A DNA stretch of 64,000 nucleotides from Ogataea parapolymorpha DL-1 (taxonomy: Eukaryota > Ascomycota > Pichiomycetes > Pichiales > Pichiaceae), in assembly GCF_000187245.1 (NCBI RefSeq), contig NC_027864.1, forward strand, positions 1,178,001-1,242,000, read 5' to 3'. This document shows positions 1 to 64,000 of the stretch, in pieces. Below the pieces are notes generated by a model. That model was not told where the DNA came from and searched no databases. It saw only the letters and a list, made by a program, of their open reading frames with translations. The stretch's first letter is position 1, and each line of letters opens with the position of its first letter. Both the position numbers and the translations under genes were made by a program.

Positions 1-2978
1 ACCAATGAGCGGCCAACTTTGAGCTCGTACACCACCTGTTGGTAAAACTTGCCACCGTCGACTTCGTGCTCTGCAAGAAGACGGAAAAAAAGATCCACTT
101 TGTCGCGGATCGCGTGGACGTCGTTGCAATCGGCCGTTTGATAAAACAGCTCATATGCGGTTAGCTTCTCAAACTCGACCTGGAACGACTCGAATTGCAT
201 TTGTTGCGCACATCGAGTGCCTTTTTCTAGTAATTCTTTTGCTCCTGAGAGATCGTTCTTGTAAACATGGTATTTGGCCAGCTTGAAGAAATACTTGGAC
301 TTGAGTACCACGCACGACTGGTGCGTAAGAACCTTCTCAAGCTCGGCCTCGTAGTACTCGAAGTCTTTGGCTAGCCCCAATTCCAGCATCATGGCTGCCA
401 GGGAGCTATAAGCCTGCAGCATTGACGATACAAACTGCATTTTGAGCGTATTCTTGTGACAAAGGTCGATTTCTATCGAGCTCCCATCGGTAACCAGAAA
501 GTTCTTCATCACAGACTGAAGCACCCTGATGCTCTGCTTAAGATTCAGCACACTCTCAATTTTATTTTTCTCGCGATGGAAAAGAGACATCAGCATCGAC
601 ACGCGCGCAGCCAACATTAGAAGGCTGCTGACGTTGAGCTTGCTAGACTGCTTGGACAGCTGGAGCTGCTCATTTTTGAAGAGTGAGAGCAATTCAGTAC
701 ATTCCTCCCGGGCCGTATCGTATTTCAATAATAGATGACATTCAGTCTTCAACATTTTGTACCTCACGGCTTCCAGGGCATTGGTGGGCGTTTTTTCGCC
801 TAGAAGTTTTAGAGCTTCGTCTGGAAGATTTAGCTGCAATTTCAAAGATGCAGCCTCTATTTTTAATCTCAGGTCCGAGTCACCGAAATCAGCATTTTGT
901 CTTGCAACCTCCAACAAATAGCTAGCGTAATCTGTAAGATCGGAATAATTGAGAACACGGACCACCATTGTAAGCACTTCCATCTCATAGACCGAGACTT
1001 TTGCACGCTTGGTCTTGGCCCACGACAAAGCGGCCGCGAGTGATTTCATGAGCAACGCTTCGTCCATCTGGGCGCAACATTGCAATAAATATATGTGACA
1101 TACAATTATGTCACGGTATCCGCTCATAACCGAGTTTGTTTCAAAGTTCAAAGCCTCAATGGACTTAAGGGCCAGCCCAAACTCAATAATCATCGAAATG
1201 GATGAGAGAAAATACAGAAAGAGTCCGTTGTCCTGCAACTCATTTTTCACCTGGACTATCAGGGCTGAAATCTGGTCTCGTCTCGAAGGTTTCATGGCAG
1301 TAAGAATCTTGATCAGCTCGATTGTGACAAATGCTCGCGTTTTATCACACATACCAAGAATTTTAACCGGCAGCTTGGAGTCCATACGAACGATCATCCT
1401 GGCGACCAGCTTAAATAAAACGCCAAACGTATTTGTCAGCTCATCCTGATACTTTTCGACCTGCCAGCCCAGGTGGAGCTGTTCAAACGACTGAAGCACG
1501 TGCATGATTATGTCGTATGATTGAGTGTATTTTTTGGTCTCGATCAGCATGTTTAGCATACGTTCTACTTTATTTTTCAGCTGTCCAAACTCGTCAGTGT
1601 TCTGCTCAACAAGAATATCTTCGACATCCAGACACTTGTGCCAACATCTAAGAGCTTCAGTCTCGTGTTTAGTCAAGAGCTTGCCGCCAAAGTGGAAAAG
1701 CAAGTTTGAGAAGTTGCGTAGTCTCTTTGGCTGATTTTGGTGCTTTAGCACCTCCGTCATCAAGGTAAGCACCTTGATCTCAAATCCAGAGTGCACCAGT
1801 GGGTCCAGGTCTTTAAGCATGATAGTCGTCATATCGTACACGTTTAAAGACGGAGCCAGGTTTTTAGAAAACTCCAATAGTGCAAGAACAAGCTGCTGGT
1901 CTGGTTTCAAATTGAAGTCAAGTCCTTTAATTACTCGACAAACATTGGCGGCAAAGAACGATTCGTTAGCTATCGGTCTTTCCAATTCCAGTGCTTTGTG
2001 TAGAATTCGGCGGTCGTTGGTGTCGGAAATGTCAAGCGTGGTCAATAAATACGAGATATGGTCGTCAAGAGCGGTCGGCACAACTTGCTGACATATCATT
2101 GCTTCCCATCGCAACGTACAAGACGCAGGTTTCAGTTGACGGTATTTGTGGATGAGAAATTCCAACAGACGAAAGGATTGCTGGCTTTGAGCCCACGAGG
2201 AGCACAAATTGTAAAACATGTCGGCCGTGCTGGAATAAACTGATGCATCACAAACTCTTTCAAAATGCAAGATTGTGGCCAGTATAAACTCTGTGTCGAC
2301 ATCTTCTATGTGCATGAGAGCGTAGTAGCGCAACTTTAGGGACTCTGCGGTCTGTTCGACGGTGCAAAACTGGGAAAGAAGAGTAAAGAATTTGAGACGT
2401 TGTTGTCTGTCAAGTGATGGTATCAATGGCGATGTTTTCTCAATGATCGTATCCGGAAAACGCGTTGAAATATTATGCACTCTCAAGGCTAATATCAGCT
2501 CCAGAACCACCATAATGTATTCAGCGTCCAACCTTGGGCCAAAATCTGCAAACTCATAGCCTCCTATCAGATCTTCCAAAGACGGATTCTGCTTATGTGT
2601 TTTCAGACAGAACAGATGCTCTAGCAGAAAGCGTGACTCGGCAAGCATTCCCGACGAAATAAACACCTTGCAGGCCTCCAGGGTCTTGCTAATATGTAAA
2701 ATAGGATCGGTTTTTTCTACTGCCTCCAGACAAAGCACTATGGTTCGCAAAATAGAGCTGTCGAGCCTCTGTGCGCCAAAGGAGCGCGTCTCGCCGACTA
2801 TTTCGTTGATGAACCCAACAGCAAGGTCCACGGGGTCCTGCACGATGGGCTGGACGTTTGGTTCGCGGGCTTTCAGGGCGGCCCGTGGAGCCAGGGCCTG
2901 CCGCTGCGGTTCTCGGACCTCTGGCGACTTAAGATGGCTTAAAAGAACTTGCTCAAGCTCTTCCAAGTTTAACGACAT
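1..2978 (-). CDS. ESP1: Separase (separin), N-terminal part; gene runs off the left edge
   Basis: An uninterrupted minus-strand frame starts at the ATG at 2978 (MSLNLEELEQ) and stays open for 992 codons to base 1 without a stop, so the 3' end lies outside the window. Separase is the caspase-like protease that cleaves cohesin at anaphase. Its catalytic His/Cys domain is C-terminal and is not visible here. What is visible is an all-helical, TPR-like solenoid, as in the N-terminal two thirds of yeast Esp1. The stretch near residues 845-935 (ending in AKDFEYYEAELEKVL) resembles the Esp1 segment GSARDCEFYSKELSRI in content and order. The call rests on that similarity and on size. Another large helical-repeat protein is possible until the C-terminus is seen. 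Confidence 0.68.
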   Translation of the reverse strand, partial: MSLNLEELEQVLLSHLKSPEVREPQRQALAPRAALKAREPNVQPIVQDPVDLAVGFINEIVGETRSFGAQRLDSSILRTIVLCLEAVEKTDPILHISKTLEACKVFISSGMLAESRFLLEHLFCLKTHKQNPSLEDLIGGYEFADFGPRLDAEYIMVVLELILALRVHNISTRFPDTIIEKTSPLIPSLDRQQRLKFFTLLSQFCTVEQTAESLKLRYYALMHIEDVDTEFILATILHFERVCDASVYSSTADMFYNLCSSWAQSQQSFRLLEFLIHKYRQLKPASCTLRWEAMICQQVVPTALDDHISYLLTTLDISDTNDRRILHKALELERPIANESFFAANVCRVIKGLDFNLKPDQQLVLALLEFSKNLAPSLNVYDMTTIMLKDLDPLVHSGFEIKVLTLMTEVLKHQNQPKRLRNFSNLLFHFGGKLLTKHETEALRCWHKCLDVEDILVEQNTDEFGQLKNKVERMLNMLIETKKYTQSYDIIMHVLQSFEQLHLGWQVEKYQDELTNTFGVLFKLVARMIVRMDSKLPVKILGMCDKTRAFVTIELIKILTAMKPSRRDQISALIVQVKNELQDNGLFLYFLSSISMIIEFGLALKSIEALNFETNSVMSGYRDIIVCHIYLLQCCAQMDEALLMKSLAAALSWAKTKRAKVSVYEMEVLTMVVRVLNYSDLTDYASYLLEVARQNADFGDSDLRLKIEAASLKLQLNLPDEALKLLGEKTPTNALEAVRYKMLKTECHLLLKYDTAREECTELLSLFKNEQLQLSKQSSKLNVSSLLMLAARVSMLMSLFHREKNKIESVLNLKQSIRVLQSVMKNFLVTDGSSIEIDLCHKNTLKMQFVSSMLQAYSSLAAMMLELGLAKDFEYYEAELEKVLTHQSCVVLKSKYFFKLAKYHVYKNDLSGAKELLEKGTRCAQQMQFESFQVEFEKLTAYELFYQTADCNDVHAIRDKVDLFFRLLAEHEVDGGKFYQQVVYELKVGRSL

Positions 2979-3097
2979 GAAGTAGCCAGCAAGTGGTCAG
3001 CAATGGACAAAGAGCGGATAATGTTTATGATTTGGTAAAATTTAGACTTATGTAAATAAAGCACAGCCATCGGAGAAAAATATTATGTGGCGGTGCA

Positions 3098-4596
3098 CTA
3101 CTGTTCGCCTGGAACTGGATACTGGGACACAAACTCCTGGACCTTGGCGCCGAGCTGCTTGACGGCATCACTCTCGCTGGCCAGACGCTTGAAGTCTGCA
3201 AGTTTCTCCTTAGGAGAGGCTCCGGTCTCCTTAGCCTTAAGATCAATAGCGATCTTGATGGCTTCCTCAATAAAGTCTGCCACCTTGGCAAACTCCGGCT
3301 TCAGGAAGCCTCTGGTGGTCATGGCTGGGGTGCCGACTCTCAGTCCGGATGGGAATAAAGCCGAGATGTCGCCTGGCACGGTATTTTTGTTGGCAGCAAT
3401 GTTGGCTCTCTCGAGAACAGCCTCGACTCTGGCTCCGTCGATGCCCTTGGAGCGCAGGTCGATCAAAATCAGATGGGTGTCGGTTCCGCCAGAAACCAGG
3501 TCCAGGCCCTTTTCTTGCAGCGCCTGGGCAAAGTAGGCGGCGTTAGAGACGACATCGGCCTGGTATTGCTTGTACTCTGGCGTCATGGCCTGTTTCAGAG
3601 CCACAGACAGAGCAGAGATGGTGTGGTTGTGAGGACCTCCCTGATGGGCAGGGAACACCGAAAAGTTGATCTTCTTTTCGAGCTCGTACGGGATCTCCTT
3701 GCCCTTCTTAGTGACCTTTCTGATGCCCTTTCTGAAGAAAATCATGGCACCTCTTGGTCCTCTGAGAGACTTGTGGGTGGTGGTGGTGACAATGTCGGAG
3801 TATGGGAATGGCGAATCGGTGACGCCGGCGGCCACAAGACCCGAGATGTGTGCCATGTCGGACATCAGGTATGCGCCAACCTTGTCGGCAATCTGCTTCA
3901 TTCTGGCGTAGTCGACGACTCTGGCGTATGCAGATGCACCAGCCACAATCACCTTGGGTCTGAACAGCACGGCCGTCTTCTCGAGGGTGTCGTAGTCAAT
4001 CAGACCGGTCTTCTCGTCCAATCTGTATGGCATCGTCTGGAAGTATTTGGAGATGTACGAAATCTTAGTCGAAGCCGTCTGGTAGCCGTGAGACAAGTGG
4101 CCTCCATGAGGCAGGTCCAGTCCCATCAGTCTGTCGCCGACCTCGAGCACCGCCGAGTAGGCGTACAGATTGGCTGGGGCTCCAGACAGAGGCTGGACGT
4201 TGACACCCCATTGAGCAGGGTCGAGACCAAACGCCTTCAAGGCTCTTTGTTGGCACAGACTCTCGGCCATGTCGATAAATTCGTTACCTCCGTAGTATCT
4301 CTCGCCAGGGTATCCTTCGGAATACTTGTTCTGCATTTCCGAGCCCAGAATGTCCATCACGGCCCGCGAAGTGAAGTTCTCGGACGGGATCAGCGTGATG
4401 GAGTTCTTCTGTCTGGCCTTTTCCTTCTGCAGAATGTCGTACATTTCAGCGTCGACCTCCTCGAGGTTTTTCGAGATGAGGTTCTTGGCCTCGGGAGAAA
4501 GGGCGTAATGCTGACCGGTTAGTGGCTGGTGTACTGGGATATACCTACCCGAACCTGCGTGCACAGTCTTGGGAATTGTCTGAATTGTCTGAGCAT
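3098..4596 (-). CDS. SHM1: Mitochondrial serine hydroxymethyltransferase, spliced
   Basis: PLP enzyme interconverting serine + THF and glycine + methylene-THF. The body has the family blocks [23 protein letters not shown], the PLP-lysine motif [10 protein letters not shown] (Lys near residue 262) and ends in [17 protein letters not shown] and the C-terminus match mitochondrial Shm1 better than cytosolic Shm2. The main frame has no usable upstream ATG. The ATG at 4596 encodes a basic presequence-like exon ([16 protein letters not shown], 4549-4596) that joins in phase 0 to [10 protein letters not shown] at 4510 across a 38-nt intron (4511-4548). Spliced product about 486 aa. A second possible donor lies 6 nt upstream (4554). 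Without splicing, translation stops after 25 codons. It lies in tandem upstream of ESP1. Confidence 0.92.
4511..4548 (-). other. Intron of SHM1 (38 nt)
   Basis: Reading the minus strand, the donor is GTAGGT at 4548, the branch sequence CACTAAC lies at 4518-4524, and the acceptor CAG is at 4513-4511. Splicing joins an in-phase mitochondrial presequence to the SHMT body. The alternative donor GTTCGG at 4554 would give 44 nt and remove two residues, also in phase. Confidence 0.8.
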
Positions 4597-4690
4597 GGAA
4601 AATAAATTAGAATCAATATTAGTCAAGTCAATTTTTTTTCGTCATGGTCAGGCTGTGCTAAATAAAATAAATCTGGAGAAATTAACAACC

Positions 4691-5173
4691 ATGGCAGAAC
4701 GCGACAACGTGCCGTCCCGAGCGGGAAACGACGGGCCCAGGAGCATAAGCATGTTGGTGCAGCGTCAGAACGACAGAATTACCAGGCTGTTTCGCCCGAT
4801 GAAGGCGCACGACCAGTCCCGAGCGCAACTTCTAGCACAGCTGCGCACGCAGCGACGCGAGCGATGTGCCGAGCTACGACGAGGCCCCATGGCAGAGTTT
4901 GTGCTGCGCCAGGAAGAGCGCCGCGACACGCAGCAGACGGAGCAGCAGGCGCGGGACGCTCATCCGCAGCAGCAAATCGACCTGGACAGATTGCTGGAGC
5001 AGTACGATACAGAGCGAGAATACGACGCAGACTCGGAGGAGGAAGCGGACGAGCAGCCGCGGGGGCGAAATATTGCACTCGAGCGCGAATTGGAGCTCAT
5101 GCTGGCTCTGGAGCAGCAGGAGCTTGAAGAGCTCACCAGGAACATGAACTTAGACGACGAACGAAAAAACTGA
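4691..5173 (+). CDS. Hypothetical charged Q/E/R-rich protein (160 aa)
   Basis: The ATG at 4691 (MAERDNVPSR) opens a 160-codon frame ending at 5173. I do not recognise the family. The N-terminal third is basic and arginine-rich (around LAQLRTQRRERCAELRR), followed by a glutamine-rich stretch, an acidic block (DADSEEEADE near residue 118) and a C-terminal helix with heptad-like leucines and glutamates (ELELMLALEQQELEEL). This suggests a coiled coil and a nuclear or adaptor role, which is inference. It is divergent from SHM1 with 94 bp between start codons and tandem upstream of CSN2. High GC produces overlapping frames on both strands, so coding status is likely but not certain. Confidence 0.6.
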   Translation: MAERDNVPSRAGNDGPRSISMLVQRQNDRITRLFRPMKAHDQSRAQLLAQLRTQRRERCAELRRGPMAEFVLRQEERRDTQQTEQQARDAHPQQQIDLDRLLEQYDTEREYDADSEEEADEQPRGRNIALERELELMLALEQQELEELTRNMNLDDERKN

Positions 5174-5306
5174 CAGTTCCAGCCAACTCACATTCAGCCT
5201 TGTATTCCAGCCCTCTTTCGCTCTGTTCGCGCTTGAACGACATTTTACGAAAATGATTTATGTAAAGTACCGACAATAATTTAAAATAAATCACTTTAAT
5301 TTTACC

Positions 5307-7220
5307 ATGTCAGACTGGGATGATGACATGTATGACGACGAGGAGGAAGAGCTCTCGTTTGAGGAAGACGATGCTCAGGAAAGTGTTGATGAGTCCGCAA
5401 CCGACATGGAGAGCCGGTATTTCTGGGGGAAGGAGTTGCGGCAGGACGAGAAGCTAGAGGAAGCCCTTCAGGTCTTCCAGGAAAACATAGACAAAAACGA
5501 TAACCCGGAGTATGTGTTCAAGTCGACGAAACAGGCGGTCAAGGTGAGCATTGAGCTGGGGGATTCGGCCAAGATTATGCGGTATTTGGACCTGTTCTTC
5601 AAACAACTACCGCAGATGGGTGTGTCTTACGGGGATGCGTCGTTTTCGAAGATGCTGCACAGATTTGACCATCCGATCCCGGGATGCTCGTCGGAGCTCC
5701 AGAAACAGGTCTACGACAAGTTTTCGGCATATCTGAGAGCCAGCAACTCCAGCAACGAGCGGTTGGTTATACGAGTTGAATTGGGGCGCGCAGGCGCGCT
5801 GCTGGCGGAACAAAATTACAGCGAGGCCCATTTGCTGCTACAGAGACTTGAGAATTCCGTCACAGCCTCATCGGAAGCAATTAAAAGCACATATTTGCTG
5901 GAAGTTCTTGCCCTGGAAATGGTGATTGCGAGCCATGGCGAGATCAACGTCGAGGAGCTCTCGAGACTGACGAAAATGGCCAATAAATTGGGCTCGAGCA
6001 TCCCGCAATCACGCATCGTGGGCATTGTCAAGGAATGCTCCGGCCTCGTAGCTATGTTCGACGAAGACTTCCAAACAGCCAACCACTGCTTCCAGGAAAG
6101 CTTCCGTGGTTTCAACGAGTGTGGCGACGATCGACGCGTCGACGTGCTGATGAAGTACATTATCAGCAACCTGCTGAGCGAGAGCGAGATCGACCCGTTC
6201 CAGTCGGGCGACTTCCAAGGTTTCGACGACGTTCCGGAAATTGTGAAGTTGATGGAGCTGTATCGGTACGTTCAGGAGACCGATATTGCCAAGTACAACG
6301 CACTTTTGAACGACGACGAGGAATTCAAGAAACTGATGCAGGGTAACCTTCTGGCGCAGTTCATACCGTTTGTCACCGAGCTGGTTCATGTGCGATTTGT
6401 TCTGGAGTATCTGCAGCTATTCAAACGTGTCAGTTTCCGCAAATTGCAGGAGAAACTCAAAATACAAGAGTCGGACCTTGAGGTGATGCTACTAAAGCTA
6501 TATGGAGAGGGAAAAATTAGCAACTACAAGCTCGACATGGTGGCCAAGACAGTTGAGTTTTGCGGTGGCTCTGTTTTGGATCCGCATATTAGGCCCATAG
6601 ACGTTCTTGAGCGTCTGCAGCTGTTCCAAAAAGACAAACTCAACGTTTCGAGTGACGATTTTGGCACAGATTCTCAGGAGCGACTACAGGAACTCTTGTC
6701 TACGAAATTTCACAAGGATCCTGTGCCGAACTCGCCGACAATACACACAGAACTGCCCAGCTCGACGATAATATCGAAAGAAGTGCTGGAGCCATTAATT
6801 AGCACTCCTCGTTCTTTTGAGTCTTCTGAGGAGCTGTTCAAGGAGCTTGGACATTATCTGGAGTATATTAAGTCTGCCATCCCGTCCAAAGCTCCCATCA
6901 AATGCTCTATCATCGAGAGAGTCAGAATAGACAGCCAGAACCAGGAGCGGGAAAAAATCAGTCAGATTGACGAGATTGGCAACACGGATCATGACCACCT
7001 GATACCCGAAGTTGTGCAGTTCACGATGATGGAGAACCTGGACGTGAGCGACAGAGAACAGCCGGCACAAGAGATTTCGGAAGAGGAGCTAAAGGACAGA
7101 AAATTGACGAGTCTTTATGAGCTTGTTTGTGAGCTGTCTCGCTACTACGACAGCGTCAAGCGTAATTTTTCAGAAGGGCTCTGTGCTAATCGCAACTTTG
7201 GCGGAGAGGTGAGCGAGTGA
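5307..7220 (+). CDS. CSN2: COP9 signalosome subunit 2
   Basis: 637 aa. Starts with an acidic N-terminus (MSDWDDDMYDDEEEE) followed by a TPR-like helical array and a PCI/winged-helix segment near residues 350-420 (FVLEYLQLFKRVSFRKLQEKL). The N-terminal order, acidic tail then ESRYFWGKELRQDEKLEEAL, parallels metazoan CSN2. CSN2 is a core scaffold subunit of the COP9 signalosome, which removes Nedd8/Rub1 from cullins. About 200 residues extend beyond the PCI domain, longer than usual for the family, and carry no domain I recognise. The proteasome lid subunit Rpn6 is the nearest alternative, but the acidic N-terminus argues for CSN2. Confidence 0.85.
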   Translation: MSDWDDDMYDDEEEELSFEEDDAQESVDESATDMESRYFWGKELRQDEKLEEALQVFQENIDKNDNPEYVFKSTKQAVKVSIELGDSAKIMRYLDLFFKQLPQMGVSYGDASFSKMLHRFDHPIPGCSSELQKQVYDKFSAYLRASNSSNERLVIRVELGRAGALLAEQNYSEAHLLLQRLENSVTASSEAIKSTYLLEVLALEMVIASHGEINVEELSRLTKMANKLGSSIPQSRIVGIVKECSGLVAMFDEDFQTANHCFQESFRGFNECGDDRRVDVLMKYIISNLLSESEIDPFQSGDFQGFDDVPEIVKLMELYRYVQETDIAKYNALLNDDEEFKKLMQGNLLAQFIPFVTELVHVRFVLEYLQLFKRVSFRKLQEKLKIQESDLEVMLLKLYGEGKISNYKLDMVAKTVEFCGGSVLDPHIRPIDVLERLQLFQKDKLNVSSDDFGTDSQERLQELLSTKFHKDPVPNSPTIHTELPSSTIISKEVLEPLISTPRSFESSEELFKELGHYLEYIKSAIPSKAPIKCSIIERVRIDSQNQEREKISQIDEIGNTDHDHLIPEVVQFTMMENLDVSDREQPAQEISEEELKDRKLTSLYELVCELSRYYDSVKRNFSEGLCANRNFGGEVSE

Positions 7221-7294
7221 TTGCAGCTACCAAAACTGGCTGTGCTACAAATTTTCAGGGAAAAAAATTGCAAAAAAAAATAAAGGTCTCTTAA

Positions 7295-7897
7295 ATGGTT
7301 CCAAAGAAGCAGACGAAGGCTGCAAAGCGGCGTAGCACACAGAACCAGAAGCGTGAGGTTGAGCCAGAAGTGAGGCAGGACTCACTGGCTCGCAACATGC
7401 TGGCTTCACAGCCAAAGCTGACGCCAAAGAGCGAGAAGAGACAAGTTAAGAAGAGCCAGCTAAAGAAAGAGCTCCGAATCGCCAAGCTGTACGGGAAAAA
7501 GAAGGAAAAGGTGTACGATGAGAAAGAGCTAGACATTCCTGTGCTAAACAAGGCGATCCAGCCGGGGGTTTTGAAGAAGAGAGGCAAGAAGGGCAAGAAG
7601 TTTGTCGCTGACAACGACTCCATCACGCTCAACAGACTGATTCGCCAGATCAACGACGAGAAAGACCTTGAGAACGAGTCGAAGCTCGAGAAGGCCAAGA
7701 GACTCGAGGAGATCAGGGAGCTGAGAAGACAGGAGATGGAGCGCAAGGAACAGGAGAAAAAGATGAAGGTGGAGGACAAGAAGGAGGAGATCAAGCTCAA
7801 AGCAGCCACGGCGCGGTCTATCAGACGCAAGAACGCCAAGTTGGCTAAGAAGGAGATTCTCAAGCCGGACAGCAAGAAGAGCGTTTCATTTGCATGA
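7295..7897 (+). CDS. LOC1: 60S ribosome biogenesis / ASH1 mRNA localisation protein Loc1
   Basis: 200 aa, very lysine-rich. It matches Loc1 in order along its length: [23 protein letters not shown], the block [19 protein letters not shown], then the helical [20 protein letters not shown] and a C-terminal KKSVSFA. Loc1 is a nucleolar RNA-binding protein needed for 60S assembly and, in budding yeast, for ASH1 mRNA localisation. Start ATG at 7295 follows an A-rich leader. It is tandem downstream of CSN2 with 74 bp between, so the promoter is short. Confidence 0.92.
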
Positions 7898-7930
7898 TGT
7901 ACAGTAATATATTTCGCTAGTTTCAGGGAT

Positions 7931-8186
7931 TTATTTGGTCATCAAGTAGTGGTCGTCGAGACGGTAGCCATGGAGATTTTCGATGCAATTTTGCGCATCC
8001 TCGCGTTGCTGGTACACTATTTTGGCTTTTTGGGTGTTGTCTGATTTTTCCTGCTGAAGCGAGACAGACGACAAAACTCCAAACGAGCCTGCCAGACGCA
8101 CGATCTGGTCCTCGCTCGTGGCCTGCGAGATGTTTGCTGCGGTTAGAATAATATGAGCTTAACGTACTGATGTGCACTGTAGACAT
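7931..8186 (-). CDS. Minimal RRM protein, spliced (74 aa)
   Basis: The single frame is broken, but splicing a 31-nt intron (8137-8167) joins exon 1 (8168-8186) to exon 2 (7931-8136). This gives a 74-residue protein that is little more than one RRM: beta-1/RNP2-like VHITNIS, helix SEDQIVRLAGSFG, RNP1 position KAKIVY, helix REDAQNCIENLHG and a last strand near YRLDDHYLM. The tail resembles the SF3b p14/SF3B6 subunit (LSGFNVCNRYL in human), so a p14-like spliceosomal role is possible but weakly supported. Stop TAA at 7931-7933. It converges on LOC1 with 33 bp between stops and is divergent from the VOA1/BIG1-like gene. Confidence 0.7.
8137..8167 (-). other. Intron of the RRM gene (31 nt)
   Basis: On the minus strand: donor GTACGT at 8167, branch TTCTAAC and acceptor CGCAG ending at 8137, with four bases between the branch element and CAG counted loosely (CTAACCGCAG). 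Removal restores an RRM fold across the junction (VHIT then NISQ). The next acceptor-like CAG, 16 nt downstream, would break frame. Confidence 0.78.
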
Positions 8187-8250
8187 GGTATTTTTTTTTA
8201 CCCTACCGATTTAAGCAGCACAAACGTAGACAAAATAGTTTCAAAAAGCT

Positions 8251-9147
8251 ATGAAGGGACTCTTGTTATTTGGACTCTTGGGAATTGTTCGGGCCTTTGA
8301 GAACACAGCTCCCCTTGTTGTGTCCGGTCCGTATTTCAATGCCAACTTTGAGTACCTCATTCCCTCGTCCAGACTGGCAGAAGTCACGGAATTGACAGAA
8401 ACCATCTGTACCAGCAGGCCTCATGACAATATCATATATCTTCAGGTTGAGGGGCTTTCGAAGCGGAATCTGGACAGAGATCTATTCTCCAACTTGCCAG
8501 AGCCTGCAGTTTTCGCTCCACACGTCCTGTATAAGTCTACGGAAGAAGTGTCTCTGGCCGTCTCCTCTAAATGCAAATCAGCCACCGTGGACGTCCGCGA
8601 AAACGACTGGTTAGACCAGATCAGCCGTGAGGGCGTGTCTGTGATACGGCTGGACGTCTCTGAGCTACCTATTCTTGAGAAAATCTCGATCGGTGCCAAC
8701 CCGCAAATGGTCATAATACAAGGTGTTCCTCGGTTCCAAAACACCATCTCTTTCTTGGGCCAGGCCAAGAATTATGTCAAGAAAATTTCGCAGTACACAA
8801 AGCGCTCGGATGCGGTGGACGAGAGCGACTACGCCGCAATCCAGGAAGAGCTGAACGAGGCGTTTGACGAAATCAACCAGATGATTGGGGACGAGACGGC
8901 CACCATTTACGAGCCGGAGCAAGAGGACGTCAGCTACAATACAGGGAACAGTGCTAGCACGAGCACCGTTGTGGATGGGTCGCTGTTCGACAAGTACGGT
9001 TTCTTCACGCCAGGGCTAGTGATGTGCACGTTTGTGTCACTGTTCCTCTTTTTCATCTTCTCCATCGCTTTAAAGTGGCTCAATTCTCTCCAGGTGAGCT
9101 ACAAGGCGTTTGAGAAGCCAGTCACGTTTGGCAAAAAAACGCAGTGA
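8251..9147 (+). CDS. VOA1/BIG1-family ER membrane protein
   Basis: 298 aa. N-terminal signal peptide (MKGLLLFGLLGIVRA), a luminal domain, one C-terminal membrane segment near residues 252-275 (PGLVMCTFVSLFLFFIFSIAL) and a short cytosolic tail ending KKTQ, a possible dilysine ER-retrieval signal. The C-terminal layout, through SLQVSYKAFEKP, resembles yeast Voa1, an ER factor for V-ATPase Vo assembly of the Ac45 type. Big1, needed for beta-1,6-glucan synthesis, has the same architecture, and I cannot separate the two from this sequence. It converges on ERG24 with 5 bp between stop codons. Confidence 0.65.
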   Translation: MKGLLLFGLLGIVRAFENTAPLVVSGPYFNANFEYLIPSSRLAEVTELTETICTSRPHDNIIYLQVEGLSKRNLDRDLFSNLPEPAVFAPHVLYKSTEEVSLAVSSKCKSATVDVRENDWLDQISREGVSVIRLDVSELPILEKISIGANPQMVIIQGVPRFQNTISFLGQAKNYVKKISQYTKRSDAVDESDYAAIQEELNEAFDEINQMIGDETATIYEPEQEDVSYNTGNSASTSTVVDGSLFDKYGFFTPGLVMCTFVSLFLFFIFSIALKWLNSLQVSYKAFEKPVTFGKKTQ

Positions 9148-9152
9148 TCGAT

Positions 9153-10457
9153 TCAGTATACATATGGAACTATCTTGTACGGAACCAACTTCTCGTACTC
9201 TGTCCAGGATTTGCCGTATTTGGTTCGACATTTGTGCTCATCCCGTTTCTGGCGGTGTAGCAGCAAGAAGGCAAAGTATATCACATAGAAGTATGTCAAT
9301 GGCGTGCCAAACCCTGTTGGAAGACACCAACTCAATGCAATCAATAAATCTCCAAAATAATTAATATGTTGGGAGAGTCCCCACCATCCTTCGACCAACA
9401 AGCTTGTTCCGCGTTCTGTTTTGATGCTCTTCATGTGTGGAAGTAGTCCTTGGCGGAACTTGCTCTTCTGGCTGTTGGACGAGTGGAAAATGTAGTATCC
9501 AATGGCCATGATGGCCACGACACCACTGAAGGCTGCCGAAGACAGATGCACAGGCCTGAGCGAGAGGTATCTTGCTTGCAGGGAGTACGTGAACGGGACC
9601 CAGCAAAGATCGCCAAATGCGAGCATGAAACCGAATCCGTCAGTGGTAATGTCCATCATGGAGAGCACGCCTTCCTCGTTGAGCACACCGTCGAAAATGT
9701 AGAAGGATTGCATCGCAACAACGAACAAGAGCGAGTTAGCCACCGTTCCAGTCTCCAAATACTGTTTTTGGACGCACGAGAGGTCTATCAGCAGCCAAAG
9801 CAGCATTCCTGGCCGTAGCTCGCAAAATAGCTTGATGTCCCAGGGTCCTATTCTGGGGTTGAGTTCCCTGCCGATAAACCAGTCAAAAACGACGTTTTTT
9901 GAGTTTCCACCCTCCGCAAGAATGCGCTCGTACGTTCCTGCGCCATTGGGCCGTCTCAGAGGGAAATATGAGCACAGGTAGACAAACGTGCTGAGAATAA
10001 GAGAAAATTCCCAGGAAACGACCATTAGGGGCAGAAAATTGTCATAAATAAACTGAAGCTCGGGCACATTGCCCCTTGTGTACAAGGCTCTTGCTGCCAA
10101 AGCTCCACAGAGCAAAAGACTCAGTTCCTTGCCGTTGATAAGATACGTCAAATGTGTTCCGTCACGCAACGTTGTGCCTTTTTTATAGTAGCCAGGAACA
10201 ATAAGATCCAGCAATGCAAGACCGAAAAACCAGACCAGGTATGCTATCCAGCATTTGGCATTGAAAAACGTTTCCTTGGTGAGTTGCTCTGCAAACAAGC
10301 TTCTGATCGTGTTGATCTGCAAATTGCACCCCTCGACAACATACCGCTCATTGCACGCCGCATAGAGAAAAACAACCACCAAAGGCAGGCTGAATGTCAG
10401 AATTAAGGCCCCAGGAAACCCAAAGAAGTCTTTGTGGACGGTGAATGGATTGAGCAT
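9153..10457 (-). CDS. ERG24: Sterol C-14 reductase
   Basis: 434 aa from the ATG at 10457 (MLNPFTVHKD). Integral ER membrane enzyme that reduces the delta-14 double bond of the 4,4-dimethyl sterol intermediate with NADPH in ergosterol synthesis. Signature blocks of the ERG4/ERG24 family are clear: GGNSKNVVFDWFIGRELNPR, GVLNEEGVLSMMDITTDGFG, the motif around RGTSLLVEGWW.LSQHINYFGD and the C-terminal LLHRQKRDEHKCRTKYG ending in VPYKIVPYVY. Length is normal. The upstream in-frame codons are non-ATG and not needed. Confidence 0.97.
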   Translation of the reverse strand: MLNPFTVHKDFFGFPGALILTFSLPLVVVFLYAACNERYVVEGCNLQINTIRSLFAEQLTKETFFNAKCWIAYLVWFFGLALLDLIVPGYYKKGTTLRDGTHLTYLINGKELSLLLCGALAARALYTRGNVPELQFIYDNFLPLMVVSWEFSLILSTFVYLCSYFPLRRPNGAGTYERILAEGGNSKNVVFDWFIGRELNPRIGPWDIKLFCELRPGMLLWLLIDLSCVQKQYLETGTVANSLLFVVAMQSFYIFDGVLNEEGVLSMMDITTDGFGFMLAFGDLCWVPFTYSLQARYLSLRPVHLSSAAFSGVVAIMAIGYYIFHSSNSQKSKFRQGLLPHMKSIKTERGTSLLVEGWWGLSQHINYFGDLLIALSWCLPTGFGTPLTYFYVIYFAFLLLHRQKRDEHKCRTKYGKSWTEYEKLVPYKIVPYVY

Positions 10458-10572
10458 AGCAGAGGAAAGTTGACAAAAACTCGTATAAAAAGGAAACTCG
10501 AGATCGGGTCGATCGACCCACACGAGTCAATTAATTTACTTATCTAATTTTAGTTAATTACATATTACACTT

Positions 10573-11484
10573 ATGACTGTGACAAAGACCAATCTCGACG
10601 GCATTCTGCCCCTTGTTGCGCGGGGAAAGGTCCGCGATATTTATCAGGTCGATGACAACACGCTGCTGTTTGTGGCCACAGACAGAATCTCTGCCTACGA
10701 TGTGATAATGGAAAATGGGATCGAGGACAAGGGGAAGATTCTCACCCAATTGTCAGTTTTCTGGTTCAACTTGCTCTCTGACGTGATCCCAAACCATTTG
10801 GTCGCCTCTTCGGACGAAGACATTTTTGCCAAGCTCCCTAAACAACTGTCGGAGCCTAAATACAAGGCCCAACTTGCTGGCCGCTCGCTCCTTGTGAAAA
10901 AGCACAAGCTTGTGCCATTGGAGGCCATTGTCAGAGGATACATTACAGGAAGCGCCTGGAAAGAGTACAAGAAGTCCGGTACAGTGCACGGCTTGCCAGT
11001 GAAGTCGGGATTGCAAGAGAGCGAGGCCTTTGAAAAGCCAATTTTCACCCCATCAACCAAAGCTGAACAGGGCCAACATGACGAGAACATCTCTCCAGAG
11101 CAAGCTGCGCAGCTTGTGGGCGAGAAACTGTGTGCAGAGGTGGCAGAAAAGGCCATCGCACTGTACTCAAAAGCACGTGACTATGCCCTGTCGCGGGGCA
11201 TCATCCTTGCCGACACCAAGTTTGAGTTTGGCCTCAACGAGAAGAACGAGCTTGTTCTCGTTGACGAGGTGCTTACACCGGACTCGTCGCGGTTCTGGGA
11301 TGCCAAGAAGTACGAGCTCGGCCGCTCGCAGGACTCCTTTGACAAGCAGTTCCTCCGTGACTGGCTCACCTCGAACCAGCTGAACGGCAAGGAGGGTGTT
11401 TCTATGACGAATGAAATTGTTGCAAAGACTGCCGCCAAATACAAAGAGGCTTACGAGGCTCTCACAGGAAAGACCTGGGCATAG
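10573..11484 (+). CDS. ADE1: SAICAR synthetase (purine biosynthesis)
   Basis: 303 aa. Phosphoribosylaminoimidazole-succinocarboxamide synthase, the cytosolic ATP-dependent step joining CAIR and aspartate. Seen motifs: GKVRDIYQVDDNTLLFVATDR, the substrate loop VRGYITGSAWKEY and the metal/ATP block DTKFEFGLNEKNELVLVDEV followed by TPDSSRFW. Length fits fungal Ade1. It is divergent from ERG24 with 115 bp between start codons, so the two share a short promoter. Confidence 0.97.
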   Translation: MTVTKTNLDGILPLVARGKVRDIYQVDDNTLLFVATDRISAYDVIMENGIEDKGKILTQLSVFWFNLLSDVIPNHLVASSDEDIFAKLPKQLSEPKYKAQLAGRSLLVKKHKLVPLEAIVRGYITGSAWKEYKKSGTVHGLPVKSGLQESEAFEKPIFTPSTKAEQGQHDENISPEQAAQLVGEKLCAEVAEKAIALYSKARDYALSRGIILADTKFEFGLNEKNELVLVDEVLTPDSSRFWDAKKYELGRSQDSFDKQFLRDWLTSNQLNGKEGVSMTNEIVAKTAAKYKEAYEALTGKTWA

Positions 11485-11559
11485 ATGTTGAAATAAATTA
11501 AGCTCTCCTAAATAATTTAATTATTTTCTGTATCCGGAAGTTTGTAAATACAGTATTCG

Positions 11560-12795
11560 ATGGACGATTTCCAAGTGTTGGAGCTCATCGGACGAGGCTC
11601 GTTCGGATGTGTGCGCAAAGTAAGGCGGATCGCTGACGGAAAGGTGTTTGTACGCAAAGAAATATCATATGGGGCCATGAATAGCAAGGAGAAGCACCAG
11701 CTTAGCACCGAGTTTAGGATCTTACGAGAATTGAGACATCCCAACATTGTGCAGTATCTACACCATGACCATGTCCAGGATGAGCACCAGGTTCATTTGT
11801 ATATGGAATACTGCGATGGAGGCGATTTATCGGTGCTGATAAAGAAGTACAAGGAGAGAAACGAGTTTATACCAGAAACACTGATCTGGCAGATATTTAC
11901 CCAGGTGTTGAATGCGCTTTACAAATGTCACTATGGAACGTCGATAGAGCCCGTCAGCAATCTTTTCCAGTCATCGCCTGAACTGGAACCGAAACCTGTG
12001 GACCATCAGGTGATTATTCATCGCGACATCAAACCAGACAACATTTTCCTTCTATCGGACGGGTATTCGATCAAATTGGGCGATTTCGGTCTTGCAAAGT
12101 GGCTCCAACACGAAAACGAGTTTGCCAAGACCTATGTGGGCACGCCATATTACATGTCTCCCGAGGTGCTGATGGACAGACCGTACGATCCCGTGTGCGA
12201 CGTTTGGTCGCTCGGATGCGTTATGTATGAATTGTGTGCTCTACGTCCGCCTTTCCAGGCCAAGACTCACTTGGCATTGCAGGAAAAAATCAAGGCTGGA
12301 ACGTTCCAGCCGATCCCTGATCATTACTCGCATAGACTACAGATGGTCATCAATGCATGTCTTATTGTCGACCCCGTGGAACGCGCTACCGTCAACCAGC
12401 TGCTACAGGACGCTTCTTTCAAACTGTTCAGGAAAGAATGGGAAATGACGCAATGGGAGAAGCGGCTGCGCGAGCACGAAACAGAACTGCTTCTTAAAGA
12501 ACGCAAGCTGGTCAAGTTTGAGGACGCTCTCAACGAAGAATGCAAAAATATGAATCTCAAGTTTGAAGAAATTAGAAATGGCTATAAAAATGAGTTTAAT
12601 TACATGCTGGGGTTGCAACTCAACAAAGTTCTCACAGAGCTCTTTGGGAACCAGCTCTCGCCAACACTCAGACAGCAGCTTGCCAACAGAGTAGGCAAAG
12701 AAAACTACCAACAGCCGGCATTCCAAAACCATAAACTCAAGGGCCCCCGCGAGTTATACGACAGAGCCCAGAAAAGAGACGAAAAGAGACGATAG
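11560..12795 (+). CDS. KIN3: NIMA-family serine/threonine kinase
   Basis: 411 aa. N-terminal kinase domain with glycine loop GRGSFG near residues 11-16, a catalytic loop HRDIKPDN near 153, DFG near 173, and an activation segment ending GTPYYMSPE. NIMA/Kin3 features include the long insert between the two halves of the C-lobe (GTSIEPVSNLFQ) and EYCDGGDL. The C-terminal third (from about residue 285) is a coiled coil (EKRLREHETELLLKERK) with a basic tail. Kin3 kinases act in mitosis and DNA-damage G2/M control. It is tandem to ADE1 and converges on the OSH1-like gene. Confidence 0.92.
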   Translation: MDDFQVLELIGRGSFGCVRKVRRIADGKVFVRKEISYGAMNSKEKHQLSTEFRILRELRHPNIVQYLHHDHVQDEHQVHLYMEYCDGGDLSVLIKKYKERNEFIPETLIWQIFTQVLNALYKCHYGTSIEPVSNLFQSSPELEPKPVDHQVIIHRDIKPDNIFLLSDGYSIKLGDFGLAKWLQHENEFAKTYVGTPYYMSPEVLMDRPYDPVCDVWSLGCVMYELCALRPPFQAKTHLALQEKIKAGTFQPIPDHYSHRLQMVINACLIVDPVERATVNQLLQDASFKLFRKEWEMTQWEKRLREHETELLLKERKLVKFEDALNEECKNMNLKFEEIRNGYKNEFNYMLGLQLNKVLTELFGNQLSPTLRQQLANRVGKENYQQPAFQNHKLKGPRELYDRAQKRDEKRR

Positions 12796-12823
12796 ATCCG
12801 CAGCATTCATTACACAAAAACTA

Positions 12824-15800
12824 TTAAAAGATGTCTTTATAATTTCTCAGCTTTCCCTCTTTGCGAGGCACCCAGTAGTTGTCTTTGTACTTCCAGTAGA
12901 TCTCACCCGTCACAGGATGCTTGGCCTGGACGAAAAAGGTAGGCTCGTATTTTTCGCCAGACAGCTCGCGCTGTTTGCGGGCAGCTCTCTGTTTGTTTTC
13001 CACGCGCGTCTTTTCAGTACTGGCAAGGTCATATTCTCCATTTTCCATTGCGCGCTGGTCAGGGCGCAATCTTGTGTCTGTGCAGGCAATAACGGGTAGA
13101 AGATGAGGCTGAGGCGCGTTCAACGAGGCCGCAAAGTTCGTGAGATGGAACATCATCTCTGTTCTCTCATTTGCTTCCCAAACCAGGAACTTCGCTGCAT
13201 CAGGCTTGGTTGCGTCCTTGGCGAAGATCTTCGAATTCCAATGTCCGCCAACCGTGTACTTTAGCTTACCGTCGTTCGAGTAAATCTCACCCTTGACTTC
13301 ACCTGCGCTGGAAGCTCTCCAGCCTCGTTGCTTGAAATTGAAGCTCATATAGTCCCCAGTGGTGTGGTTTCTAATTTCCATCTCCCCATAGTTATCAATG
13401 GTTGGATTTCCGACAATGATACCAATGACAGAATTCCTGATCTTTTTCCAGGAATACGTTTCGTGGTCCACTCTCTGGCCCTTCTGGTCCACAACACCTT
13501 TTCCGGGATACAAATCCACATACCACGTACCCAGATGTTTGATGTCAAAGGAGCGACCGAAGAATTTGGTATCCACGTTAGACTCTCCGTAATAAGACCA
13601 CGATGGAGATTCAGCAATAAGTGCGGATATTGGAGGGTGATGACTCACTTGTTCGGCCAGCACCCTGTACCCCTGGTCCGGACGAGCATACTCAAAAGTC
13701 TCTCCGAGCAATGGATTGAATGGCTTAGCAATACGTCCCACCGTGGAAACATACTCCGAAGCAGCGAATGCAGCAATGTAAATCATTCTTGTAGGAGAAT
13801 CGTCGATGGTGGCAGCCTTGTCTAGAAGCGAGCAGTATTCGAGCACCTCGACACTTCTCTGCAAGAGCGAGGTTGGTTCATTGAAAACAACAGGTAGAGT
13901 CATCTTAGTCATGTCTTTTCCTACCATGGACTTCAAAACACTCCACAGCGAGATTTTCGGTCTATTGTCTTCTTTCTTCAACGTGGTTCTAATTGGATCC
14001 TCATAGCCCTTAAATGTTTCCTCTTTCTTGATTTTTTCAAGTCGTTCGAGCTGCTTTGGACTTGACAACTCAAAACCATTTACAACAACATGGCCTTTGT
14101 TGTCTTCCTCAGAACTATCTGCAACGGCCGTGGACTCGGTTGCGCCGGTGGCCTGCTCGTCAACTTCTTCTTCATGACCAGTGTCTTCAGCATCGAAAAA
14201 CTCGTCCTCAGACTCCTCCTCTTCGGCCAAAAATTGTCTAATCTGTTCTGGGCTCTTGCTTTCGACGTTGACAATGTTTTCCCTCACCGTGTCGTTTGGC
14301 GCGACCTCAGTAACGGCCTGGATGATTCCAGGATTGTTCTTTAGAGATTTTTTGATCGCATGAAGCTTATCTTCGAGTTCCACAATTTTCTGCTCGCGCG
14401 ACTGCATCTCCAGTTCCAAACGTTTGAGAGTATTTTCCCAAATTTTGGAGATCTCCTGCTGTCTCTCGATAATCTTGCCAAACTTGTTCTCGTACTTTTT
14501 CAAGAGATCAGACTGTGTTTCTGAGAGGCTCGTCAAACTCGAAAGAATTGTCATAGCCTCTTCAATCACCTGGCCCTTGGACACGCTTTCGTCGGATTCG
14601 GCAGCAGTCAAAAACTCGCCAAACGATTTCAGCTCGATCATCATCTGGTTCTTACTCACTGCAAGCTCCGAGTTGTTCAGATTCGGAGCAATGATATCCT
14701 CACCCTCGGCAATACTGCTGTCACGGGGAGTTGTATGGACACTGCTATCCTCGTCGTCAAGGTCCGTATCGCGTTCGTCGTCAGCCGCAGAAGAAATTGT
14801 AATCTTACTGCCCGCCTCCCCACTAGACCCAAACGATCCAACCGAAGGCGAACGGTCTTTCTTTGCAGGCAGCTTCAGATCGGCGTTCTCTTTGATTTCA
14901 GGTAGTGCAAACGCATCCTTGTTTCTCTTGGCGAGCTTCGAAAGTTTTCGCATCGGTTTCTTGTACGATTTGTTCTCTCTAGAAGACAACGAGCCAGACC
15001 CTTCATCGTCCGAAGATAAGGACACCGAAGAAGCGTTGGAGAACGTTCTTTGATGGGCGGTGATTGGCGATGGCGACTGGTCGTTGTACGATCCGCGGTT
15101 GCCAATGTTCTGTGTGCTATTGGACCGAGTGGACTCAAAGCTTTCTCTATTTCTTGCAGTCTTCTTGGCCCGTTGCTGTTCTTCCGCAGCAATTGCACGC
15201 TGTTGTCGCTCCTGGTCCTTTGCATAGCGGATTGCATTTTGTAATGCCCAGACCCATCTATTCGTCTCTATCACATGATTGGCCTTGAGGTGCCATTTAA
15301 GAGATGCCTTGTTGCCCCTGTTCTTGATAATGATCTCGAACTTAGACTTTTCAGAGCTGTCCATGCGCAATTGAGCGCTTGCAAGATGTATCATTCCACG
15401 GCAGGAGTTATAAATATCGTTCGGAGAGGTGTAGTAAGAGAGTCTTCCTTCGGCGTCCAAAATGAACCATCTCAGTTTATAGCCACCGGCGAAATTGGTC
15501 CATTTCTTCAGGAAACCCTTGAATGTTGGCGGGCCTGAGTGAAGCTGCCCGCTTTGATTAGTAGGATCGATCATGGTCTGATGATTGCACGATTCTTTCA
15601 GCAGTTTCTTCATCGTAGACGACACAGCAGAGTCAATAGGAAGTTTGCCATTGAGATTCCGTTTGAACGGATCCCCTCCGTGCTCCAGAATGAACTTGAC
15701 CATCTGGATGTCGTCTTTCTTGATAAACTCCAGCAAAACAGTGTCTCCTGTGACGGGATCTGTTCCATTGATGTCTAGCAAGTTTTTGACCCTTGGATTG

Positions 15801-16291
15801 CTCAACAGCCTATCGAGCACGTCAAACTTGCGTGTCTCAAAAGCGCTTCTCAGCTCGTTTGCCTTGATTTCCACAAATTTTGTCCGGAGGTCAGAAAGCA
15901 GCTGCACCGTTTCCATATTTGAGGAGCACTCGATGGGCTGCTTCATCTGCTTGTTGACAATACAGTCATTGATATCTTCCTGGCCCATTAAAAACGTAAT
16001 CACGTCGTTTCGAGACGAAATTGCGGCGTAGTGCAGTGCCGTGTTCCCCTGGTCATCCTGAGCATTGATGTCGTCAACCAGTTTCCTTTGGACGATATAT
16101 TCTATTACGGACAACGGAGCCACCTGCACCGCAAATATGAGGATCTGGTGCAATAAAAGCGATACTTGCGGATCCGGCGGGTTGATTGCCCGGCATTCGT
16201 TAAAAAGCTCTTGTAGCTTATCCTTGTCTGAGCTCCTCAGACAGTCCAGCAGTTTGAGCTTGAGCAAACTAGCATTGGATGCGATGTTCAT
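12824..16291 (-). CDS. OSH1: Oxysterol-binding protein with ankyrin, PH, FFAT and ORD domains
   Basis: 1155 aa lipid-transfer protein of membrane contact sites. Order: ankyrin repeats near residues 70-230 (QGNTALHYAAISSRNDVITF and a second set around GDTVLLEFIKKDD), PH domain about 257-359 (FKGFLKKWTNFAGGYKLRWF), a long Ser/acidic linker with a coiled coil, an FFAT motif EFFDAED near residue 697 that would bind the VAP protein Scs2, and an OSBP-related domain from about 777 with the family signature EQVSHHPP near 882. This full set is that of Osh1/Swh1 and Osh2. Length matches. Confidence 0.95.
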   Translation of the reverse strand: MNIASNASLLKLKLLDCLRSSDKDKLQELFNECRAINPPDPQVSLLLHQILIFAVQVAPLSVIEYIVQRKLVDDINAQDDQGNTALHYAAISSRNDVITFLMGQEDINDCIVNKQMKQPIECSSNMETVQLLSDLRTKFVEIKANELRSAFETRKFDVLDRLLSNPRVKNLLDINGTDPVTGDTVLLEFIKKDDIQMVKFILEHGGDPFKRNLNGKLPIDSAVSSTMKKLLKESCNHQTMIDPTNQSGQLHSGPPTFKGFLKKWTNFAGGYKLRWFILDAEGRLSYYTSPNDIYNSCRGMIHLASAQLRMDSSEKSKFEIIIKNRGNKASLKWHLKANHVIETNRWVWALQNAIRYAKDQERQQRAIAAEEQQRAKKTARNRESFESTRSNSTQNIGNRGSYNDQSPSPITAHQRTFSNASSVSLSSDDEGSGSLSSRENKSYKKPMRKLSKLAKRNKDAFALPEIKENADLKLPAKKDRSPSVGSFGSSGEAGSKITISSAADDERDTDLDDEDSSVHTTPRDSSIAEGEDIIAPNLNNSELAVSKNQMMIELKSFGEFLTAAESDESVSKGQVIEEAMTILSSLTSLSETQSDLLKKYENKFGKIIERQQEISKIWENTLKRLELEMQSREQKIVELEDKLHAIKKSLKNNPGIIQAVTEVAPNDTVRENIVNVESKSPEQIRQFLAEEEESEDEFFDAEDTGHEEEVDEQATGATESTAVADSSEEDNKGHVVVNGFELSSPKQLERLEKIKKEETFKGYEDPIRTTLKKEDNRPKISLWSVLKSMVGKDMTKMTLPVVFNEPTSLLQRSVEVLEYCSLLDKAATIDDSPTRMIYIAAFAASEYVSTVGRIAKPFNPLLGETFEYARPDQGYRVLAEQVSHHPPISALIAESPSWSYYGESNVDTKFFGRSFDIKHLGTWYVDLYPGKGVVDQKGQRVDHETYSWKKIRNSVIGIIVGNPTIDNYGEMEIRNHTTGDYMSFNFKQRGWRASSAGEVKGEIYSNDGKLKYTVGGHWNSKIFAKDATKPDAAKFLVWEANERTEMMFHLTNFAASLNAPQPHLLPVIACTDTRLRPDQRAMENGEYDLASTEKTRVENKQRAARKQRELSGEKYEPTFFVQAKHPVTGEIYWKYKDNYWVPRKEGKLRNYKDIF

Positions 16292-16589
16292 CTCGGATCA
16301 ACTGGAAATGTATCTGGCGTCGATAGAATACAATTCACGGTCTTAACAGCACTCAATTGTTCAGATATTGCGATAGTTTGCAAATAAAGGTCTCCAGAAG
16401 GTTTTTTTTACTTTCGCGGAGTCTCTTTGCACTGCCAGAACAAACTAAACTGCTTTGCCTTTTGCGCAAAAAGCAAGGCAAGTAGAAAATAAAAGAAACC
16501 TAGCACGTGAACACGGTCACGCCGTGTTTTTCGATAGGCACCAGATAGCTATTTTTCCAGTGCCGTTTACAAACAGTTGCCCATTTTCC
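16292..16589. promoter_or_regulatory. Divergent OSH1 / DUF2470 intergenic region with nested palindromes
   Basis: 298 bp between two divergent start codons. It contains a perfect 12-bp palindrome TTTTGCGCAAAA (16460-16471) nested inside TTGCCTT/AAGGCAA arms (16455-16461 and 16475-16481). There is an E-box CACGTG at 16504-16509. An inverted repeat AACACGG-N5-CCGTGTT (16510-16528) has a core CGG-N5-CCG, the geometry of a Zn2Cys6 dimer site. Binding proteins are unknown. Confidence 0.5.
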
Positions 16590-17285
16590 ATGTCTCTGAC
16601 CGCACCGGCCCTTGTCGCGCTGCTCAACAAGGAGTTCAAGCCGAACATGGAGGACATCCTAGCCGTTTACGGCGATGTCACCATTGATAAGAAAATCAAA
16701 AACATCAAAGTCAAAGAGGTCGAGCTCGACCATGTCACACTTATCTTTAATCACGACGATTTGGAAGTCGAGATGCTTAAACCTATTCCGTTTAAAAAGC
16801 CTTTGGAGAATTACGAGCAGGTTCAGAGCCATATTCTCTCGATGGCCCGCGAGGCAGCTCCGAAGAGAAATGTCAGCCATCTCCAGGTGCGGCAGGTTTG
16901 GTATCCGCAGACGGCACTTGAGCGGATCCTGGTGATTCTGGTGTCGGTGATGATGGTGGCTAAGGGGTTCCCGAACTTGATTTATGATGTGATTTTGAGC
17001 CGTGTTCTGCCTGTTCCAAACGAGTGGATTCAGTACGTCAAGCCGTACAACGATTTTATTCTCGTCACGACGGTGGCTCTGCACGCCATCGAGGTAGCCA
17101 TTTTCCTGGTTCCGCGTTTTTTCAAGTACAGAGTGGCCCCTGACTACCAGATCGAGTGGCTCGTGCTGACCACCGTCGAGGGCTATCCGTCGATCAGACG
17201 CTTTGACAGAATTGTCGCCGAGCGGGCAAAGCTCTGGAAACACTACGAGGAGGGCGGGAAGCTCGTTGTGGACAATAATGAGTAG
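16590..17285 (+). CDS. DUF2470-type membrane protein
   Basis: 231 aa from the ATG at 16590 (MSLTAPALVALLNKEF). The N-terminal 70 residues (ALLNKEFKPNMEDILAVYGD then KVKEVELDHVTLIF) look like a DUF2470 domain. Two hydrophobic stretches follow (ILVILVSVMMVAKGFPNLIY and FILVTTVALHAIEVAIFLV), so it is probably a two-pass membrane protein. Fungal members are uncharacterised; related domains sit at the C-terminus of haem/FMN-binding split-barrel proteins. No catalytic role can be read here. It is tandem upstream of OST5. Confidence 0.72.
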   Translation: MSLTAPALVALLNKEFKPNMEDILAVYGDVTIDKKIKNIKVKEVELDHVTLIFNHDDLEVEMLKPIPFKKPLENYEQVQSHILSMAREAAPKRNVSHLQVRQVWYPQTALERILVILVSVMMVAKGFPNLIYDVILSRVLPVPNEWIQYVKPYNDFILVTTVALHAIEVAIFLVPRFFKYRVAPDYQIEWLVLTTVEGYPSIRRFDRIVAERAKLWKHYEEGGKLVVDNNE

Positions 17286-17366
17286 CCCAAGAGGTAATCT
17301 TATTTTACTGGTCAAAAAGACAATTTGCAAATAAACGTTTGGAAAATATTCTTTTTGCTATTTATA

Positions 17367-17653
17367 ATGGCGTACGACCTGGTGGTAAGTACTGCTCAAT
17401 TCTCTCAATTCCACTAACGCAGTCCAAATACTCGTCCTACGCGTACTTCCACGAATTGGTGCCCGTGGCCTACCACGCAGTGCTGGCCCTCACGCTGCTG
17501 AGCATTGCTGCCGTTAGCGGTCTCTATTGCGTCACATTCCCCAACTCAGGCAAGAGAAACTCGGCATTGTATGTGATTTTCGCGCTTGTCGGGGCTGTTT
17601 CTGGCGCGTTCGGAATACTGTTTCTGTCGTCGTACGTTGGCGTGTACACGTGA
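17367..17653 (+). CDS. OST5: Oligosaccharyltransferase small subunit Ost5/TMEM258, spliced
   Basis: Exon 1 (17367-17384, MAYDLV) joins exon 2 (17423-17653) across a 38-nt intron to give 82 aa. There are two membrane spans (VLALTLLSIAAVSGLYCV and ALVGAVSGAFGILFLSSYV). The C-terminal FGILFLSSYVGVYT parallels FGVLFLLLWVGIYV of human TMEM258. Ost5 is a small membrane subunit of the ER N-glycosylation complex that pairs with Ost1. The stop codon TGA directly abuts the stop codon of the convergent neighbour, forming TGATCA at 17651-17656. Confidence 0.8.
17385..17422 (+). other. Intron of OST5 (38 nt)
   Basis: Donor GTAAGT at 17385, branch CACTAAC at 17412-17418, acceptor GCAG ending at 17422. Phase 0 after six codons. 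The downstream exon alone has no suitable ATG at its 5' end. Confidence 0.85.
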
Positions 17654-18343
17654 TCAGTTGGTTTTCTTGGTTGTGTCTGTGTTCAGTCTCCAGAATGCTG
17701 TCATCTTGTTTTTGTATGTGATATAGAACACTGGCGCATATGCAAATAGTACGCCCTTGACCAACACTGCCGCACGGTCGGCCCACACGTCGTAGTCGAT
17801 GTATTCTCTGTAGTAGCCGTACTCGGTCTCCATGAGTCTCAGGCAGATGAAGATCATGGCAGCCTCGCTGGCAGCGAGCACGGGGCTCAGCAAACCAAAC
17901 AAAATGCGTCGCAGGTTGGTGAGCCACCACACAGACCCTCCAAACGTCCGCACCTTGTAGAAATTGTACAGGTGGCGCGAACAATCCACTAGCATCGAGG
18001 ACGAGATCAAGACACTGAAGCTGATATTCTTTGCAGACTTAGGGTAGTTCAGAATGAGCGCCGTCACCAATGCCCTTGCGCCGATCGAACCCAGCACTCG
18101 CCAACCAGAGGTGCGAGAAACACCCTTCTTGGGCACTTTGCGGAAAATCGTCACGTATTCGAACCCGTCCACAAGCACACTTGTCAGGTACACCGTCAGG
18201 AAAAAGTCAGCGATGCCACCGGGTAGAAACCTCGTTCCAATGAGCGGGAACAGGATCGCAAACCGTGCCAGCACGCAAAATGCCAGAAACGCGCGCGAAC
18301 AGTCCGATAGCAACAGGTATCGCTGGGTATTATTATATGCCAT
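17654..18343 (-). CDS. Divergent PTPLA/PHS1-like multi-pass membrane protein
   Basis: 229 aa with about six hydrophobic spans. The C-terminal half lines up by eye with the 3-hydroxyacyl-CoA dehydratase (Phs1) pattern. SSSMLVDCSRHLYNFY sits where Phs1 has WSITEIVRYLYYFF, LFGLLSPVLAASE where it has LFWILYPTGVASE, and FAYAPVF where it has LAYIPGF. In Phs1 the catalytic pair is Tyr149/Glu156. Here the glutamate (Glu160) is kept at the same 7-residue spacing, but the tyrosine position is Ser153. It may be a non-catalytic paralogue of ER fatty-acid elongation, or a different membrane family. The start codon is only 38 bp from that of ERJ5. Confidence 0.5.
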   Translation of the reverse strand: MAYNNTQRYLLLSDCSRAFLAFCVLARFAILFPLIGTRFLPGGIADFFLTVYLTSVLVDGFEYVTIFRKVPKKGVSRTSGWRVLGSIGARALVTALILNYPKSAKNISFSVLISSSMLVDCSRHLYNFYKVRTFGGSVWWLTNLRRILFGLLSPVLAASEAAMIFICLRLMETEYGYYREYIDYDVWADRAAVLVKGVLFAYAPVFYITYKNKMTAFWRLNTDTTKKTN

Positions 18344-18381
18344 GGAAAATAAATACAGTAATTATATTTTTATTATTTTCC
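18344..18381. promoter_or_regulatory. 38-bp divergent intergenic region with mirrored start contexts
   Basis: The whole gap between two divergent ATGs is 38 bp and AT-rich. The two start contexts are inverted copies of each other: CATGGAAAATAA at 18341-18352 and TTATTTTCCATG at about 18373-18384 (one base offset in the AT stretch). No TATA plus upstream element can fit without lying inside one of the two coding sequences. Confidence 0.6.
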
Positions 18382-19353
18382 ATGAGACTCTTGTTCTGGC
18401 TCGCCATATTTAGCGCGACGGTGTTTGCCGCGTGGTCGGCCGAGGACCTTGAAATATTCAAATTGCAGCACGAGCTCGTCAAGGATACCAAGAAAGAAAC
18501 CAACTTCTACGAGTATCTCGGTCTTTCGAACGGGCCCAAAGCGTCCTACGACGAGATCAACAAGGCCTACAAAAAGATGAGTCGCAAACTGCATCCTGAC
18601 AAGGTTCGCCGGAAGGAGGGAATGTCGCAGAAGGCGTTTGAGCGCAGGAAAAAGGCAGCCGAACAGCGATTCCAACGTCTCTCTCTTATCGGCACCATTC
18701 TCAGAGGAGAACGCAAGGAACGCTACGATTACTACCTGAAACACGGCTTTCCGGCGTACACCGGCACCGGATTTGCGCTTAGCAAATTCAGGCCCGGACC
18801 TGTGCTGGCATTGGTCGTGGTAGTCGTTCTTTTCTCGGCCGTTCACTACATCATGCTCAAGCTGAACACGCAACAGAAACGCAAAAGGGTCGAGAGTTTG
18901 ATCAACGATCTGAAGGCTAAAGCATTTGGGCCATCAATGTTGCCGGGGACAAACTTTAGCGACCAACGAGTTGCCCATATGGACAAGCTATTTGTGGTCA
19001 AATTTGACGGTTCTGTGTGGCTGGTGGACAAAGAGCTGAAGGAAGGTGAGGACTACATCGTCGACGAAGACGGCCGTCAGATATTCAGGGTGGAAGCAGA
19101 ACCGAAAAATAGGAAACAAAGACGAGCAAAGAAGGATAAAGACGAGGTGCTGCTACCTGTCACCCCGGACGACGTAGAAGAGGTCACGTGGCGAGACACA
19201 TTGGTTGTCAGGTTTGTGTTATGGGCGATCTCCAAGCTTGAAAAGAAGCCCAAAACGCATGACAAAGCTGACAAAGGCACAATCCGGCGTCTTCCTAATG
19301 GCAAAGTCAAGAAAGTGAGACCTACTGGCGAAAATGGTGAAAAAAATAAATAA
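18382..19353 (+). CDS. ERJ5: ER-membrane J-domain protein
   Basis: 323 aa from the ATG at 18382. Signal peptide MRLLFWLAIFSATVFA, J domain about 41-120 with the HPD triad at 71-73 (KLHPDKV), one membrane span near 138-160 (LALVVVVVLFSAVHYIML) and a charged cytosolic C-terminus. This is the layout of fungal Erj5, a type I ER membrane co-chaperone that places its J domain in the lumen to stimulate Kar2/BiP. It converges on the SAPS gene with 46 bp between stops. Confidence 0.85.
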   Translation: MRLLFWLAIFSATVFAAWSAEDLEIFKLQHELVKDTKKETNFYEYLGLSNGPKASYDEINKAYKKMSRKLHPDKVRRKEGMSQKAFERRKKAAEQRFQRLSLIGTILRGERKERYDYYLKHGFPAYTGTGFALSKFRPGPVLALVVVVVLFSAVHYIMLKLNTQQKRKRVESLINDLKAKAFGPSMLPGTNFSDQRVAHMDKLFVVKFDGSVWLVDKELKEGEDYIVDEDGRQIFRVEAEPKNRKQRRAKKDKDEVLLPVTPDDVEEVTWRDTLVVRFVLWAISKLEKKPKTHDKADKGTIRRLPNGKVKKVRPTGENGEKNK

Positions 19354-19399
19354 TTTGGCCTACATGCCCGTTCATCTCATCATCATCATAATGTACATA

Positions 19400-22108
19400 T
19401 TATTTTCTTCTGCCCCTATCACCTTCTTCCTCTGTCATTGGTCGTAAGTCGCCGCCGTCGACATCCTGTTCCTCACCCTCAATGACTTCGAGTTCGTTGC
19501 GGAACTCTTCGCTGTCGCCGTTGTCGAGCAATATCACGCTCCGGTCGCTCATCATCGGAGTAGAAGAGACATCCTCTTCGTCCTCGCCCATGACGCTGTC
19601 GCTGAGCTCAGCAGGATTCCCCAGCACTTTGTTATACATCGCGTTGATCTCCTTGAGCCGCGTATTGATGAACTCGATCCAGCCATTGAACTGCGTGCTC
19701 TCGAAGAGCTTGTCAAACAGTGAGTTGAATATATAAAACGACGACTTCAAATAGTACGGGTTGGTGACGTCGTTGTCGTCCTTGAGCACGTCGAATGTCT
19801 GGTCTTCTCTCGTCATGCCAAAGTTTTCGACATAGTTCTGGAATTTGTGTATTTCCTCGGCTATCAGAGTCAGATGGCCCATGTAGCCAAGCTTGAAGTT
19901 GTGCTTGCTCTCGTACTCCTCAGAGTAGTTGAAACAGTAGAGAATATAGTTGGGAAGATTGAAGAAACCGGGATACTCCTCGTCGCACTCGTACTCGTTA
20001 AGGTCGAAGGCCTCGTAGTCGCCAAACAGCGACCAGATCAGCACTTTATTCAGGCTCAAGTTATCGTCGTATCTGGTTTCCTCTTGATTGGATGCCCGGT
20101 CCTCATCCCAGTTGGCGAGTCGTCCGTTGAAAATCTGCTGCACCAGATCGAACACCACGTTGTGCATGAAGTTGTTCCACGGGAATTTATGGAGCTTGAG
20201 AATAATCAGTGGAATACAGCTCGTTTGCAGAAGCCGCAGCTTGAAAAAGTTTCCAATCGACATGTCCAATGGCAGCTTGACAAATTCTTCGCCTGATGGG
20301 CTCGATACCGTCGCCGAGGAATCCTCGAGCGATATTTTTTCCATCGGCTTGGTGATGTCGTGGTTGATCGCGTCGTTTAGCGCATCCATGACCAGCGACT
20401 CCGTCTTCTTCACGTCTCTCCATAGGTCACGTTTGTACATCAGATAGTCCAGTTTCGACGACTTGTTCATAAGGATCATGTTGGAACAATGCAAGAGTTC
20501 GGCCACAAGCTCCATGACTTTAAATCGCTCGTACCCTAGAGGCTCTATTTTCTCGCCTAGAGAGCTCTGCAACTCATGCACTGTATTCAGTTTGTAGTAT
20601 TTTTCGGTGAGATAGTTGTCCTTGATTTCGTCCAAATGGATGGAAAACAGCTTCAACATGACTCCCAAATAAATAGGATCTCTCGAGTTTGGCAAGTTCC
20701 TGGTCATTCTCTCTGTACCCTCGTCCTCCTCTTCCTCGTCAAAAACAACAGCCTCCACAGACTGCATCCAGTCGAACTCGTCGTAATCAGAGTTATTCTT
20801 GCGGATCACCTCAATCACCACGGATACAACCGTCACCAGCCCATAATGCCCATAATTGATCAAGACGTCGAGCATTTCCAGAACGCATTTTCGTGAGACC
20901 AGCTGTCTGGTAAGGTCGTTTGGGCCGATATTCGGATTGTTGGCTCGCGCAGCAGACGCTTGCTCTGGGTCCAAGGGCTCGCCGAACTCGTTCAGCTGCT
21001 GTTGCGTAGAGTCCTCCCAGAACCCAACGTTTGAGCTAATCCCAACAATTCCATTGAGCAGATTGCAGAGGTTATCCTGGACATGGTGCTCCAAATAATA
21101 TATTTTCACGAGTTTCAGCAGATTGAGGATTAAATTCTGGTCCATCAATATGTCAATCAGCCCGTTGGGATTGTACGGTTTGTCGGTGGATATCAACCTA
21201 ACTAGGAGGTCGCAGATTGTCGGCGATTGCGGCACAAACTTCAAAAACTGGTCTGTGATCAAGGCCGATTTTTGCTGGAACCGAATAAAATTCATCAGTT
21301 CGTTCATGTTGGCTGTAGCAAGACTGTCTATGAGTTTGAGAAAATTGTTGAACAGCGTCACGTTATGGGTTTGCTTAAATGGCTGGTCCTCCAGGCTGGT
21401 GCCCTCGCCGGTCGGCTCCTGCTCCGTCTCGCTGTCGTCATCGCTATGGACTGCTTTGCAAGGATGGAAAAACTCCTCCACGTCGCGGTCGAAAAAACCG
21501 GACCACAGTTTCTCTAGCAAACTGGAGTCGCCAAACAGGATTGGCGCTATATTGCTACTGAGAAGCAATGTGACCTCGCTCGCGGTCACAGAACGCTGCA
21601 ACGCCCGCTCATACTTGTCCAGTTCCTTGGGTTGCTCTTCGCTCTCGACATCGACGTTGTTCTCGCCTTCGAATATGCTGTGGCCGGGATCACACACCGA
21701 TCTGTCCCGCGAGAGACTAATTGACACGAGAATGTACTCGATTAACGTCTCCAGCACTTCCGGCTGCGTCACGTAGCTGATCAGTTTCTGGTTTTTGGCA
21801 AGGTTAATTTCATCTAGAAGATTTGGCTGATCTATGAGTTTGTTGAACAGAGACACGTTGAAGTGCGGGCGTTCAATTGGCTGGTTGCTGGACTCAAGCA
21901 TGGACTGCTGGAGATGGTCGTTTTCCTGGATGGTCTGCAGTAATCGTGATGCAGTCAGGTTGGATGGAGGAGAAGCTGGTGGGTCCACAGATTGAAGATC
22001 TAGTGGTTTGGAAGTGAGGTGCTGTTGATCCAAGTCTATCTCGGCCAGAATCTTGTTTATAGTGGCATTAGAGAACGAGGAGTTGAAAAAGGGCCAAATC
22101 CCGCTCAT
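19400..22108 (-). CDS. SAP155: SAPS-family Sit4/PP6 regulatory subunit
   Basis: 902 aa from the ATG at 22108 (MSGIWPFFNSSFSNATINKIL). The opening WPF..S.S...INKIL matches Sap155/Sap4-type N-termini more than Sap185/190. The body contains the SAPS core (RPHFNVSLFNKLIDQPNLLDEIN, LVRLISTDKP, DVLINYGHYG) and an acidic C-terminal tail. SAPS proteins bind the PP2A-like phosphatase Sit4 and direct it in G1 progression and TOR signalling. I cannot assign it to one paralogue with certainty; a yeast that did not undergo whole-genome duplication may have fewer SAPs. Confidence 0.85.
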   Translation of the reverse strand: MSGIWPFFNSSFSNATINKILAEIDLDQQHLTSKPLDLQSVDPPASPPSNLTASRLLQTIQENDHLQQSMLESSNQPIERPHFNVSLFNKLIDQPNLLDEINLAKNQKLISYVTQPEVLETLIEYILVSISLSRDRSVCDPGHSIFEGENNVDVESEEQPKELDKYERALQRSVTASEVTLLLSSNIAPILFGDSSLLEKLWSGFFDRDVEEFFHPCKAVHSDDDSETEQEPTGEGTSLEDQPFKQTHNVTLFNNFLKLIDSLATANMNELMNFIRFQQKSALITDQFLKFVPQSPTICDLLVRLISTDKPYNPNGLIDILMDQNLILNLLKLVKIYYLEHHVQDNLCNLLNGIVGISSNVGFWEDSTQQQLNEFGEPLDPEQASAARANNPNIGPNDLTRQLVSRKCVLEMLDVLINYGHYGLVTVVSVVIEVIRKNNSDYDEFDWMQSVEAVVFDEEEEDEGTERMTRNLPNSRDPIYLGVMLKLFSIHLDEIKDNYLTEKYYKLNTVHELQSSLGEKIEPLGYERFKVMELVAELLHCSNMILMNKSSKLDYLMYKRDLWRDVKKTESLVMDALNDAINHDITKPMEKISLEDSSATVSSPSGEEFVKLPLDMSIGNFFKLRLLQTSCIPLIILKLHKFPWNNFMHNVVFDLVQQIFNGRLANWDEDRASNQEETRYDDNLSLNKVLIWSLFGDYEAFDLNEYECDEEYPGFFNLPNYILYCFNYSEEYESKHNFKLGYMGHLTLIAEEIHKFQNYVENFGMTREDQTFDVLKDDNDVTNPYYLKSSFYIFNSLFDKLFESTQFNGWIEFINTRLKEINAMYNKVLGNPAELSDSVMGEDEEDVSSTPMMSDRSVILLDNGDSEEFRNELEVIEGEEQDVDGGDLRPMTEEEGDRGRRK

Positions 22109-22445
22109 CACGAGCTAATTATATGTGTGATGTATAAAAGCTCCGAGAGAGCAAAAGTGGCTATGGCGATGTAGCGGAAAACCAGCGTGTAAATGAGATG
22201 GCAATAAGTAGAGGGCAACAATGGGACAGGGGCTGTTGCAAGATTCTCAGGGGGGCCAGTAATGACAAATTGCCTTGATGTAATTGCCCAGTGGTTGCGA
22301 TGCCAATTATTAAATCGGGAACTTGTGTGGTGCAGGGGTGGCAGTGTTTGGAAAATGGCCACCAAAGATTACCCGGCCACTCACAACTGAAATGTTTTTT
22401 TCCAAGTTTTTTCAGTCTGAAAAATTTATTATCCACTAATTAACC
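22109..22445. promoter_or_regulatory. Divergent SAPS / RPL5 intergenic region
   Basis: 337 bp with no coding frame I trust. It holds GC-rich patches (GGGGGCC near 22250, GCAGGGGTGGC near 22332) about 110 bp upstream of RPL5, which could be ribosomal-protein activator sites, and T-rich tracts close to the RPL5 start. Nothing more specific is recognisable. Confidence 0.35.
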
Positions 22446-23342
22446 ATGGCTTTCACTAAGGCACTCAAGACCTCTGCTTACCACTCCCGTTACCAGACTC
22501 CTTTCAGAAGAAGAGCTGAGGGAAAGACCGACTACTATGCCAGAAAGAGACTCGTCACCCAACACAAGGCCAAGTACAACTCTCCAAAGTACAGATTGGT
22601 CGTCAGATTCACCAACAAGGACATCATCTGCCAAATCGTCTCCTCCACCTTGACCGGTGACGTTGTCTTGACCGCTGCTTACTCCCACGAGCTCCCAAGA
22701 TACGGTATCACCCACGGTCTGACCAACTGGGCTGCTGCCTACGCTACTGGTTTGCTCGTTGCCAGAAGAGCCCTGCAAAAGCTCGGCCTGGACGAGACCT
22801 ACCAGGGTGTCGAGGAAGTTGAGGGTGAGTACGAGCTCACTGAGGCTGTTGAGGACGGTCCAAGACCATTCAAGGTCTTCTTGGACGTTGGTTTGCAAAG
22901 AACCACCACCGGTGCCAGAGTTTTCGGAGCTCTGAAGGGTGCTTCTGACGGTGGACTGTACATTCCACACTCTCCATCCAGATTCCCAGGTTGGGATATC
23001 GAGTCTGAGGAGCTTGACGCCGAGGTCCTGAGAAAGTACATTTTCGGTGGTCACGTTGCTGAGTACATGGAGGAGCTGATGGACGACGATGAAGAGAAGT
23101 ACAGAACTCTGTTCCAGGGCTACATTGCCGACGACATTGATGCCGATGCCATTGAAGACCTGTACACCGAGGCTCACGAGAAGATCAGAGAGGACCCATC
23201 GTTCAAGCCAACCGAAAAGAAGTTCACCAAGGAGCAATATGCTGCTGAGTCTAAGAAGTACAAGCAGAAGAAGCTCACCAAGGAGGAGAGAAGAGAGAGA
23301 GTTGCTGCCAAGATTGCTGCTTTCAAGGCTGCTCAACAGTAA
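22446..23342 (+). CDS. RPL5: 60S ribosomal protein L5 (uL18)
   Basis: 298 aa. Binds 5S rRNA and enters the pre-60S particle with it. Clear uL18 blocks: YQTPFRRRAEGKTDYYARKR, YNSPKYRLVVRFTNKDI, and GHVAEYMEELMDDDEEKY, with the lysine-rich C-terminus. Codon use is strongly biased, as in highly expressed yeast genes, and this creates a long meaningless antisense frame. No intron is needed. Confidence 0.98.
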   Translation: MAFTKALKTSAYHSRYQTPFRRRAEGKTDYYARKRLVTQHKAKYNSPKYRLVVRFTNKDIICQIVSSTLTGDVVLTAAYSHELPRYGITHGLTNWAAAYATGLLVARRALQKLGLDETYQGVEEVEGEYELTEAVEDGPRPFKVFLDVGLQRTTTGARVFGALKGASDGGLYIPHSPSRFPGWDIESEELDAEVLRKYIFGGHVAEYMEELMDDDEEKYRTLFQGYIADDIDADAIEDLYTEAHEKIREDPSFKPTEKKFTKEQYAAESKKYKQKKLTKEERRERVAAKIAAFKAAQQ

Positions 23343-23613
23343 GTTGTGTAATAAATATATCTTCCTGGATAAACTGGTAAATTTATTCACACCTGCCACC
23401 CGGGGACGAGAACGATTTATGTTCCTGCTTATCTGCAAATTACATCATTGCAATAAGTTTAGCACATTAAATTTGACGACAACAGTGGCAACTGCCGGTC
23501 TTTGACGAATAGGTTTTTGTCCTTTCCGAAACGCTCCTTTGCTCATCCGTTTTTACACAACTAAGGCTTCCATCGGCTAGGTCCGCGTGGACGCAAAGTT
23601 CCTGTTCTTTCCT

Positions 23614-26600
23614 ATGACACAAGAAAACAAGGAAGGATCCATTCGCGATCTGGTTGGCCAGGATCAGTTCGAGAGCCCCGGTGTGTCCAATGGCGATGTC
23701 GACTGGCTGTTTCGCGGCAAGGCGGCAAAGAAGCTCTCCAGGAAAAGCAACAACATCTCCAAAGATGTCCAGAACCAAATACAACAGGCCCAGTTGCAGG
23801 CAGCCCAGCACAACCAGCAGCCTTTGTCGACGGAAAACAGCGACGGTTCTCGTTCGGTGTCGCCGCAGCCGGTACCACAGCTGAAACCGTCGCTGAAGAC
23901 GGCTCCGTCCGGGTCCTGTTCTTTCTCGGACTCCACGGCTAAGCCCTCCGAAGGCCATGTTTCATCCGGGTCTGGTTCGCTGAGCCGTTCGGGCTCGAAT
24001 CGCTCACGGTCCGGTTCGCTATCGAGTTTTGTGCCGCGAGTGCGCTCCATGTCGGACTCGAAGGACAAGTCTCCGGTATCTGCAGGGCCCAAGAAACAGT
24101 CGTTATTTTCTTCTATTTCGTCCAAATTCAAGTCGCAGTCGAGCGACACTGCGTGCGGTGCCGTGCAAGACTCGGGAAAAGAGGCGGGCGAGGAAGATTC
24201 TAAACGTGTTTCGAGCAGAAAACCGAGCGGCTCCTCGTCCAGACGGCCCTCAGTGGTAGAGCCGCAGCGTCCGATCGAATCCGTGGACGCCGCCAAACAG
24301 CATCTCGAAAACATTCATTTTAAGCGTGTGACGTTTTCGCTGCAGGACCTCCCAGACGATCCACAGCAGCAAATTCCTTCAAGAAGGCCAAGACGTGGCA
24401 ACGTTTTGATTCCCGAGGACCTCAGGCTCCCGCCGCCAAAGCTCTCCATAGGCATCACAGATAACCTCAACAACCAGACCAAGGACGAGCCGCCTAAGGT
24501 GGACGAAAACCTAATGAGACAGGCTATGGAAAGACATCAGGCTGCTCTCGTTGAGAGCAGGAAACATGCGCAGGAAGCACACCAAGCTGCTCTAAGAATT
24601 GCAAAAGAGGTTAACTCGTACAAAAAGTATCCTAAGCTAGCCAAAGATAAAGACGACGAAGACGACTGGGAGGCCAGAAAATACGACGAGTTGAGGAAAG
24701 GTCTCGACATTGATACTCCACTGCATCAACACGTCAACTACTTTGGTGAAGAGACAGAAGAGCACACAGATGAACATCCTGAGGAGCATCCTGAGGGTCA
24801 GGAAAGCAAAACCAACGACGAGCTTCCATTGGACCTGCTGTACACTCGTTGCTGCCACTTGCGTGAGATTCTGCCGATCCCAGCTACTTTGAAGCAACTG
24901 AAACAGAAAACAAGGCCGTTACATGTCTTGAAGATGCTCAATCCAAAACCGACGCTTATTGACGTCTTGTCGTTCTCAGATTTCCTAGCCATCGCACCCA
25001 TCATGACGGTTATTTTTGACAACGTGACTTTAGACCACCAAATGGTGAAGATCATCCTCGTCAGTTTGTCCAAGTCAACAACTCTGGAGAAGCTATCATT
25101 TAGAAACGTGGCCTTCGACAAGCAGGGATGGACCTGGGTTTGCAAATTCCTTACTGTGAACAAGTCCATCTCGAAGCTGGATCTGAGTCAACAACGAATC
25201 AAGCCAGAGACTCCAATACAGTTCTACCGGTCAGAAATGGACTGGGACTTGTTTACACAGAGTTTGATCATCAAAGGCGGAATAGAGGAATTGGTGATTA
25301 ACGGTTGCAAGCTGTCAACAGCCCAGTTCAAGAATCTGGTCAACAACGGCTTACGTCTGAAAACTAGACGGTTGGGACTTGCTTCCACCAATTTGGATGT
25401 TGAGAAGGCCGCCATTTTGGCCGAGTGGATTTCCAGTCCTAATAACACCTGTATCGGTATTGACATTGCCGTCAATGATTTAACCTCTCAAGTCTTGGCT
25501 CCGTTTGAAAAAGTGTTTGCAACCAAAATGGACAATGTGAAGCTGTTCTTTTTCTCATTGAACCAAACCAACGTCACTGTTGATGATTGTGCAAAACTAA
25601 TTGAGCTCCTAAGCACCTGCAAAACTTTGCGGTTTTTGGATCTCGGAAATAATCCACAACTGTTCCCAGGCATTTTGCCAACTCTTACTGAGTATCTTCC
25701 AAAATTCCCCGATCTCCGCCGAATTCACTTTGAGTTCTGCAATTTGAGTGAGGCTGCCATCATTCAGCTTTGTCTGACATTCCAAAAGTGTCCAAAGCTA
25801 CTTCATGTCTCTTTGCTCGGCAACGAAAACATTAACCAGAGAACTGCTGCGTCGCTCTACATTTCTGTGAAAAACTCCAACATTTACAATCTTGACATTG
25901 ATTATGATGGTCTCGGCGACGAAGTGTCCTCAAAGATTGCCTTTTATCTCATGAGAAACATGGAGAAGTTTTTGAATAAAGACCTGACCCATAGCAGAGA
26001 GGAGGAAGAGGATCTCATTTTTGATGGCTCTCTCCTGACAAAGACCGCGGAAGCGCTACTGGAATCGAATCAGGCAAAGAATGCTGACGAAAACCAGATC
26101 ATCAGCAACGCTCTGGTTGAAAAGACAGTGAGACTTCGGAGTGAGATCCACAAGACCATGAATCGTCTTTTCGAAGCAAGAGCCAACGGCAAATTGTCGC
26201 TTGAAGGAAAGGAGACGCTACTGCGTTTCTGCCTGCTTGATGATTCGTTGGAGAGTATTATCCATATCTTCTCTGAGCAAGAGCACAAAAGTGAAGATGC
26301 AGACAAAAAAGCTGCTCTGCCAGACGCTCCTGGTGTACTAACTAGACCCGAGCTTATCAAGAAACTGTCGAGCCACCGCGCCAGCCAGAAGTTGCCTATG
26401 CACCGCTCGTCTTCAGATGTGATTGTGGCTGGTCCAATCGTTTCGCCGAATCAGGTTGCATTTGAGCCTGTGAACGGACCAATTTCCGAGGACGCTGCTC
26501 CGCATTCTGTCGTGGTCGATGCCAACTCCCAGCCGATTGACCATTTGACAGGTAAACCAGTTTTAATGAGAAGCGGGTCTCAAACGTCCATTCATGCCAA

Positions 26601-27135
26601 GGAGCTAGAAGAAGAGGAAGGAGAATTCCATAAATGGGGTTTTTTCGTCCAGAAACATGACTCTGATACCTCTCTTCCAATCTCCACTGAAAAAGCACAA
26701 GATAAGCCTCAATTGAAGGTCAGTAATATTCCTTCGGGTACAGAACTACGGCAGGCCGTAATGAAGGCCAAGGGAATCGAAAGCGTTTCAGACCTAATTA
26801 ACAAGATTAACATCGATTCGTCCAAGCTTTCCTCGATTTACGAGCCTTCATCGGACACAGAGCAACAGGGAAACCACATTGATGCCCAAACGGGCTCTGC
26901 TGTGCCCTCAACTGCGGTTTCGCCTCAGACCACAGCAATAACTACCCCTGTTGCTACTGTCAAACCTCGCTCCGAAACTTCTATTTCTGAGCAAGAAGAG
27001 CCACAAAGCCCGGTCTCCGTGAACTCGATGGGCGACTATTTTGTCCAGGACCACGAAGCCGACGAGGTTTACGAAAAGCTACTGGACAACGTCGCGAAAG
27101 TTCGGTCCAACAGATCAACTGCTTCTGAAAAATAA
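23614..27135 (+). CDS. GIP3/HER1-like protein with PP1-docking motif and LRR-like domain
   Basis: 1173 aa from the ATG at 23614 (MTQENKEGSI). Order: a low-complexity Ser/Pro/Lys N-terminus, an RVTF motif at residues 238-241 (RVxF-type PP1 docking), a helical stretch rich in Ala/Lys, then a leucine-rich-repeat-like region about 440-790 (TLEKLSFRNVAF, LEELVINGCKL-type units, LRFLDLGNNPQLFPGIL), and a long disordered tail. This matches the paired S. cerevisiae proteins Gip3 and Her1, which bind Glc7 and associate with ribosomes. Family assignment is from memory of architecture. The final 300 residues are Ser/Thr/Glu-rich. Confidence 0.6.
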   Translation: MTQENKEGSIRDLVGQDQFESPGVSNGDVDWLFRGKAAKKLSRKSNNISKDVQNQIQQAQLQAAQHNQQPLSTENSDGSRSVSPQPVPQLKPSLKTAPSGSCSFSDSTAKPSEGHVSSGSGSLSRSGSNRSRSGSLSSFVPRVRSMSDSKDKSPVSAGPKKQSLFSSISSKFKSQSSDTACGAVQDSGKEAGEEDSKRVSSRKPSGSSSRRPSVVEPQRPIESVDAAKQHLENIHFKRVTFSLQDLPDDPQQQIPSRRPRRGNVLIPEDLRLPPPKLSIGITDNLNNQTKDEPPKVDENLMRQAMERHQAALVESRKHAQEAHQAALRIAKEVNSYKKYPKLAKDKDDEDDWEARKYDELRKGLDIDTPLHQHVNYFGEETEEHTDEHPEEHPEGQESKTNDELPLDLLYTRCCHLREILPIPATLKQLKQKTRPLHVLKMLNPKPTLIDVLSFSDFLAIAPIMTVIFDNVTLDHQMVKIILVSLSKSTTLEKLSFRNVAFDKQGWTWVCKFLTVNKSISKLDLSQQRIKPETPIQFYRSEMDWDLFTQSLIIKGGIEELVINGCKLSTAQFKNLVNNGLRLKTRRLGLASTNLDVEKAAILAEWISSPNNTCIGIDIAVNDLTSQVLAPFEKVFATKMDNVKLFFFSLNQTNVTVDDCAKLIELLSTCKTLRFLDLGNNPQLFPGILPTLTEYLPKFPDLRRIHFEFCNLSEAAIIQLCLTFQKCPKLLHVSLLGNENINQRTAASLYISVKNSNIYNLDIDYDGLGDEVSSKIAFYLMRNMEKFLNKDLTHSREEEEDLIFDGSLLTKTAEALLESNQAKNADENQIISNALVEKTVRLRSEIHKTMNRLFEARANGKLSLEGKETLLRFCLLDDSLESIIHIFSEQEHKSEDADKKAALPDAPGVLTRPELIKKLSSHRASQKLPMHRSSSDVIVAGPIVSPNQVAFEPVNGPISEDAAPHSVVVDANSQPIDHLTGKPVLMRSGSQTSIHAKELEEEEGEFHKWGFFVQKHDSDTSLPISTEKAQDKPQLKVSNIPSGTELRQAVMKAKGIESVSDLINKINIDSSKLSSIYEPSSDTEQQGNHIDAQTGSAVPSTAVSPQTTAITTPVATVKPRSETSISEQEEPQSPVSVNSMGDYFVQDHEADEVYEKLLDNVAKVRSNRSTASEK

Positions 27136-27220
27136 TTATTTTTCTTTACATATTCTAGCCTGCATTAATAAAGTTACATCTCTGCACAGTAAATAAAATA
27201 AATACATAATAAATATACTT

Positions 27221-28969
27221 ATGAGTGATGCCACGAAATCCCCTGGTCGCAAGCGTCGTAGGCTGTTCAAAAGTCTAGAAATTCCCGATAATAAGATCTA
27301 TGATGGACTGCATGAGGCTGCCGTGCGACGTGCGCAGTCTACGGCGAGCGACAACAACCGTCAAGAAATTCGGAGTTTGCGAGCGCGACCTCGATCTGTC
27401 GACTATTCTGACCCATATGCTGACGACAATGGTATGGCGGCGGAGTCTGGAAAGCCTGGTGAAAAACTGGTGCTGAAAATCAAATACAACGGAGACGGCG
27501 AAGTCATCCAGATGAAAAATTCACAAAAGGGTGTTTACGAAGTAGGAGAAGAAGAGCTTGAGCTGCCTTTTCGAGGACTCTTCTCTTTCAAGGACGCAAA
27601 CACCTACTACACACGGCCGACCATGGAATTCAGAGCTCTGTTTGCCAAAATGAAAACCGAAAGCGAAGGCTCCAGACATCTGCACGGAGACTTATCTTTG
27701 GTTAGAAAACTCACTAGCGAGGAAAAGCTAGCTCAGCAGGATTACGAGTTGCAAACTTCAACAGTCTCTAAATTGCGCTGTGTGCACTTCCGAAACTACG
27801 AGATAGACACATGGTTCAAGTCGCCGTATCCGCAACAGTACTCGTCCAACTACGTGTTGCATCTGTGCGAATACTGCCTCAAGTATTTTTCGTCCTCCTT
27901 TACGCTGCGACGACACGAAAAAAAATGTCCCTACTCGCAACGGCCGCCGGGAACAGAAATCTACCGGGCGTCGCGCTTAGCTATGTTTGAAATCGACGGC
28001 CGCAAGAACGTGGTGTACTGCCAGAATTTGTGTTTGTTTGCCAAACTCTTCCTTAACTCGAAGACGCTCTATTACGACGTTGAGCCGTTCATGTTTTACG
28101 TTTTGTGCGAAATTGACGAAGATGGGTATCATTTTGTCGGCTATTTTTCTAAAGAGAAGCTGAACGGAACCAACTACAATCTGAGCTGCATTCTAACCCT
28201 ACCCATCTATCAGAGAAGAGGTTACGGAAATTTTCTTATAGATTTTAGTTATCTTCTATCTCGCAGAGAGTTCAGGCTTGGCACCCCGGAAAAACCACTC
28301 AGCGATCTGGGACTGTTTAGCTACCGGAACTACTGGAAGATATCCGTTGCGAAAGCTCTCAAGTCGCTTGTGGAAGCTGACAAGGCACACCAAGTCTCGG
28401 TGGACGATATTTGCAACCTCACAGGTATGATTCATAATGACGTCATAGTGGGACTCGAGCAACTCAAGGCCCTGGTTAGAGATCCCGAAACGGAAAAGTA
28501 CGGTATATGGATAGACATGGAACTTGTCAACAGGGTTCTCGCCGAGTGGAATGAAAAGAATTACGTCCAGATCAAACAGGAGCGCTTACTTTGGAAACCC
28601 GTGATTTTGGGGCCGTCCGGAGGAATCAACACTACATCCACTATGGTCCTTACTACTGACCGCGAAAACGACGAAAAAACGTCTATGTCAAACATCTCGT
28701 TAATCATCAATTTCCTGCGCGACGACCTCGAAGATAATCGCGATTTGGAGATACAGACACTGGATAAGATAAAGTCTGAAAATGCGGAGTTTAATTTTGA
28801 CAGGTCTGTGGTCTGCTACCCGGGGAGAACCTTTAGTAAGTCTGAACCCGTGAGTCCCGAACAAACTCCCAAGTCTGAGCCAGTCGACCCAGACCCTTTT
28901 GGAATTGATGTCGCGCAAAGCTCGTCCGATGACGAATTTATTGATAATGCAAGTGACTCATCTATCTGA
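27221..28969 (+). CDS. SAS3: MYST histone acetyltransferase Sas3-type
   Basis: 582 aa. MYST domain in the centre: C2HC finger CEYCLKYF...HEKKC near residues 216-234, catalytic cysteine about 323 in NLSCILTLP, acetyl-CoA loop QRRGYGNF near 330, and catalytic glutamate about 357 in GTPEKPLSDLG. FEIDGRKNVVYCQNLCLFAKLFLNSKTLYYDVEPF is closer to Sas3 than to Esa1 or Sas2, and no chromodomain is present. Sas3 is the catalytic subunit of NuA3, acetylating H3K14. It is shorter than S. cerevisiae Sas3 (831 aa) and has an acidic C-terminus as that protein does. Confidence 0.9.
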   Translation: MSDATKSPGRKRRRLFKSLEIPDNKIYDGLHEAAVRRAQSTASDNNRQEIRSLRARPRSVDYSDPYADDNGMAAESGKPGEKLVLKIKYNGDGEVIQMKNSQKGVYEVGEEELELPFRGLFSFKDANTYYTRPTMEFRALFAKMKTESEGSRHLHGDLSLVRKLTSEEKLAQQDYELQTSTVSKLRCVHFRNYEIDTWFKSPYPQQYSSNYVLHLCEYCLKYFSSSFTLRRHEKKCPYSQRPPGTEIYRASRLAMFEIDGRKNVVYCQNLCLFAKLFLNSKTLYYDVEPFMFYVLCEIDEDGYHFVGYFSKEKLNGTNYNLSCILTLPIYQRRGYGNFLIDFSYLLSRREFRLGTPEKPLSDLGLFSYRNYWKISVAKALKSLVEADKAHQVSVDDICNLTGMIHNDVIVGLEQLKALVRDPETEKYGIWIDMELVNRVLAEWNEKNYVQIKQERLLWKPVILGPSGGINTTSTMVLTTDRENDEKTSMSNISLIINFLRDDLEDNRDLEIQTLDKIKSENAEFNFDRSVVCYPGRTFSKSEPVSPEQTPKSEPVDPDPFGIDVAQSSSDDEFIDNASDSSI

Positions 28970-29013
28970 GCAAGGGAAAAAAAAAAAATTAACAATTTTC
29001 CAGCCCATTTACC

Positions 29014-30090
29014 ATGCTTGAGTCTCATGACACGCAGTTGTTCCGCACAGCTGTTTCGATTCTCACAATCCCCAGGGATAGATTCTGGTTGTTCAAGAGC
29101 GGTGTGCTGGAGATTTTGTACAAATTAATTGACAGTTTGGAGGGTCTGAGCGATTCTGACGAAGAGAGTGGAGACGAAAAACATCTGGTTAATTCCGTGC
29201 ATTCTTTGACCATCCAGAAGGATGACACCAGCGAGCAGGACTCGCTGAACTCTGAGGACGACGGATTGTTCTTCCACTTGGCTTTTACTCCTGAGGAGGT
29301 GACCTTCATGTGCAGCACGAGTCTGATCCGGAAATACCTTTCCAAGCCGTTGTCTCTCAACAAACAAGCCCAATTGGGCGCAACACTAATTGACGAGGAG
29401 TTTTTGGTTTTGCAGGTTTTGACTGACGGCACCATCATTGGCAAGAAAATCCTGGAATTGACTGCCCCTCTTTCAGAGCAAGGAATTCCCATTTTCTTCA
29501 TTTCCAATTACTTCAGTGATCTCGTGCTAATACCAGCTGTCCATAGGACGGCAGCTGTTGAAATATTGGAAAAATCACAGTATACAGATACCAGCAAACT
29601 AGAGCAGGAGACGTTCCAATTATTTAGATCGAGCTCGGTGAAGCCCGTTTTGAACACAGATGTGAAGATCCTGCTCACGGGAGCCCGTCCTGGAGACTCT
29701 TCGCTGGTTCTGCGACAGACTGTGGAGGCTCTGTCAAAATACAACACCGAACAGAGCGGCACAAAGCACTCGTTCCTGGCATACTTTGCACTTACCAGAA
29801 CCCCCACCGAGGACATTGGGTTGCTACTGCCTCTCGCAGATGACGAGATGGCCAAAGTAAATTATTCAAGAGCCACAATTTTGGGATCGTTGCAGGACTT
29901 CTATTTCCCGTTATTCATCAACCTGAAAACGCTTCCTTTGGACTTGAAGGGCATAGTTGCTGGTGTTGCGTCGAAACTGCTGAAGCTCGGACTGGACGAG
30001 ATGAGCTATGTCAGTTTGGGGCGTTCTGCCGTTGTGCTGGTGCCTGACAACTTTCAAGATACGGTTCAGAAAATGCTGGACTCCATGTGA
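29014..30090 (+). CDS. ACT-domain protein of the CASTOR/GATS-like family
   Basis: 358 aa. The first half resembles the N-terminal part of human CASTOR1: IPRDRFWLFKSGVLEILYKLID parallels the opening VARPGLWLYTHPLIKLLF, and FHLAFTPEEVTFMCS then LQVLTDGTIIGKKILELTAPLSEQGIPIFFISNYFSDLVLIP parallels the paired ACT-domain block. A second ACT-like pair follows from about 215. An acidic insert (SDSDEESGDE) lies between the first strands. CASTOR1 is a cytosolic arginine sensor for TORC1. Whether the yeast protein binds arginine is not shown by sequence. Confidence 0.6.
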   Translation: MLESHDTQLFRTAVSILTIPRDRFWLFKSGVLEILYKLIDSLEGLSDSDEESGDEKHLVNSVHSLTIQKDDTSEQDSLNSEDDGLFFHLAFTPEEVTFMCSTSLIRKYLSKPLSLNKQAQLGATLIDEEFLVLQVLTDGTIIGKKILELTAPLSEQGIPIFFISNYFSDLVLIPAVHRTAAVEILEKSQYTDTSKLEQETFQLFRSSSVKPVLNTDVKILLTGARPGDSSLVLRQTVEALSKYNTEQSGTKHSFLAYFALTRTPTEDIGLLLPLADDEMAKVNYSRATILGSLQDFYFPLFINLKTLPLDLKGIVAGVASKLLKLGLDEMSYVSLGRSAVVLVPDNFQDTVQKMLDSM

Positions 30091-30238
30091 TCGACGCGTC
30101 AGTCGACCCTGACCGGAGTTTTGAAAGAGTTTCCATCTTCTCCATTCCCCGGCCAAAATTGTGCATTTCCTGAGGACGTTTTTACCGCTTCGGTCGAGCT
30201 GTATATAAGCAGCAACATCCGCTGCTGGTTGAAACTCA

Positions 30239-30559
30239 ATGCGTCGCTCAAGTCTATGGTCTGTCCAGGATGATCAGCTGCTACTCTTTTTAAAAGATAA
30301 CCGGAATTTCGGGTGGAAACGAATCTCTACATACTTTAAAGGCCGCACGTCCAACGCGTGCCAGTTTAGATGGCGGCGTCTCAAAAGCACTCGCGTGAGG
30401 ACGTTGGAGTGTCACGAAACCAGCATAGTTGCCAAACCGTTGAGTCGGATACGGCGTTTGGACCGCACCGAACCGGATGTTTTGCAAGCTCACGTCAACG
30501 TCAGCATAGTCGGCTCGCGCAAGAGCAGAATCATGAAAATCAGTAGTTTATGTGAATGA
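30239..30559 (+). CDS. Small single-repeat Myb/SANT protein (106 aa)
   Basis: Residues 5-50 form one Myb/SANT-type helix-turn-helix (SLWSVQDDQLLLFLKDNRNFGWKRISTYFKG then RTSNACQFRWRRLK) with the spaced tryptophans W7, W26 and W45. The rest is short and basic, with no activation domain. Upstream TATATAAG at 30202-30209 lies 30 bp from the ATG, which supports real transcription. It could be a DNA-binding adaptor or chromatin subunit; no family name is safe. Confidence 0.7.
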   Translation: MRRSSLWSVQDDQLLLFLKDNRNFGWKRISTYFKGRTSNACQFRWRRLKSTRVRTLECHETSIVAKPLSRIRRLDRTEPDVLQAHVNVSIVGSRKSRIMKISSLCE

Positions 30560-30637
30560 TATTTGTTTCATTCCATATTTATTTACCGATAAGAATTATT
30601 TAAATACAGAAATAATTTCAGATCAACATCATATTTC

Positions 30638-31756
30638 ATGCTCAAACCTAAACAGATAAGGCCCGGCTACATTCCCCGCTATTTTGACGTGGCTGTCAAT
30701 CTGTGCGATGACATGTTCAAGGGTAAATACAGAGACAATGAGCATCACGATTCGGACTCAAACTCTGTTCTAAAAAGAGCACGGCTGTTGAACGTCGACC
30801 GTATTCTTCTCACCGGCTCGTCCTACCAGGAATCGCGATGGTCGATCGACGAGGCTCGTCGTATCAACGCGATCGGCGACCTAACACAGTACCCTCAGCT
30901 CTACACCACCGTGGGCGTGCATCCTTGCACTGTTCTTGAATTTGAGCCAGACCCCGAAAGTCACCTCGACAAAATCCGACGCCTGATCAAGGAAAATCTG
31001 CAGGATGGCACTATTCGGGCTTTTGGAGAAATTGGTCTAGACTACGATAGACTGCACCATACGCCAATGGAGAAACAGAAACTGTACTTTGAGATGCAGC
31101 TGAAACTGGCCACCGAATTCAACCTGCCTCTTTTTCTACACATGAGGAATGCACTCGACGATTTTCTGAGTATTCTTCTTCCATTTATAGACGGAAGCAG
31201 AGCAGACGGGCTGGTTCTGAAGAATAAAAACGTGCTTGTTCACTCATTCACCGGAACGGAACAGGACTTGGAGAGGATTTTGCAACAGCCGTCATTTTTT
31301 ATCAGTGTCAACGGCTGCTCGCTGAAAACAGAGGAAAACTGTGCGGTGGCAGCCAAAATTCCTTTGGATAGACTCATGATCGAGACGGACGCTCCGTGGT
31401 GTGAGATTCGGCGCACACACTCATCATACAACAACCTCACCAAATGTCCAAACGAGTTTTATCCATTTGAATATGACATTCCTCAAGAACTCTTGCCGAA
31501 GACGACTGCGAAAAAGGGCCCTAAATTGGCCCTCAACGAGTTTCTGCCAATTCCGTTGGTCAAATCCGACAAACTGGCTTCCTTCCTCCAATCAGAAGAC
31601 AGCAAGAAACTGGTAGATCCAATGGTCAAATCCAGAAACGAGCCGTGTCTTGTGGGCCAGATCGCCGAGATCATGGCTAAACTGAAAAAGACAGAACCAC
31701 AAAAAATTATAGACTCTTGCTACCAAAACTCTCTTCGGTGGCTCGACTTATCATAG
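30638..31756 (+). CDS. TatD-type metal-dependent deoxyribonuclease
   Basis: 372 aa. TIM-barrel hydrolase with the eukaryotic TatD pattern: YFDVAVNLCDDMF in place of bacterial DxHxH, TVGVHP, AFGEIGLDYDR (metal Glu), LFLHMRN, LVHSFTG and IETDAPWC (metal Asp). It corresponds to S. cerevisiae YBL055C, a 3'-5' exonuclease/endonuclease linked to apoptotic DNA breakdown. The C-terminal part carries an extra lysine-rich segment (PKTTAKKGPKLALNEF) between the last barrel elements. It converges on PTC2 with 64 bp between stops. Confidence 0.9.
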   Translation: MLKPKQIRPGYIPRYFDVAVNLCDDMFKGKYRDNEHHDSDSNSVLKRARLLNVDRILLTGSSYQESRWSIDEARRINAIGDLTQYPQLYTTVGVHPCTVLEFEPDPESHLDKIRRLIKENLQDGTIRAFGEIGLDYDRLHHTPMEKQKLYFEMQLKLATEFNLPLFLHMRNALDDFLSILLPFIDGSRADGLVLKNKNVLVHSFTGTEQDLERILQQPSFFISVNGCSLKTEENCAVAAKIPLDRLMIETDAPWCEIRRTHSSYNNLTKCPNEFYPFEYDIPQELLPKTTAKKGPKLALNEFLPIPLVKSDKLASFLQSEDSKKLVDPMVKSRNEPCLVGQIAEIMAKLKKTEPQKIIDSCYQNSLRWLDLS

Positions 31757-31820
31757 AGAACTTCATTATTAAATACATCTACCTGAGGCATTTTATTACC
31801 AGCAAATCTATGCCATAGAA

Positions 31821-33101
31821 TCATTTCTCTTCTTCTTCGATCTCTACCATTTTATCCTTATCCTCGTCGTCGTCTGCTTCGGCCTCACCGCCCATGACAC
31901 CCAAAGATTGGAGGATGGACGAGGTGGAAGAGTCAAGGTAGATGATGTTGTTGTTGGTCGATATGTTAGAGGCGGCAAGAAGTTGCTGGATCAGCATTGG
32001 AGACCCGCTAAACTCGCTCTCGAGTCCACCGTCTTCGTCGCCTTCGTCTCTGTTTCTCATACCAAGACTGCCTCCACGCGGTTGTTCGTCGTCGCGTGCG
32101 TGCTGGAATTTCGATTCGATGTTCACCTTGTACAGATCCATGGACAGTTCGTCCGGAGACATGAGCCTGTCAACGTCATCCACGCGGTCTCCTATCTTGG
32201 CGTACCACTCCTCCAAAGTCTGGCCGTGCAGAAGAGCAACAATGCACACACTCATGTTGTCGCAGCCGATTCCCGACCCACCAGAGCTGGGAGCCAGACA
32301 CGTGTCCATCATGGACTCACAGATTTCCGTTAGCGATTGCTTGAGTTTGATGCCACGTCTGACAAAATCGACCACCTGTTGCGATGTCAGACAATCCCAT
32401 ATTCCGTCACAGGCAAGAACAATGAACTCGTCATCTTTCGTAGCTTCATGAACCATAACGTCAGGATATGCGGTCACCACCTGTTCCTCAGCAGGCAGAT
32501 GCGGCGACTGCTTGAATTCGAAATCTCCAATTCCTCTGGACAACGCCAAGTTCCCGTTGACACGCCCCAGATCGACGTATCCGCCGGCAGCAACAATTCT
32601 AGCCTTCTCTCCTTCATTAGTTGGCTTGTGGTCGAACGACAACGGTTTGCACTGGCCGTTGACGCTCATGATCGTTCTGGAGTCTCCAGCATTGCCGCAA
32701 TAAATCTTATCTTTGGAAATAATCACGCAAGTTGCTGCACATCCTGAGGGATCTTTGGACAATTCCTCGTCGTCTAAAATGGCCACATCACATGCCAAAA
32801 ATCCGTCTTTGAGACTCTGTGAATACTCTCTGGCTTGATAGCTTTTCGTGGCTTTCAAGATGCCAGGTAGCTTTTCGCCCGTAAAAAGCGCCACCTTCTC
32901 TCCTCCGTGTCCATCGTAAACACCAAAGAAGGCGACTTGTTCCTCGTCAGTCTTGCTGTCGTTCATGTTCAAAATGGTGGAATGCGAGTCCTCCATCGAA
33001 ATCCGCCATCCTTGCATACAAGATAACCCGTACGCAACAAAGCTATCCCCGCCCTCTTCGGACGTCTTTTCCGTCACTGGTTGTGATAATATTTGACCCA
33101 T
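31821..33101 (-). CDS. PTC2: PP2C-type protein phosphatase
   Basis: 426 aa. Mn/Mg-dependent Ser/Thr phosphatase with the usual motifs: YGLSCMQGWRISMEDSH, FGVYDGHGGEKVA, SGCAATCVII, CGNAGDSRTI, NLALSRGIGDFEFK and ACDGIWDCLTSQQVV. The N-terminal MGQILSQP keeps a glycine at position 2 (possible myristoylation). The C-terminal Asp/Glu-rich tail is as in Ptc2/Ptc3, which switch off Hog1 and the Rad53 DNA-damage checkpoint. Ptc2 and Ptc3 are not separable here. Confidence 0.93.
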   Translation of the reverse strand: MGQILSQPVTEKTSEEGGDSFVAYGLSCMQGWRISMEDSHSTILNMNDSKTDEEQVAFFGVYDGHGGEKVALFTGEKLPGILKATKSYQAREYSQSLKDGFLACDVAILDDEELSKDPSGCAATCVIISKDKIYCGNAGDSRTIMSVNGQCKPLSFDHKPTNEGEKARIVAAGGYVDLGRVNGNLALSRGIGDFEFKQSPHLPAEEQVVTAYPDVMVHEATKDDEFIVLACDGIWDCLTSQQVVDFVRRGIKLKQSLTEICESMMDTCLAPSSGGSGIGCDNMSVCIVALLHGQTLEEWYAKIGDRVDDVDRLMSPDELSMDLYKVNIESKFQHARDDEQPRGGSLGMRNRDEGDEDGGLESEFSGSPMLIQQLLAASNISTNNNIIYLDSSTSSILQSLGVMGGEAEADDDEDKDKMVEIEEEEK

Positions 33102-33287
33102 ATGTAAAGCGTCGCGTTTACTGAAGTCACTGGTGATATTTCAAGGCTAAATAGTGTATTGCTAAAATACTTTTATCTTGCCATTCACTTTTGTTGTCAG
33201 TCTGTTTCCTCTTTTCGTTAGAGGAAAATTTTTATCAAGCACTCCCTAAACCTTTTCGTCGTCGCGTCGTTTTTTTACTATCTTTAG

Positions 33288-35684
33288 ATGTGGGGTCGAG
33301 CAAAAGTAGCTCTCGTATTGGTGCGCCGTGCACATAGGAGATGCTATTCATCACGACCGATCGACTCCATCGCCTCGTACAGCGAACTGGTGGACCTACA
33401 TAGGAAATTGGAGACAAAATTTTCCAACATCAATCTCTCTGATCTCCTCCACTGCCATCGGTACCAGCCCCATCTGAATCCCATCAAATTCAATATTAGC
33501 ACCCAAAGAACAGACATCGGCTCATTGGTGGAGTACAGAACCTGCCGAAGAGCCTACGGCCCTCTCAATAAAGACGAGTCCCTGTGCACCGTCGACAACT
33601 ACAGTCTTGGAATAGTGCTTTCTTCACCAAAGCCAAGATTTCTCACCCCAAACCCTCTGGAGGTCCTTTCGGCTCACGGAACAGTCGTTCACGTTGATCC
33701 GGAGGACGTGACGTTTCGAATACACAGCTTTATACATCCAAGAGCCATGAATACCAACCACCATGTCTTGCAATACATTCTGCTGTCCACGGCACGCTAT
33801 GCGACATCTATCGCCGCGAAACTCAGCGATCATTCGCTGTTGGACACAATTTACCTACAGACAACAAATTTATACCACCAGAAAGGACTCACTCTGCACC
33901 ATCTTGCGGCAATTGCGGTCCGTGAAATCCCACAGCTGGTGCAAACTAATATTCTCGACATCCCTGCTCTATTTCTTGCCAGCCACATTCTGATGGTAAA
34001 CGACCCAGTGAGATTCCGATTTGTTCCACCCAAGAGAGTCCCTGAGGATTATCTAGAGCCTCTGTCGGTAGCAACAATGTCATACTTTGCGAACCCACAC
34101 CACCTTGCACAATCGCTGCGCAAAATATTATCTCTGCCTGCAGAAATATTGAATGCAAACTATGGACACCTTTTTACCGGCAAGTACGCCTTTGAGCTAT
34201 TTCAAACCCTGCGCGAGGGAGCTCAGGTGTTGGGGGATCTTGTGAGCGCCATCAAGTACGCAATTGAGTATCCGCATCCGCTTCTTCTGCGACATTTGGA
34301 AAAAGTTCTGGGCCGTAGCATGAAACCCAGAGAGCTCTACGAAATGCTGGTCCAGTCCGAGCTGTGTCCGCCAGGATGGAATCCAGTGCTCTCCTCAGGT
34401 ATCTACGGTCTTCCCAATAATGCAGGCATTTTTTCGGAAGACCAGCTGAAACTGCCCGCGAAAATCAAGTCCGATCGTAGGGTGAAAAATCCAGAGAGAA
34501 CGAACAATCAAATTAAATATAGACTGGCCGATCGCCTTCTCTTTTCATCAGAAGACGACTCCATTAGCAGCACCACGTTCAGTTTCTATCTCCCTGTGGC
34601 GACGCAGGACATCAATGACCAAATGAGCGAGTTTCCAATAGTGTTTTCGCAAAACATCAACTATGCTCCATTCTTCTCCAAGTTCAAAAAATCCATCCGC
34701 AACCAAAAAGCCCTGCGAGTGTCTTTCAAGTACGACATGTACAAGATAGAAACAGTGGAAAAGCCTGAAATCGAAATTGGCTACGAGTACATCGACGGCT
34801 ACACGGACATGGCGCCGAACTATCCCTCTGCTGCTTTCAGCCTGTTCAGCAAGATAGACATCGAAATGAAGGACGCAATTCAGCGGCTTTATTTTCTGCT
34901 CAAGCACAAGGAAAAACTGCGCCTGGAGAAAGGCTATCTCAAGAGCGAAAACGAGGCTCAAGAGACTAGCGAATGGTACGTGAGAAATTGCATATTTTTT
35001 TGTGAGGAGCTGCTTTCCGAGTACTGTCTGAAAAAAAAAATTCCACTCATCGGCCGTGTGAGTCCCAAGCTGGCCACCGAGTCCGAAGATAGCCGCTCAT
35101 ACTCCGGCTTCTTCAATCTTTTCAGCCAGGACGCAAATTCCTACCAGTCGTTTGTCGACATCGGCAGGGCCTACAATAAGGGAGTCGTTTCCGCGACGGA
35201 CGTGGTATGTGCTCTGCGGTACCTGGATGGGTTCCGGGTGCAAGTTCTGAGCCCACGAAACTCCGCATATGCTCCTCTGGGTGCCAAGGCGCATGCATCA
35301 TTTTTTTCGCCGGGGTATTTGGAGTCGTACATCAACAACGCCCAGTTGATGAATCATCTTCAGGGACGGAGACTATGGAGCATGGAAAAGCTTCTGTTTC
35401 ATTTTCTGGGAAATTCCGAGTCACTGTTGCAAATGCGCAGACGACTACACAGATACCGCGTTCTCAGCGAGCTGGAAAGCCGGCTGGAGGACGAATTTAG
35501 CATGTTCCGGTGCATCATCACAGAACCACAGGTCTCCAGCATTGTTCAGGGTTTCTGTCACGATCTGAAGGTTAATGTGAAAATCCAGGTCGATGCAGAC
35601 CAGAGACTCATGGTGGGTGACAGAATCCTGTGTTCGCAGATCCTGGAGCTGGACCCTTACAGCGATAGAATTGTCATGAAATAG
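33288..35684 (+). CDS. Divergent mitochondrial RNB-fold protein (Dss1-like)
   Basis: 798 aa with a basic, presequence-like N-terminus (MWGRAKVALVLVRRAHRRCYSS). The middle and C-terminal parts have the order of an RNase II/RNB protein: a region near residues 415-440 (RLLFSSEDDSISSTTFSFYLP), APFFSKFKKSIRNQKALRVSF near 460, and a C-terminal FFSPGYLESYINNAQLMNHL where active enzymes have a TSPLRR..D...H block. The conserved acidic and arginine residues of active RNB enzymes look replaced. The closest functional parallel is the mitochondrial degradosome exonuclease Dss1. Catalytic activity is doubtful. Confidence 0.5.
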   Translation: MWGRAKVALVLVRRAHRRCYSSRPIDSIASYSELVDLHRKLETKFSNINLSDLLHCHRYQPHLNPIKFNISTQRTDIGSLVEYRTCRRAYGPLNKDESLCTVDNYSLGIVLSSPKPRFLTPNPLEVLSAHGTVVHVDPEDVTFRIHSFIHPRAMNTNHHVLQYILLSTARYATSIAAKLSDHSLLDTIYLQTTNLYHQKGLTLHHLAAIAVREIPQLVQTNILDIPALFLASHILMVNDPVRFRFVPPKRVPEDYLEPLSVATMSYFANPHHLAQSLRKILSLPAEILNANYGHLFTGKYAFELFQTLREGAQVLGDLVSAIKYAIEYPHPLLLRHLEKVLGRSMKPRELYEMLVQSELCPPGWNPVLSSGIYGLPNNAGIFSEDQLKLPAKIKSDRRVKNPERTNNQIKYRLADRLLFSSEDDSISSTTFSFYLPVATQDINDQMSEFPIVFSQNINYAPFFSKFKKSIRNQKALRVSFKYDMYKIETVEKPEIEIGYEYIDGYTDMAPNYPSAAFSLFSKIDIEMKDAIQRLYFLLKHKEKLRLEKGYLKSENEAQETSEWYVRNCIFFCEELLSEYCLKKKIPLIGRVSPKLATESEDSRSYSGFFNLFSQDANSYQSFVDIGRAYNKGVVSATDVVCALRYLDGFRVQVLSPRNSAYAPLGAKAHASFFSPGYLESYINNAQLMNHLQGRRLWSMEKLLFHFLGNSESLLQMRRRLHRYRVLSELESRLEDEFSMFRCIITEPQVSSIVQGFCHDLKVNVKIQVDADQRLMVGDRILCSQILELDPYSDRIVMK

Positions 35685-35701
35685 ATTAGTCATTAATGCA
35701 T

Positions 35702-36301
35702 CTAATATAGTTTTAGGTCCCCTGTGATGAGGTCTAGCACGGGTTTCGGTGCCGGTCCTAGCCCCAGCACAGTTGCTGAGCCGGCCTCGACTTGCGTCCG
35801 GCCGGCGTCGTGAACAATGTACGCATTCACGTTCAGACTCATGGCCTTGGCGAAAAGAGTGTCCATCTCGTCCATGCCGGAACATTTGAGCGTGATTTTG
35901 GCCTGACCGCGGTTGTTCCAACGCTGTAGAAGCGGCAGGTTCTGTGCCTCCGAGCCCGGCTCGGACATCAGCCGGTAGCAGGCAACGGCAGCATGCGCGC
36001 ACTGGGCAGCAATCTTGCCCTTCTGCATGCCCAGATCAGCCCGAATCACCAGGGCCATGCGACATTCACCGGGAATCTCGTTCAGCGGCCGCGAGTCAAT
36101 GGCTACGCCGTCCTGGTCCTCGTCGTCGCTCAGGCCCTCTGCTGAAGACGGGGTCTCTGAACTGCCAGCGGTGCTAAGTAAACTCTGGAAAGGCGATGAC
36201 ACAGGCGACGGCCCATAAACAGGAGCAATCAGTGCTCCTATGCAGCATCCTGTCACGAGCGAGATCGTCGCAATGGTCAGATACTGGAAGAGATGTGGCA
36301 T
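35702..36301 (-). CDS. PTH2: Peptidyl-tRNA hydrolase 2, membrane-anchored
   Basis: 199 aa. N-terminal membrane segment about residues 7-29 (YLTIATISLVTGCCIGALIA), an acidic linker, then the Pth2 domain from about residue 80: MALVIRADLGMQKGKIAAQCAHAAVACY, KITLKCSGMDEMDTLF, and HDAGRTQVEAGSATVLGLGP. Pth2 releases amino acids or peptides from tRNA at the mitochondrial outer membrane. Length and anchor are usual for fungi. It converges on the RNB-like gene with 17 bp between stops. Confidence 0.95.
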   Translation of the reverse strand: MPHLFQYLTIATISLVTGCCIGALIAPVYGPSPVSSPFQSLLSTAGSSETPSSAEGLSDDEDQDGVAIDSRPLNEIPGECRMALVIRADLGMQKGKIAAQCAHAAVACYRLMSEPGSEAQNLPLLQRWNNRGQAKITLKCSGMDEMDTLFAKAMSLNVNAYIVHDAGRTQVEAGSATVLGLGPAPKPVLDLITGDLKLY

Positions 36302-36356
36302 GGATGAATGATCGATCTTGGAAAATTGATCAAATTTTTTTTTCTCCGGCCCTTCC

Positions 36357-37007
36357 TTACACCAGCACGCTCTTCTTCTTCCTCTTCTTCTCGTTCTTGT
36401 CGGAGAACTTTCGCCAATTCGTCACTCTTTCGTCTCGTTTGCTCTCCCACGTGTCGCGGAGCCGCTTCTCCTCCTGGCGCTGCTCCAATTCGGCGTCTCT
36501 TTCCTTCCGCTTCTTCAATTCCTCGTTCTGCTGCTTTTTCAGCTCCACTCGCCGTATAAATTCCTCCTCGATCAGCAATTCGCGCACCTTCGCCCTCCAG
36601 GACTCCAGAAACTCGGCTGTCGTCAGCCGCTCATCATCAATACTCCAGCCGTTCTCCTTGATCAGCACCTTGCGCGCATCGGTCCACATCTGGTCTAGGC
36701 GTTTGCGCTCCTTGTCGTCCTGGAGCGCGTTCGACGCCTTCTTGAGCAGATCAAACGCTTCCACAGCGCGTAGATGGCTCGTCTTGTCCGGATGGATCAG
36801 TAGCGACTTTTTGCGGTATAGCCTAGAGACATCAGCGACGGAAATGCCCGGCTGCACCCCTAGCACGGAGTAGTGATCCAGCTTGCATTGGCGCAAAATG
36901 CGGTCTATTTCCTTATCCTGGCGGTTAGTGGTGGTCGATAGCAACATACGTACTCTTGCTAGCTCGGTTTCCTCGCGCTTGAGCTCGCGCTCGATATCAG
37001 TGCTCAT
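36357..37007 (-). CDS. J-domain splicing-associated protein (DNAJC8/Spf31-like), with predicted in-frame intron
   Basis: Start ATG at 37007 (MSTDIERELKREE). The unspliced frame is 216 aa; removing a 36-nt intron at 36918-36953 gives 204 aa. J domain: LDHYSVLGVQPG, SRLYRKKSLLIHPDKTS with HPD, then FDLLKKASNALQD. A long charged helix follows, and the C-terminal block DTWESKRDERVTNWRKFSDK matches the human DNAJC8 tail (EESRDGRVDSWRNF). DNAJC8 and S. pombe Spf31 are spliceosome-associated. The segment VRMLLSTTTNRQ, which the intron would remove, is not part of the conserved sequence. Confidence 0.85.
   Translation of the reverse strand: MSTDIERELKREETELARVRMLLSTTTNRQDKEIDRILRQCKLDHYSVLGVQPGISVADVSRLYRKKSLLIHPDKTSHLRAVEAFDLLKKASNALQDDKERKRLDQMWTDARKVLIKENGWSIDDERLTTAEFLESWRAKVRELLIEEEFIRRVELKKQQNEELKKRKERDAELEQRQEEKRLRDTWESKRDERVTNWRKFSDKNEKKRKKKSVLV
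36918..36953 (-). other. Predicted 36-nt in-frame intron of the J-domain gene
   Basis: On the minus strand: donor GTACGT at 36953 (overlapping GTATGT 4 nt later), branch CACTAAC, and acceptor CGCCAG ending at 36918. The signals match those of the five other introns in the window. The length is a multiple of three and contains no stop, so both spliced and retained RNAs stay in frame. Confidence 0.7.
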
Positions 37008-37328
37008 TTCTGTATCAAAGTATATTTTTTTGTATTTTCTCTTACCCGGCCTGGTCACATGAAAAAAACACATGCCGGCCCATGTGCTACCAAATTGTTG
37101 GTGTAGAAGCACAATTGCAGCCACACTATGCAGGCCACCTGTCTATTGTCTCAGGCCACTCATCTCCAACGTCGCTGCAATGTATGGGTAGAATGGCGGA
37201 AACACGTACACACCCGTCCACCAGGACTTTCCGAATCGGGAAGGAAAAATTTTTCATTTGTTGGACAATAAATACCAATATATAAAACCCACATTCCTCG
37301 TATAATAATCAACTCATATTAATTGAAA
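37008..37328. promoter_or_regulatory. MET6 promoter with clustered E-boxes and TATA
   Basis: 321 bp shared with the divergent J-protein gene. Three CACATG-type E-boxes, candidate Cbf1/Met4 sites, lie within 32 bp: TCACATG 37055-37061, ACACATG 37068-37074, and CATGTG 37081-37086. GCCACAC at 37120-37126 resembles the core of a Met31/32 site. TATATAAA lies at 37279-37286, 43 bp before the MET6 ATG. Assignment follows known sulfur-regulon motifs in S. cerevisiae. Confidence 0.55.
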
Positions 37329-39626
37329 ATGGTTGAGTCTAGCGTTTTGGGATTCCCAAGAATCGGAGCTTTCAGAGAGCTCAAGAAGAACACTGAGGCC
37401 TACTGGGCAGGCAAGATCGGTGCTGATCAACTTCTTGCTGTTGGTAAGGAGATCAGAGAAAAGAACTGGAAGTTGCAGAAGGAAGCTGGTGTTGACATCA
37501 TTCCTTCCAACGACTTCTCTTTCTACGACCAGGTTCTGGATCTGTCTGTCTTGTTCAATGTGATCCCAGAAAGATACACCAAGTTCGATCTTCCTCAATT
37601 GGACGTCTTGTTCGCCATGGGTAGAGGTCTGCAGAGAAAGGCCACCGAGACTACCAAGGCTGTCGATGTGACCGCTTTGGAGATGGTCAAGTGGTTCGAC
37701 TCCAACTACCACTATGTCAGACCAACCTTCTCCCACTCCACCGAGTTCAAGTTGAATGGCCAGAAGCCAGTTGACGAGTACCTGGAGGCCAAGGCTCTTG
37801 GCATTGAGACCAGACCTGTTCTTGTTGGTCCTGTTTCCTACCTGTACTTGGGTAAGCCAGACAAGGACTCGCTCGACTTGAAGCCAATCTCTCTGCTCGA
37901 GAAGATCCTGCCAGTCTACACCGAGATCTTGAAGAAGCTTGCTGAGGCAGGCGCCAAGGAGGTCCAGATCGACGAGCCAACCCTCGTTTTGGACTTGCCA
38001 GAAGAGGTCCAAGCCGCTTTCAAGACCGCCTACGAGACTTTGGCCAAGGCTGAAGGTCTTCCAAAGCTGATCTTGACCACCTATTTCGGTGACGTCAGAC
38101 CAAACCTGTCTGCTATCAAGGGCCTGCCAGTTGCTGGTTTCCATTTCGACTTTGTCAGATGCCCAGAGCAGTTGGACGATGCTCTTGCTCTCATTTCCGA
38201 CAAACAAACTCTGTCTGTTGGTATTGTTGACGGAAGAAACATCTGGAAGAACGACTATGCTCAATCTATTGAGTTCGTCAAGAAGGCCATCGAGAAGCTG
38301 GGCGCTGACAACGTTGTCGTGTCTACCTCCTCTTCTCTGCTGCACACTCCAGTGGATCTGGAGAACGAGAAGAAGCTCGACGCCGAGATCAAGAACTGGT
38401 TCTCTTTCGCTACCCAAAAGTTGGCCGAGGTTGTCACCATCGCCAAGGCTGTTTCTGGTGAAGACGTTTCCGCCGCTCTGGAGGCTAATGCTGCTGCCAT
38501 CAAGAGCAGAAAGGAATCTGACTTGACCAACGACGAGGCCGTCAAGGCCAGATTGGCCAAGATCGACAAGTCCCTGTCCACCAGAAAGTCTCCATTCCCA
38601 GAGAGACTTGCCCAACAGAAGGCCAAGTACAACTTGCCTCTGTTCCCAACCACAACCATCGGTTCTTTCCCACAGACCAAGGACATTAGAATTAATAGAA
38701 ACAAGTTCGTCAAGGGTGAGATCACTGCTGAGCAGTACGAGCAATTCATCAACTCCGAGATCGAGAAGGTCGTCAGATTCCAAGAGGAGGTTGGACTTGA
38801 TGTTCTCGTCCATGGTGAGCCAGAGAGAAACGATATGGTTCAATACTTTGGTGAGCAATTGAAGGGTTACGCTTTCACCACCAACGGTTGGGTGCAATCC
38901 TACGGTTCCAGATACGTCAGACCACCTATTATTGTGGGAGATGTGTCTAGACCAAAGGCTATGTCCGTCAAAGAAAGTGTCTACGCTCAATCTTTGACCA
39001 AAAAGCCAATGAAGGGTATGTTGACCGGTCCAGTCACCTGTCTGAGATGGTCTTTCCCAAGAAACGATGTTTCCCAAAAGGTGCAATCTCTGCAACTGTC
39101 TCTTGCTCTGAGAGACGAGGTCAACGACTTGGAAGCCGCTGGTGTTACCGTCATCCAGGTCGACGAGCCAGCCATCAGAGAGGGACTGCCATTGAGAGCC
39201 GGTAAGGAGAGATCCGACTACCTGGAGTGGGCTGCTGAGTCTTTCAGAGTCGCCACCTCTGGTGTCAGAGACGACACTCAAATCCACTCTCACTTCTGCT
39301 ACTCCGACCTTGACCCTAACCACATCAAAGCCTTGGACGCCGACGTTGTCTCCATTGAGTTCTCCAAGAAGGACGATCCTAAGTACATCCAGGAGTTCTC
39401 CAACTATCCAAACCACATTGGTCTTGGATTGTTCGACATCCACTCGCCAAGAATTCCATCCAAGGAGGAGTTCGTGGCCAGAATTGGTGAGATCATGAAG
39501 GTGTACCCAGCCGACAAGTTCTGGGTTAACCCAGACTGTGGTTTGAAGACCAGAGGATGGGAAGAGACCAGAGCTTCTTTGACCAACATGGTGGAGGCCG
39601 CTAAGGTCTTTAGAGAAAAGTACTAA
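37329..39626 (+). CDS. MET6: Cobalamin-independent methionine synthase
   Basis: 765 aa from the ATG at 37329 (MVESSVLGFPRIGAFREL). Transfers the methyl group of 5-methyl-THF-polyglutamate to homocysteine in the cytosol. Two MetE barrels are present. Zinc/homocysteine ligands are seen in HSHFCYSD (about 655-657) and in NPDCGLKTR (Cys about 737). Other blocks include GPVTCLRWSF and VDEPAIREGLPLR. Length is standard. Codon bias is strong, explaining a 709-codon antisense frame that is not a gene. Confidence 0.98.
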   Translation: MVESSVLGFPRIGAFRELKKNTEAYWAGKIGADQLLAVGKEIREKNWKLQKEAGVDIIPSNDFSFYDQVLDLSVLFNVIPERYTKFDLPQLDVLFAMGRGLQRKATETTKAVDVTALEMVKWFDSNYHYVRPTFSHSTEFKLNGQKPVDEYLEAKALGIETRPVLVGPVSYLYLGKPDKDSLDLKPISLLEKILPVYTEILKKLAEAGAKEVQIDEPTLVLDLPEEVQAAFKTAYETLAKAEGLPKLILTTYFGDVRPNLSAIKGLPVAGFHFDFVRCPEQLDDALALISDKQTLSVGIVDGRNIWKNDYAQSIEFVKKAIEKLGADNVVVSTSSSLLHTPVDLENEKKLDAEIKNWFSFATQKLAEVVTIAKAVSGEDVSAALEANAAAIKSRKESDLTNDEAVKARLAKIDKSLSTRKSPFPERLAQQKAKYNLPLFPTTTIGSFPQTKDIRINRNKFVKGEITAEQYEQFINSEIEKVVRFQEEVGLDVLVHGEPERNDMVQYFGEQLKGYAFTTNGWVQSYGSRYVRPPIIVGDVSRPKAMSVKESVYAQSLTKKPMKGMLTGPVTCLRWSFPRNDVSQKVQSLQLSLALRDEVNDLEAAGVTVIQVDEPAIREGLPLRAGKERSDYLEWAAESFRVATSGVRDDTQIHSHFCYSDLDPNHIKALDADVVSIEFSKKDDPKYIQEFSNYPNHIGLGLFDIHSPRIPSKEEFVARIGEIMKVYPADKFWVNPDCGLKTRGWEETRASLTNMVEAAKVFREKY

Positions 39627-39835
39627 GTCTGCTGGCTTAGGAGTCTGCTGCTACCGCATACATTTATTCAACATCAATGTTTGATGAGCACCTAATGATT
39701 ATGACTTCATATCTTTATTTGTACACTGGTTTTAGTTAGTTTGGTATAAATGGGATTTCAACATCGATTGTTTTAGAAACGAAAAATCAGTAAAAATAAA
39801 TAATTTTTGTAACCTTATTTAATTTGTGGCAAAAA

Positions 39836-40907
39836 ATGTCGGAGGGCCAATTCGTGGATAAGTTTAGAGAGCTCACTGGTGCTCCAGAAACTGTTGCCAG
39901 ACACTTTCTGTCTCAAAACAACAATGACCTAGAGGTAAGTGGGAAGTTCACTATTCTACAGGGCTAACAATCAGGAATCAATCAACCAGTACTATCTTCA
40001 TGCCACCTCGGAACCAGAGCCTAAACGGGACCCAGGGTCGCAGATTAAATCATTTTCGGATATAAAGACCCAAGACGAGGACGACGAGGACACCAATTTG
40101 TTCACCGGCGGAGAGAAATCGGGGCTGGAAGTGGAAAACCCTGATAAGAACCCCTTGGGTCTTGTGGAACAATTGATCAAGAAGGCCGAGCGAGAGGGAA
40201 GCGAACCAGACCGTAGGCGCCCAATTGAGTCCAAGAAGAGCAAATTCGTGGGAACAGGATACAAACTCGGATCGGTGGATAAGGCAGTCGAGTCACAGGT
40301 CATTGAGGATGCCAAGCAAAAAGGCTATAGAGTGCCTGAAAAGGTTACTAGAACCATCACTTTCTGGAAGGAAGGATTCCAGGTCGGCGACGGCAAGCTT
40401 TACAGGTACGACGACCCCGAAAACGCTGATTATTTAAGACAATTGAACTCTGGACGTGCTCCATTGAGTCTTTTGAACGTGGAAATGTTTCAGGATGTTG
40501 ACGTCACCGTGATTAAGAAGATGGACGAATCGTACACCCCGCCGAAGCCAAAGCAAGGCGGGTTTACTGGCCGCGGCCAGCGTCTGGGTTCTCCTGTTCC
40601 TGGCGAGCGGATACCGGAACCAGTCATTGCAGAAACGGTCCAGAAGAAGGAGGAGCCTCCTGTGGAGGATATTGGATCTGGAGATGCCAAGGTGCAGATC
40701 AGAATGGCGGATGGAACACGTTTGATCCACATGTTCGATTCTAACGACAGTGTCAGTGCTGTTTTCGACTTTGTGAGCTCCCACACGGAATCCTCGCGAG
40801 AATGGAATCTGGCCTTTGCCTTCCCAATGAAGGTCATTGAACAGGACTCGAAAACGATCAAGGAAGCTGGACTGATCAACTCTGTTGTGGTGCAAAGATG
40901 GAAGTAG
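39836..40907 (+). CDS. SHP1: Cdc48 cofactor Shp1/p47 (UBA-SEP-UBX), spliced
   Basis: Exon 1 (39836-39934, 33 codons, MSEGQFVDKFRELTGAPETV) joins exon 2 (39975-40907) across a 40-nt intron to give 343 aa. Order: UBA domain (residues 1-45, interrupted by the intron), acidic linker, SEP domain (TRTITFWKEGFQVGDGKLYR near 145-205) and C-terminal UBX domain (VQIRMADGTRLIHMFDSNDSV onward). Shp1 recruits Cdc48/p97 to ubiquitinated substrates, and acts in membrane fusion, autophagy and Glc7 regulation. Exon 2 alone lacks a proper start and a complete UBA. Confidence 0.95.
39935..39974 (+). other. Intron of SHP1 (40 nt)
   Basis: Donor GTAAGT at 39935, branch GGCTAAC at 39962-39968, acceptor AATCAG ending at 39974. 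Phase 0 between NNDLE and ESINQYY, restoring the third UBA helix. A CAG at 39959-39961 lies upstream of the branch and is not used in this model. Confidence 0.85.
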
Positions 40908-40994
40908 TCGTGATATATATATAGCACAGCCCGAAGACGTGGAAAAAATTTGTAAAATTAGTCAACAAGATTGAAAAAAAACCGGCCTTGCACA

Positions 40995-42548
40995 ATGATC
41001 AGCCAGTCTGTTGTCCAGCCGTCATTTGACGATTTATATGCCATCATAGAGGCGGACAGAGCGCAATATGCTGCCGCTGAGCGGCCGAACATGTATCCGG
41101 TTCACTCATATTTTTCGGCCGAGTATTTGACTCCCCATCTCGCTTATTTGAAGTTGACTCGTCCTGGGGACAAAAATGCGGAGCGGAGTCCCTCGTTTTT
41201 GTTTGAAAGTGCAAAGAACGGTGATCAAATTGACCGCTACTCGTTTATGGGCACCAAACCACGCAAGATCATTACCACGGGGCCGTTGCACGGAAAGGAA
41301 GCGGATCCACTTATATTTCTGGAGCAGGAACTCAAAAACATTCGTCAGGCGCAGCTTCCTGGCGTGCCGAAGCTAAGTGGGGGAGCGATTGGCTATGTCT
41401 CATACGACTGCATCAAGTATTTCGAGCCTAGAACCAAGCGAGACCTGAAAGACGTTTTGGAGCTTCCAGAGGCCGCGTTGATGCTGTTTGACTCGATCGT
41501 CGCATTCGACAACGTTTTCCAGCGATTCCAGGTCATCAGCAATGTGACGATCAGTGACAACGACACCAAGGAAGATATTGAGAGAAAACACGCTCAGGCC
41601 GTTGAGCAGATCCAGAAGATCAAGCAGGTGGTCATGGCTCCTGAAGACCCGTTGATCTATCCGGAGCAGCCAAAAATAGTGGAAAATCAGACTTTCACGT
41701 CCAACATCGGCCAAAGCGGCTACGAAGGGTTTGTGACGAAGCTGAAGGAGCACATTTTGAAAGGAGACATCATTCAGGCAGTTCCATCGCAGAGAGTCGC
41801 CCGTCCTACGTCTCTGCACCCATTCAATATCTACAGACATTTGAGAACGGTGAATCCGTCTCCATACATGTTTTACATCGACTACCTCGATTTCCAGATT
41901 GTTGGAGCGTCGCCGGAGCTGCTGGTCAAGAGCGACAACAAGGACCGCGTGGTGACACATCCTATTGCTGGAACCATTCGCAGGGGCAAGACGAGAGAGG
42001 AGGACGACGAGCTGGCTCATATTCTGAAATCGTCGCTCAAAGACCGCGCAGAGCACGTGATGCTGGTCGATCTGGCTAGAAACGACGTCAACAGAGTGTG
42101 CCAGCCGCAGTCAACAAACGTTGACCGTCTGCTGAGCGTGGAGAGGTTCTCGCATGTGATGCATCTTGTCTCGCAGGTGAGCGGCACTTTGAGAAGTGAC
42201 AAGACCAGGTTCGACGCGTTCCGGTCAATTTTCCCAGCCGGCACGGTCTCCGGAGCTCCCAAGGTGCGTGCAATGGAGCTGATCGGAGAACTTGAGCGGG
42301 AAAAGCGTGGAGTGTATGCCGGAGCCGTTGGCCATTGGTCGTACGACGGAAAGACCATGGACACGTGCATTGCTCTGCGGACAATGGTGGTGAAGAACGG
42401 CGTGGCGTATCTACAGGCCGGCGGGGGTATCGTGTACGATTCGGACCCCTACGAGGAGTACATCGAGACGATGAACAAGATGATGGCCAACAACAACACA
42501 ATTGTGGAGGCGGAGCGGTTATGGGCCGAAAAAGTGGGGAGCATATAA
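40995..42548 (+). CDS. TRP2: Anthranilate synthase component I
   Basis: 517 aa from the ATG at 40995 (MISQSVVQPSF). Converts chorismate plus glutamine-derived ammonia to anthranilate with Trp3. The feedback-binding LLES-type element appears as PSFLFESAKNGDQIDRYSFMG. Catalytic chorismate-binding blocks are GTIRRGKTREEDDELAHILK, VMLVDLARNDVNRV and FPAGTVSGAPKVRAMELI. Length is normal. Confidence 0.97.
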   Translation: MISQSVVQPSFDDLYAIIEADRAQYAAAERPNMYPVHSYFSAEYLTPHLAYLKLTRPGDKNAERSPSFLFESAKNGDQIDRYSFMGTKPRKIITTGPLHGKEADPLIFLEQELKNIRQAQLPGVPKLSGGAIGYVSYDCIKYFEPRTKRDLKDVLELPEAALMLFDSIVAFDNVFQRFQVISNVTISDNDTKEDIERKHAQAVEQIQKIKQVVMAPEDPLIYPEQPKIVENQTFTSNIGQSGYEGFVTKLKEHILKGDIIQAVPSQRVARPTSLHPFNIYRHLRTVNPSPYMFYIDYLDFQIVGASPELLVKSDNKDRVVTHPIAGTIRRGKTREEDDELAHILKSSLKDRAEHVMLVDLARNDVNRVCQPQSTNVDRLLSVERFSHVMHLVSQVSGTLRSDKTRFDAFRSIFPAGTVSGAPKVRAMELIGELEREKRGVYAGAVGHWSYDGKTMDTCIALRTMVVKNGVAYLQAGGGIVYDSDPYEEYIETMNKMMANNNTIVEAERLWAEKVGSI

Positions 42549-42572
42549 ATGAAACGGAAGTGAAATAAGTGT

Positions 42573-42610
42573 AAAATAAAATAAAATAAGATGAAATAAA
42601 ATAAAATAAA
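42573..42610. repeat. AT-rich pentanucleotide-type tandem repeat
   Basis: Repeated AAAAT units (two blocks of three to four, separated by GATGA) just downstream of TRP2. Simple-sequence tract, likely part of the TRP2 3' UTR/terminator region and the promoter of the next small gene. Confidence 0.7.
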
Positions 42611-42628
42611 CTTTTTTACTAATTTTGG

Positions 42629-42941
42629 ATGAGCCTGGAAGAGGTAGGTGTCCAGATCCTGCGCATACTAACTCCAGATCGACCTCGATCTCGCCGATCT
42701 TGAACTTTTGCGACAGCGGCACGAGTTTCTGGCCAGCAAGACGGACCAGAAATACCAAAATCAGCTGGAAGTGACAAACTCCAATATTAACGAGCTGGTC
42801 TCCAAGCTCGAAGCGCACAAAGACAGTATGACACGCGAGCAGCGACGACGGTTCCATGGGGCTATGCAGAGCAGTGCAGACAAAATTACAGATCTACAAG
42901 AGTCTAAAGAGCGCGGTTCGTCTTGCTGTATTATAGTATAA
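42629..42941 (+). CDS. Small coiled-coil protein with C-terminal CaaX box, spliced (92 aa)
   Basis: Exon 1 (42629-42643, MSLEE) joins exon 2 (42678-42941) across a 34-nt intron. The protein is almost wholly helical and charged (IDLDLADLELLRQRHEFLASK, NSNINELVSKLEAHKDS) and ends SSCCIIV. The last four residues CIIV fit a CaaX prenylation signal, and the cysteine before it could be palmitoylated. There is no Trp-Gly-x-Pro-type Ggamma motif, so I do not call it Ste18. A membrane-tethered adaptor is the simplest guess. Its stop codon directly abuts the stop of the convergent permease. Confidence 0.65.
42644..42677 (+). other. Intron of the CaaX-protein gene (34 nt)
   Basis: Donor GTAGGT at 42644 (same as SHM1), branch ATACTAAC at 42665-42672, acceptor TCCAG ending at 42677. 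Phase 0. It supplies the only nearby ATG to the exon 2 frame. Confidence 0.75.
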
Positions 42942-44522
42942 CTAGATTGGCGACTTGCAACTGAAACTTTCGGCCGACGTATTCGCAAAAACATACACCA
43001 TGTATCCAATGGACCCCGCAATCCCCATGACGGCAAAGACGCTTGCCAGGAAGAGAATTGATAGAAAGACGCCAGAATGGCGCTTATGAGCTCTGATTCC
43101 CGCCTTAATGTATTTTTTCGGTTTATGTTCGTACCCTTCGGTCTTCATAGCAACTGCATCATAGCAAATTATGTTTTCGGCGTTGGTTTTCACACAGAGT
43201 GCCCACACATTGAAGAGGTACGGGAACATGTATGTGAGTGGGATCATCGTCAGCGCAGACGTGAACGCTGCTACAGCCATCACGTTTGGAACACCTGCAC
43301 TTATCAGGAATATGACGACCCAGACCAGACACACTGTAGCCGACCAGAGCAGCGTGCCACGGACCGAGTTGAACCGGAGGTTTTTGAATATGTCCGGGAG
43401 GTAGTTTTTGTAGAACACTTTGGCCGACAGATGGCCGTAGAAGGTGGCCTGGACAAAACCGGTGATGAATGTGACAAATCCAAAGCCGCGCAGAGCTGCA
43501 ATGTTCGCGATGCCTAGCGCGGCCGGTGAGTTCGAAAACTGGCCCTGTCTCGCGTACACAAAGTTTCCGTATAGCAAATACGTCGCCAGGATGCATACCT
43601 GAGCCAGCAGCATGCTCTTCCAAAAATCCCATGGCCTTCTCATTTCAGCTAGAATTTCCGGGAAAACGAGCAACCCTGCAAAAACGTACGAGAGACTCGT
43701 CACGGAGACGAGTCGCGACACAAAATCTTGCGGAGCCACAGCGTAGCTGTGGACCTCGCCGCGGTCCAAGCCCAGAACGGCCTTTGCGTTGTCCCAGTTG
43801 GGCTCCTTGAAAAAACCCAGTTGCGCAAACAGACATACATAATTAATAATGGATATCCACACGCATAAGTTGCCTAGCTGTTTGAGCTGCTTCAGATGGC
43901 CGATTATTGCCTGGACACCACAAAGAAGCACAACTAGTCCGCAGAAACACACGCGTTGGTCCCGCATAATTTCCAGTCCCTCCACCGCTCCAATGATGAT
44001 GGTAGCAGAGGTCAATATCATAGCCACAACCTGTAAAAAAACTATTAGGTGTCTCCATGTCTTCCCGCCAAGCAGCTCGGCGATGTCCGCAAACGTGCGT
44101 ATAGGATACTCAGGAGAGTCGAAGAGTATGAACAGCCACCATACCAGTCCGCCTGCCACCAGTGCAAAGCCGAAAAATACAAATAGCATGATGTTTCCTG
44201 GAACGTACCCTAAATACGACATGCTCTGGGGAACCAACATGGCTCCCATAATTTCTGTCGTGAGAAGCCCGGCACACGCTAGCCAGTGCGAGTTGCGCTC
44301 AGCAAGACTGTCGTCCTTCCAGGTCGTGTATTCACTAGCGGGTTCGAGAGACTGGATCTTCAGGGTGCGGTAGATCCACTGGTTCCACCATCGTAGATGA
44401 GCCTCATTTTTCACCTCCTCATACTGTTTCTCTATGAATCTCTGCGCGTAGAAGAGCCTCGTAACTAACGGGACAGCCGCAGGCTCGACGGTCTGCGCAG
44501 ATACATTGACTTCTGTTTTCAT
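42942..44522 (-). CDS. Amino-acid permease of the AAAP family, copy 1 (MTR-like)
   Basis: 526 aa from the ATG at 44522 (MKTEVNVSAQ). About eleven membrane spans. The first conserved block (HWLACAGLLTTEIMGAMLVPQSMSYLGYVPG) and the later RRPWDFWKSMLLAQ, GQFSNSPAALG and FTSALTMIPLTYMFPYLF place it with fungal AAAP transporters like Neurospora MTR, which import neutral and aromatic amino acids. A second copy (54552-56159) shares these blocks nearly word for word. It is divergent from the aminotransferase across a 785-bp region with GATA sites, which hints at nitrogen control. Confidence 0.88.
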   Translation of the reverse strand: MKTEVNVSAQTVEPAAVPLVTRLFYAQRFIEKQYEEVKNEAHLRWWNQWIYRTLKIQSLEPASEYTTWKDDSLAERNSHWLACAGLLTTEIMGAMLVPQSMSYLGYVPGNIMLFVFFGFALVAGGLVWWLFILFDSPEYPIRTFADIAELLGGKTWRHLIVFLQVVAMILTSATIIIGAVEGLEIMRDQRVCFCGLVVLLCGVQAIIGHLKQLKQLGNLCVWISIINYVCLFAQLGFFKEPNWDNAKAVLGLDRGEVHSYAVAPQDFVSRLVSVTSLSYVFAGLLVFPEILAEMRRPWDFWKSMLLAQVCILATYLLYGNFVYARQGQFSNSPAALGIANIAALRGFGFVTFITGFVQATFYGHLSAKVFYKNYLPDIFKNLRFNSVRGTLLWSATVCLVWVVIFLISAGVPNVMAVAAFTSALTMIPLTYMFPYLFNVWALCVKTNAENIICYDAVAMKTEGYEHKPKKYIKAGIRAHKRHSGVFLSILFLASVFAVMGIAGSIGYMVYVFANTSAESFSCKSPI

Positions 44523-45307
44523 GAAAATAATATTCTTGGCTGCAAAGACAAAAACAAATCGCAGAAGCGGCAGACTTTCTGTCACACACGAGGAATATTT
44601 CAAACGGCCACGCAGAGAGATTGTGCGTGGATGAGTGATGAGCAAAATACACACTTTTTCCTTGAGGAAACAGTACCAGCAGGTCGTCTGCCGTGGCACC
44701 CTAAGCCTTGTCTGGCTGTACCACGGGTACCGGATAGATGCAAGGCGCGATAAGAGATAAAGGTGTCACGTGACGTGAGATCACATGACACAAAGCTCAA
44801 ATTCCTATTTTATCACGAGCACGAGATGGAGACCACATGAAAGCACAGCTGGTTTGCTGAGACATTGGCGGGGTACTGTTTTTACTTGTTTCATGTTTTC
44901 GATAAGCACCACCAAGGCAGCAACTCCTGCCTACCCCAGAACAAAATAGGTATCCTGCCGCGGTTGTAGAAACTGCCTAATCTGGATCCGGAACCTGTAA
45001 CAGATTGGCAATGATCGCAATATATTTTTTTGTTCGGGAATCATTCGCGACAGATAAGATTGGGGGATCTGTTGGTCGTCTCGTAGAAGTCTTGGAGCGG
45101 TGTAACAGGCTCTTACTGAGCAGGGTATGAGTGGTGAGTAACTTGCAAGGCCCTGCTCTGGTAACTCCCAAGGCGAGGAAAGGTTCTACCGGATCAACCT
45201 GCAAAAAAATCAATTTTTTGATCAAGTATGCAAGGATAACGGTTGCTGGCCTAATTTGGCGATCGCAACAGTATAAAAAGGCCAATGGATCCAGGCTGGA
45301 TCTAATC
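44523..45307. promoter_or_regulatory. Divergent permease / aminotransferase regulatory region
   Basis: 785 bp without a credible gene. GATAAG occurs at 44749-44754 with GATAAA directly after it (44756-44761), and again at 44901-44906 and 45053-45058. CACGTG lies at 44767-44772, a GGGGG run at 45062-45066, and TATAAAAA at 45272-45279, 36 bp before the aminotransferase ATG. GATAAG is the core of fungal GATA factors (Gln3/Gat1/AreA type), so nitrogen-catabolite control is plausible. Confidence 0.55.
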
Positions 45308-46723
45308 ATGACTGTTGACAAAAACCACCACTATCTTTTCCAAGCTAAAGTTTCTGACAGACAACTTGAGTGTGTTGGCACGGCCAAAGACGGCCAATGG
45401 CTTATTCTTCAGAATCCTAAGACTGGAGAGAAAAGAGAGATCTACGATGCCGTTTCTGGGGCTGCTGTGTGCTCTTTGAAGCACGGAGACACTGAAATTC
45501 TGTCCCAAATGAACGACTTTGCCAAGCAGTCTGCGTACACTTTCTGCGCAGCCTTCTCCAACACGGCTGCCGAGGACCTTGCGGAGTTTATGTGTTCCAA
45601 GTCCGAAGGCTGCTTTAGCTCGGCAATGTTTGTTTGTTCCGGATCGGAGGCCAACGAGCAGGCAATGAGGTACGCTGTTCAGTACCATATCGAAAAGGGC
45701 GATAAGGAGAGGTACAAATTTATCTCCAGAACCAACGCCTACCACGGCTACCTGGTTGGTGCTCTCTCTATTGGAGACAATCCAATGAAGCCGCTACTTA
45801 AGAAAATGCTGCTTTCTGACGACCAAGTTCCTAAAATCTCTAGACTCATGCCGTACAGAGACATGAAACCCGGCATGTCGGAGGAAGAGTACTGTAAAAT
45901 GTTGCTGGACAACCTGGAGCAGACTTTTATTGATAACGGGCCAGAAAAGGTTGCCGGTGTGTTTATGGAGACCGTGAGTGGCTCCTCGATCGGCAATAGC
46001 GTCCCACCAAAGGGCTATCTGGACGGAGCCAAAGCTATTTGCGAAAAATACGGGGCTTTGCTGATTTTGGATGAGGTCATGTGCGGTCTGGGCAGATGCG
46101 GCTACCCGTACACTTTTATGGACCCGGAATACGGACTCACAACGGGCGGGCCTGACCTGCTGACGTTTGGAAAGACCGTCGGCGCGGGAATTGTTCCATT
46201 GTCGGGCGTCATGGTTTCGCCCAAAATTGTCAATGCCATTAAGGAGGGATCCGGCATGGTCATGGGCTACCAAACCTATCACTCGCACTATCTGAACTGT
46301 ATTGTTGGTCTGGCTGTGCAGAAAAAGATCTACAGAGACAATTTGATCGAAAACGTCAGAGAAGTCGGCTCGTACACCAAAGCAGCGCTTAAGGCAGCGC
46401 TCAAGGACTGCAAGGTGGCTGGCGACGTGAGAGGTGCCGGAAACTTTATTTCTGTGGAGCTTGTCAAAGATAAGTCGACCAAGGAGTCGTTCCCGTTTGA
46501 AAATGACATGGCCAAGGTGCTGCAGGAGAAAACTTTTGCCCGGTCGGCACACTTCATGTGCATCAACGGATGCAATGGCTACGAGTACGTGAACGGCAAG
46601 CTTGTGCAGCACGGAACCCACATTACGATGGCTCCGGCCTTCGGCTTCTCCAAGGAGGATGCGGACTTCATTGTCAGGGTGCTCGCCGAGACATTCTTTG
46701 AGATTGAGAAAGAGTATCTGTAG
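45308..46723 (+). CDS. Class III PLP aminotransferase
   Basis: 471 aa from the ATG at 45308 (MTVDKNHHYLF). Fold-type I class III enzyme: cofactor blocks VCSGSEANEQAMRYA and LLILDEVMCGLGRCG, and the Schiff-base lysine (about 289) in LLTFGKTVGAG, where most members have FGK or GGG.. at this site. Class III enzymes transfer amino groups between omega- or alpha-amino compounds and a keto acid; the substrate cannot be read. It is not a close match to ornithine or GABA aminotransferase. Placement beside an amino-acid permease suggests amino-acid breakdown. No clear organelle signal. Confidence 0.88.
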   Translation: MTVDKNHHYLFQAKVSDRQLECVGTAKDGQWLILQNPKTGEKREIYDAVSGAAVCSLKHGDTEILSQMNDFAKQSAYTFCAAFSNTAAEDLAEFMCSKSEGCFSSAMFVCSGSEANEQAMRYAVQYHIEKGDKERYKFISRTNAYHGYLVGALSIGDNPMKPLLKKMLLSDDQVPKISRLMPYRDMKPGMSEEEYCKMLLDNLEQTFIDNGPEKVAGVFMETVSGSSIGNSVPPKGYLDGAKAICEKYGALLILDEVMCGLGRCGYPYTFMDPEYGLTTGGPDLLTFGKTVGAGIVPLSGVMVSPKIVNAIKEGSGMVMGYQTYHSHYLNCIVGLAVQKKIYRDNLIENVREVGSYTKAALKAALKDCKVAGDVRGAGNFISVELVKDKSTKESFPFENDMAKVLQEKTFARSAHFMCINGCNGYEYVNGKLVQHGTHITMAPAFGFSKEDADFIVRVLAETFFEIEKEYL

Positions 46724-46812
46724 TATTAGTAATTGCTACACTTGTTCGTTTTTGGAAATACCCGTATTTCTTATCGTATAAATAGGCCTCGCGGCCTAGA
46801 AAAAAAATAAAA

Positions 46813-47823
46813 ATGTCTGTTCTTGTCACCGGAGCCACAGGCTTCATTGCTCTTCATGTTGTGGACAAATTGCTTGCCAGAGGATACACCGTAATTGGCA
46901 CGGCCAGATCAGAGGAAAGATACTCTCCGTTCCTCGCAGAGTTCCAGAAAAAATACCCTGACGGCAAGCTGTCGTTTGAGATTGTGCCAGACATTGGCGC
47001 AGACGATGCCTTTGATCACGTGCTCCAGGCTCATCCCGAGATCACCAAGGTGCTCCACACAGCCTCACCTTTCTCGTACGGCCTGAACAAGCCCTTTGAA
47101 GAGGCGTACTTGACTCCTGCCGTCAATGGCACGCTCAACATCCTCAAAGCCACCAAGAAATACGCCCCTCAGGTCACCCACTTTGTGGTCACGTCGTCGT
47201 TTGCTGCGGTGAAAAAAGTCGGCGACGAGCTGTACACCCACGTTCACACCAAGGACTCGTGGAATCCAATGACCTGGGACGACGTCGACAGCGAGACTAC
47301 CGCGTACGTTGTGTCTAAGATCTCTGCCGAAAAGGCTGCAAGAAAGTTCCTCGAGGACGAAAAACCGGGCTTCAGTCTTTCCACGGTCAACCCGCCTCTT
47401 GTGCTGGGTCCTCAGTTGTTTGACATTGCTGTCAATGAGACGCTTAACACCTCGAACCAGTACATTGTGGACATTGCCAAACTGACCGACAAGAATGCAG
47501 CAGTTACCAAGATCAGCTCGTTGGCCGTCGACGTGAGAGATGTTGCCGAGTTCCACGTGCTGCCTTTGGAGAAAGAGGCCGTTAGAAACCAGAGAAGCTT
47601 CATTGTATCGTCCAACTTCTATCCTGGCGAGGTGGCTGCCATCATCAAGAAGAACTTCCCGCAATACGCCGACAAAGTGCTTGATCTGGACGACTTGCCA
47701 AAGAACGAGATCAAATACGACGTTAGCTCGGTGGTCGAGCCGTTGGGAGGCTACGACTTTATTCCTCTGGAGAAGTCTGTGGTTGACACGTTGACCCAGT
47801 ACTTCGAGAAGTATCCGTTGTAA
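46813..47823 (+). CDS. GRE2-like NADPH-dependent carbonyl reductase
   Basis: 336 aa extended SDR. N-terminal NAD(P) motif VTGATGFIALHVV, active site region FVVTSSFAAV and the YxxxK catalytic pair in AYVVSKISAEKAA. The layout matches yeast Gre2, a methylglyoxal/isovaleraldehyde reductase; yeasts often have several paralogues, so no symbol is given. TATAAATA at 46777-46784 and CTTATC (reverse GATAAG) at 46770-46775 lie just upstream. A role in reducing aldehydes from transamination is inference. Confidence 0.9.
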   Translation: MSVLVTGATGFIALHVVDKLLARGYTVIGTARSEERYSPFLAEFQKKYPDGKLSFEIVPDIGADDAFDHVLQAHPEITKVLHTASPFSYGLNKPFEEAYLTPAVNGTLNILKATKKYAPQVTHFVVTSSFAAVKKVGDELYTHVHTKDSWNPMTWDDVDSETTAYVVSKISAEKAARKFLEDEKPGFSLSTVNPPLVLGPQLFDIAVNETLNTSNQYIVDIAKLTDKNAAVTKISSLAVDVRDVAEFHVLPLEKEAVRNQRSFIVSSNFYPGEVAAIIKKNFPQYADKVLDLDDLPKNEIKYDVSSVVEPLGGYDFIPLEKSVVDTLTQYFEKYPL

Positions 47824-47954
47824 GTGTATAGGGGTAATTGATTAGGCAACTGTCGGACATTCCACTTGCGGCCTCGGTATGCAGGTGTCGGGTGTGCGCC
47901 TTATCGAAATGATTTAAAGCAGCTTGCTCGCTGAAAAAGTTTCTCTCATCCAAA

Positions 47955-48326
47955 ATGCAAAAAGTTACGTGGGAAGAAGTTGGAGCTGCTCCAAACGCTA
48001 TTCTGTCGCCAGCTTACAAGAGCAATGGCCATGTGTTCACCTCTGGAAGCGTCGGCTTTGCTCCAGACGGCACTGTTCCTGAAGATGTTACGGTGCAGAC
48101 CAAGTACGCCATCGAGGCCCTGGAGAAGGTGCTGAAGACTTCTGGCTCGTCGCTCGACAAGGTGCTGAAGGTGCTGCTGTTTATTGCCGACCCGCTTGAT
48201 GCTCCAGCGGTCAATGCCGTCTACAAGGAGTACTTCAAGCACCAGCCAGCCAGATCGTGTGTTGTTGTCCAATTCCCAGACGCCAGACTAAAAGTCGAGC
48301 TGGAGTGTGTTGCTGTGTATGAGTAG
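47955..48326 (+). CDS. RidA/YjgF-family protein, copy 1 (atypical)
   Basis: 123 aa. Canonical RidA hydrolyses reactive enamine/imine products of PLP dehydratases. Present: SGSVGF strand, SSLDKVLKVLLFI, the substrate-binding arginine in PARSCVVVQF, and the late glutamate in LKVELECVAV. The usual N-terminal GPYSQ-type block is absent: SPAYKSNGHVFTSG is found instead. It is closer to copy 2 at 57142 than to Hmf1/Mmf1 by these features. No mitochondrial presequence is obvious. A reverse GATAAG (CTTATC) lies at 47900-47905, 50 bp upstream. Confidence 0.9.
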   Translation: MQKVTWEEVGAAPNAILSPAYKSNGHVFTSGSVGFAPDGTVPEDVTVQTKYAIEALEKVLKTSGSSLDKVLKVLLFIADPLDAPAVNAVYKEYFKHQPARSCVVVQFPDARLKVELECVAVYE

Positions 48327-49170
48327 AGTTGAATCTATGGAAATTGACTGATGGATATTATTGAAAACTGTGTTGTAGATTGGAAGTTGCTAGCGAGCCA
48401 GATTGGATCGAATTTTTCCAGATCAGGGTTTTTGCGCGAGGAAGCCGGGGTGACTTTGTAGTCTTGAATGATTGATGCGGGTGGTTTTGAAAACAGCCTG
48501 GCTAGTCCACTGTTTAGTATTTGGGTCTGTAGCAACTGCTGGCAAGCTGATAATGCCATGTTTATGACATTGCAACCAACGCTCTCTTATCTGGCAGCAC
48601 CTTTCTCTCTGCTCGACATCAAGCTCTCACTGCTTCCCAAACACTCGGCAGAGTTTCTTGTCATCTCAGTTAACTCGCAAAACTGAGAAATGCATTTGAA
48701 TTAGTAACTTGAAGCTGTCATGCTGCCATTGAAACTATGTTTAAGTGTGCACACATATTTAACTGTCTGACTGTCTGAACGTAGCATTTGTCCTTTTGGA
48801 CCCCGCAAGCCCAGAATCCCTATTTCTGCCAGTTCGTTGCTCTGTCTATTGGAATCGGACAAAGTTTTGCCCAGAACGTTTCGTAGCATATCGTGATTTA
48901 GAATTTTTAGAGAGTTCCGATCGGTGCGACCATTCAGCTTGGAAAGACAATGTGCAAATCAGGAACTTTTAGATTACACACTCATCTAGGGCCTGCCCAG
49001 ATAGTCACTTCAAAATACCATCCATAACACCTAATCTACTCCCTTCTGTGAAATAATATTACGCACTGCCGTACCTCAAGTAGGCCCTAAATGCAGCTGA
49101 ACAATCCTGGCAAAGCGCCTGGCAGAGCACTTTTTCATACAAGAATCTGATGTTTATCCGAATCTATTTA
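48327..49170. other. 844-bp region without a confident gene
   Basis: Between the RidA stop and the stop of the FAD oxidoreductase. The only frame with some protein-like character is a 74-codon minus-strand ORF at 48335-48559 (listed separately). Also seen are a 10-bp palindrome GTGTGCACAC (48745-48754) and a tandem 8-bp repeat CTGTCTGA x2 (48763-48778). No LTR ends, tRNA boxes or degenerate ORF of a known family were recognised. Confidence 0.5.
48335..48559 (-). CDS. Possible small protein (about 74 aa), low confidence
   Basis: Starts near MALSACQQLLQTQILNSG with a frame running to a stop 9 bp from the convergent RidA gene. The N-terminus could form an amphipathic, weakly basic helix, and the middle (SKPPASIIQDYKVTP, then SSRKNPDLEKFDPIWLASNF) is less low-complexity than chance frames nearby. 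No family recognised, and no supporting promoter or splice signals. It may be a chance ORF. Confidence 0.22.
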   Translation of the reverse strand: MALSACQQLLQTQILNSGLARLFSKPPASIIQDYKVTPASSRKNPDLEKFDPIWLASNFQSTTQFSIISISQFP

Positions 49171-50475
49171 CTACTGTTCCTTTGTCAGCCCATACGTCGG
49201 GAACATACTGCTCAGTCTATAATCCTCATACATCTTCAGATGCTCGGGATCGTTGATGAAAATCTGCCCAAGGAAATCCTCGCAGATGCTCTGTTCCATG
49301 CCCACCACAAGGAGCATACCTCCCTTCTCTAGGTACTCCTTGTCCACGGATTCGTAGCCGCCTCTGTCTTTGTTCAGCACAAGCTCCACCGCGTTGTTGC
49401 CGGCCTGACAGCCCTCTCTGTAGGCCCATCCGGCAGTTTTCACCAGCGGCAGGTCTGCCAAGTCGCCGACCGCAAAAACATTGCCAATAACATTGCCCTT
49501 GTCGGTCTTGACCTCGTATTGATGGGTGACGAGGATGTCGCCGTTAGGAGCAAACACGTTCGGGTAGTTCTTCGCCAGAAAGTCCACGTTGTTCTTCTTG
49601 TAGTTGCACCAGAACGTTAGGTCACTTGTGATGACTCTGCCGTCGGTGGTCACCAGAACACCGTCTGCCTGTTCAGTTTTAATTCTCGTGTTGAGCAGCA
49701 CTTCAACTCCGAGGTTGTTGAGAAATTCAAGCACCTGCTGCTTGAATCTGTCGCAAATCAGAGGCTCTGGTGGCAGAGTGGCGTGTGGATGGACCAACAC
49801 GACCTCTTTTTCTGGGAACTGGTGCTTAATCTCGCCGGCAAGCTCAATTCCCAAGGCGCCGCCGCCAATAATCACCGTTTTTTTCGCATTTTTAATCTGC
49901 GCGGTAGAGTCGGCCATCTCCTTCCTGAGTTCCTCCACCGTCGACGAGAGCGGGTCCAACGGCCAGTTTCTCGTCCGACCGCTAGCAATAATGACGCTGT
50001 CGTACGGAATATCCACCTCCTCGGCCGATTTCGTCGGCCGGTACCTTTCTGGCAGCCGGCCTTTGTCGAGCTTCCCGATCTTCACCTTGGCAATGTTGTT
50101 CACGAGCTCGGTCACGTGGCCCTGCACAAAATGCAGCTTTAGGTTGGGGTTGTACTTAAGCTCCTCGGCAGCAACTCCGATGTGCGGCTTATCGCCGTTT
50201 TCGCTTCTCAACACCTTTTTTGTGTCAAATGGCATATCCTCCTGCAGCTTGATGGTGTCCCAGTACACGTTGGCGCGCTCAAACGAGACAAACGACTCGG
50301 CTGCAAACTCGGGATCAAGCACCGCCTTTGGGATACCAAGAATATTGAGGATTCCGAGCTTTGGCTCGACCAGCGTGACGTCCAGCTGCTGTGTCAGGTT
50401 CTGTGCCTTCTTGATAATACTTTTCAGAGCTCCAAGGCCCCCGAAGGAGCCTCCTATAATCAAGATACGAGGCAT
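49171..50475 (-). CDS. AIF/AMID-like FAD-dependent NAD(P)H oxidoreductase
   Basis: 434 aa. Two Rossmann motifs: FAD-binding at the N-terminus (ILIIGGSFGGLGALKSI) and NAD(P)-binding near residue 195 (TVIIGGGALGIELAGEIK), plus the C-terminal FAD motif FAVGDLADLPL. This is the pattern of Aif1/AMID/Ndi-like two-dinucleotide flavoproteins. No mitochondrial presequence or transmembrane span is evident, so a cytosolic or peripheral enzyme is likely. Electron acceptor unknown. It shares a 352-bp promoter with the divergent polyol dehydrogenase. Confidence 0.88.
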   Translation of the reverse strand: MPRILIIGGSFGGLGALKSIIKKAQNLTQQLDVTLVEPKLGILNILGIPKAVLDPEFAAESFVSFERANVYWDTIKLQEDMPFDTKKVLRSENGDKPHIGVAAEELKYNPNLKLHFVQGHVTELVNNIAKVKIGKLDKGRLPERYRPTKSAEEVDIPYDSVIIASGRTRNWPLDPLSSTVEELRKEMADSTAQIKNAKKTVIIGGGALGIELAGEIKHQFPEKEVVLVHPHATLPPEPLICDRFKQQVLEFLNNLGVEVLLNTRIKTEQADGVLVTTDGRVITSDLTFWCNYKKNNVDFLAKNYPNVFAPNGDILVTHQYEVKTDKGNVIGNVFAVGDLADLPLVKTAGWAYREGCQAGNNAVELVLNKDRGGYESVDKEYLEKGGMLLVVGMEQSICEDFLGQIFINDPEHLKMYEDYRLSSMFPTYGLTKEQ

Positions 50476-50827
50476 AAAGAGTACTGAAAATCGCCCTGAT
50501 TTTTAAATGATTTGCAAGGCCCCGATATTTCCGCCCAAAGTTATCGCCGGCCTAAAGCCGACGGCTATAAAACGGCCAAGACCTAAAGCGCCCCTCTGTC
50601 CAGGAGCCACGGCACTGCCTACGCTACGAATATATATTTACTTATGTCATGCAGAATGGTGGAGCTCAACGCCCTCGCCTATATGCACGTCGGCAGTTCA
50701 TGTCTAAGCCCATGTATCGTTACAATTTTCTGTGTGGGGAAGTGCGCCAAATATTTCCCAATTCGTATTTTTCAGTTCCCCCATATATAGGCCTCCCGTC
50801 CCCCTCCCATCGAACCACTTACTCTCC
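50476..50827. promoter_or_regulatory. Divergent oxidoreductase / MDR dehydrogenase promoter
   Basis: 352 bp with TATATAG at 50784-50790 (about 40 bp before the dehydrogenase ATG) directly after CCCCC (50778-50782), and a second CCCCC at 50800-50804. A GC-rich patch around 50545-50575 has GGCCTAAAG/CGGCTATAAAACGGCC repeats. TTATC-type half sites are present. No gene seen. Confidence 0.45.
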
Positions 50828-51919
50828 ATGACTTACAACAGCATCCCTAACCCATCTCTTCAGGTCACCAAGGACCACACCCTCGAAATTAAGGAGGCTC
50901 CTGTCGAGCGGCCTGGCGCAGGCGAGGCCCTCGTCCATATCAAAGCCACCGGTATCTGTGGTTCCGACGTCCACTTCTGGAAGCACGGACAAATTGGCGA
51001 ACTCAAGGTTCTAGGAAACTGTGTTCTGGGCCACGAAGCCGCTGGTGAGGTTGTTGAGGTCGGCGAAGGCGTCACAAACGTGAAAGTCGGCGATAGAGTG
51101 GCCATCGAGCCGCAGATGCCATGCGGCAAATGTTTCCTGTGCATCCAAGGAGACTACAATCTGTGTGAGGAGGTGGACTTTTTGTCGGTTTATCCATGCC
51201 ACGGAACCATGCAGCGTTTCAGAAAAACCAAGGCTGCCACGCTCTTCAAAATCCCCGACAGCATGACGTTTGAGGAAGGTGCTCTGTGCGAGCCGCTCAG
51301 CGTGGCGTACCACGGGATCGAGCGCGCAGAGCTCGAACTAGGCCGCGGAGCCATGATCTGCGGTGCTGGCCCAATTGGTCTTGCCACGCTGGTGCTGGCC
51401 AATGCGAGCGGAGCAGCTCCGCTCGCGATCTCCGATCTGTCGGCAGAACGTCTTGCTTTTGCGAAGAAACTCGTTCCAAGAGTCAAAACATACCAGATTG
51501 ACCCAAAACTGAGCCCGCAGCAGAACGCAATTGGTGTTCGGAAACTTTTCGGGCCAACAGAGGAGGACGCGCCGCCAAGAGTGCTCGAGTGCACGGGTGT
51601 CGAGAGCAGTATTGTTACTGGGGCCTACATTGTGAGACGCAGCGGCACGTTGATGGTGATTGGCGTGGGCAGAGACATCATCAACAACTTCCCGTTCATG
51701 CATCTGTCTCTGGGAGAGGTGGACGTGAAGTTTATTAACAGATACCACCAATCGTGGCCTGCGGTGATCAGACTGATCAGCGACGGCATAATCGACGTGC
51801 AGCAGTTTGTGACGCACCGGTTCCCGCTTGAGAAGGCTGACGAGGCAATCAAGCTCTCGAGCGACCCGAAAAACGGCAGCATCAAGGTCATCATCGAGGA
51901 CCAGCTCCGGGTGCTGTAG
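50828..51919 (+). CDS. Zn-dependent polyol dehydrogenase (L-arabinitol/xylitol dehydrogenase-like)
   Basis: 363 aa from the ATG at 50828. MDR family: catalytic-zinc motifs GICGSDVHFWKHG and GHEAAGEVVEVGEGV, structural-zinc cysteines in PCGKCFLCIQGDYNLC, cofactor motif CGAGPIGLATLVLA. NLCEEVDFLSVYPCHGTMQRF resembles fungal L-arabinitol 4-dehydrogenase more than Xyl2. The acidic residue after the Rossmann strand (ISDLSAERL) fits NAD preference. The substrate could be another polyol; threonine dehydrogenase is less likely from the motifs. Confidence 0.88.
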   Translation: MTYNSIPNPSLQVTKDHTLEIKEAPVERPGAGEALVHIKATGICGSDVHFWKHGQIGELKVLGNCVLGHEAAGEVVEVGEGVTNVKVGDRVAIEPQMPCGKCFLCIQGDYNLCEEVDFLSVYPCHGTMQRFRKTKAATLFKIPDSMTFEEGALCEPLSVAYHGIERAELELGRGAMICGAGPIGLATLVLANASGAAPLAISDLSAERLAFAKKLVPRVKTYQIDPKLSPQQNAIGVRKLFGPTEEDAPPRVLECTGVESSIVTGAYIVRRSGTLMVIGVGRDIINNFPFMHLSLGEVDVKFINRYHQSWPAVIRLISDGIIDVQQFVTHRFPLEKADEAIKLSSDPKNGSIKVIIEDQLRVL

Positions 51920-52022
51920 CGCCAAAGTTTCTAAATTCGGAGATACTAGCCGACCTGCTCTAAAATGACTAGCCACGTGAAAATTCGTGGCTGGAATAAA
52001 TCTGTTTCTATATACTAGACTC

Positions 52023-52787
52023 ATGCGTTGTAGTGTCAGGGGAAAAACCGTGCTTATCACCGGTGCGTCTGCTGGAATTGGTCTTGAGACGGCGCGGGCG
52101 TTCGCCGACGAGGCAGAGGGTGACGTCAGACTAGTTTTGACGGCGAGACGAATCGACAGACTGGAAAATACTAAAACCGGCCTTGAGGAGCAGTATCCTC
52201 AGATAAAAGTATTTGTTGCCCAGCTAGACATCCAGAAACCGGATGCCGTGCGACAGTTTGTGTTGTCGTTGCCGCAGGAATTTTCCGAGATCGACATTTT
52301 GGTCAACAACGCCGGTGTCGCTCTGGGAAGAGATCCCGTGGGAACTGTCGATCCGGCCGCTGTACAGACGATGCTGGACACTAATGTGCTGGGTCTGATC
52401 ACACTAACGCAGGAGATTCTCCCCGGTATGCGCAAACGGAACCGTGGCGACATTGTCAACGTTGGCTCGATCGCCGGCCGAGCACCGTACCCCGGGGGTG
52501 CGATATACTGTGCTACCAAGGCTGCGGTAAAGTATTTCACGCGGAGTTTGAGAAAAGAACTGCTGGACACAAAAATTAGAGTTATGGAGGTGGTTCCGGG
52601 AGCAGTGGACACAGAACTACAGCTCGTGAGACACGGAGGAGTGCGGTCTGAGCTGGAGGATAAGTTTATGGGCGACAACCCGCTGGAGGCGGTCGAAATT
52701 GCAGACTTTATTGTCTACGCCTGCACAAGACGCGAAACCAGCGTCATTGCAGAGGCCGTCATCGTGCCTACCTATCAATCGCACTAA
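52023..52787 (+). CDS. Short-chain dehydrogenase, serine/allo-threonine dehydrogenase type
   Basis: 254 aa from the ATG at 52023 (MRCSVRGKTVLITGAS). Classical SDR: TGASAGIG cofactor loop, NNAG, catalytic Ser in NVGSIAGR and YxxxK in IYCATKAAVKYF. It follows S. cerevisiae YMR226C closely (AQLDI, LPQEFSEIDILVNNAG, SLRKELLDTKIRV, IVYACTRRETSVIAEAVIVPT). That enzyme oxidises L-allo-threonine, D-threonine and serine with NADP. This is the strongest functional link of the cluster to hydroxy-amino acids. The Zn2Cys6 gene starts 91 bp after its stop. Confidence 0.93.
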   Translation: MRCSVRGKTVLITGASAGIGLETARAFADEAEGDVRLVLTARRIDRLENTKTGLEEQYPQIKVFVAQLDIQKPDAVRQFVLSLPQEFSEIDILVNNAGVALGRDPVGTVDPAAVQTMLDTNVLGLITLTQEILPGMRKRNRGDIVNVGSIAGRAPYPGGAIYCATKAAVKYFTRSLRKELLDTKIRVMEVVPGAVDTELQLVRHGGVRSELEDKFMGDNPLEAVEIADFIVYACTRRETSVIAEAVIVPTYQSH

Positions 52788-52878
52788 GCATGTCAAATAT
52801 TTTATAGATTTTAAAAATGCTTATCTCAGATATAAAAAAAAAGCTTATCAATTTCCAATATTTCCGACGTACTTCCAC

Positions 52879-54546
52879 ATGAGAGTCACCGTGGCCTGTG
52901 CTGGATGCCGGCTGAAAAAAATCAAGTGTATTCACAATGGCCATGCACCGTGCCAGAACTGCCAAACACGCGAAGGCCGCGACGAGTGCCGGCTATTCAC
53001 CACGCAGGAGTTTCGCAAGTACAAGCGGGCCAACACAGTGCTGCTCAAGATCGATAGTGGCAAAATGGAGCTGTCAGAGAGTCTGGTGAATACGTGTATT
53101 GGGATTACTGTGCAGAATCATCCCGAACTGGTATTTCTCTACTTCCCCCCGAATATCAATCTGTTTCGGCTACTCGACCCGGTGGTGTGCCTCGGTCTGT
53201 GCGCCCTAAGCTCGCCATTTCTCGAAAAATCCCCCGAGAACTCAGAATTCATCGCCGCGTTCGAGGCCAAGCTGCTCGAAAAGCTGGACGATAAAGTCAG
53301 CATGGACTACTTGGTGCTGCTGCAGGCAAGCGTCATTTGGCTGCTGCTCAACTGGCAAACCGGAAAAACCAATAAAGGATACCTGTTTGGCGGGTTTGCC
53401 GACCGCGTGTACACGACACTTACCAAACAGAAGAACACGAGCAGCTCGCTGATTGAGCAGGAGTTCTACATTCGCAGCATCTGGGCCTACCAGTTGACAT
53501 GTCTATCGCTGAGAGAAGGATACACGGACGGCCGTGCTAGACTGACAAAGTACAGACTTCCGATGCCGAATAAGGACCTTCTTTTTGGACATATGGGGCC
53601 ATGCAAGTATCTCGGCGACATAAATCTGAGCCAGACGTCGGAATTGTTTTATTTATTCGTCTACACCACGGATATTTGGACAGACAGCAACACGTGGATT
53701 TTTAAAGGCGGCCGAAACCACTATAGAGAGGCGCCGTGGGACCCGGCCAGCAAGTGGCACAGTCTCAACATGCGAATAGAGTCATTGGAAGCACAGCTGG
53801 GGCCAAAGGAGAAGTTTTCGCTGTCCAACCTCGAGGCCCATTTTTCTCTAGGCGAAGGAACTATTTTCTGCTACCTGCATCTGGGAATATTAATATCCAA
53901 GATCCTGATTCGACGCAATTACTTTCCGTTTGTGCCGCTTGACCAGACAGGTCCCAAGGGCCCTCATCCGCTGTCCAAAGAGCTTTGCGGCGCGCCCAAG
54001 GGCTGGTGGAGAGAAAACGCACACACGGTTTTTGACTGCAGTCGCATGATAGCCACCATTTTTGACGAGCTGCAAAAACGCAACAAGCTGTTTTGCAACT
54101 CGTACTCCGGCTACTGCGGCCTAACCGCGGCCTCTATGCTCATCTACGCGCACAACTTCCCCTCCTACGACCCCACGTTCCACGACGCAGACCTGTACTA
54201 TCAGTACTGTCTGAACTTTCTGAAATTCTACAAAGCGCACTGGGAGCTGGGCTCCTACTATTACGATTTTTTGCAGCACACGCGTCGGATGCTGGAGGCT
54301 GCGGCTAGCAACAAGATTGAGATTGCCAGCATTTCCGCGTTTGAAAACATGAAGGACGAGCTGATCGAGGTGGCCAACGTGGCTGCTCCGCTGCCCAAGA
54401 CCGACCGGCTGAACATAGAAAGCCTGCTGCGTTCGCCAAAGGTGCCAAACTCGCCAGCGGAGGATGTGGACTGGCTCAGCGCAAACATGGCATGGGACTT
54501 TGGCTGGTCGAATCTGGGAGTTACTTTTACAGACTATATGTGCTAA
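52879..54546 (+). CDS. Zn2Cys6 transcription factor
   Basis: 555 aa from the ATG at 52879. The binuclear cluster is at the extreme N-terminus: Cys7, 10, 17, 25, 28, 37 (C-x2-C-x6-C-x7-C-x2-C-x8-C) in CAGCRLKKIKCIHNG, followed by basic FRKYKR. The spacing and RLFTTQEFRKYKR recall Cha4, the serine/threonine-responsive activator of yeast, but the middle region is not alignable by eye. Two CTTATC motifs lie upstream (52820-52825, 52844-52849). Likely a local pathway regulator (inference from position). Confidence 0.85.
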   Translation: MRVTVACAGCRLKKIKCIHNGHAPCQNCQTREGRDECRLFTTQEFRKYKRANTVLLKIDSGKMELSESLVNTCIGITVQNHPELVFLYFPPNINLFRLLDPVVCLGLCALSSPFLEKSPENSEFIAAFEAKLLEKLDDKVSMDYLVLLQASVIWLLLNWQTGKTNKGYLFGGFADRVYTTLTKQKNTSSSLIEQEFYIRSIWAYQLTCLSLREGYTDGRARLTKYRLPMPNKDLLFGHMGPCKYLGDINLSQTSELFYLFVYTTDIWTDSNTWIFKGGRNHYREAPWDPASKWHSLNMRIESLEAQLGPKEKFSLSNLEAHFSLGEGTIFCYLHLGILISKILIRRNYFPFVPLDQTGPKGPHPLSKELCGAPKGWWRENAHTVFDCSRMIATIFDELQKRNKLFCNSYSGYCGLTAASMLIYAHNFPSYDPTFHDADLYYQYCLNFLKFYKAHWELGSYYYDFLQHTRRMLEAAASNKIEIASISAFENMKDELIEVANVAAPLPKTDRLNIESLLRSPKVPNSPAEDVDWLSANMAWDFGWSNLGVTFTDYMC

Positions 54547-54551
54547 TCAAA

Positions 54552-56159
54552 TTATATTGGGGAGGTGCACGAAAAAGAGGTGGCCGGAGTGGTTGCGAAA
54601 ATGGCCTTCATGTACTCAACAGACCCGTAGAGACCCAGACAGGCAAACGAGAGCGACGCAAAGGTCAGACAAACGTAAAAGACTGTGATAAAGCCGTGCT
54701 TCCGGAAACCGTTTTTGACAAACGCCATGAACGGCCGCTGATAGCCGGTGGCCTCCATGGTGGCCTCGTTGTAGTCCTCAATAAGCTCGGCGTTGGTCTT
54801 CATGAACGCCGCCCAGATGTAAAACCAGAATGGAATCACATACGTCAGCGGGATCATCGTCAGGGCAGACGTGAACGCCGAGATGGAGGCCACGTTCGGA
54901 ACACCTGTCGCCACAATGTAGATGATGGCCCAAACGATGGCTGTGGACACATACCACAGCAATTGGCCCTTCTTGCTACGGATGTCGAGGTCGTGGAAGA
55001 TCCGTGGCAGGTAGTTCTTGTAGATGATCTTGGTGTTCACGTGACCGTAGAACACCGCCTGGAACACGCCCACGACGAAGGTGATCACAGAGAGACCTTT
55101 GAGGGCCGTCATGTTGGAGAGGCCAAAAACGGATGGCGAGTTTGAAAACTGGCCCTGTTTCGTGTAAACGTAGTTGCCGTAGATGAGGTAGATGCACACG
55201 ATGGCGCTCTGGGCGGCGATCATGGACTTCCAAAAGTCCCATGGTCTCTTCATCTCCGAGATAATTTCTGGGAACACCACAGAGCCGGCGAAAACGTACG
55301 AGATGTTGGAGACCGCCACGAGCTTGTTGACGAGTGACTGTGGGGCCACCACGTATGTCACAATGGTGTCTTTGTCGAGACCGAGAAGATTTTTCGCGTT
55401 GGCCCAATTCGGCTCCCCAAAATAGCCCATTTGCACGAACAGGTTGACGTAGTTGATTGCAGAGACGACAAGACAGAACTTTCCGACGTTGCTGAACGTT
55501 TTTAAACTTGAAACCACCCCCAAGGCGGCACATAGAGCAACCAACAGGCCTGTCCAGCAGTACCTCGCATCTTGCAGAATAACCATCGACTCGAGGGAGC
55601 TGATTGCTATGTTTGCGCCTGTGAGCAGCATGGCAATAACTTGGAGAAAAATGACAATTTGCGCCCAGGTCTCGCCGCCAAGGATCTTGGCAATCTCAGA
55701 AAACGACTTGACGGGGTACTCTGGCGAGTCGAAGAGAAGAAACAGCCACCAACAAATTCCACCTGCCATCAGAGTGAGGAAAAAACACACCACCAAAATC
55801 AGGTTTCCAGGCACATATCCCACGAGGGAGTATGAGTTGGGGATGAGTGTGGCACCCATGATTTCTGAGGTGAGCAGACCGGCACAGGCCAGCCAGTGCG
55901 ACGACCGAATGGCCAGCTTTTCGTTCTTCCAGGTCTGGTACGAGTCGGTCTTGGGCTTAAGCGCCTTGATGTGGAGCGTACTGTGCACCCAGTCGTGCCA
56001 CCAACCAATCGAGGAGTCTGAACGCACTTCCTCGTACTGTCTCTCCAGCGATCTTTGGGCATAAAATAGTCTGGCTGCGATAGATGGCTCACCCACAACC
56101 GGCTCCACAGAGTGAGTACTGTGGTACTCGACGTCGACAATGACTTTATCTTCCTTCAT
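54552..56159 (-). CDS. Amino-acid permease of the AAAP family, copy 2
   Basis: 535 aa (MKEDKVIVDVEYHS). Paralogue of the permease at 42942-44522: shared RLFYAQRSLERQYEEV, SSHWLACAGLLTSEIMGATL, LFDSPEYPVKSFSEIAKILGGETW, FPEIISEMKRPWDFWKS and the C-terminal FSCTSPI (FSCKSPI in copy 1). About eleven spans. It is divergent from nothing directly: the acetyltransferase lies tandem upstream on the same strand. GATAAG at 56213-56218 and a reverse copy at 56239-56244 lie in its promoter. It converges on the Zn2Cys6 gene with 5 bp between stops. Confidence 0.88.
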   Translation of the reverse strand: MKEDKVIVDVEYHSTHSVEPVVGEPSIAARLFYAQRSLERQYEEVRSDSSIGWWHDWVHSTLHIKALKPKTDSYQTWKNEKLAIRSSHWLACAGLLTSEIMGATLIPNSYSLVGYVPGNLILVVCFFLTLMAGGICWWLFLLFDSPEYPVKSFSEIAKILGGETWAQIVIFLQVIAMLLTGANIAISSLESMVILQDARYCWTGLLVALCAALGVVSSLKTFSNVGKFCLVVSAINYVNLFVQMGYFGEPNWANAKNLLGLDKDTIVTYVVAPQSLVNKLVAVSNISYVFAGSVVFPEIISEMKRPWDFWKSMIAAQSAIVCIYLIYGNYVYTKQGQFSNSPSVFGLSNMTALKGLSVITFVVGVFQAVFYGHVNTKIIYKNYLPRIFHDLDIRSKKGQLLWYVSTAIVWAIIYIVATGVPNVASISAFTSALTMIPLTYVIPFWFYIWAAFMKTNAELIEDYNEATMEATGYQRPFMAFVKNGFRKHGFITVFYVCLTFASLSFACLGLYGSVEYMKAIFATTPATSFSCTSPI

Positions 56160-56311
56160 TGGGTGTAGAACGGATCAATTGCGGATCTTATATTCTTATT
56201 TTTTTGCATCAAGATAAGCAGCGTGCAACCGTTATCAGCTTATCTGGGATTTTTTTTACATTTTCGAAATTCGGCTACACATTCGCGGATGCACTAAGCA
56301 ATCAACCAACG
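56160..56311 (-). promoter_or_regulatory. GATA-type sites upstream of permease copy 2
   Basis: Within 85 bp of the ATG there is GATAAG (56213-56218), TTATC (56232-56236) and CTTATC (56239-56244), an inverted pair of GATA cores 20 bp apart. Such paired sites are typical of nitrogen-regulated fungal promoters. Confidence 0.5.
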
Positions 56312-56971
56312 TTAATTGTCTCTTATCAGCCTGCGCACCACTCTTGCCGGTGCACCAATCACAAGACTATCCCCCTCAACATCTCTGGTAACCACAGAAC
56401 CTGCTCCGACCACCACGTTGTCGCCCAGAGTCACCCCTGGTAAAATGGTTGCATTGGCAGCTATCCAGCAGTTGTCGCCGATAACTACCCTGCGAGAGAA
56501 GTCCACACCTTCGCCTCGGCGCTTTGCGTCCAGCGGATGGTCCGCAGTGGTGATGCACGTGTTCGGCCCGATCTTGCAATTATTGCCAATGATAATCAGC
56601 GACGTGTCCAGAAGCACTGCGTTGGCGTTGATGTAGAGATTGTCGCCAGCAAGGATGTTGAAGCCGTAGTCGCAGCTGAAAGGCGTTTCAATGAGCGGAT
56701 TGGACCCGCACTTGCCCAGAAGATTCTTTGTGAGTGCTGTGCGTGCGGTTTTGAACTCTTTGAGAGATCCAAAATCGTCCAGCTTCATCTGCTGTAGTCG
56801 ACAGCATTTGGTAGTCGACTCAAACCGAGCAATCTCGAGTGGCTCGACCATCGAGTCGTACACCATGCCAGAGATCATTTTGTCATATTCGGGCGTGTTG
56901 GGGATGTTTTGGATATTTTTGCGTGCAAGATCTATGAGCTCATAGTCGAGCTCATGGCTGGGGTTGACCAT
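56312..56971 (-). CDS. Maltose/galactoside O-acetyltransferase-like hexapeptide enzyme
   Basis: 219 aa. N-terminal Mac domain (NTPEYDKMISGMVYDSMVEPLEIARF) followed by a left-handed beta-helix of hexapeptide repeats (NILAGDNLYINANAVLLDTSLIIIG...) with the catalytic histidine in CITTADHPLDAKRR and the acetyl-CoA block IGDNCWIAANATILPGV. Comparable to S. cerevisiae YJL218W. Substrate is probably a sugar or small thiol/hydroxyl compound. Divergent from RidA copy 2 with 170 bp between starts. Confidence 0.9.
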   Translation of the reverse strand: MVNPSHELDYELIDLARKNIQNIPNTPEYDKMISGMVYDSMVEPLEIARFESTTKCCRLQQMKLDDFGSLKEFKTARTALTKNLLGKCGSNPLIETPFSCDYGFNILAGDNLYINANAVLLDTSLIIIGNNCKIGPNTCITTADHPLDAKRRGEGVDFSRRVVIGDNCWIAANATILPGVTLGDNVVVGAGSVVTRDVEGDSLVIGAPARVVRRLIRDN

Positions 56972-57141
56972 AAATATTAATCTATTTATTGTCGTTCACC
57001 GCCACGCATGACCCCACTAGCCACTCTAGTCCAGGTACTGATCCCCCGCCACTAGCTTGAAAACGGCCAAGAATGCAAAAAAATAATTCCCCCACCACCG
57101 CCAAAATTATATAATCCTCGTCAGATCTCCATTCCAGCACA

Positions 57142-57522
57142 ATGGTTGCTGAAAAAATTAGCTGGGACTCTATCAAAGGCAAGGAACATCCGGTGCTCTC
57201 GCCGGGCTTTGTGAGCAATGGCCACGTGTTCACGTCAGGGATCATTGGCTCAAACTACGCTACCGGCGAAACCCCTGAAAAGGTCGAGGACCAGGTTCAT
57301 CTGGCCATCAAGAACCTCGAGAACGTGCTCAAGGCTGCCGGCTCTTCTCTCGACAAGGTGTTTAAGGTGACCATGTTCATCTCCCACGCAGAGTACTCCA
57401 AAGTCGTCAACGAGATCTACGGCCAATACTTCCCGCAAAAACCGGCCAGAAGCTGTGTCGTGGTTGCATTTATGGATGCAGCTATTAAATACGAGCTGGA
57501 GGCTGTGGCCACACTAGATTAA
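57142..57522 (+). CDS. RidA/YjgF-family protein, copy 2 (atypical)
   Basis: 126 aa. Shares with copy 1 the segments SNGHVFTSG, GSSLDKVFKV and PARSCVVV, and the late glutamate in YELEAVATLD. Like copy 1 it lacks the GPYSQ-type block (HPVLSPGFVSNG instead). Substrate-binding arginine retained. The promoter has TTATATAAT near 57108-57116 and CCCCC runs at 57043-57047 and 57089-57093. It converges on the frameshifted MFS gene with 9 bp between stops. Confidence 0.92.
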   Translation: MVAEKISWDSIKGKEHPVLSPGFVSNGHVFTSGIIGSNYATGETPEKVEDQVHLAIKNLENVLKAAGSSLDKVFKVTMFISHAEYSKVVNEIYGQYFPQKPARSCVVVAFMDAAIKYELEAVATLD

Positions 57523-57531
57523 TAAAAATAT

Positions 57532-59053
57532 TTAGTACATCCATCTGTAGTTTGGATTCGAAGGTCCTTCAGCGAGCAAGTACGTGGGGACGTCTCGGTA
57601 CGTCCAGGAGACGCCCTGGGCCCTGTTTCTGCGACGGTTGTCCAGCACCATAAACGTCAAAATACTGGTCACCGCGATAATGGCAGCACCACCAAACCCG
57701 GCCGTAATTCCCAGGGCAGGCACGTATTTCGGAGCATCCTTTGCGCGGAAGATGTTGGTCGAGATGAGCCCCGCAGCATTCGCCAACGGCACGCCGACAG
57801 CAGAAATCACCACTCTTCTGTTCTCGTTCGGCGTGTTGTTGTTGTACCACGTGGAAGTGAGCACTGACGACGCCGACGAGCCGGTAGTCATGAGGAAGCA
57901 CGAGAAGTATGCCACACCGATATGCGCCTGTGTGTCGATGCAGCCAAACACGACGAACCCGATCAACGTGGAGGCCACGGCCAGGACGATAAAAATGGAC
58001 CGCACGCGCAGCAGGTCCGACGCAAAGCACCAGAAAATTAGCGCCACGGCCCCCCACACGTTGGGCGCGACCGTGTACAGGTTTGTCATGACGGTGCCCT
58101 TGCCGAGCGACTCAATGATCTGCGGGAACCAGTTGTTGATGGAGTTGAGCGGCACTCCAATAAAGATCTCCTCGAACATCCACGCAATGGCGACGGGGTG
58201 CTTGAACACCTTGATGGCGTCCATGAGCGACACTTTCTCGGTGGACAGCGAGGACGAGTCAGTGCGGATCCGCCAGATGGCGCACTCGCGCTCTTCTTCA
58301 GTGAGAAAGGCTGCTTTTTCGACCGTCCGCGGCAGGTAGAAGAACGCAAACACCGCCACAATCACGGTTGCCCCACCCTCGACCAAAAACAAAATCTGCC
58401 ACCCGTGAAGTCTTTCTGTTTTAATCTGGAACAAACCAAATGCCAACAGCCCGGAGAACGCGTTGGCGATGTTGGCCGCGGCGTAAAAAATCGACAGCCG
58501 TCTGGCCAGCTCGCCACGCCGGTAAAACGTACTCAGGTAGTAGATGATACCGGGGAAAAAGGCCGACTCGCACATTCCGAGAAACCATCTCGCCGCCATG
58601 AGCGAGCCGTAGTTGAACACCGACACGGCAAGCAGCAAGCAGCGTGATGCTGCCAAATGTGAACATCAAGCACGGAATCACGTTGGCGGCGTTGTATCGT
58701 TTGATCAGAAGCGAGAGCGGGAAGGCGCACAACACAAATGGGATGTAGAAGATGGAGAGCATGTTGTTCCATTGCTGGCCCTTGATGCCCAAATCCACGT
58801 CCAACTTGTCTGTTTTTGCGTTGGAGATATTGCCCTTGTCGAGCGCATTGAACAGATACATCACGGTGATGAGTGGCAGGATCCTGATGTCGAACTTCCA
58901 ACAGATACGACGCTCGAGCTTGTGGTCGAGCACGCGCACCGGCTCGCCGGCGCCGTGTTCTTTGTCGTCTGTGACACGCTGTTCAAGAGAGACAACGTCA
59001 ACTGTGTCGTGCAGTTTTGGGTCCATGGTTGAGTGGTTGATACCATGGTTCAT
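57532..59053 (-). pseudogene. Dal5-type MFS transporter (anion/cation symporter family), frameshifted
   Basis: Two overlapping minus-strand frames encode consecutive parts of one transporter. The first (ATG 59053) holds spans 1-3, including FDIRILPLITVMYLFNALDKGNISNAKT, the Dal5/ACS hallmark. The second holds the rest, from FNYGSLMAARWFLGMCESAFFPGIIYYL to the C-terminus. They are out of register by one base near 58630, where minus-strand GCTTGCTGCTTGC has a short direct repeat; removing one base there would give about 506 codons, the usual length. Could be a true lesion, a strain polymorphism or a sequencing error. Relatives import allantoate, vitamins or small carboxylates. Confidence 0.85.
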
Positions 59054-59295
59054 CCGTATTTATATCTTACCCCGTATTTGTGATTTCTTATCATGTCCCC
59101 CACCGGGGCGCGGGGAGATAACGTCGGTAATTGCGATGCAAGTCCGCAGAGGCAGAGAGTTGGCAGACAATAGCACCTTGAGCGTATCTCTGATAGTCTA
59201 CCAGAACGTCGCCAAGACTTGTGTGGGGGAGGTTCATTTCGTCCATATCGTCGGCCGCCACTAATTTTTATTTTTTTCCAGTGGTGCTCCACCAG
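59054..59295. promoter_or_regulatory. Divergent MFS / C2H2-factor promoter with C-rich motifs
   Basis: 242 bp. CTTATC at 59087-59092, CCCCC 59097-59101, GGGG 59105-59108 and 59112-59115, and GGGGG at 59225-59229. The dense G/C runs could be targets of a GGGG-recognising zinc finger such as the protein encoded next door. Confidence 0.45.
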
Positions 59296-61644
59296 ATGCA
59301 GCAAGCCCCAAGGAAAAGAGGCCCTCGAAAATTGGGGCTCTACGTGTGCGAGTTCCCCGGCTGCGGCAAGCAGTTTTCGCGTTCTGACCATGTGAAACGG
59401 CACGCGCGAAATCACACTAGCGAGGGCCGTTTCCGTTGCGAGGTCCCAGGATGCACGGCCGAGTTTACGCGGCTGGATATTAAAACCAAGCACCAGAACC
59501 GGCACTTTCGTCGGCTAGATCGGGTGAGCGAGGTGCCAGAAAACGTCTCGGGCGCTGCTGACAGCACGAAGCCCGAGGGCTCGTCTCCCGCTGGGCAAAT
59601 GGAGTCAACAGAAAGTTCAGACCATACCACTAAAGATGTGATATCGCAGCCTACACCGCAGATCGGACCGTTTGCCACCAACGTGGGGGACTCTGCGCTT
59701 GTGTCGCCGTCATTCTCGCCGTCTCGCCTGATACGGTGGATGATGCACGATCTGACAGAGGTGTCACCCAGCCATGCCGACCACCAGACCTCTCACGGTC
59801 CGTTGTTTGCCGAATACCACCAGCTCGGCGCAGACACCGCCACGATGCTCAACGAGGTGCTCGCCATTACACCCGAGTTCCCCAACGCCAACTACCAGAC
59901 CGACGTCGACGAAAACATCCTGCTGCACATGTCGCAGCGGCTGCCCATGCTCGAAGGACATGCAGACTTCGAGGTCTACAAGGTGCGTTTATTTCTGAAA
60001 CTTTATTGGCGGATGTACCATTCACAGTACCCCATTCTACACAGGCCGTCGTTCTCCACGTTCCAGGTCCATCCGCTGCTTTTGTTGGCCATGGTGATGA
60101 TTGGGGCCTCGTTTGCGAAAAAATGCCCCATGCCAGAGGATGTGGAGCTTAGCGATCCTGACGGTTTTGCGGATCTGATAGCGTATCCGCTGCGGTGGCT
60201 GATTTTTTCTTGCGACGAGGCCAAACCGGGCTGTAATTCGTGGGTGATCCAGAGCCTGCTGATGCTGGAGACGTACGAGATCACAAAGACGTCGCGTCGG
60301 CTGCACGAGCGAGCATGTATATATAACGGCACCAAAATCCAGCTTTTACGCAGAAGCCCGATCCTGGGCGGTGATCCACTTAAGGGAGGCAGCGCCGACC
60401 CGAGCCACTCGAACAGCCTGTGGACCACGTGGATCGAGAGCGAGTCGATGAAACGCGCTGCGTGGATGTCTTTTTACATCGACACCATCCACGCAGTGGT
60501 TTACGGCCACCCAGTCAGCATTTACGACAGCCAGATAAAGCTCTCATTGCCGTGTCCGGACGATTTGTGGGAGTACGACAACTTCGACAGAAACAACGCT
60601 CCCGCCTCTGTGATGCAGATGCCAATTTTCACCGACGCTCTTACGCGGCTGCTCCGCAACGAGCCGGTCCAAACAGGGCCTTTTGGCCGCAAAATTCTAC
60701 TTGCGGGCCTGCTCAACCTCAACATCCAGATGAGCCAGAAAGAGTCGCAGCTGACGCTGCTGGGCTGGGACTCCAAGCGGGAAAATTGGAAGGCCAGCAT
60801 TGCGTCGGCTTTGGACCACTGGAGAGTGCAGTTGCCACAGCGAAGCTGCTGCCATGCAGGCTCATGTCTCTACCATGCAGACAGCGGGCCGGCTCTGTTG
60901 CCGCCCTCTTTCCACGCCCATGATACCAGGTGCAAATTCCCCGAATACCACTCTGCACAACTGCATCTCTGGATCACCCATTACGACTACATAGTTTACG
61001 CGGGGGCGCCCAAACGGATGAACGTGCCAGTTTTGACAGAAGACTACGATGTGGTTGTGCGCCGGATTGCCAAGTGGGCGCAGTCGGGTGCGGGTGCAAT
61101 TTGCGCGGTCAACTCGTACATCCTGCTCTTTGAAATGATGCTTTCGCCAGAAAATAGCACCGATCAGGTGAATTATGTCTATGAGCCCGACAAAGACCCA
61201 TTTATTTACCGGCCGAATGTGATTGTGTCCGCCACATTGTCGCTGTGGGCATTTACGTTCTACAACTACGGTCCCGAGTCGAGGTTTATGTCGCCCGAAT
61301 CCGGGATCGAGCTAGACGGGGACTATGCCCCCGCGATGGAGGACGCGTACGCTTATTTGCGGCGAATTCGCACGGAGCTAGTAAAGGAGACCGGGATCCC
61401 TTTCAGAAAGCTTAATCAGATGGACCCGGACCAGTACAAAAAGGCCGTGGCCGAGTACGCTGCTGCTCTGTCCCGAGTCTCGCACATAAACTATATGGTG
61501 GGGTTGCTGCTCGCCCTTGCCACGGGCTACAAGAATGGCAAGTGGGAGATTGGTCGTGAGTACGCAAAACTTCTCCGCAACTGCGCCCAAAGAAGCATGG
61601 GCAGCCCCGTGGTTTTCTGTATGAATATGTACGAAGATAACTAA
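59296..61644 (+). CDS. C2H2 zinc-finger transcription factor with fungal regulatory domain
   Basis: 782 aa from the ATG at 59296 (MQQAPRKRGPRKLG). Two adjacent C2H2 fingers: Cys18, Cys23, His36, His40 and Cys48, Cys53, His66, His70. Their helices read RSDHVKR and RLDIKTK, like Mig1/Adr1/Klf-type GGG-binding fingers. From about residue 220 to 700 lies a fungal-specific regulatory region (FLKLYWRMYHSQYPILHRPSF and VGLLLALATGYKNGK) as in many C2H2-MHR factors. Target genes unknown; local regulation is an inference from location. Confidence 0.9.
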   Translation: MQQAPRKRGPRKLGLYVCEFPGCGKQFSRSDHVKRHARNHTSEGRFRCEVPGCTAEFTRLDIKTKHQNRHFRRLDRVSEVPENVSGAADSTKPEGSSPAGQMESTESSDHTTKDVISQPTPQIGPFATNVGDSALVSPSFSPSRLIRWMMHDLTEVSPSHADHQTSHGPLFAEYHQLGADTATMLNEVLAITPEFPNANYQTDVDENILLHMSQRLPMLEGHADFEVYKVRLFLKLYWRMYHSQYPILHRPSFSTFQVHPLLLLAMVMIGASFAKKCPMPEDVELSDPDGFADLIAYPLRWLIFSCDEAKPGCNSWVIQSLLMLETYEITKTSRRLHERACIYNGTKIQLLRRSPILGGDPLKGGSADPSHSNSLWTTWIESESMKRAAWMSFYIDTIHAVVYGHPVSIYDSQIKLSLPCPDDLWEYDNFDRNNAPASVMQMPIFTDALTRLLRNEPVQTGPFGRKILLAGLLNLNIQMSQKESQLTLLGWDSKRENWKASIASALDHWRVQLPQRSCCHAGSCLYHADSGPALLPPSFHAHDTRCKFPEYHSAQLHLWITHYDYIVYAGAPKRMNVPVLTEDYDVVVRRIAKWAQSGAGAICAVNSYILLFEMMLSPENSTDQVNYVYEPDKDPFIYRPNVIVSATLSLWAFTFYNYGPESRFMSPESGIELDGDYAPAMEDAYAYLRRIRTELVKETGIPFRKLNQMDPDQYKKAVAEYAAALSRVSHINYMVGLLLALATGYKNGKWEIGREYAKLLRNCAQRSMGSPVVFCMNMYEDN

Positions 61645-61748
61645 CTGTGCAGCGCCCCCCACATTTTTTCTCCTCAGTGGTGGAGGGCATATTTATTGCA
61701 AGAAAGAAAAGACCAAGCTACTAAACTCTTAGCTCACTATATTCTCCC

Positions 61749-62690
61749 ATGACTCTAGAAAAGACACTCAAAGACGGTATTTACTCGCCGGTGCCAACAT
61801 TCTTCAAAAACGATGCGGCCCAGTCTCTCGACACTGCCACGCAGCAAGAACACGCGCGGCTGCTCTATCGCAGCGGCATTTCAGGGATTCTGGTCGGAGG
61901 CTCCACAGGCGAGGCAGTTCACTTGCCTTTGGAGGAGAGAGCGGCCGTTGTGAAGTCTATTAGAGATGCTGTTCCAAACTCCTCGTTCAAAATCCTCGCT
62001 GGCGGTGTTGGATCTTGTGTTCCTGAGCTGTGCCACCAGGCTGCCGTCTACAAGGAAAACGGCGCCGATATGATGATTGTGCTTGTTCCTGGTTACTATG
62101 GCCCTGCAATCACCACCCAGAGCGGCCTGGAGGCCTGGTTCCATGACCTAGCAGACAAATCCCCACTGCCTATAGTCGTGTACAATTATCCGGGAGTCCA
62201 AAATGGCATTGATCTTACGGGAGAGACATTTACCAGGATCGGAATGCACAAAAATATTGTTGGTTGCAAGCTGACCAACTTCAACTTCCCGTTGTACACG
62301 ATGCTGGGCCAGAACGAGAAGCTTAAGTCGTCCGACTTTACTCCTCTGTCTGGCGTCGGACAGGTTCTTGTTCCGTCTCTTTCTGTGAACGTGAACGGAG
62401 CAATCGACGGTTTCTCTAACGTCTTCCCCAAATGTCTTGTCAGGATCATGGAACTGTACAAAGCGCACAGATACAAAGAAGCGCTGGAGTTGCAGGACAT
62501 GATCACGAGAATCAACGAAATGACGGCTGCCACCAACCTGATTGGTCTCAAGTATGCTCTAAAGTACAAATACGGCTTTGGAGAAACCGAGATCGGACGT
62601 CCCCCACTCAACCACTCCATGGACATGGAGGTGTGGAAAAAACACCTGCCGCTATTTGAACAGCTCTCTAAAATTGAGGACTCTTTATAG
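61749..62690 (+). CDS. DHDPS-family class I aldolase
   Basis: 313 aa. Dihydrodipicolinate synthase / N-acetylneuraminate lyase superfamily: substrate loop GGSTGEAVHL (residues 50-59), catalytic Tyr145 in PIVVYNYPGV and Schiff-base Lys174 in NIVGCKLTNF. Yeasts make lysine by the aminoadipate route, so this is unlikely to be a lysine enzyme. Fungal relatives include 4-hydroxy-2-oxoglutarate aldolase-like and L-threo-3-deoxy-hexulosonate aldolase (galacturonate pathway) enzymes; the substrate is not decidable here. A run of six C's lies upstream (61655-61660). It converges on DSD1 with 7 bp between stops. Confidence 0.9.
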   Translation: MTLEKTLKDGIYSPVPTFFKNDAAQSLDTATQQEHARLLYRSGISGILVGGSTGEAVHLPLEERAAVVKSIRDAVPNSSFKILAGGVGSCVPELCHQAAVYKENGADMMIVLVPGYYGPAITTQSGLEAWFHDLADKSPLPIVVYNYPGVQNGIDLTGETFTRIGMHKNIVGCKLTNFNFPLYTMLGQNEKLKSSDFTPLSGVGQVLVPSLSVNVNGAIDGFSNVFPKCLVRIMELYKAHRYKEALELQDMITRINEMTAATNLIGLKYALKYKYGFGETEIGRPPLNHSMDMEVWKKHLPLFEQLSKIEDSL

Positions 62691-62697
62691 CTACATA

Positions 62698-63942
62698 CTA
62701 CCATCCTCTATATGGCACCCAAATATCCACGACCGTATTGCCATCTTCAACAACGTAGTACCATGGATACGATGCTGCCGTGATACAGCTGTGCTGTGGG
62801 ATAATGCTGACCACGGTGCCTGTAGGAATCAGCTTTGTGTCCTTCTCCTCCACAGGCGTCAAGATTCCGTGCTCCTGACTGAGCCGTCCAACAGTCCAAT
62901 TTTCGTATCCTGGTGGGGACACAATTTTTCCAAACCCAGGCAGCGGGCCAGACTCACGTGCCAGCGCTATAACACCAGCGTTGATCAACTGCTCGCCGGG
63001 AGCCTTGGAGCCTCTTCCAGGATAGGCGGAAACAACCTCCGCGATAACTTTGCAGGCAACATCAGAAACCTCAATACAGCCTGTAGCTAGCTGCTGCAGG
63101 TCGCAGAATGGGTAGTTTCCCGCATGGAGCTCGAGATTACCAAACAGCTGGCCCACAGCGCTGAGATCGAATTTTTCAGCCGCATGGGCCGTTGGAGTGG
63201 CGCCAACCGACATCTGGAGCTTTAGTGAGTTGTCAAACTTGAGTGCCTCTTTGCACGCCTCATTCACGCTCGAGATCTCAGAAATTAAGAAAGATTGTGC
63301 CTGCTCAAAGTTTCTGGACGTGTACGAGTGGCCGGCGTGGCAGTAAAAACCGTAGAGCGAGACTGTCTGGGTGATGTCTGTCTTTAGAATTTTTTCAAGC
63401 AGCTCGGAAATCGAACTAGGCAGGAAACCTGCTCTATCGGTGCCCATGTTGATTTTGATGAAGACGCTCCATTTTTTCGACAGCGAGTGTTTTTTGCTGA
63501 AAGCAGCCAAAATGTCTAGCTGTTCCAGGTTGTCCACCATCAGACGCAAACTCTCAACCTTGGTGCTCAGATCTGCAAGCTCTTCCAGACGGCTGGAAAC
63601 GACCGGCAGGCTGAAAAGAACGTCCTTGATCAAGCCGTTAGAGATAAGCGGCAGCAGACCCCACGCCTCTCTGAGCGTCGACACAACGATTTTATCAGTC
63701 TTGTACTTGCCAGTGCCGAGCTGCAGTGCTGTTCCCTCGAGGGTTTTGTGAGTTTTAACGTGTGCACGGAAATCTGCGCCGAGGTTGTGAGCGTTCTCAA
63801 GCATTTTGTCCGAGTTTCTCTGGAAGGTTGCCCTGTCGACCACAAAGGCGGGTGTAGGCAGGGACTCGATGCTGACGCCTTTGTAGGCCTTGAGCAGTTC
63901 GTCTTTGTTGGACAGGTCAGTGAGTTCAGATGGGTACTTCAT
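62698..63942 (-). CDS. DSD1: D-serine dehydratase (Zn- and PLP-dependent)
   Basis: 414 aa. Fold-type III (alanine-racemase-like) enzyme converting D-serine to pyruvate and ammonia via 2-aminoacrylate. PLP lysine Lys63 in RAHVKTHKTLEG, substrate-barrel blocks VFIKINMGTDRAGF and GFYCHAGHSY, and the zinc ligands His384 and Cys386 in IIPQHSCITAASYPW, characteristic of eukaryotic Dsd1 (S. cerevisiae YGL196W). D-threonine aldolase, a relative, lacks this HxC zinc site. A GGGGG run lies at 63944-63948 just before the ATG, and TTATC at 63979-63983. Confidence 0.93.
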   Translation of the reverse strand: MKYPSELTDLSNKDELLKAYKGVSIESLPTPAFVVDRATFQRNSDKMLENAHNLGADFRAHVKTHKTLEGTALQLGTGKYKTDKIVVSTLREAWGLLPLISNGLIKDVLFSLPVVSSRLEELADLSTKVESLRLMVDNLEQLDILAAFSKKHSLSKKWSVFIKINMGTDRAGFLPSSISELLEKILKTDITQTVSLYGFYCHAGHSYTSRNFEQAQSFLISEISSVNEACKEALKFDNSLKLQMSVGATPTAHAAEKFDLSAVGQLFGNLELHAGNYPFCDLQQLATGCIEVSDVACKVIAEVVSAYPGRGSKAPGEQLINAGVIALARESGPLPGFGKIVSPPGYENWTVGRLSQEHGILTPVEEKDTKLIPTGTVVSIIPQHSCITAASYPWYYVVEDGNTVVDIWVPYRGW

Positions 63943-64000
63943 TGGGGGTAGGATAAAGTGAATAATTTTGTCCGACTTTTATCAGTGCACGCGCATCTGC

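What the first reader, a model, noticed from the sequence alone, without database searches (positions are those of the whole stretch)
42942..63942. Putative nitrogen-regulated hydroxy-amino-acid (D-serine) catabolic locus
In 21 kb the window concentrates two amino-acid permeases, an aminotransferase, a YMR226C-type serine/allo-threonine dehydrogenase, D-serine dehydratase, two RidA-type enamine hydrolases, a carbonyl reductase, a DHDPS aldolase, an anion transporter remnant and two regulators. DSD1 makes 2-aminoacrylate and RidA is the known scavenger of that intermediate, so the combination is chemically coherent. I know of no described yeast cluster with this content.
Basis: partly seen in the sequence, partly recalled or inferred. 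Interest (0 to 1): 0.8.

Follow-up and report, generated by a model that had tools for sequence, protein, structure and literature searches.

The report
Yeast D-hydroxy-amino-acid catabolism gene cluster
Near one chromosome end of the methylotrophic yeast Ogataea parapolymorpha lies a gene pair found together in many yeasts, an enzyme that dehydrates D-serine-like amino acids and a partner predicted to clear its reactive product, set among transporter, regulator and metabolic genes typical of yeast chromosome ends.

Summary
The source is O. parapolymorpha DL-1 chromosome 3. But 42.9-63.9 kb is the inner part of a 52.5-kb block running to the contig end. DL-1 ends are published as enriched in such genes, and seven left ends look alike, so density proves little and the window edge sets the boundary. 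Inside is a real module. RidA-2 is its own clade. Aminotransferase, RidA-1 and DSD1 stay together in O. philodendri. GATAAG sites are enriched between the genes (11 versus 1.7). Best reading: uptake, DSD1 dehydration, RidA-2 hydrolysis, perhaps aldol cleavage. An aldolase beside DSD1 is not needed for D-serine and hints at a polyhydroxylated substrate such as D-glucosaminate (untested).

The parts
57142..57522 (+). RidA-2 (126 aa), the RidA lineage linked to DSD1
   Evidence: PF01042; in a 54-row set with 95% SH-aLRT; 83-93% identical to Kuraishia and Lachancea proteins and on contigs with DSD1
62698..63942 (-). DSD1, fold-type III PLP D-serine dehydratase family (414 aa)
   Evidence: PF14031 + PF01168; PDB 3anu E 6e-57; K63, H384 and C386 invariant in 16 aligned rows; only PF14031 match in the genome
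61749..62690 (+). DHDPS-superfamily aldolase-like protein, stop codon 7 bp from that of DSD1
   Evidence: PF00701; best PDB 3qfe, then DapA and 4-hydroxy-2-oxoglutarate aldolase; 40% and 33% identical to the two other genomic copies
59296..61644 (+). C2H2 (two fingers, 7-residue spacing) + Fungal_trans regulator, 782 aa, Klf1-like architecture
   Evidence: PF04082, PF00096; finger spacing
57532..59053 (-). MFS permease gene, interrupted by a frame change between about 58420 and 58600 in this assembly
   Evidence: two overlapping frames, both MFS_1; an intact paralogue, 75% identical over the 355-aa piece compared, lies at the left end of C3
45308..46723 (+). class-III aminotransferase (471 aa), linked to DSD1 in O. 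philodendri
   Evidence: PF00202; OGAPHI_003155 83% identical, contig length equal to that of DSD1 OGAPHI_003173
46813..47823 (+). Gre2-type carbonyl reductase
   Evidence: PF01370, GRE2 structures among the matches
47955..48326 (+). RidA-1 (123 aa)
   Evidence: PF01042; OGAPHI_003158 85% identical
42942..44522 (-). Aa_trans amino-acid permease 1, divergent from the aminotransferase
   Evidence: PF01490; 785-bp gap to the aminotransferase with 3 GATAAG
54552..56159 (-). Aa_trans amino-acid permease 2
   Evidence: PF01490; 51% identical to permease 1
56312..56971 (-). maltose/galactoside O-acetyltransferase-like hexapeptide protein, divergent from RidA-2
   Evidence: PF12464, PF00132; NCBIfam maltose O-acetyltransferase best, 158.6 bits, under the cut-off of 314
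52879..54546 (+). Zn2Cys6 regulator
   Evidence: PF00172
52023..52787 (+). YMR226C-type dehydrogenase
   Evidence: PDB 3rku YMR226C E 1e-77; membership in the module not shown
50828..51919 (+). sorbitol/L-arabinitol-type dehydrogenase, probably a bystander
   Evidence: PDB 3m6i E 1e-96
49171..50475 (-). FSP1/AIFM2-like FAD oxidoreductase, probably a bystander
   Evidence: PDB 8yo8 E 4e-21

Best explanation
The finding is the inner part of the right subtelomeric block of O. parapolymorpha DL-1 chromosome 3. It contains a genuine module, in GATA-rich surroundings, for using D-2-amino-3-hydroxy acids as nitrogen (and carbon). Core, shown by conserved linkage: DSD1 and RidA-2. Likely members, inferred from position only: the MFS permease, the C2H2 regulator and the DHDPS-type aldolase lying between them, and the alpha/beta-hydrolase divergent from DSD1 just outside the window (L001:105-1181). 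Proposed mechanism, inferred: a permease imports the substrate; DSD1 removes the 3-hydroxyl as water and leaves an enamine/imine; RidA-2 hydrolyses it to a 2-keto acid plus ammonia before it can damage PLP enzymes; if the substrate also has a 4-hydroxyl, the aldolase cleaves the 2-keto-3-deoxy acid to pyruvate and an aldehyde. A second module (permease 1, aminotransferase, Gre2-type reductase, RidA-1) sits beside it in Ogataea. The remaining genes are probably ordinary subtelomeric neighbours.
For: Linkage: 20 of 55 RidA-2-type proteins have the same longest-contig length as one of the 120 listed DSD1 hits, against 1 of 37 RidA-1-type (the O. philodendri locus) and 0 of 28 of the C4 type. Eight of these 20 contigs are only 12-63 kb, and locus tags are 2-3 steps apart in five named species. 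Both trees put Lachancea with Ogataea, Kuraishia and Pichia, away from Scheffersomyces, Priceomyces and kin. Catalytic motifs are kept. GATAAG: 11 observed, mean 1.7 in resamples, 0 of 1000 as high. Distant bacterial kin of DSD1 have a RidA within 8 kb in 34 of 80 loci, adjacent in one Pseudomonas. S. pombe: SPAC1039.06 'alanine racemase' and .08 both listed as up under H2S.07c class-III aminotransferase and .08 listed as induced in nitrogen-limited culture.
Against: No expression or growth data. The genes between DSD1 and RidA-2 in other species were not seen; only spacing by tags. Twelve of the 20 shared contigs are chromosome-size, and for eight of those twelve nothing shows closeness. Of 34 named DSD1 rows, 20 have no RidA on an equal contig; the lists are capped, so this is weak but it is against. 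No RidA-2-type protein of O. philodendri, O. haglerorum or O. polymorpha is among the 120 hits (nor is the window's own RidA-2, so small genes are missing from the list). The nearest bacterial kin (Acidobacteria, L029-L043, 31-36% identical) have no RidA in the fetched DNA. GATAAG density is also raised at other ends (1.1-2.5 per kb versus 3.7 here and 0.86 in the core). The MFS gene is interrupted in this assembly. DHDPS is near only 2 of 80 bacterial loci.
Confidence: 0.6

Rival explanations
1. Mere subtelomeric accretion: metabolic genes gathered at a chromosome end with no shared pathway; adjacency is incidental.
For: DL-1 ends are published as enriched in permeases, oxidoreductases and nitrogen-response genes (FDR < 0.25); 72 ORFs from seven left ends show the same kinds of gene; the block continues 31.5 kb to the contig end; paralogues of the MFS, acetyltransferase and SDR lie at other ends.
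Against: DSD1 and RidA-2 are linked by contig or tag in 13 of 16 named yeasts that have both in the capped lists, and aminotransferase, RidA-1 and DSD1 are kept in order in O. philodendri. The module's own families (PF14031, PF01490, PF00202, PF01042) are not among the 25 families shown for the left ends.
Confidence: 0.2
2. One 21-kb D-serine / hydroxy-amino-acid pathway using all the genes.
For: Chemistry of DSD1 and RidA; YMR226C-type enzyme confirmed; O. philodendri keeps aminotransferase and DSD1 18 tags apart on equal-length contigs.
Against: Polyol dehydrogenase and FSP1-like enzyme have no evident place in it; the window edge sets the boundary; in P. carsonii and P. californica the listed aminotransferases lie hundreds of tags from DSD1.
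Confidence: 0.1
3. D-serine detoxification rather than nutrition: DSD1 and RidA-2 remove D-serine, and the neighbours are unrelated.
For: S. cerevisiae Dsd1 is a D-serine dehydratase (recalled); the pair alone is what is shown to be conserved.
Against: A regulator and a permease gene lie between the two genes here; GATAAG enrichment suggests nitrogen nutrition.
Confidence: 0.1

Closest known systems
D-serine dehydratase DSD1 (chicken 3anu; S. cerevisiae Dsd1 recalled; fold-type III PLP, Zn)
   Same: Full-length homology to the chicken enzyme, E 6e-57; HVKTHK and His/Cys motifs kept (roles recalled)
   Different: Linked to a RidA and, here, an aldolase; the S. cerevisiae protein is not among the 120 hits shown and was not compared
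S. pombe SPAC1039.03-.10 region (chromosome I, 5,452,105-5,471,520)
   Same: By annotation: 'alanine racemase' .06, serine acetyltransferase .08, class-III aminotransferase .07c, Isp5 .09, Mmf2 .10; recalled: esterase .03, MFS .04, klf1 .05c, Mmf2 as a RidA protein
   Different: Isp5 is another permease type (recalled); no aldolase recalled there; orthology tested only for DSD1, through S. cryophilus (51%)
Bacterial DSD-family + RidA gene pairs
   Same: RidA within 8 kb in 34 of 80 fetched loci; adjacent in Pseudomonas L047
   Different: Those 34 are only 23-30% identical to DSD1, and the nearest kin lack the RidA; other neighbours (RpiR-SIS, MlrC in L101) differ
Yeast catabolic clusters DAL, nitrate YNT/YNI/YNR, NAG (recalled)
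   Same: Permease, enzymes and a local regulator together
   Different: Different substrates and enzymes
Bacterial D-glucosaminate dehydratase plus KDG aldolase (recalled)
   Same: Same order of chemistry: dehydration of a D-2-amino-3-hydroxy acid, then aldol cleavage of a 2-keto-3-deoxy acid
   Different: No sequence compared here; one search found no paper with both search terms; no yeast counterpart known to me

Membership tests
D-serine dehydratase DSD1 | Ala_racemase_N + D-ser_dehydrat domains, full length | tested here: met
   aligned over 21-414 with 3anu
D-serine dehydratase DSD1 | PLP lysine (HVKTHK) and Zn ligands His/Cys (roles recalled) | tested here: met
   K63, H384, C386 invariant in 16 rows
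D-serine dehydratase DSD1 | Activity on D-serine | not testable with these tools
   needs purified enzyme
RidA enamine/imine deaminase | PF01042 and the PARSC...E active-site pattern (residue roles recalled) | tested here: met
   PARSCVVV and ELEAVA of RidA-2 align with PDB RidA proteins
RidA enamine/imine deaminase | NCBIfam TIGR00004 score above cut-off | tested here: not met
   80.6 (RidA-2) and 72.5 (RidA-1) bits, cut-off 106.25; diverged Rid proteins, so deaminase activity is inferred
Dihydrodipicolinate synthase proper | dapA curated cut-off and the Arg of the VPSRT motif (role recalled) | tested here: not met
   119.2 bits versus 206.15 cut-off; the query has YPGVQNG at the VPSRT position; a retro-aldolase-type member is likelier
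Nitrogen-regulated (GATA factor) cluster | GATAAG sites in promoters above expectation | tested here: met
   11 versus mean 1.7, 0 of 1000; milder excess at other ends
Nitrogen-regulated (GATA factor) cluster | Induction on poor nitrogen source | not testable with these tools
   no expression data held for these genes
Conserved gene cluster: DSD1 with RidA-2 | Linkage kept in relatives | tested here: met
   eight small contigs and five species by tag; 13 of 16 named yeasts with both in the lists
Conserved gene cluster: whole 21-kb set | Linkage kept in relatives | tested here: inconclusive
   only aminotransferase, RidA-1 and DSD1 could be placed, in O. philodendri

The most novel reading that the evidence does not exclude
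The module is a yeast pathway for D-glucosaminate (2-amino-2-deoxy-D-gluconate) or its N-acetyl form. The hydrolase deacetylates; DSD1 acts as a D-glucosaminate dehydratase; RidA-2 hydrolyses the imine to 2-keto-3-deoxygluconate; the DHDPS-type aldolase yields pyruvate and glyceraldehyde; and the C2H2 regulator is its Klf1-like switch. Pointers: the aldolase gene ends 7 bp from DSD1; S. pombe klf1 mutants accumulate N-acetyl-D-glucosaminate (identified by formula) in nitrogen-starved G0 (PMC3805531, passages); and klf1 (781 aa, two C2H2 fingers spaced by 7, like the 782-aa protein here) lies, as I recall but could not confirm, next to the S. pombe DSD1 homologue.
Probability: 0.17. Interest if true: 0.78.

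Novelty: new member of a known kind. Interest (0 to 1): 0.5.

Why it matters
If right, many budding yeasts carry a nitrogen-scavenging unit in which an enzyme with a toxic intermediate keeps its own RidA beside it. That would explain a separate RidA lineage and turn the question of what DSD1 does in these yeasts into a simple growth test. If the glucosaminate reading holds, it would also give yeasts an amino-sugar-acid pathway and a function for the Klf1-type regulator.

Tried and rejected
The idea that the 21-kb density itself is remarkable was rejected: the seven left ends examined are alike in kind, and the genome paper says so for 50-kb ends.

beta-Hydroxyaspartate cycle: DSD1 scores 71.8 bits against a 690 cut-off for BhcC, and no other member of that cycle was noticed; rejected.

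Lysine biosynthesis for the DHDPS gene: under the dapA cut-off and without the DHDPS arginine; rejected.

RidA as a RutC-type uracil pathway member: 56.6 (RidA-1) and 39.9 (RidA-2) bits versus a 169.1 cut-off; not supported.

Aldolase as a general partner of DSD-family enzymes: only 2 of 80 bacterial loci; this weakens the aldolase step outside this locus.

Other motifs: seven site patterns were counted over the whole region. GATA forms, GGGG and CGG-N11-CCG were denser in the locus than in the core, CCCCT and CCG-NN-CGG were not; only GATAAG was tested against resamples.

Viral contigs: no relative of DSD1. Paper searches for a described cluster or pathway listed none that I recognised as such from titles and abstracts; most subscription journals are not held.

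Structure prediction was not run: the folds are clear by sequence, and no ligand-pocket test was possible.
Full report
WHAT THE WINDOW IS. The window is positions 1,178,001-1,242,000 of contig C3 of an 8,874,589-bp, seven-contig genome. The contig lengths 990,963, 1,273,462, 1,330,267, 1,514,933 and 1,515,570 equal chromosomes 2, 3, 5, 6 and 7 of Hansenula polymorpha DL1, now Ogataea parapolymorpha, in Table 1 of PMC3866509 (passages); all seven equal the short-read column of Table 3 in PMC12098377 (passages), where the telomere-to-telomere chr3 is 1,276,591 bp. The finding lies 31.5-52.5 kb from the contig's right end.

OBSERVATION. The two permeases are 51% identical and the two RidA proteins 50%. 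The MFS gene is read in two overlapping frames.

BOUNDARIES. To the left, the genes look like housekeeping genes by eye; MET6 and TRP2 are recalled names, and the TRP2-like ORF has anthranilate synthase domains. To the right the block goes on to the contig end. Of 18 proteins scanned there, 16 have a Pfam match: alpha/beta hydrolase, sphingomyelinase-like protein, MFS, TauD, a second DHDPS, Zn2Cys6 and Fungal_trans regulators, SDR, P450, DAO oxidase, HAD hydrolase, amino-acid permease, amidohydrolase, aldo-keto reductase, another class-III aminotransferase and another YMR226C-like SDR; two have none. PMC3866509 (section 7, whole) reports that genes within 50 kb of DL-1 chromosome ends are enriched for permeases, oxidoreductases and nitrogen-starvation response (FDR < 0.25). 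As a control I took the left 20 kb of all seven contigs: 72 non-overlapping ORFs of 180 aa or more give MFS_1 17, Sugar_tr 7, Zn_clus 6, DAO 5, Fungal_trans 5, Fungal_trans_2 4. Aa_trans, Aminotran_3, RidA and D-ser_dehydrat are not among the 25 families shown, so the kinds of gene are alike but not these families.

CONSERVED LINKAGE. The three protein searches show the best 120 hits each, out of 1,624, 4,171 and 1,669. I sorted the 120 RidA hits by best bit score to the four RidA proteins of this genome that were compared: 55 are RidA-2-type, 37 RidA-1-type and 28 like the C4 copy; none is nearest the C7 copy. Using exact equality of the longest contig's length as a proxy for lying on one contig, 20 of 55 RidA-2-type, 1 of 37 RidA-1-type and 0 of 28 C4-type share a contig with a listed DSD1. 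The one RidA-1 case is O. philodendri, the syntenic locus itself. Eight of the 20 contigs are 12-63 kb; the other twelve are 0.6-3.2 Mb, where sharing alone is weak. Locus tags give closeness in five species: Lachancea lanzarotensis S01e19372/S01e19306, L. dasiensis 0G04984/0G05050 and L. mirantina 0G17810/0G17744 (66 apart, three steps of 22 by the Genolevures convention, recalled); Pichia californica 1133/1135 (its longest-contig lengths differ, so it is not in the 20); Priceomyces carsonii 3517/3520. So close linkage is seen in 13 cases, and eight more named species share only a large contig.

Of 16 named yeasts with a RidA-2-type protein and a DSD1 in the lists, 13 are linked by contig or tag. 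Not shown linked: [Candida] railenensis, Scheffersomyces stipitis (the two hits come from contigs of different length) and Diutina catenulata. Of the 34 named DSD1 rows, 14 have a listed RidA by contig or tag (13 RidA-2-type, O. philodendri RidA-1) and 20 do not. The lists are capped: no RidA-2-type protein of O. haglerorum, O. polymorpha or O. philodendri appears, and neither does the window's own RidA-2.

In P. carsonii and P. californica the listed aminotransferases (40-55% identical, perhaps paralogues) are far from DSD1.

TREES. In the DSD1 tree (121 rows, quick search, SH-aLRT only), Lachancea groups with Ogataea, Kuraishia and [Candida] arabinofermentans inside a 35-row set (97%) that also holds Pichia; Priceomyces, Scheffersomyces, Yamadazyma and kin, with Pachysolen, form a 63-row set (96%). 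Komagataella and Brettanomyces fall outside both, weakly placed. In the RidA tree (71 rows: four own proteins and 67 of the 120 hits, among them 54 of the 55 RidA-2-type; few columns), RidA-2 types form a 54-row set (95%), with P0345 outside it; its 47-row core (99%) splits the same way (18 rows 96%; 29 rows 89%). The shared split, with Lachancea beside Ogataea, Kuraishia and Pichia, suggests that the pair moved together, possibly by horizontal transfer; this was not tested further.

REGULATION. GATAAG occurs 11 times in 3,456 bp of cluster intergenic DNA (first-order resamples: mean 1.7, 0 of 1000 as high) and 3 times in 3,707 bp of core intergenic DNA (mean 1.5, 195 of 1000). Densities per kb of non-ORF DNA: core 0.86, cluster 3.69, C3 right end beyond the window 2.50, left ends 1.14-2.25. 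The enrichment is real but partly shared by other ends.

CHEMISTRY. DSD1 keeps K63 and the H384/C386 motif in all 16 aligned rows (residue roles recalled). The DHDPS-family protein is below the curated dapA cut-off and has no arginine at the VPSRT position, so a retro-aldolase acting on a 2-keto-4-hydroxy acid is likelier than dihydrodipicolinate synthase. D-serine would need only DSD1 and RidA. An aldolase convergent with DSD1 (7 bp between stop codons) suggests a longer polyhydroxylated substrate. This step is inference. Bacterial DSD-family loci give RidA in 34 of 80 but DHDPS in only 2 of 80. The 80 are the best of 435, many are related Rhizobiales and Rhodobacterales by title, and the nearest kin, Acidobacteria (L029-L043), show neither in the DNA fetched.

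FISSION YEAST PARALLEL. PMC3229568 (passages) lists SPAC1039.06 (alanine racemase) up 2.14-fold and SPAC1039.08 (serine acetyltransferase) up 2.25-fold under H2S. PMC4614384 (passage) lists SPAC1039.07c (class-III aminotransferase) and .08 as induced, in a study of nitrogen-limited culture. PMC10097750 (passage) places SPAC1039.03, isp5 (.09) and mmf2 (.10) between 5,452,105 and 5,471,520 of chromosome I in a table of its G0 section whose columns I did not read. The S. cryophilus DSD1 homologue, named alanine racemase, is 51% identical to DSD1 here. PMC3805531 (passages) describes Klf1 as 781 aa with two C2H2 fingers spaced by seven residues, and reports N-acetyl-D-glucosaminate, identified by formula only, strongly raised in klf1-deleted G0 cells. 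The regulator here is 782 aa with the same finger number and spacing. That klf1 is SPAC1039.05c is recalled; one search found no paper with that identifier.

VERDICT. Gene list confirmed. The single 21-kb D-serine pathway is not established. A DSD1-RidA-2 unit kept together in many yeasts, here in a nitrogen-type setting, is well supported. The substrate is open, and D-glucosaminate is the most interesting testable candidate.

Noticed in passing
L020:5886-7367 and L020:8823-9488 (C3 left end): MFS protein (493 aa) 75% identical to the longer piece of the interrupted cluster MFS, and a hexapeptide acetyltransferase 51% identical to the cluster one, within 3.6 kb: perhaps a partial duplicate of the locus at the other end of the chromosome.
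   Followed up: partly
L004:4542-5366 and L015:178-996: YMR226C-like SDRs at the C3 right end and C1 left end are 96% identical, a sign of recent exchange between chromosome ends.
   Followed up: no
window 45308-46723: Zygosaccharomyces parabailii has an aminotransferase 70% identical, closer than several Brettanomyces and Pichia homologues at about 55%: possible horizontal transfer.
   Followed up: no
L001:4873 to L002:2560: A second compact catabolic block: 385-aa protein without Pfam match, MFS, TauD, DHDPS-family protein, a deacetylase-like ORF (by eye), Zn2Cys6 regulator.
   Followed up: no
L101:4602-9059: In Roseibium aggregatum, a DSD-family enzyme lies with RidA, an MlrC/M81 protein and an RpiR-SIS regulator, a regulator type often tied to sugar phosphates (recalled).
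   Followed up: partly
P0266: A RidA-2-type protein is listed for Cerrena zonata, a basidiomycete, but groups with ascomycete yeasts, so it may be contamination.
   Followed up: no
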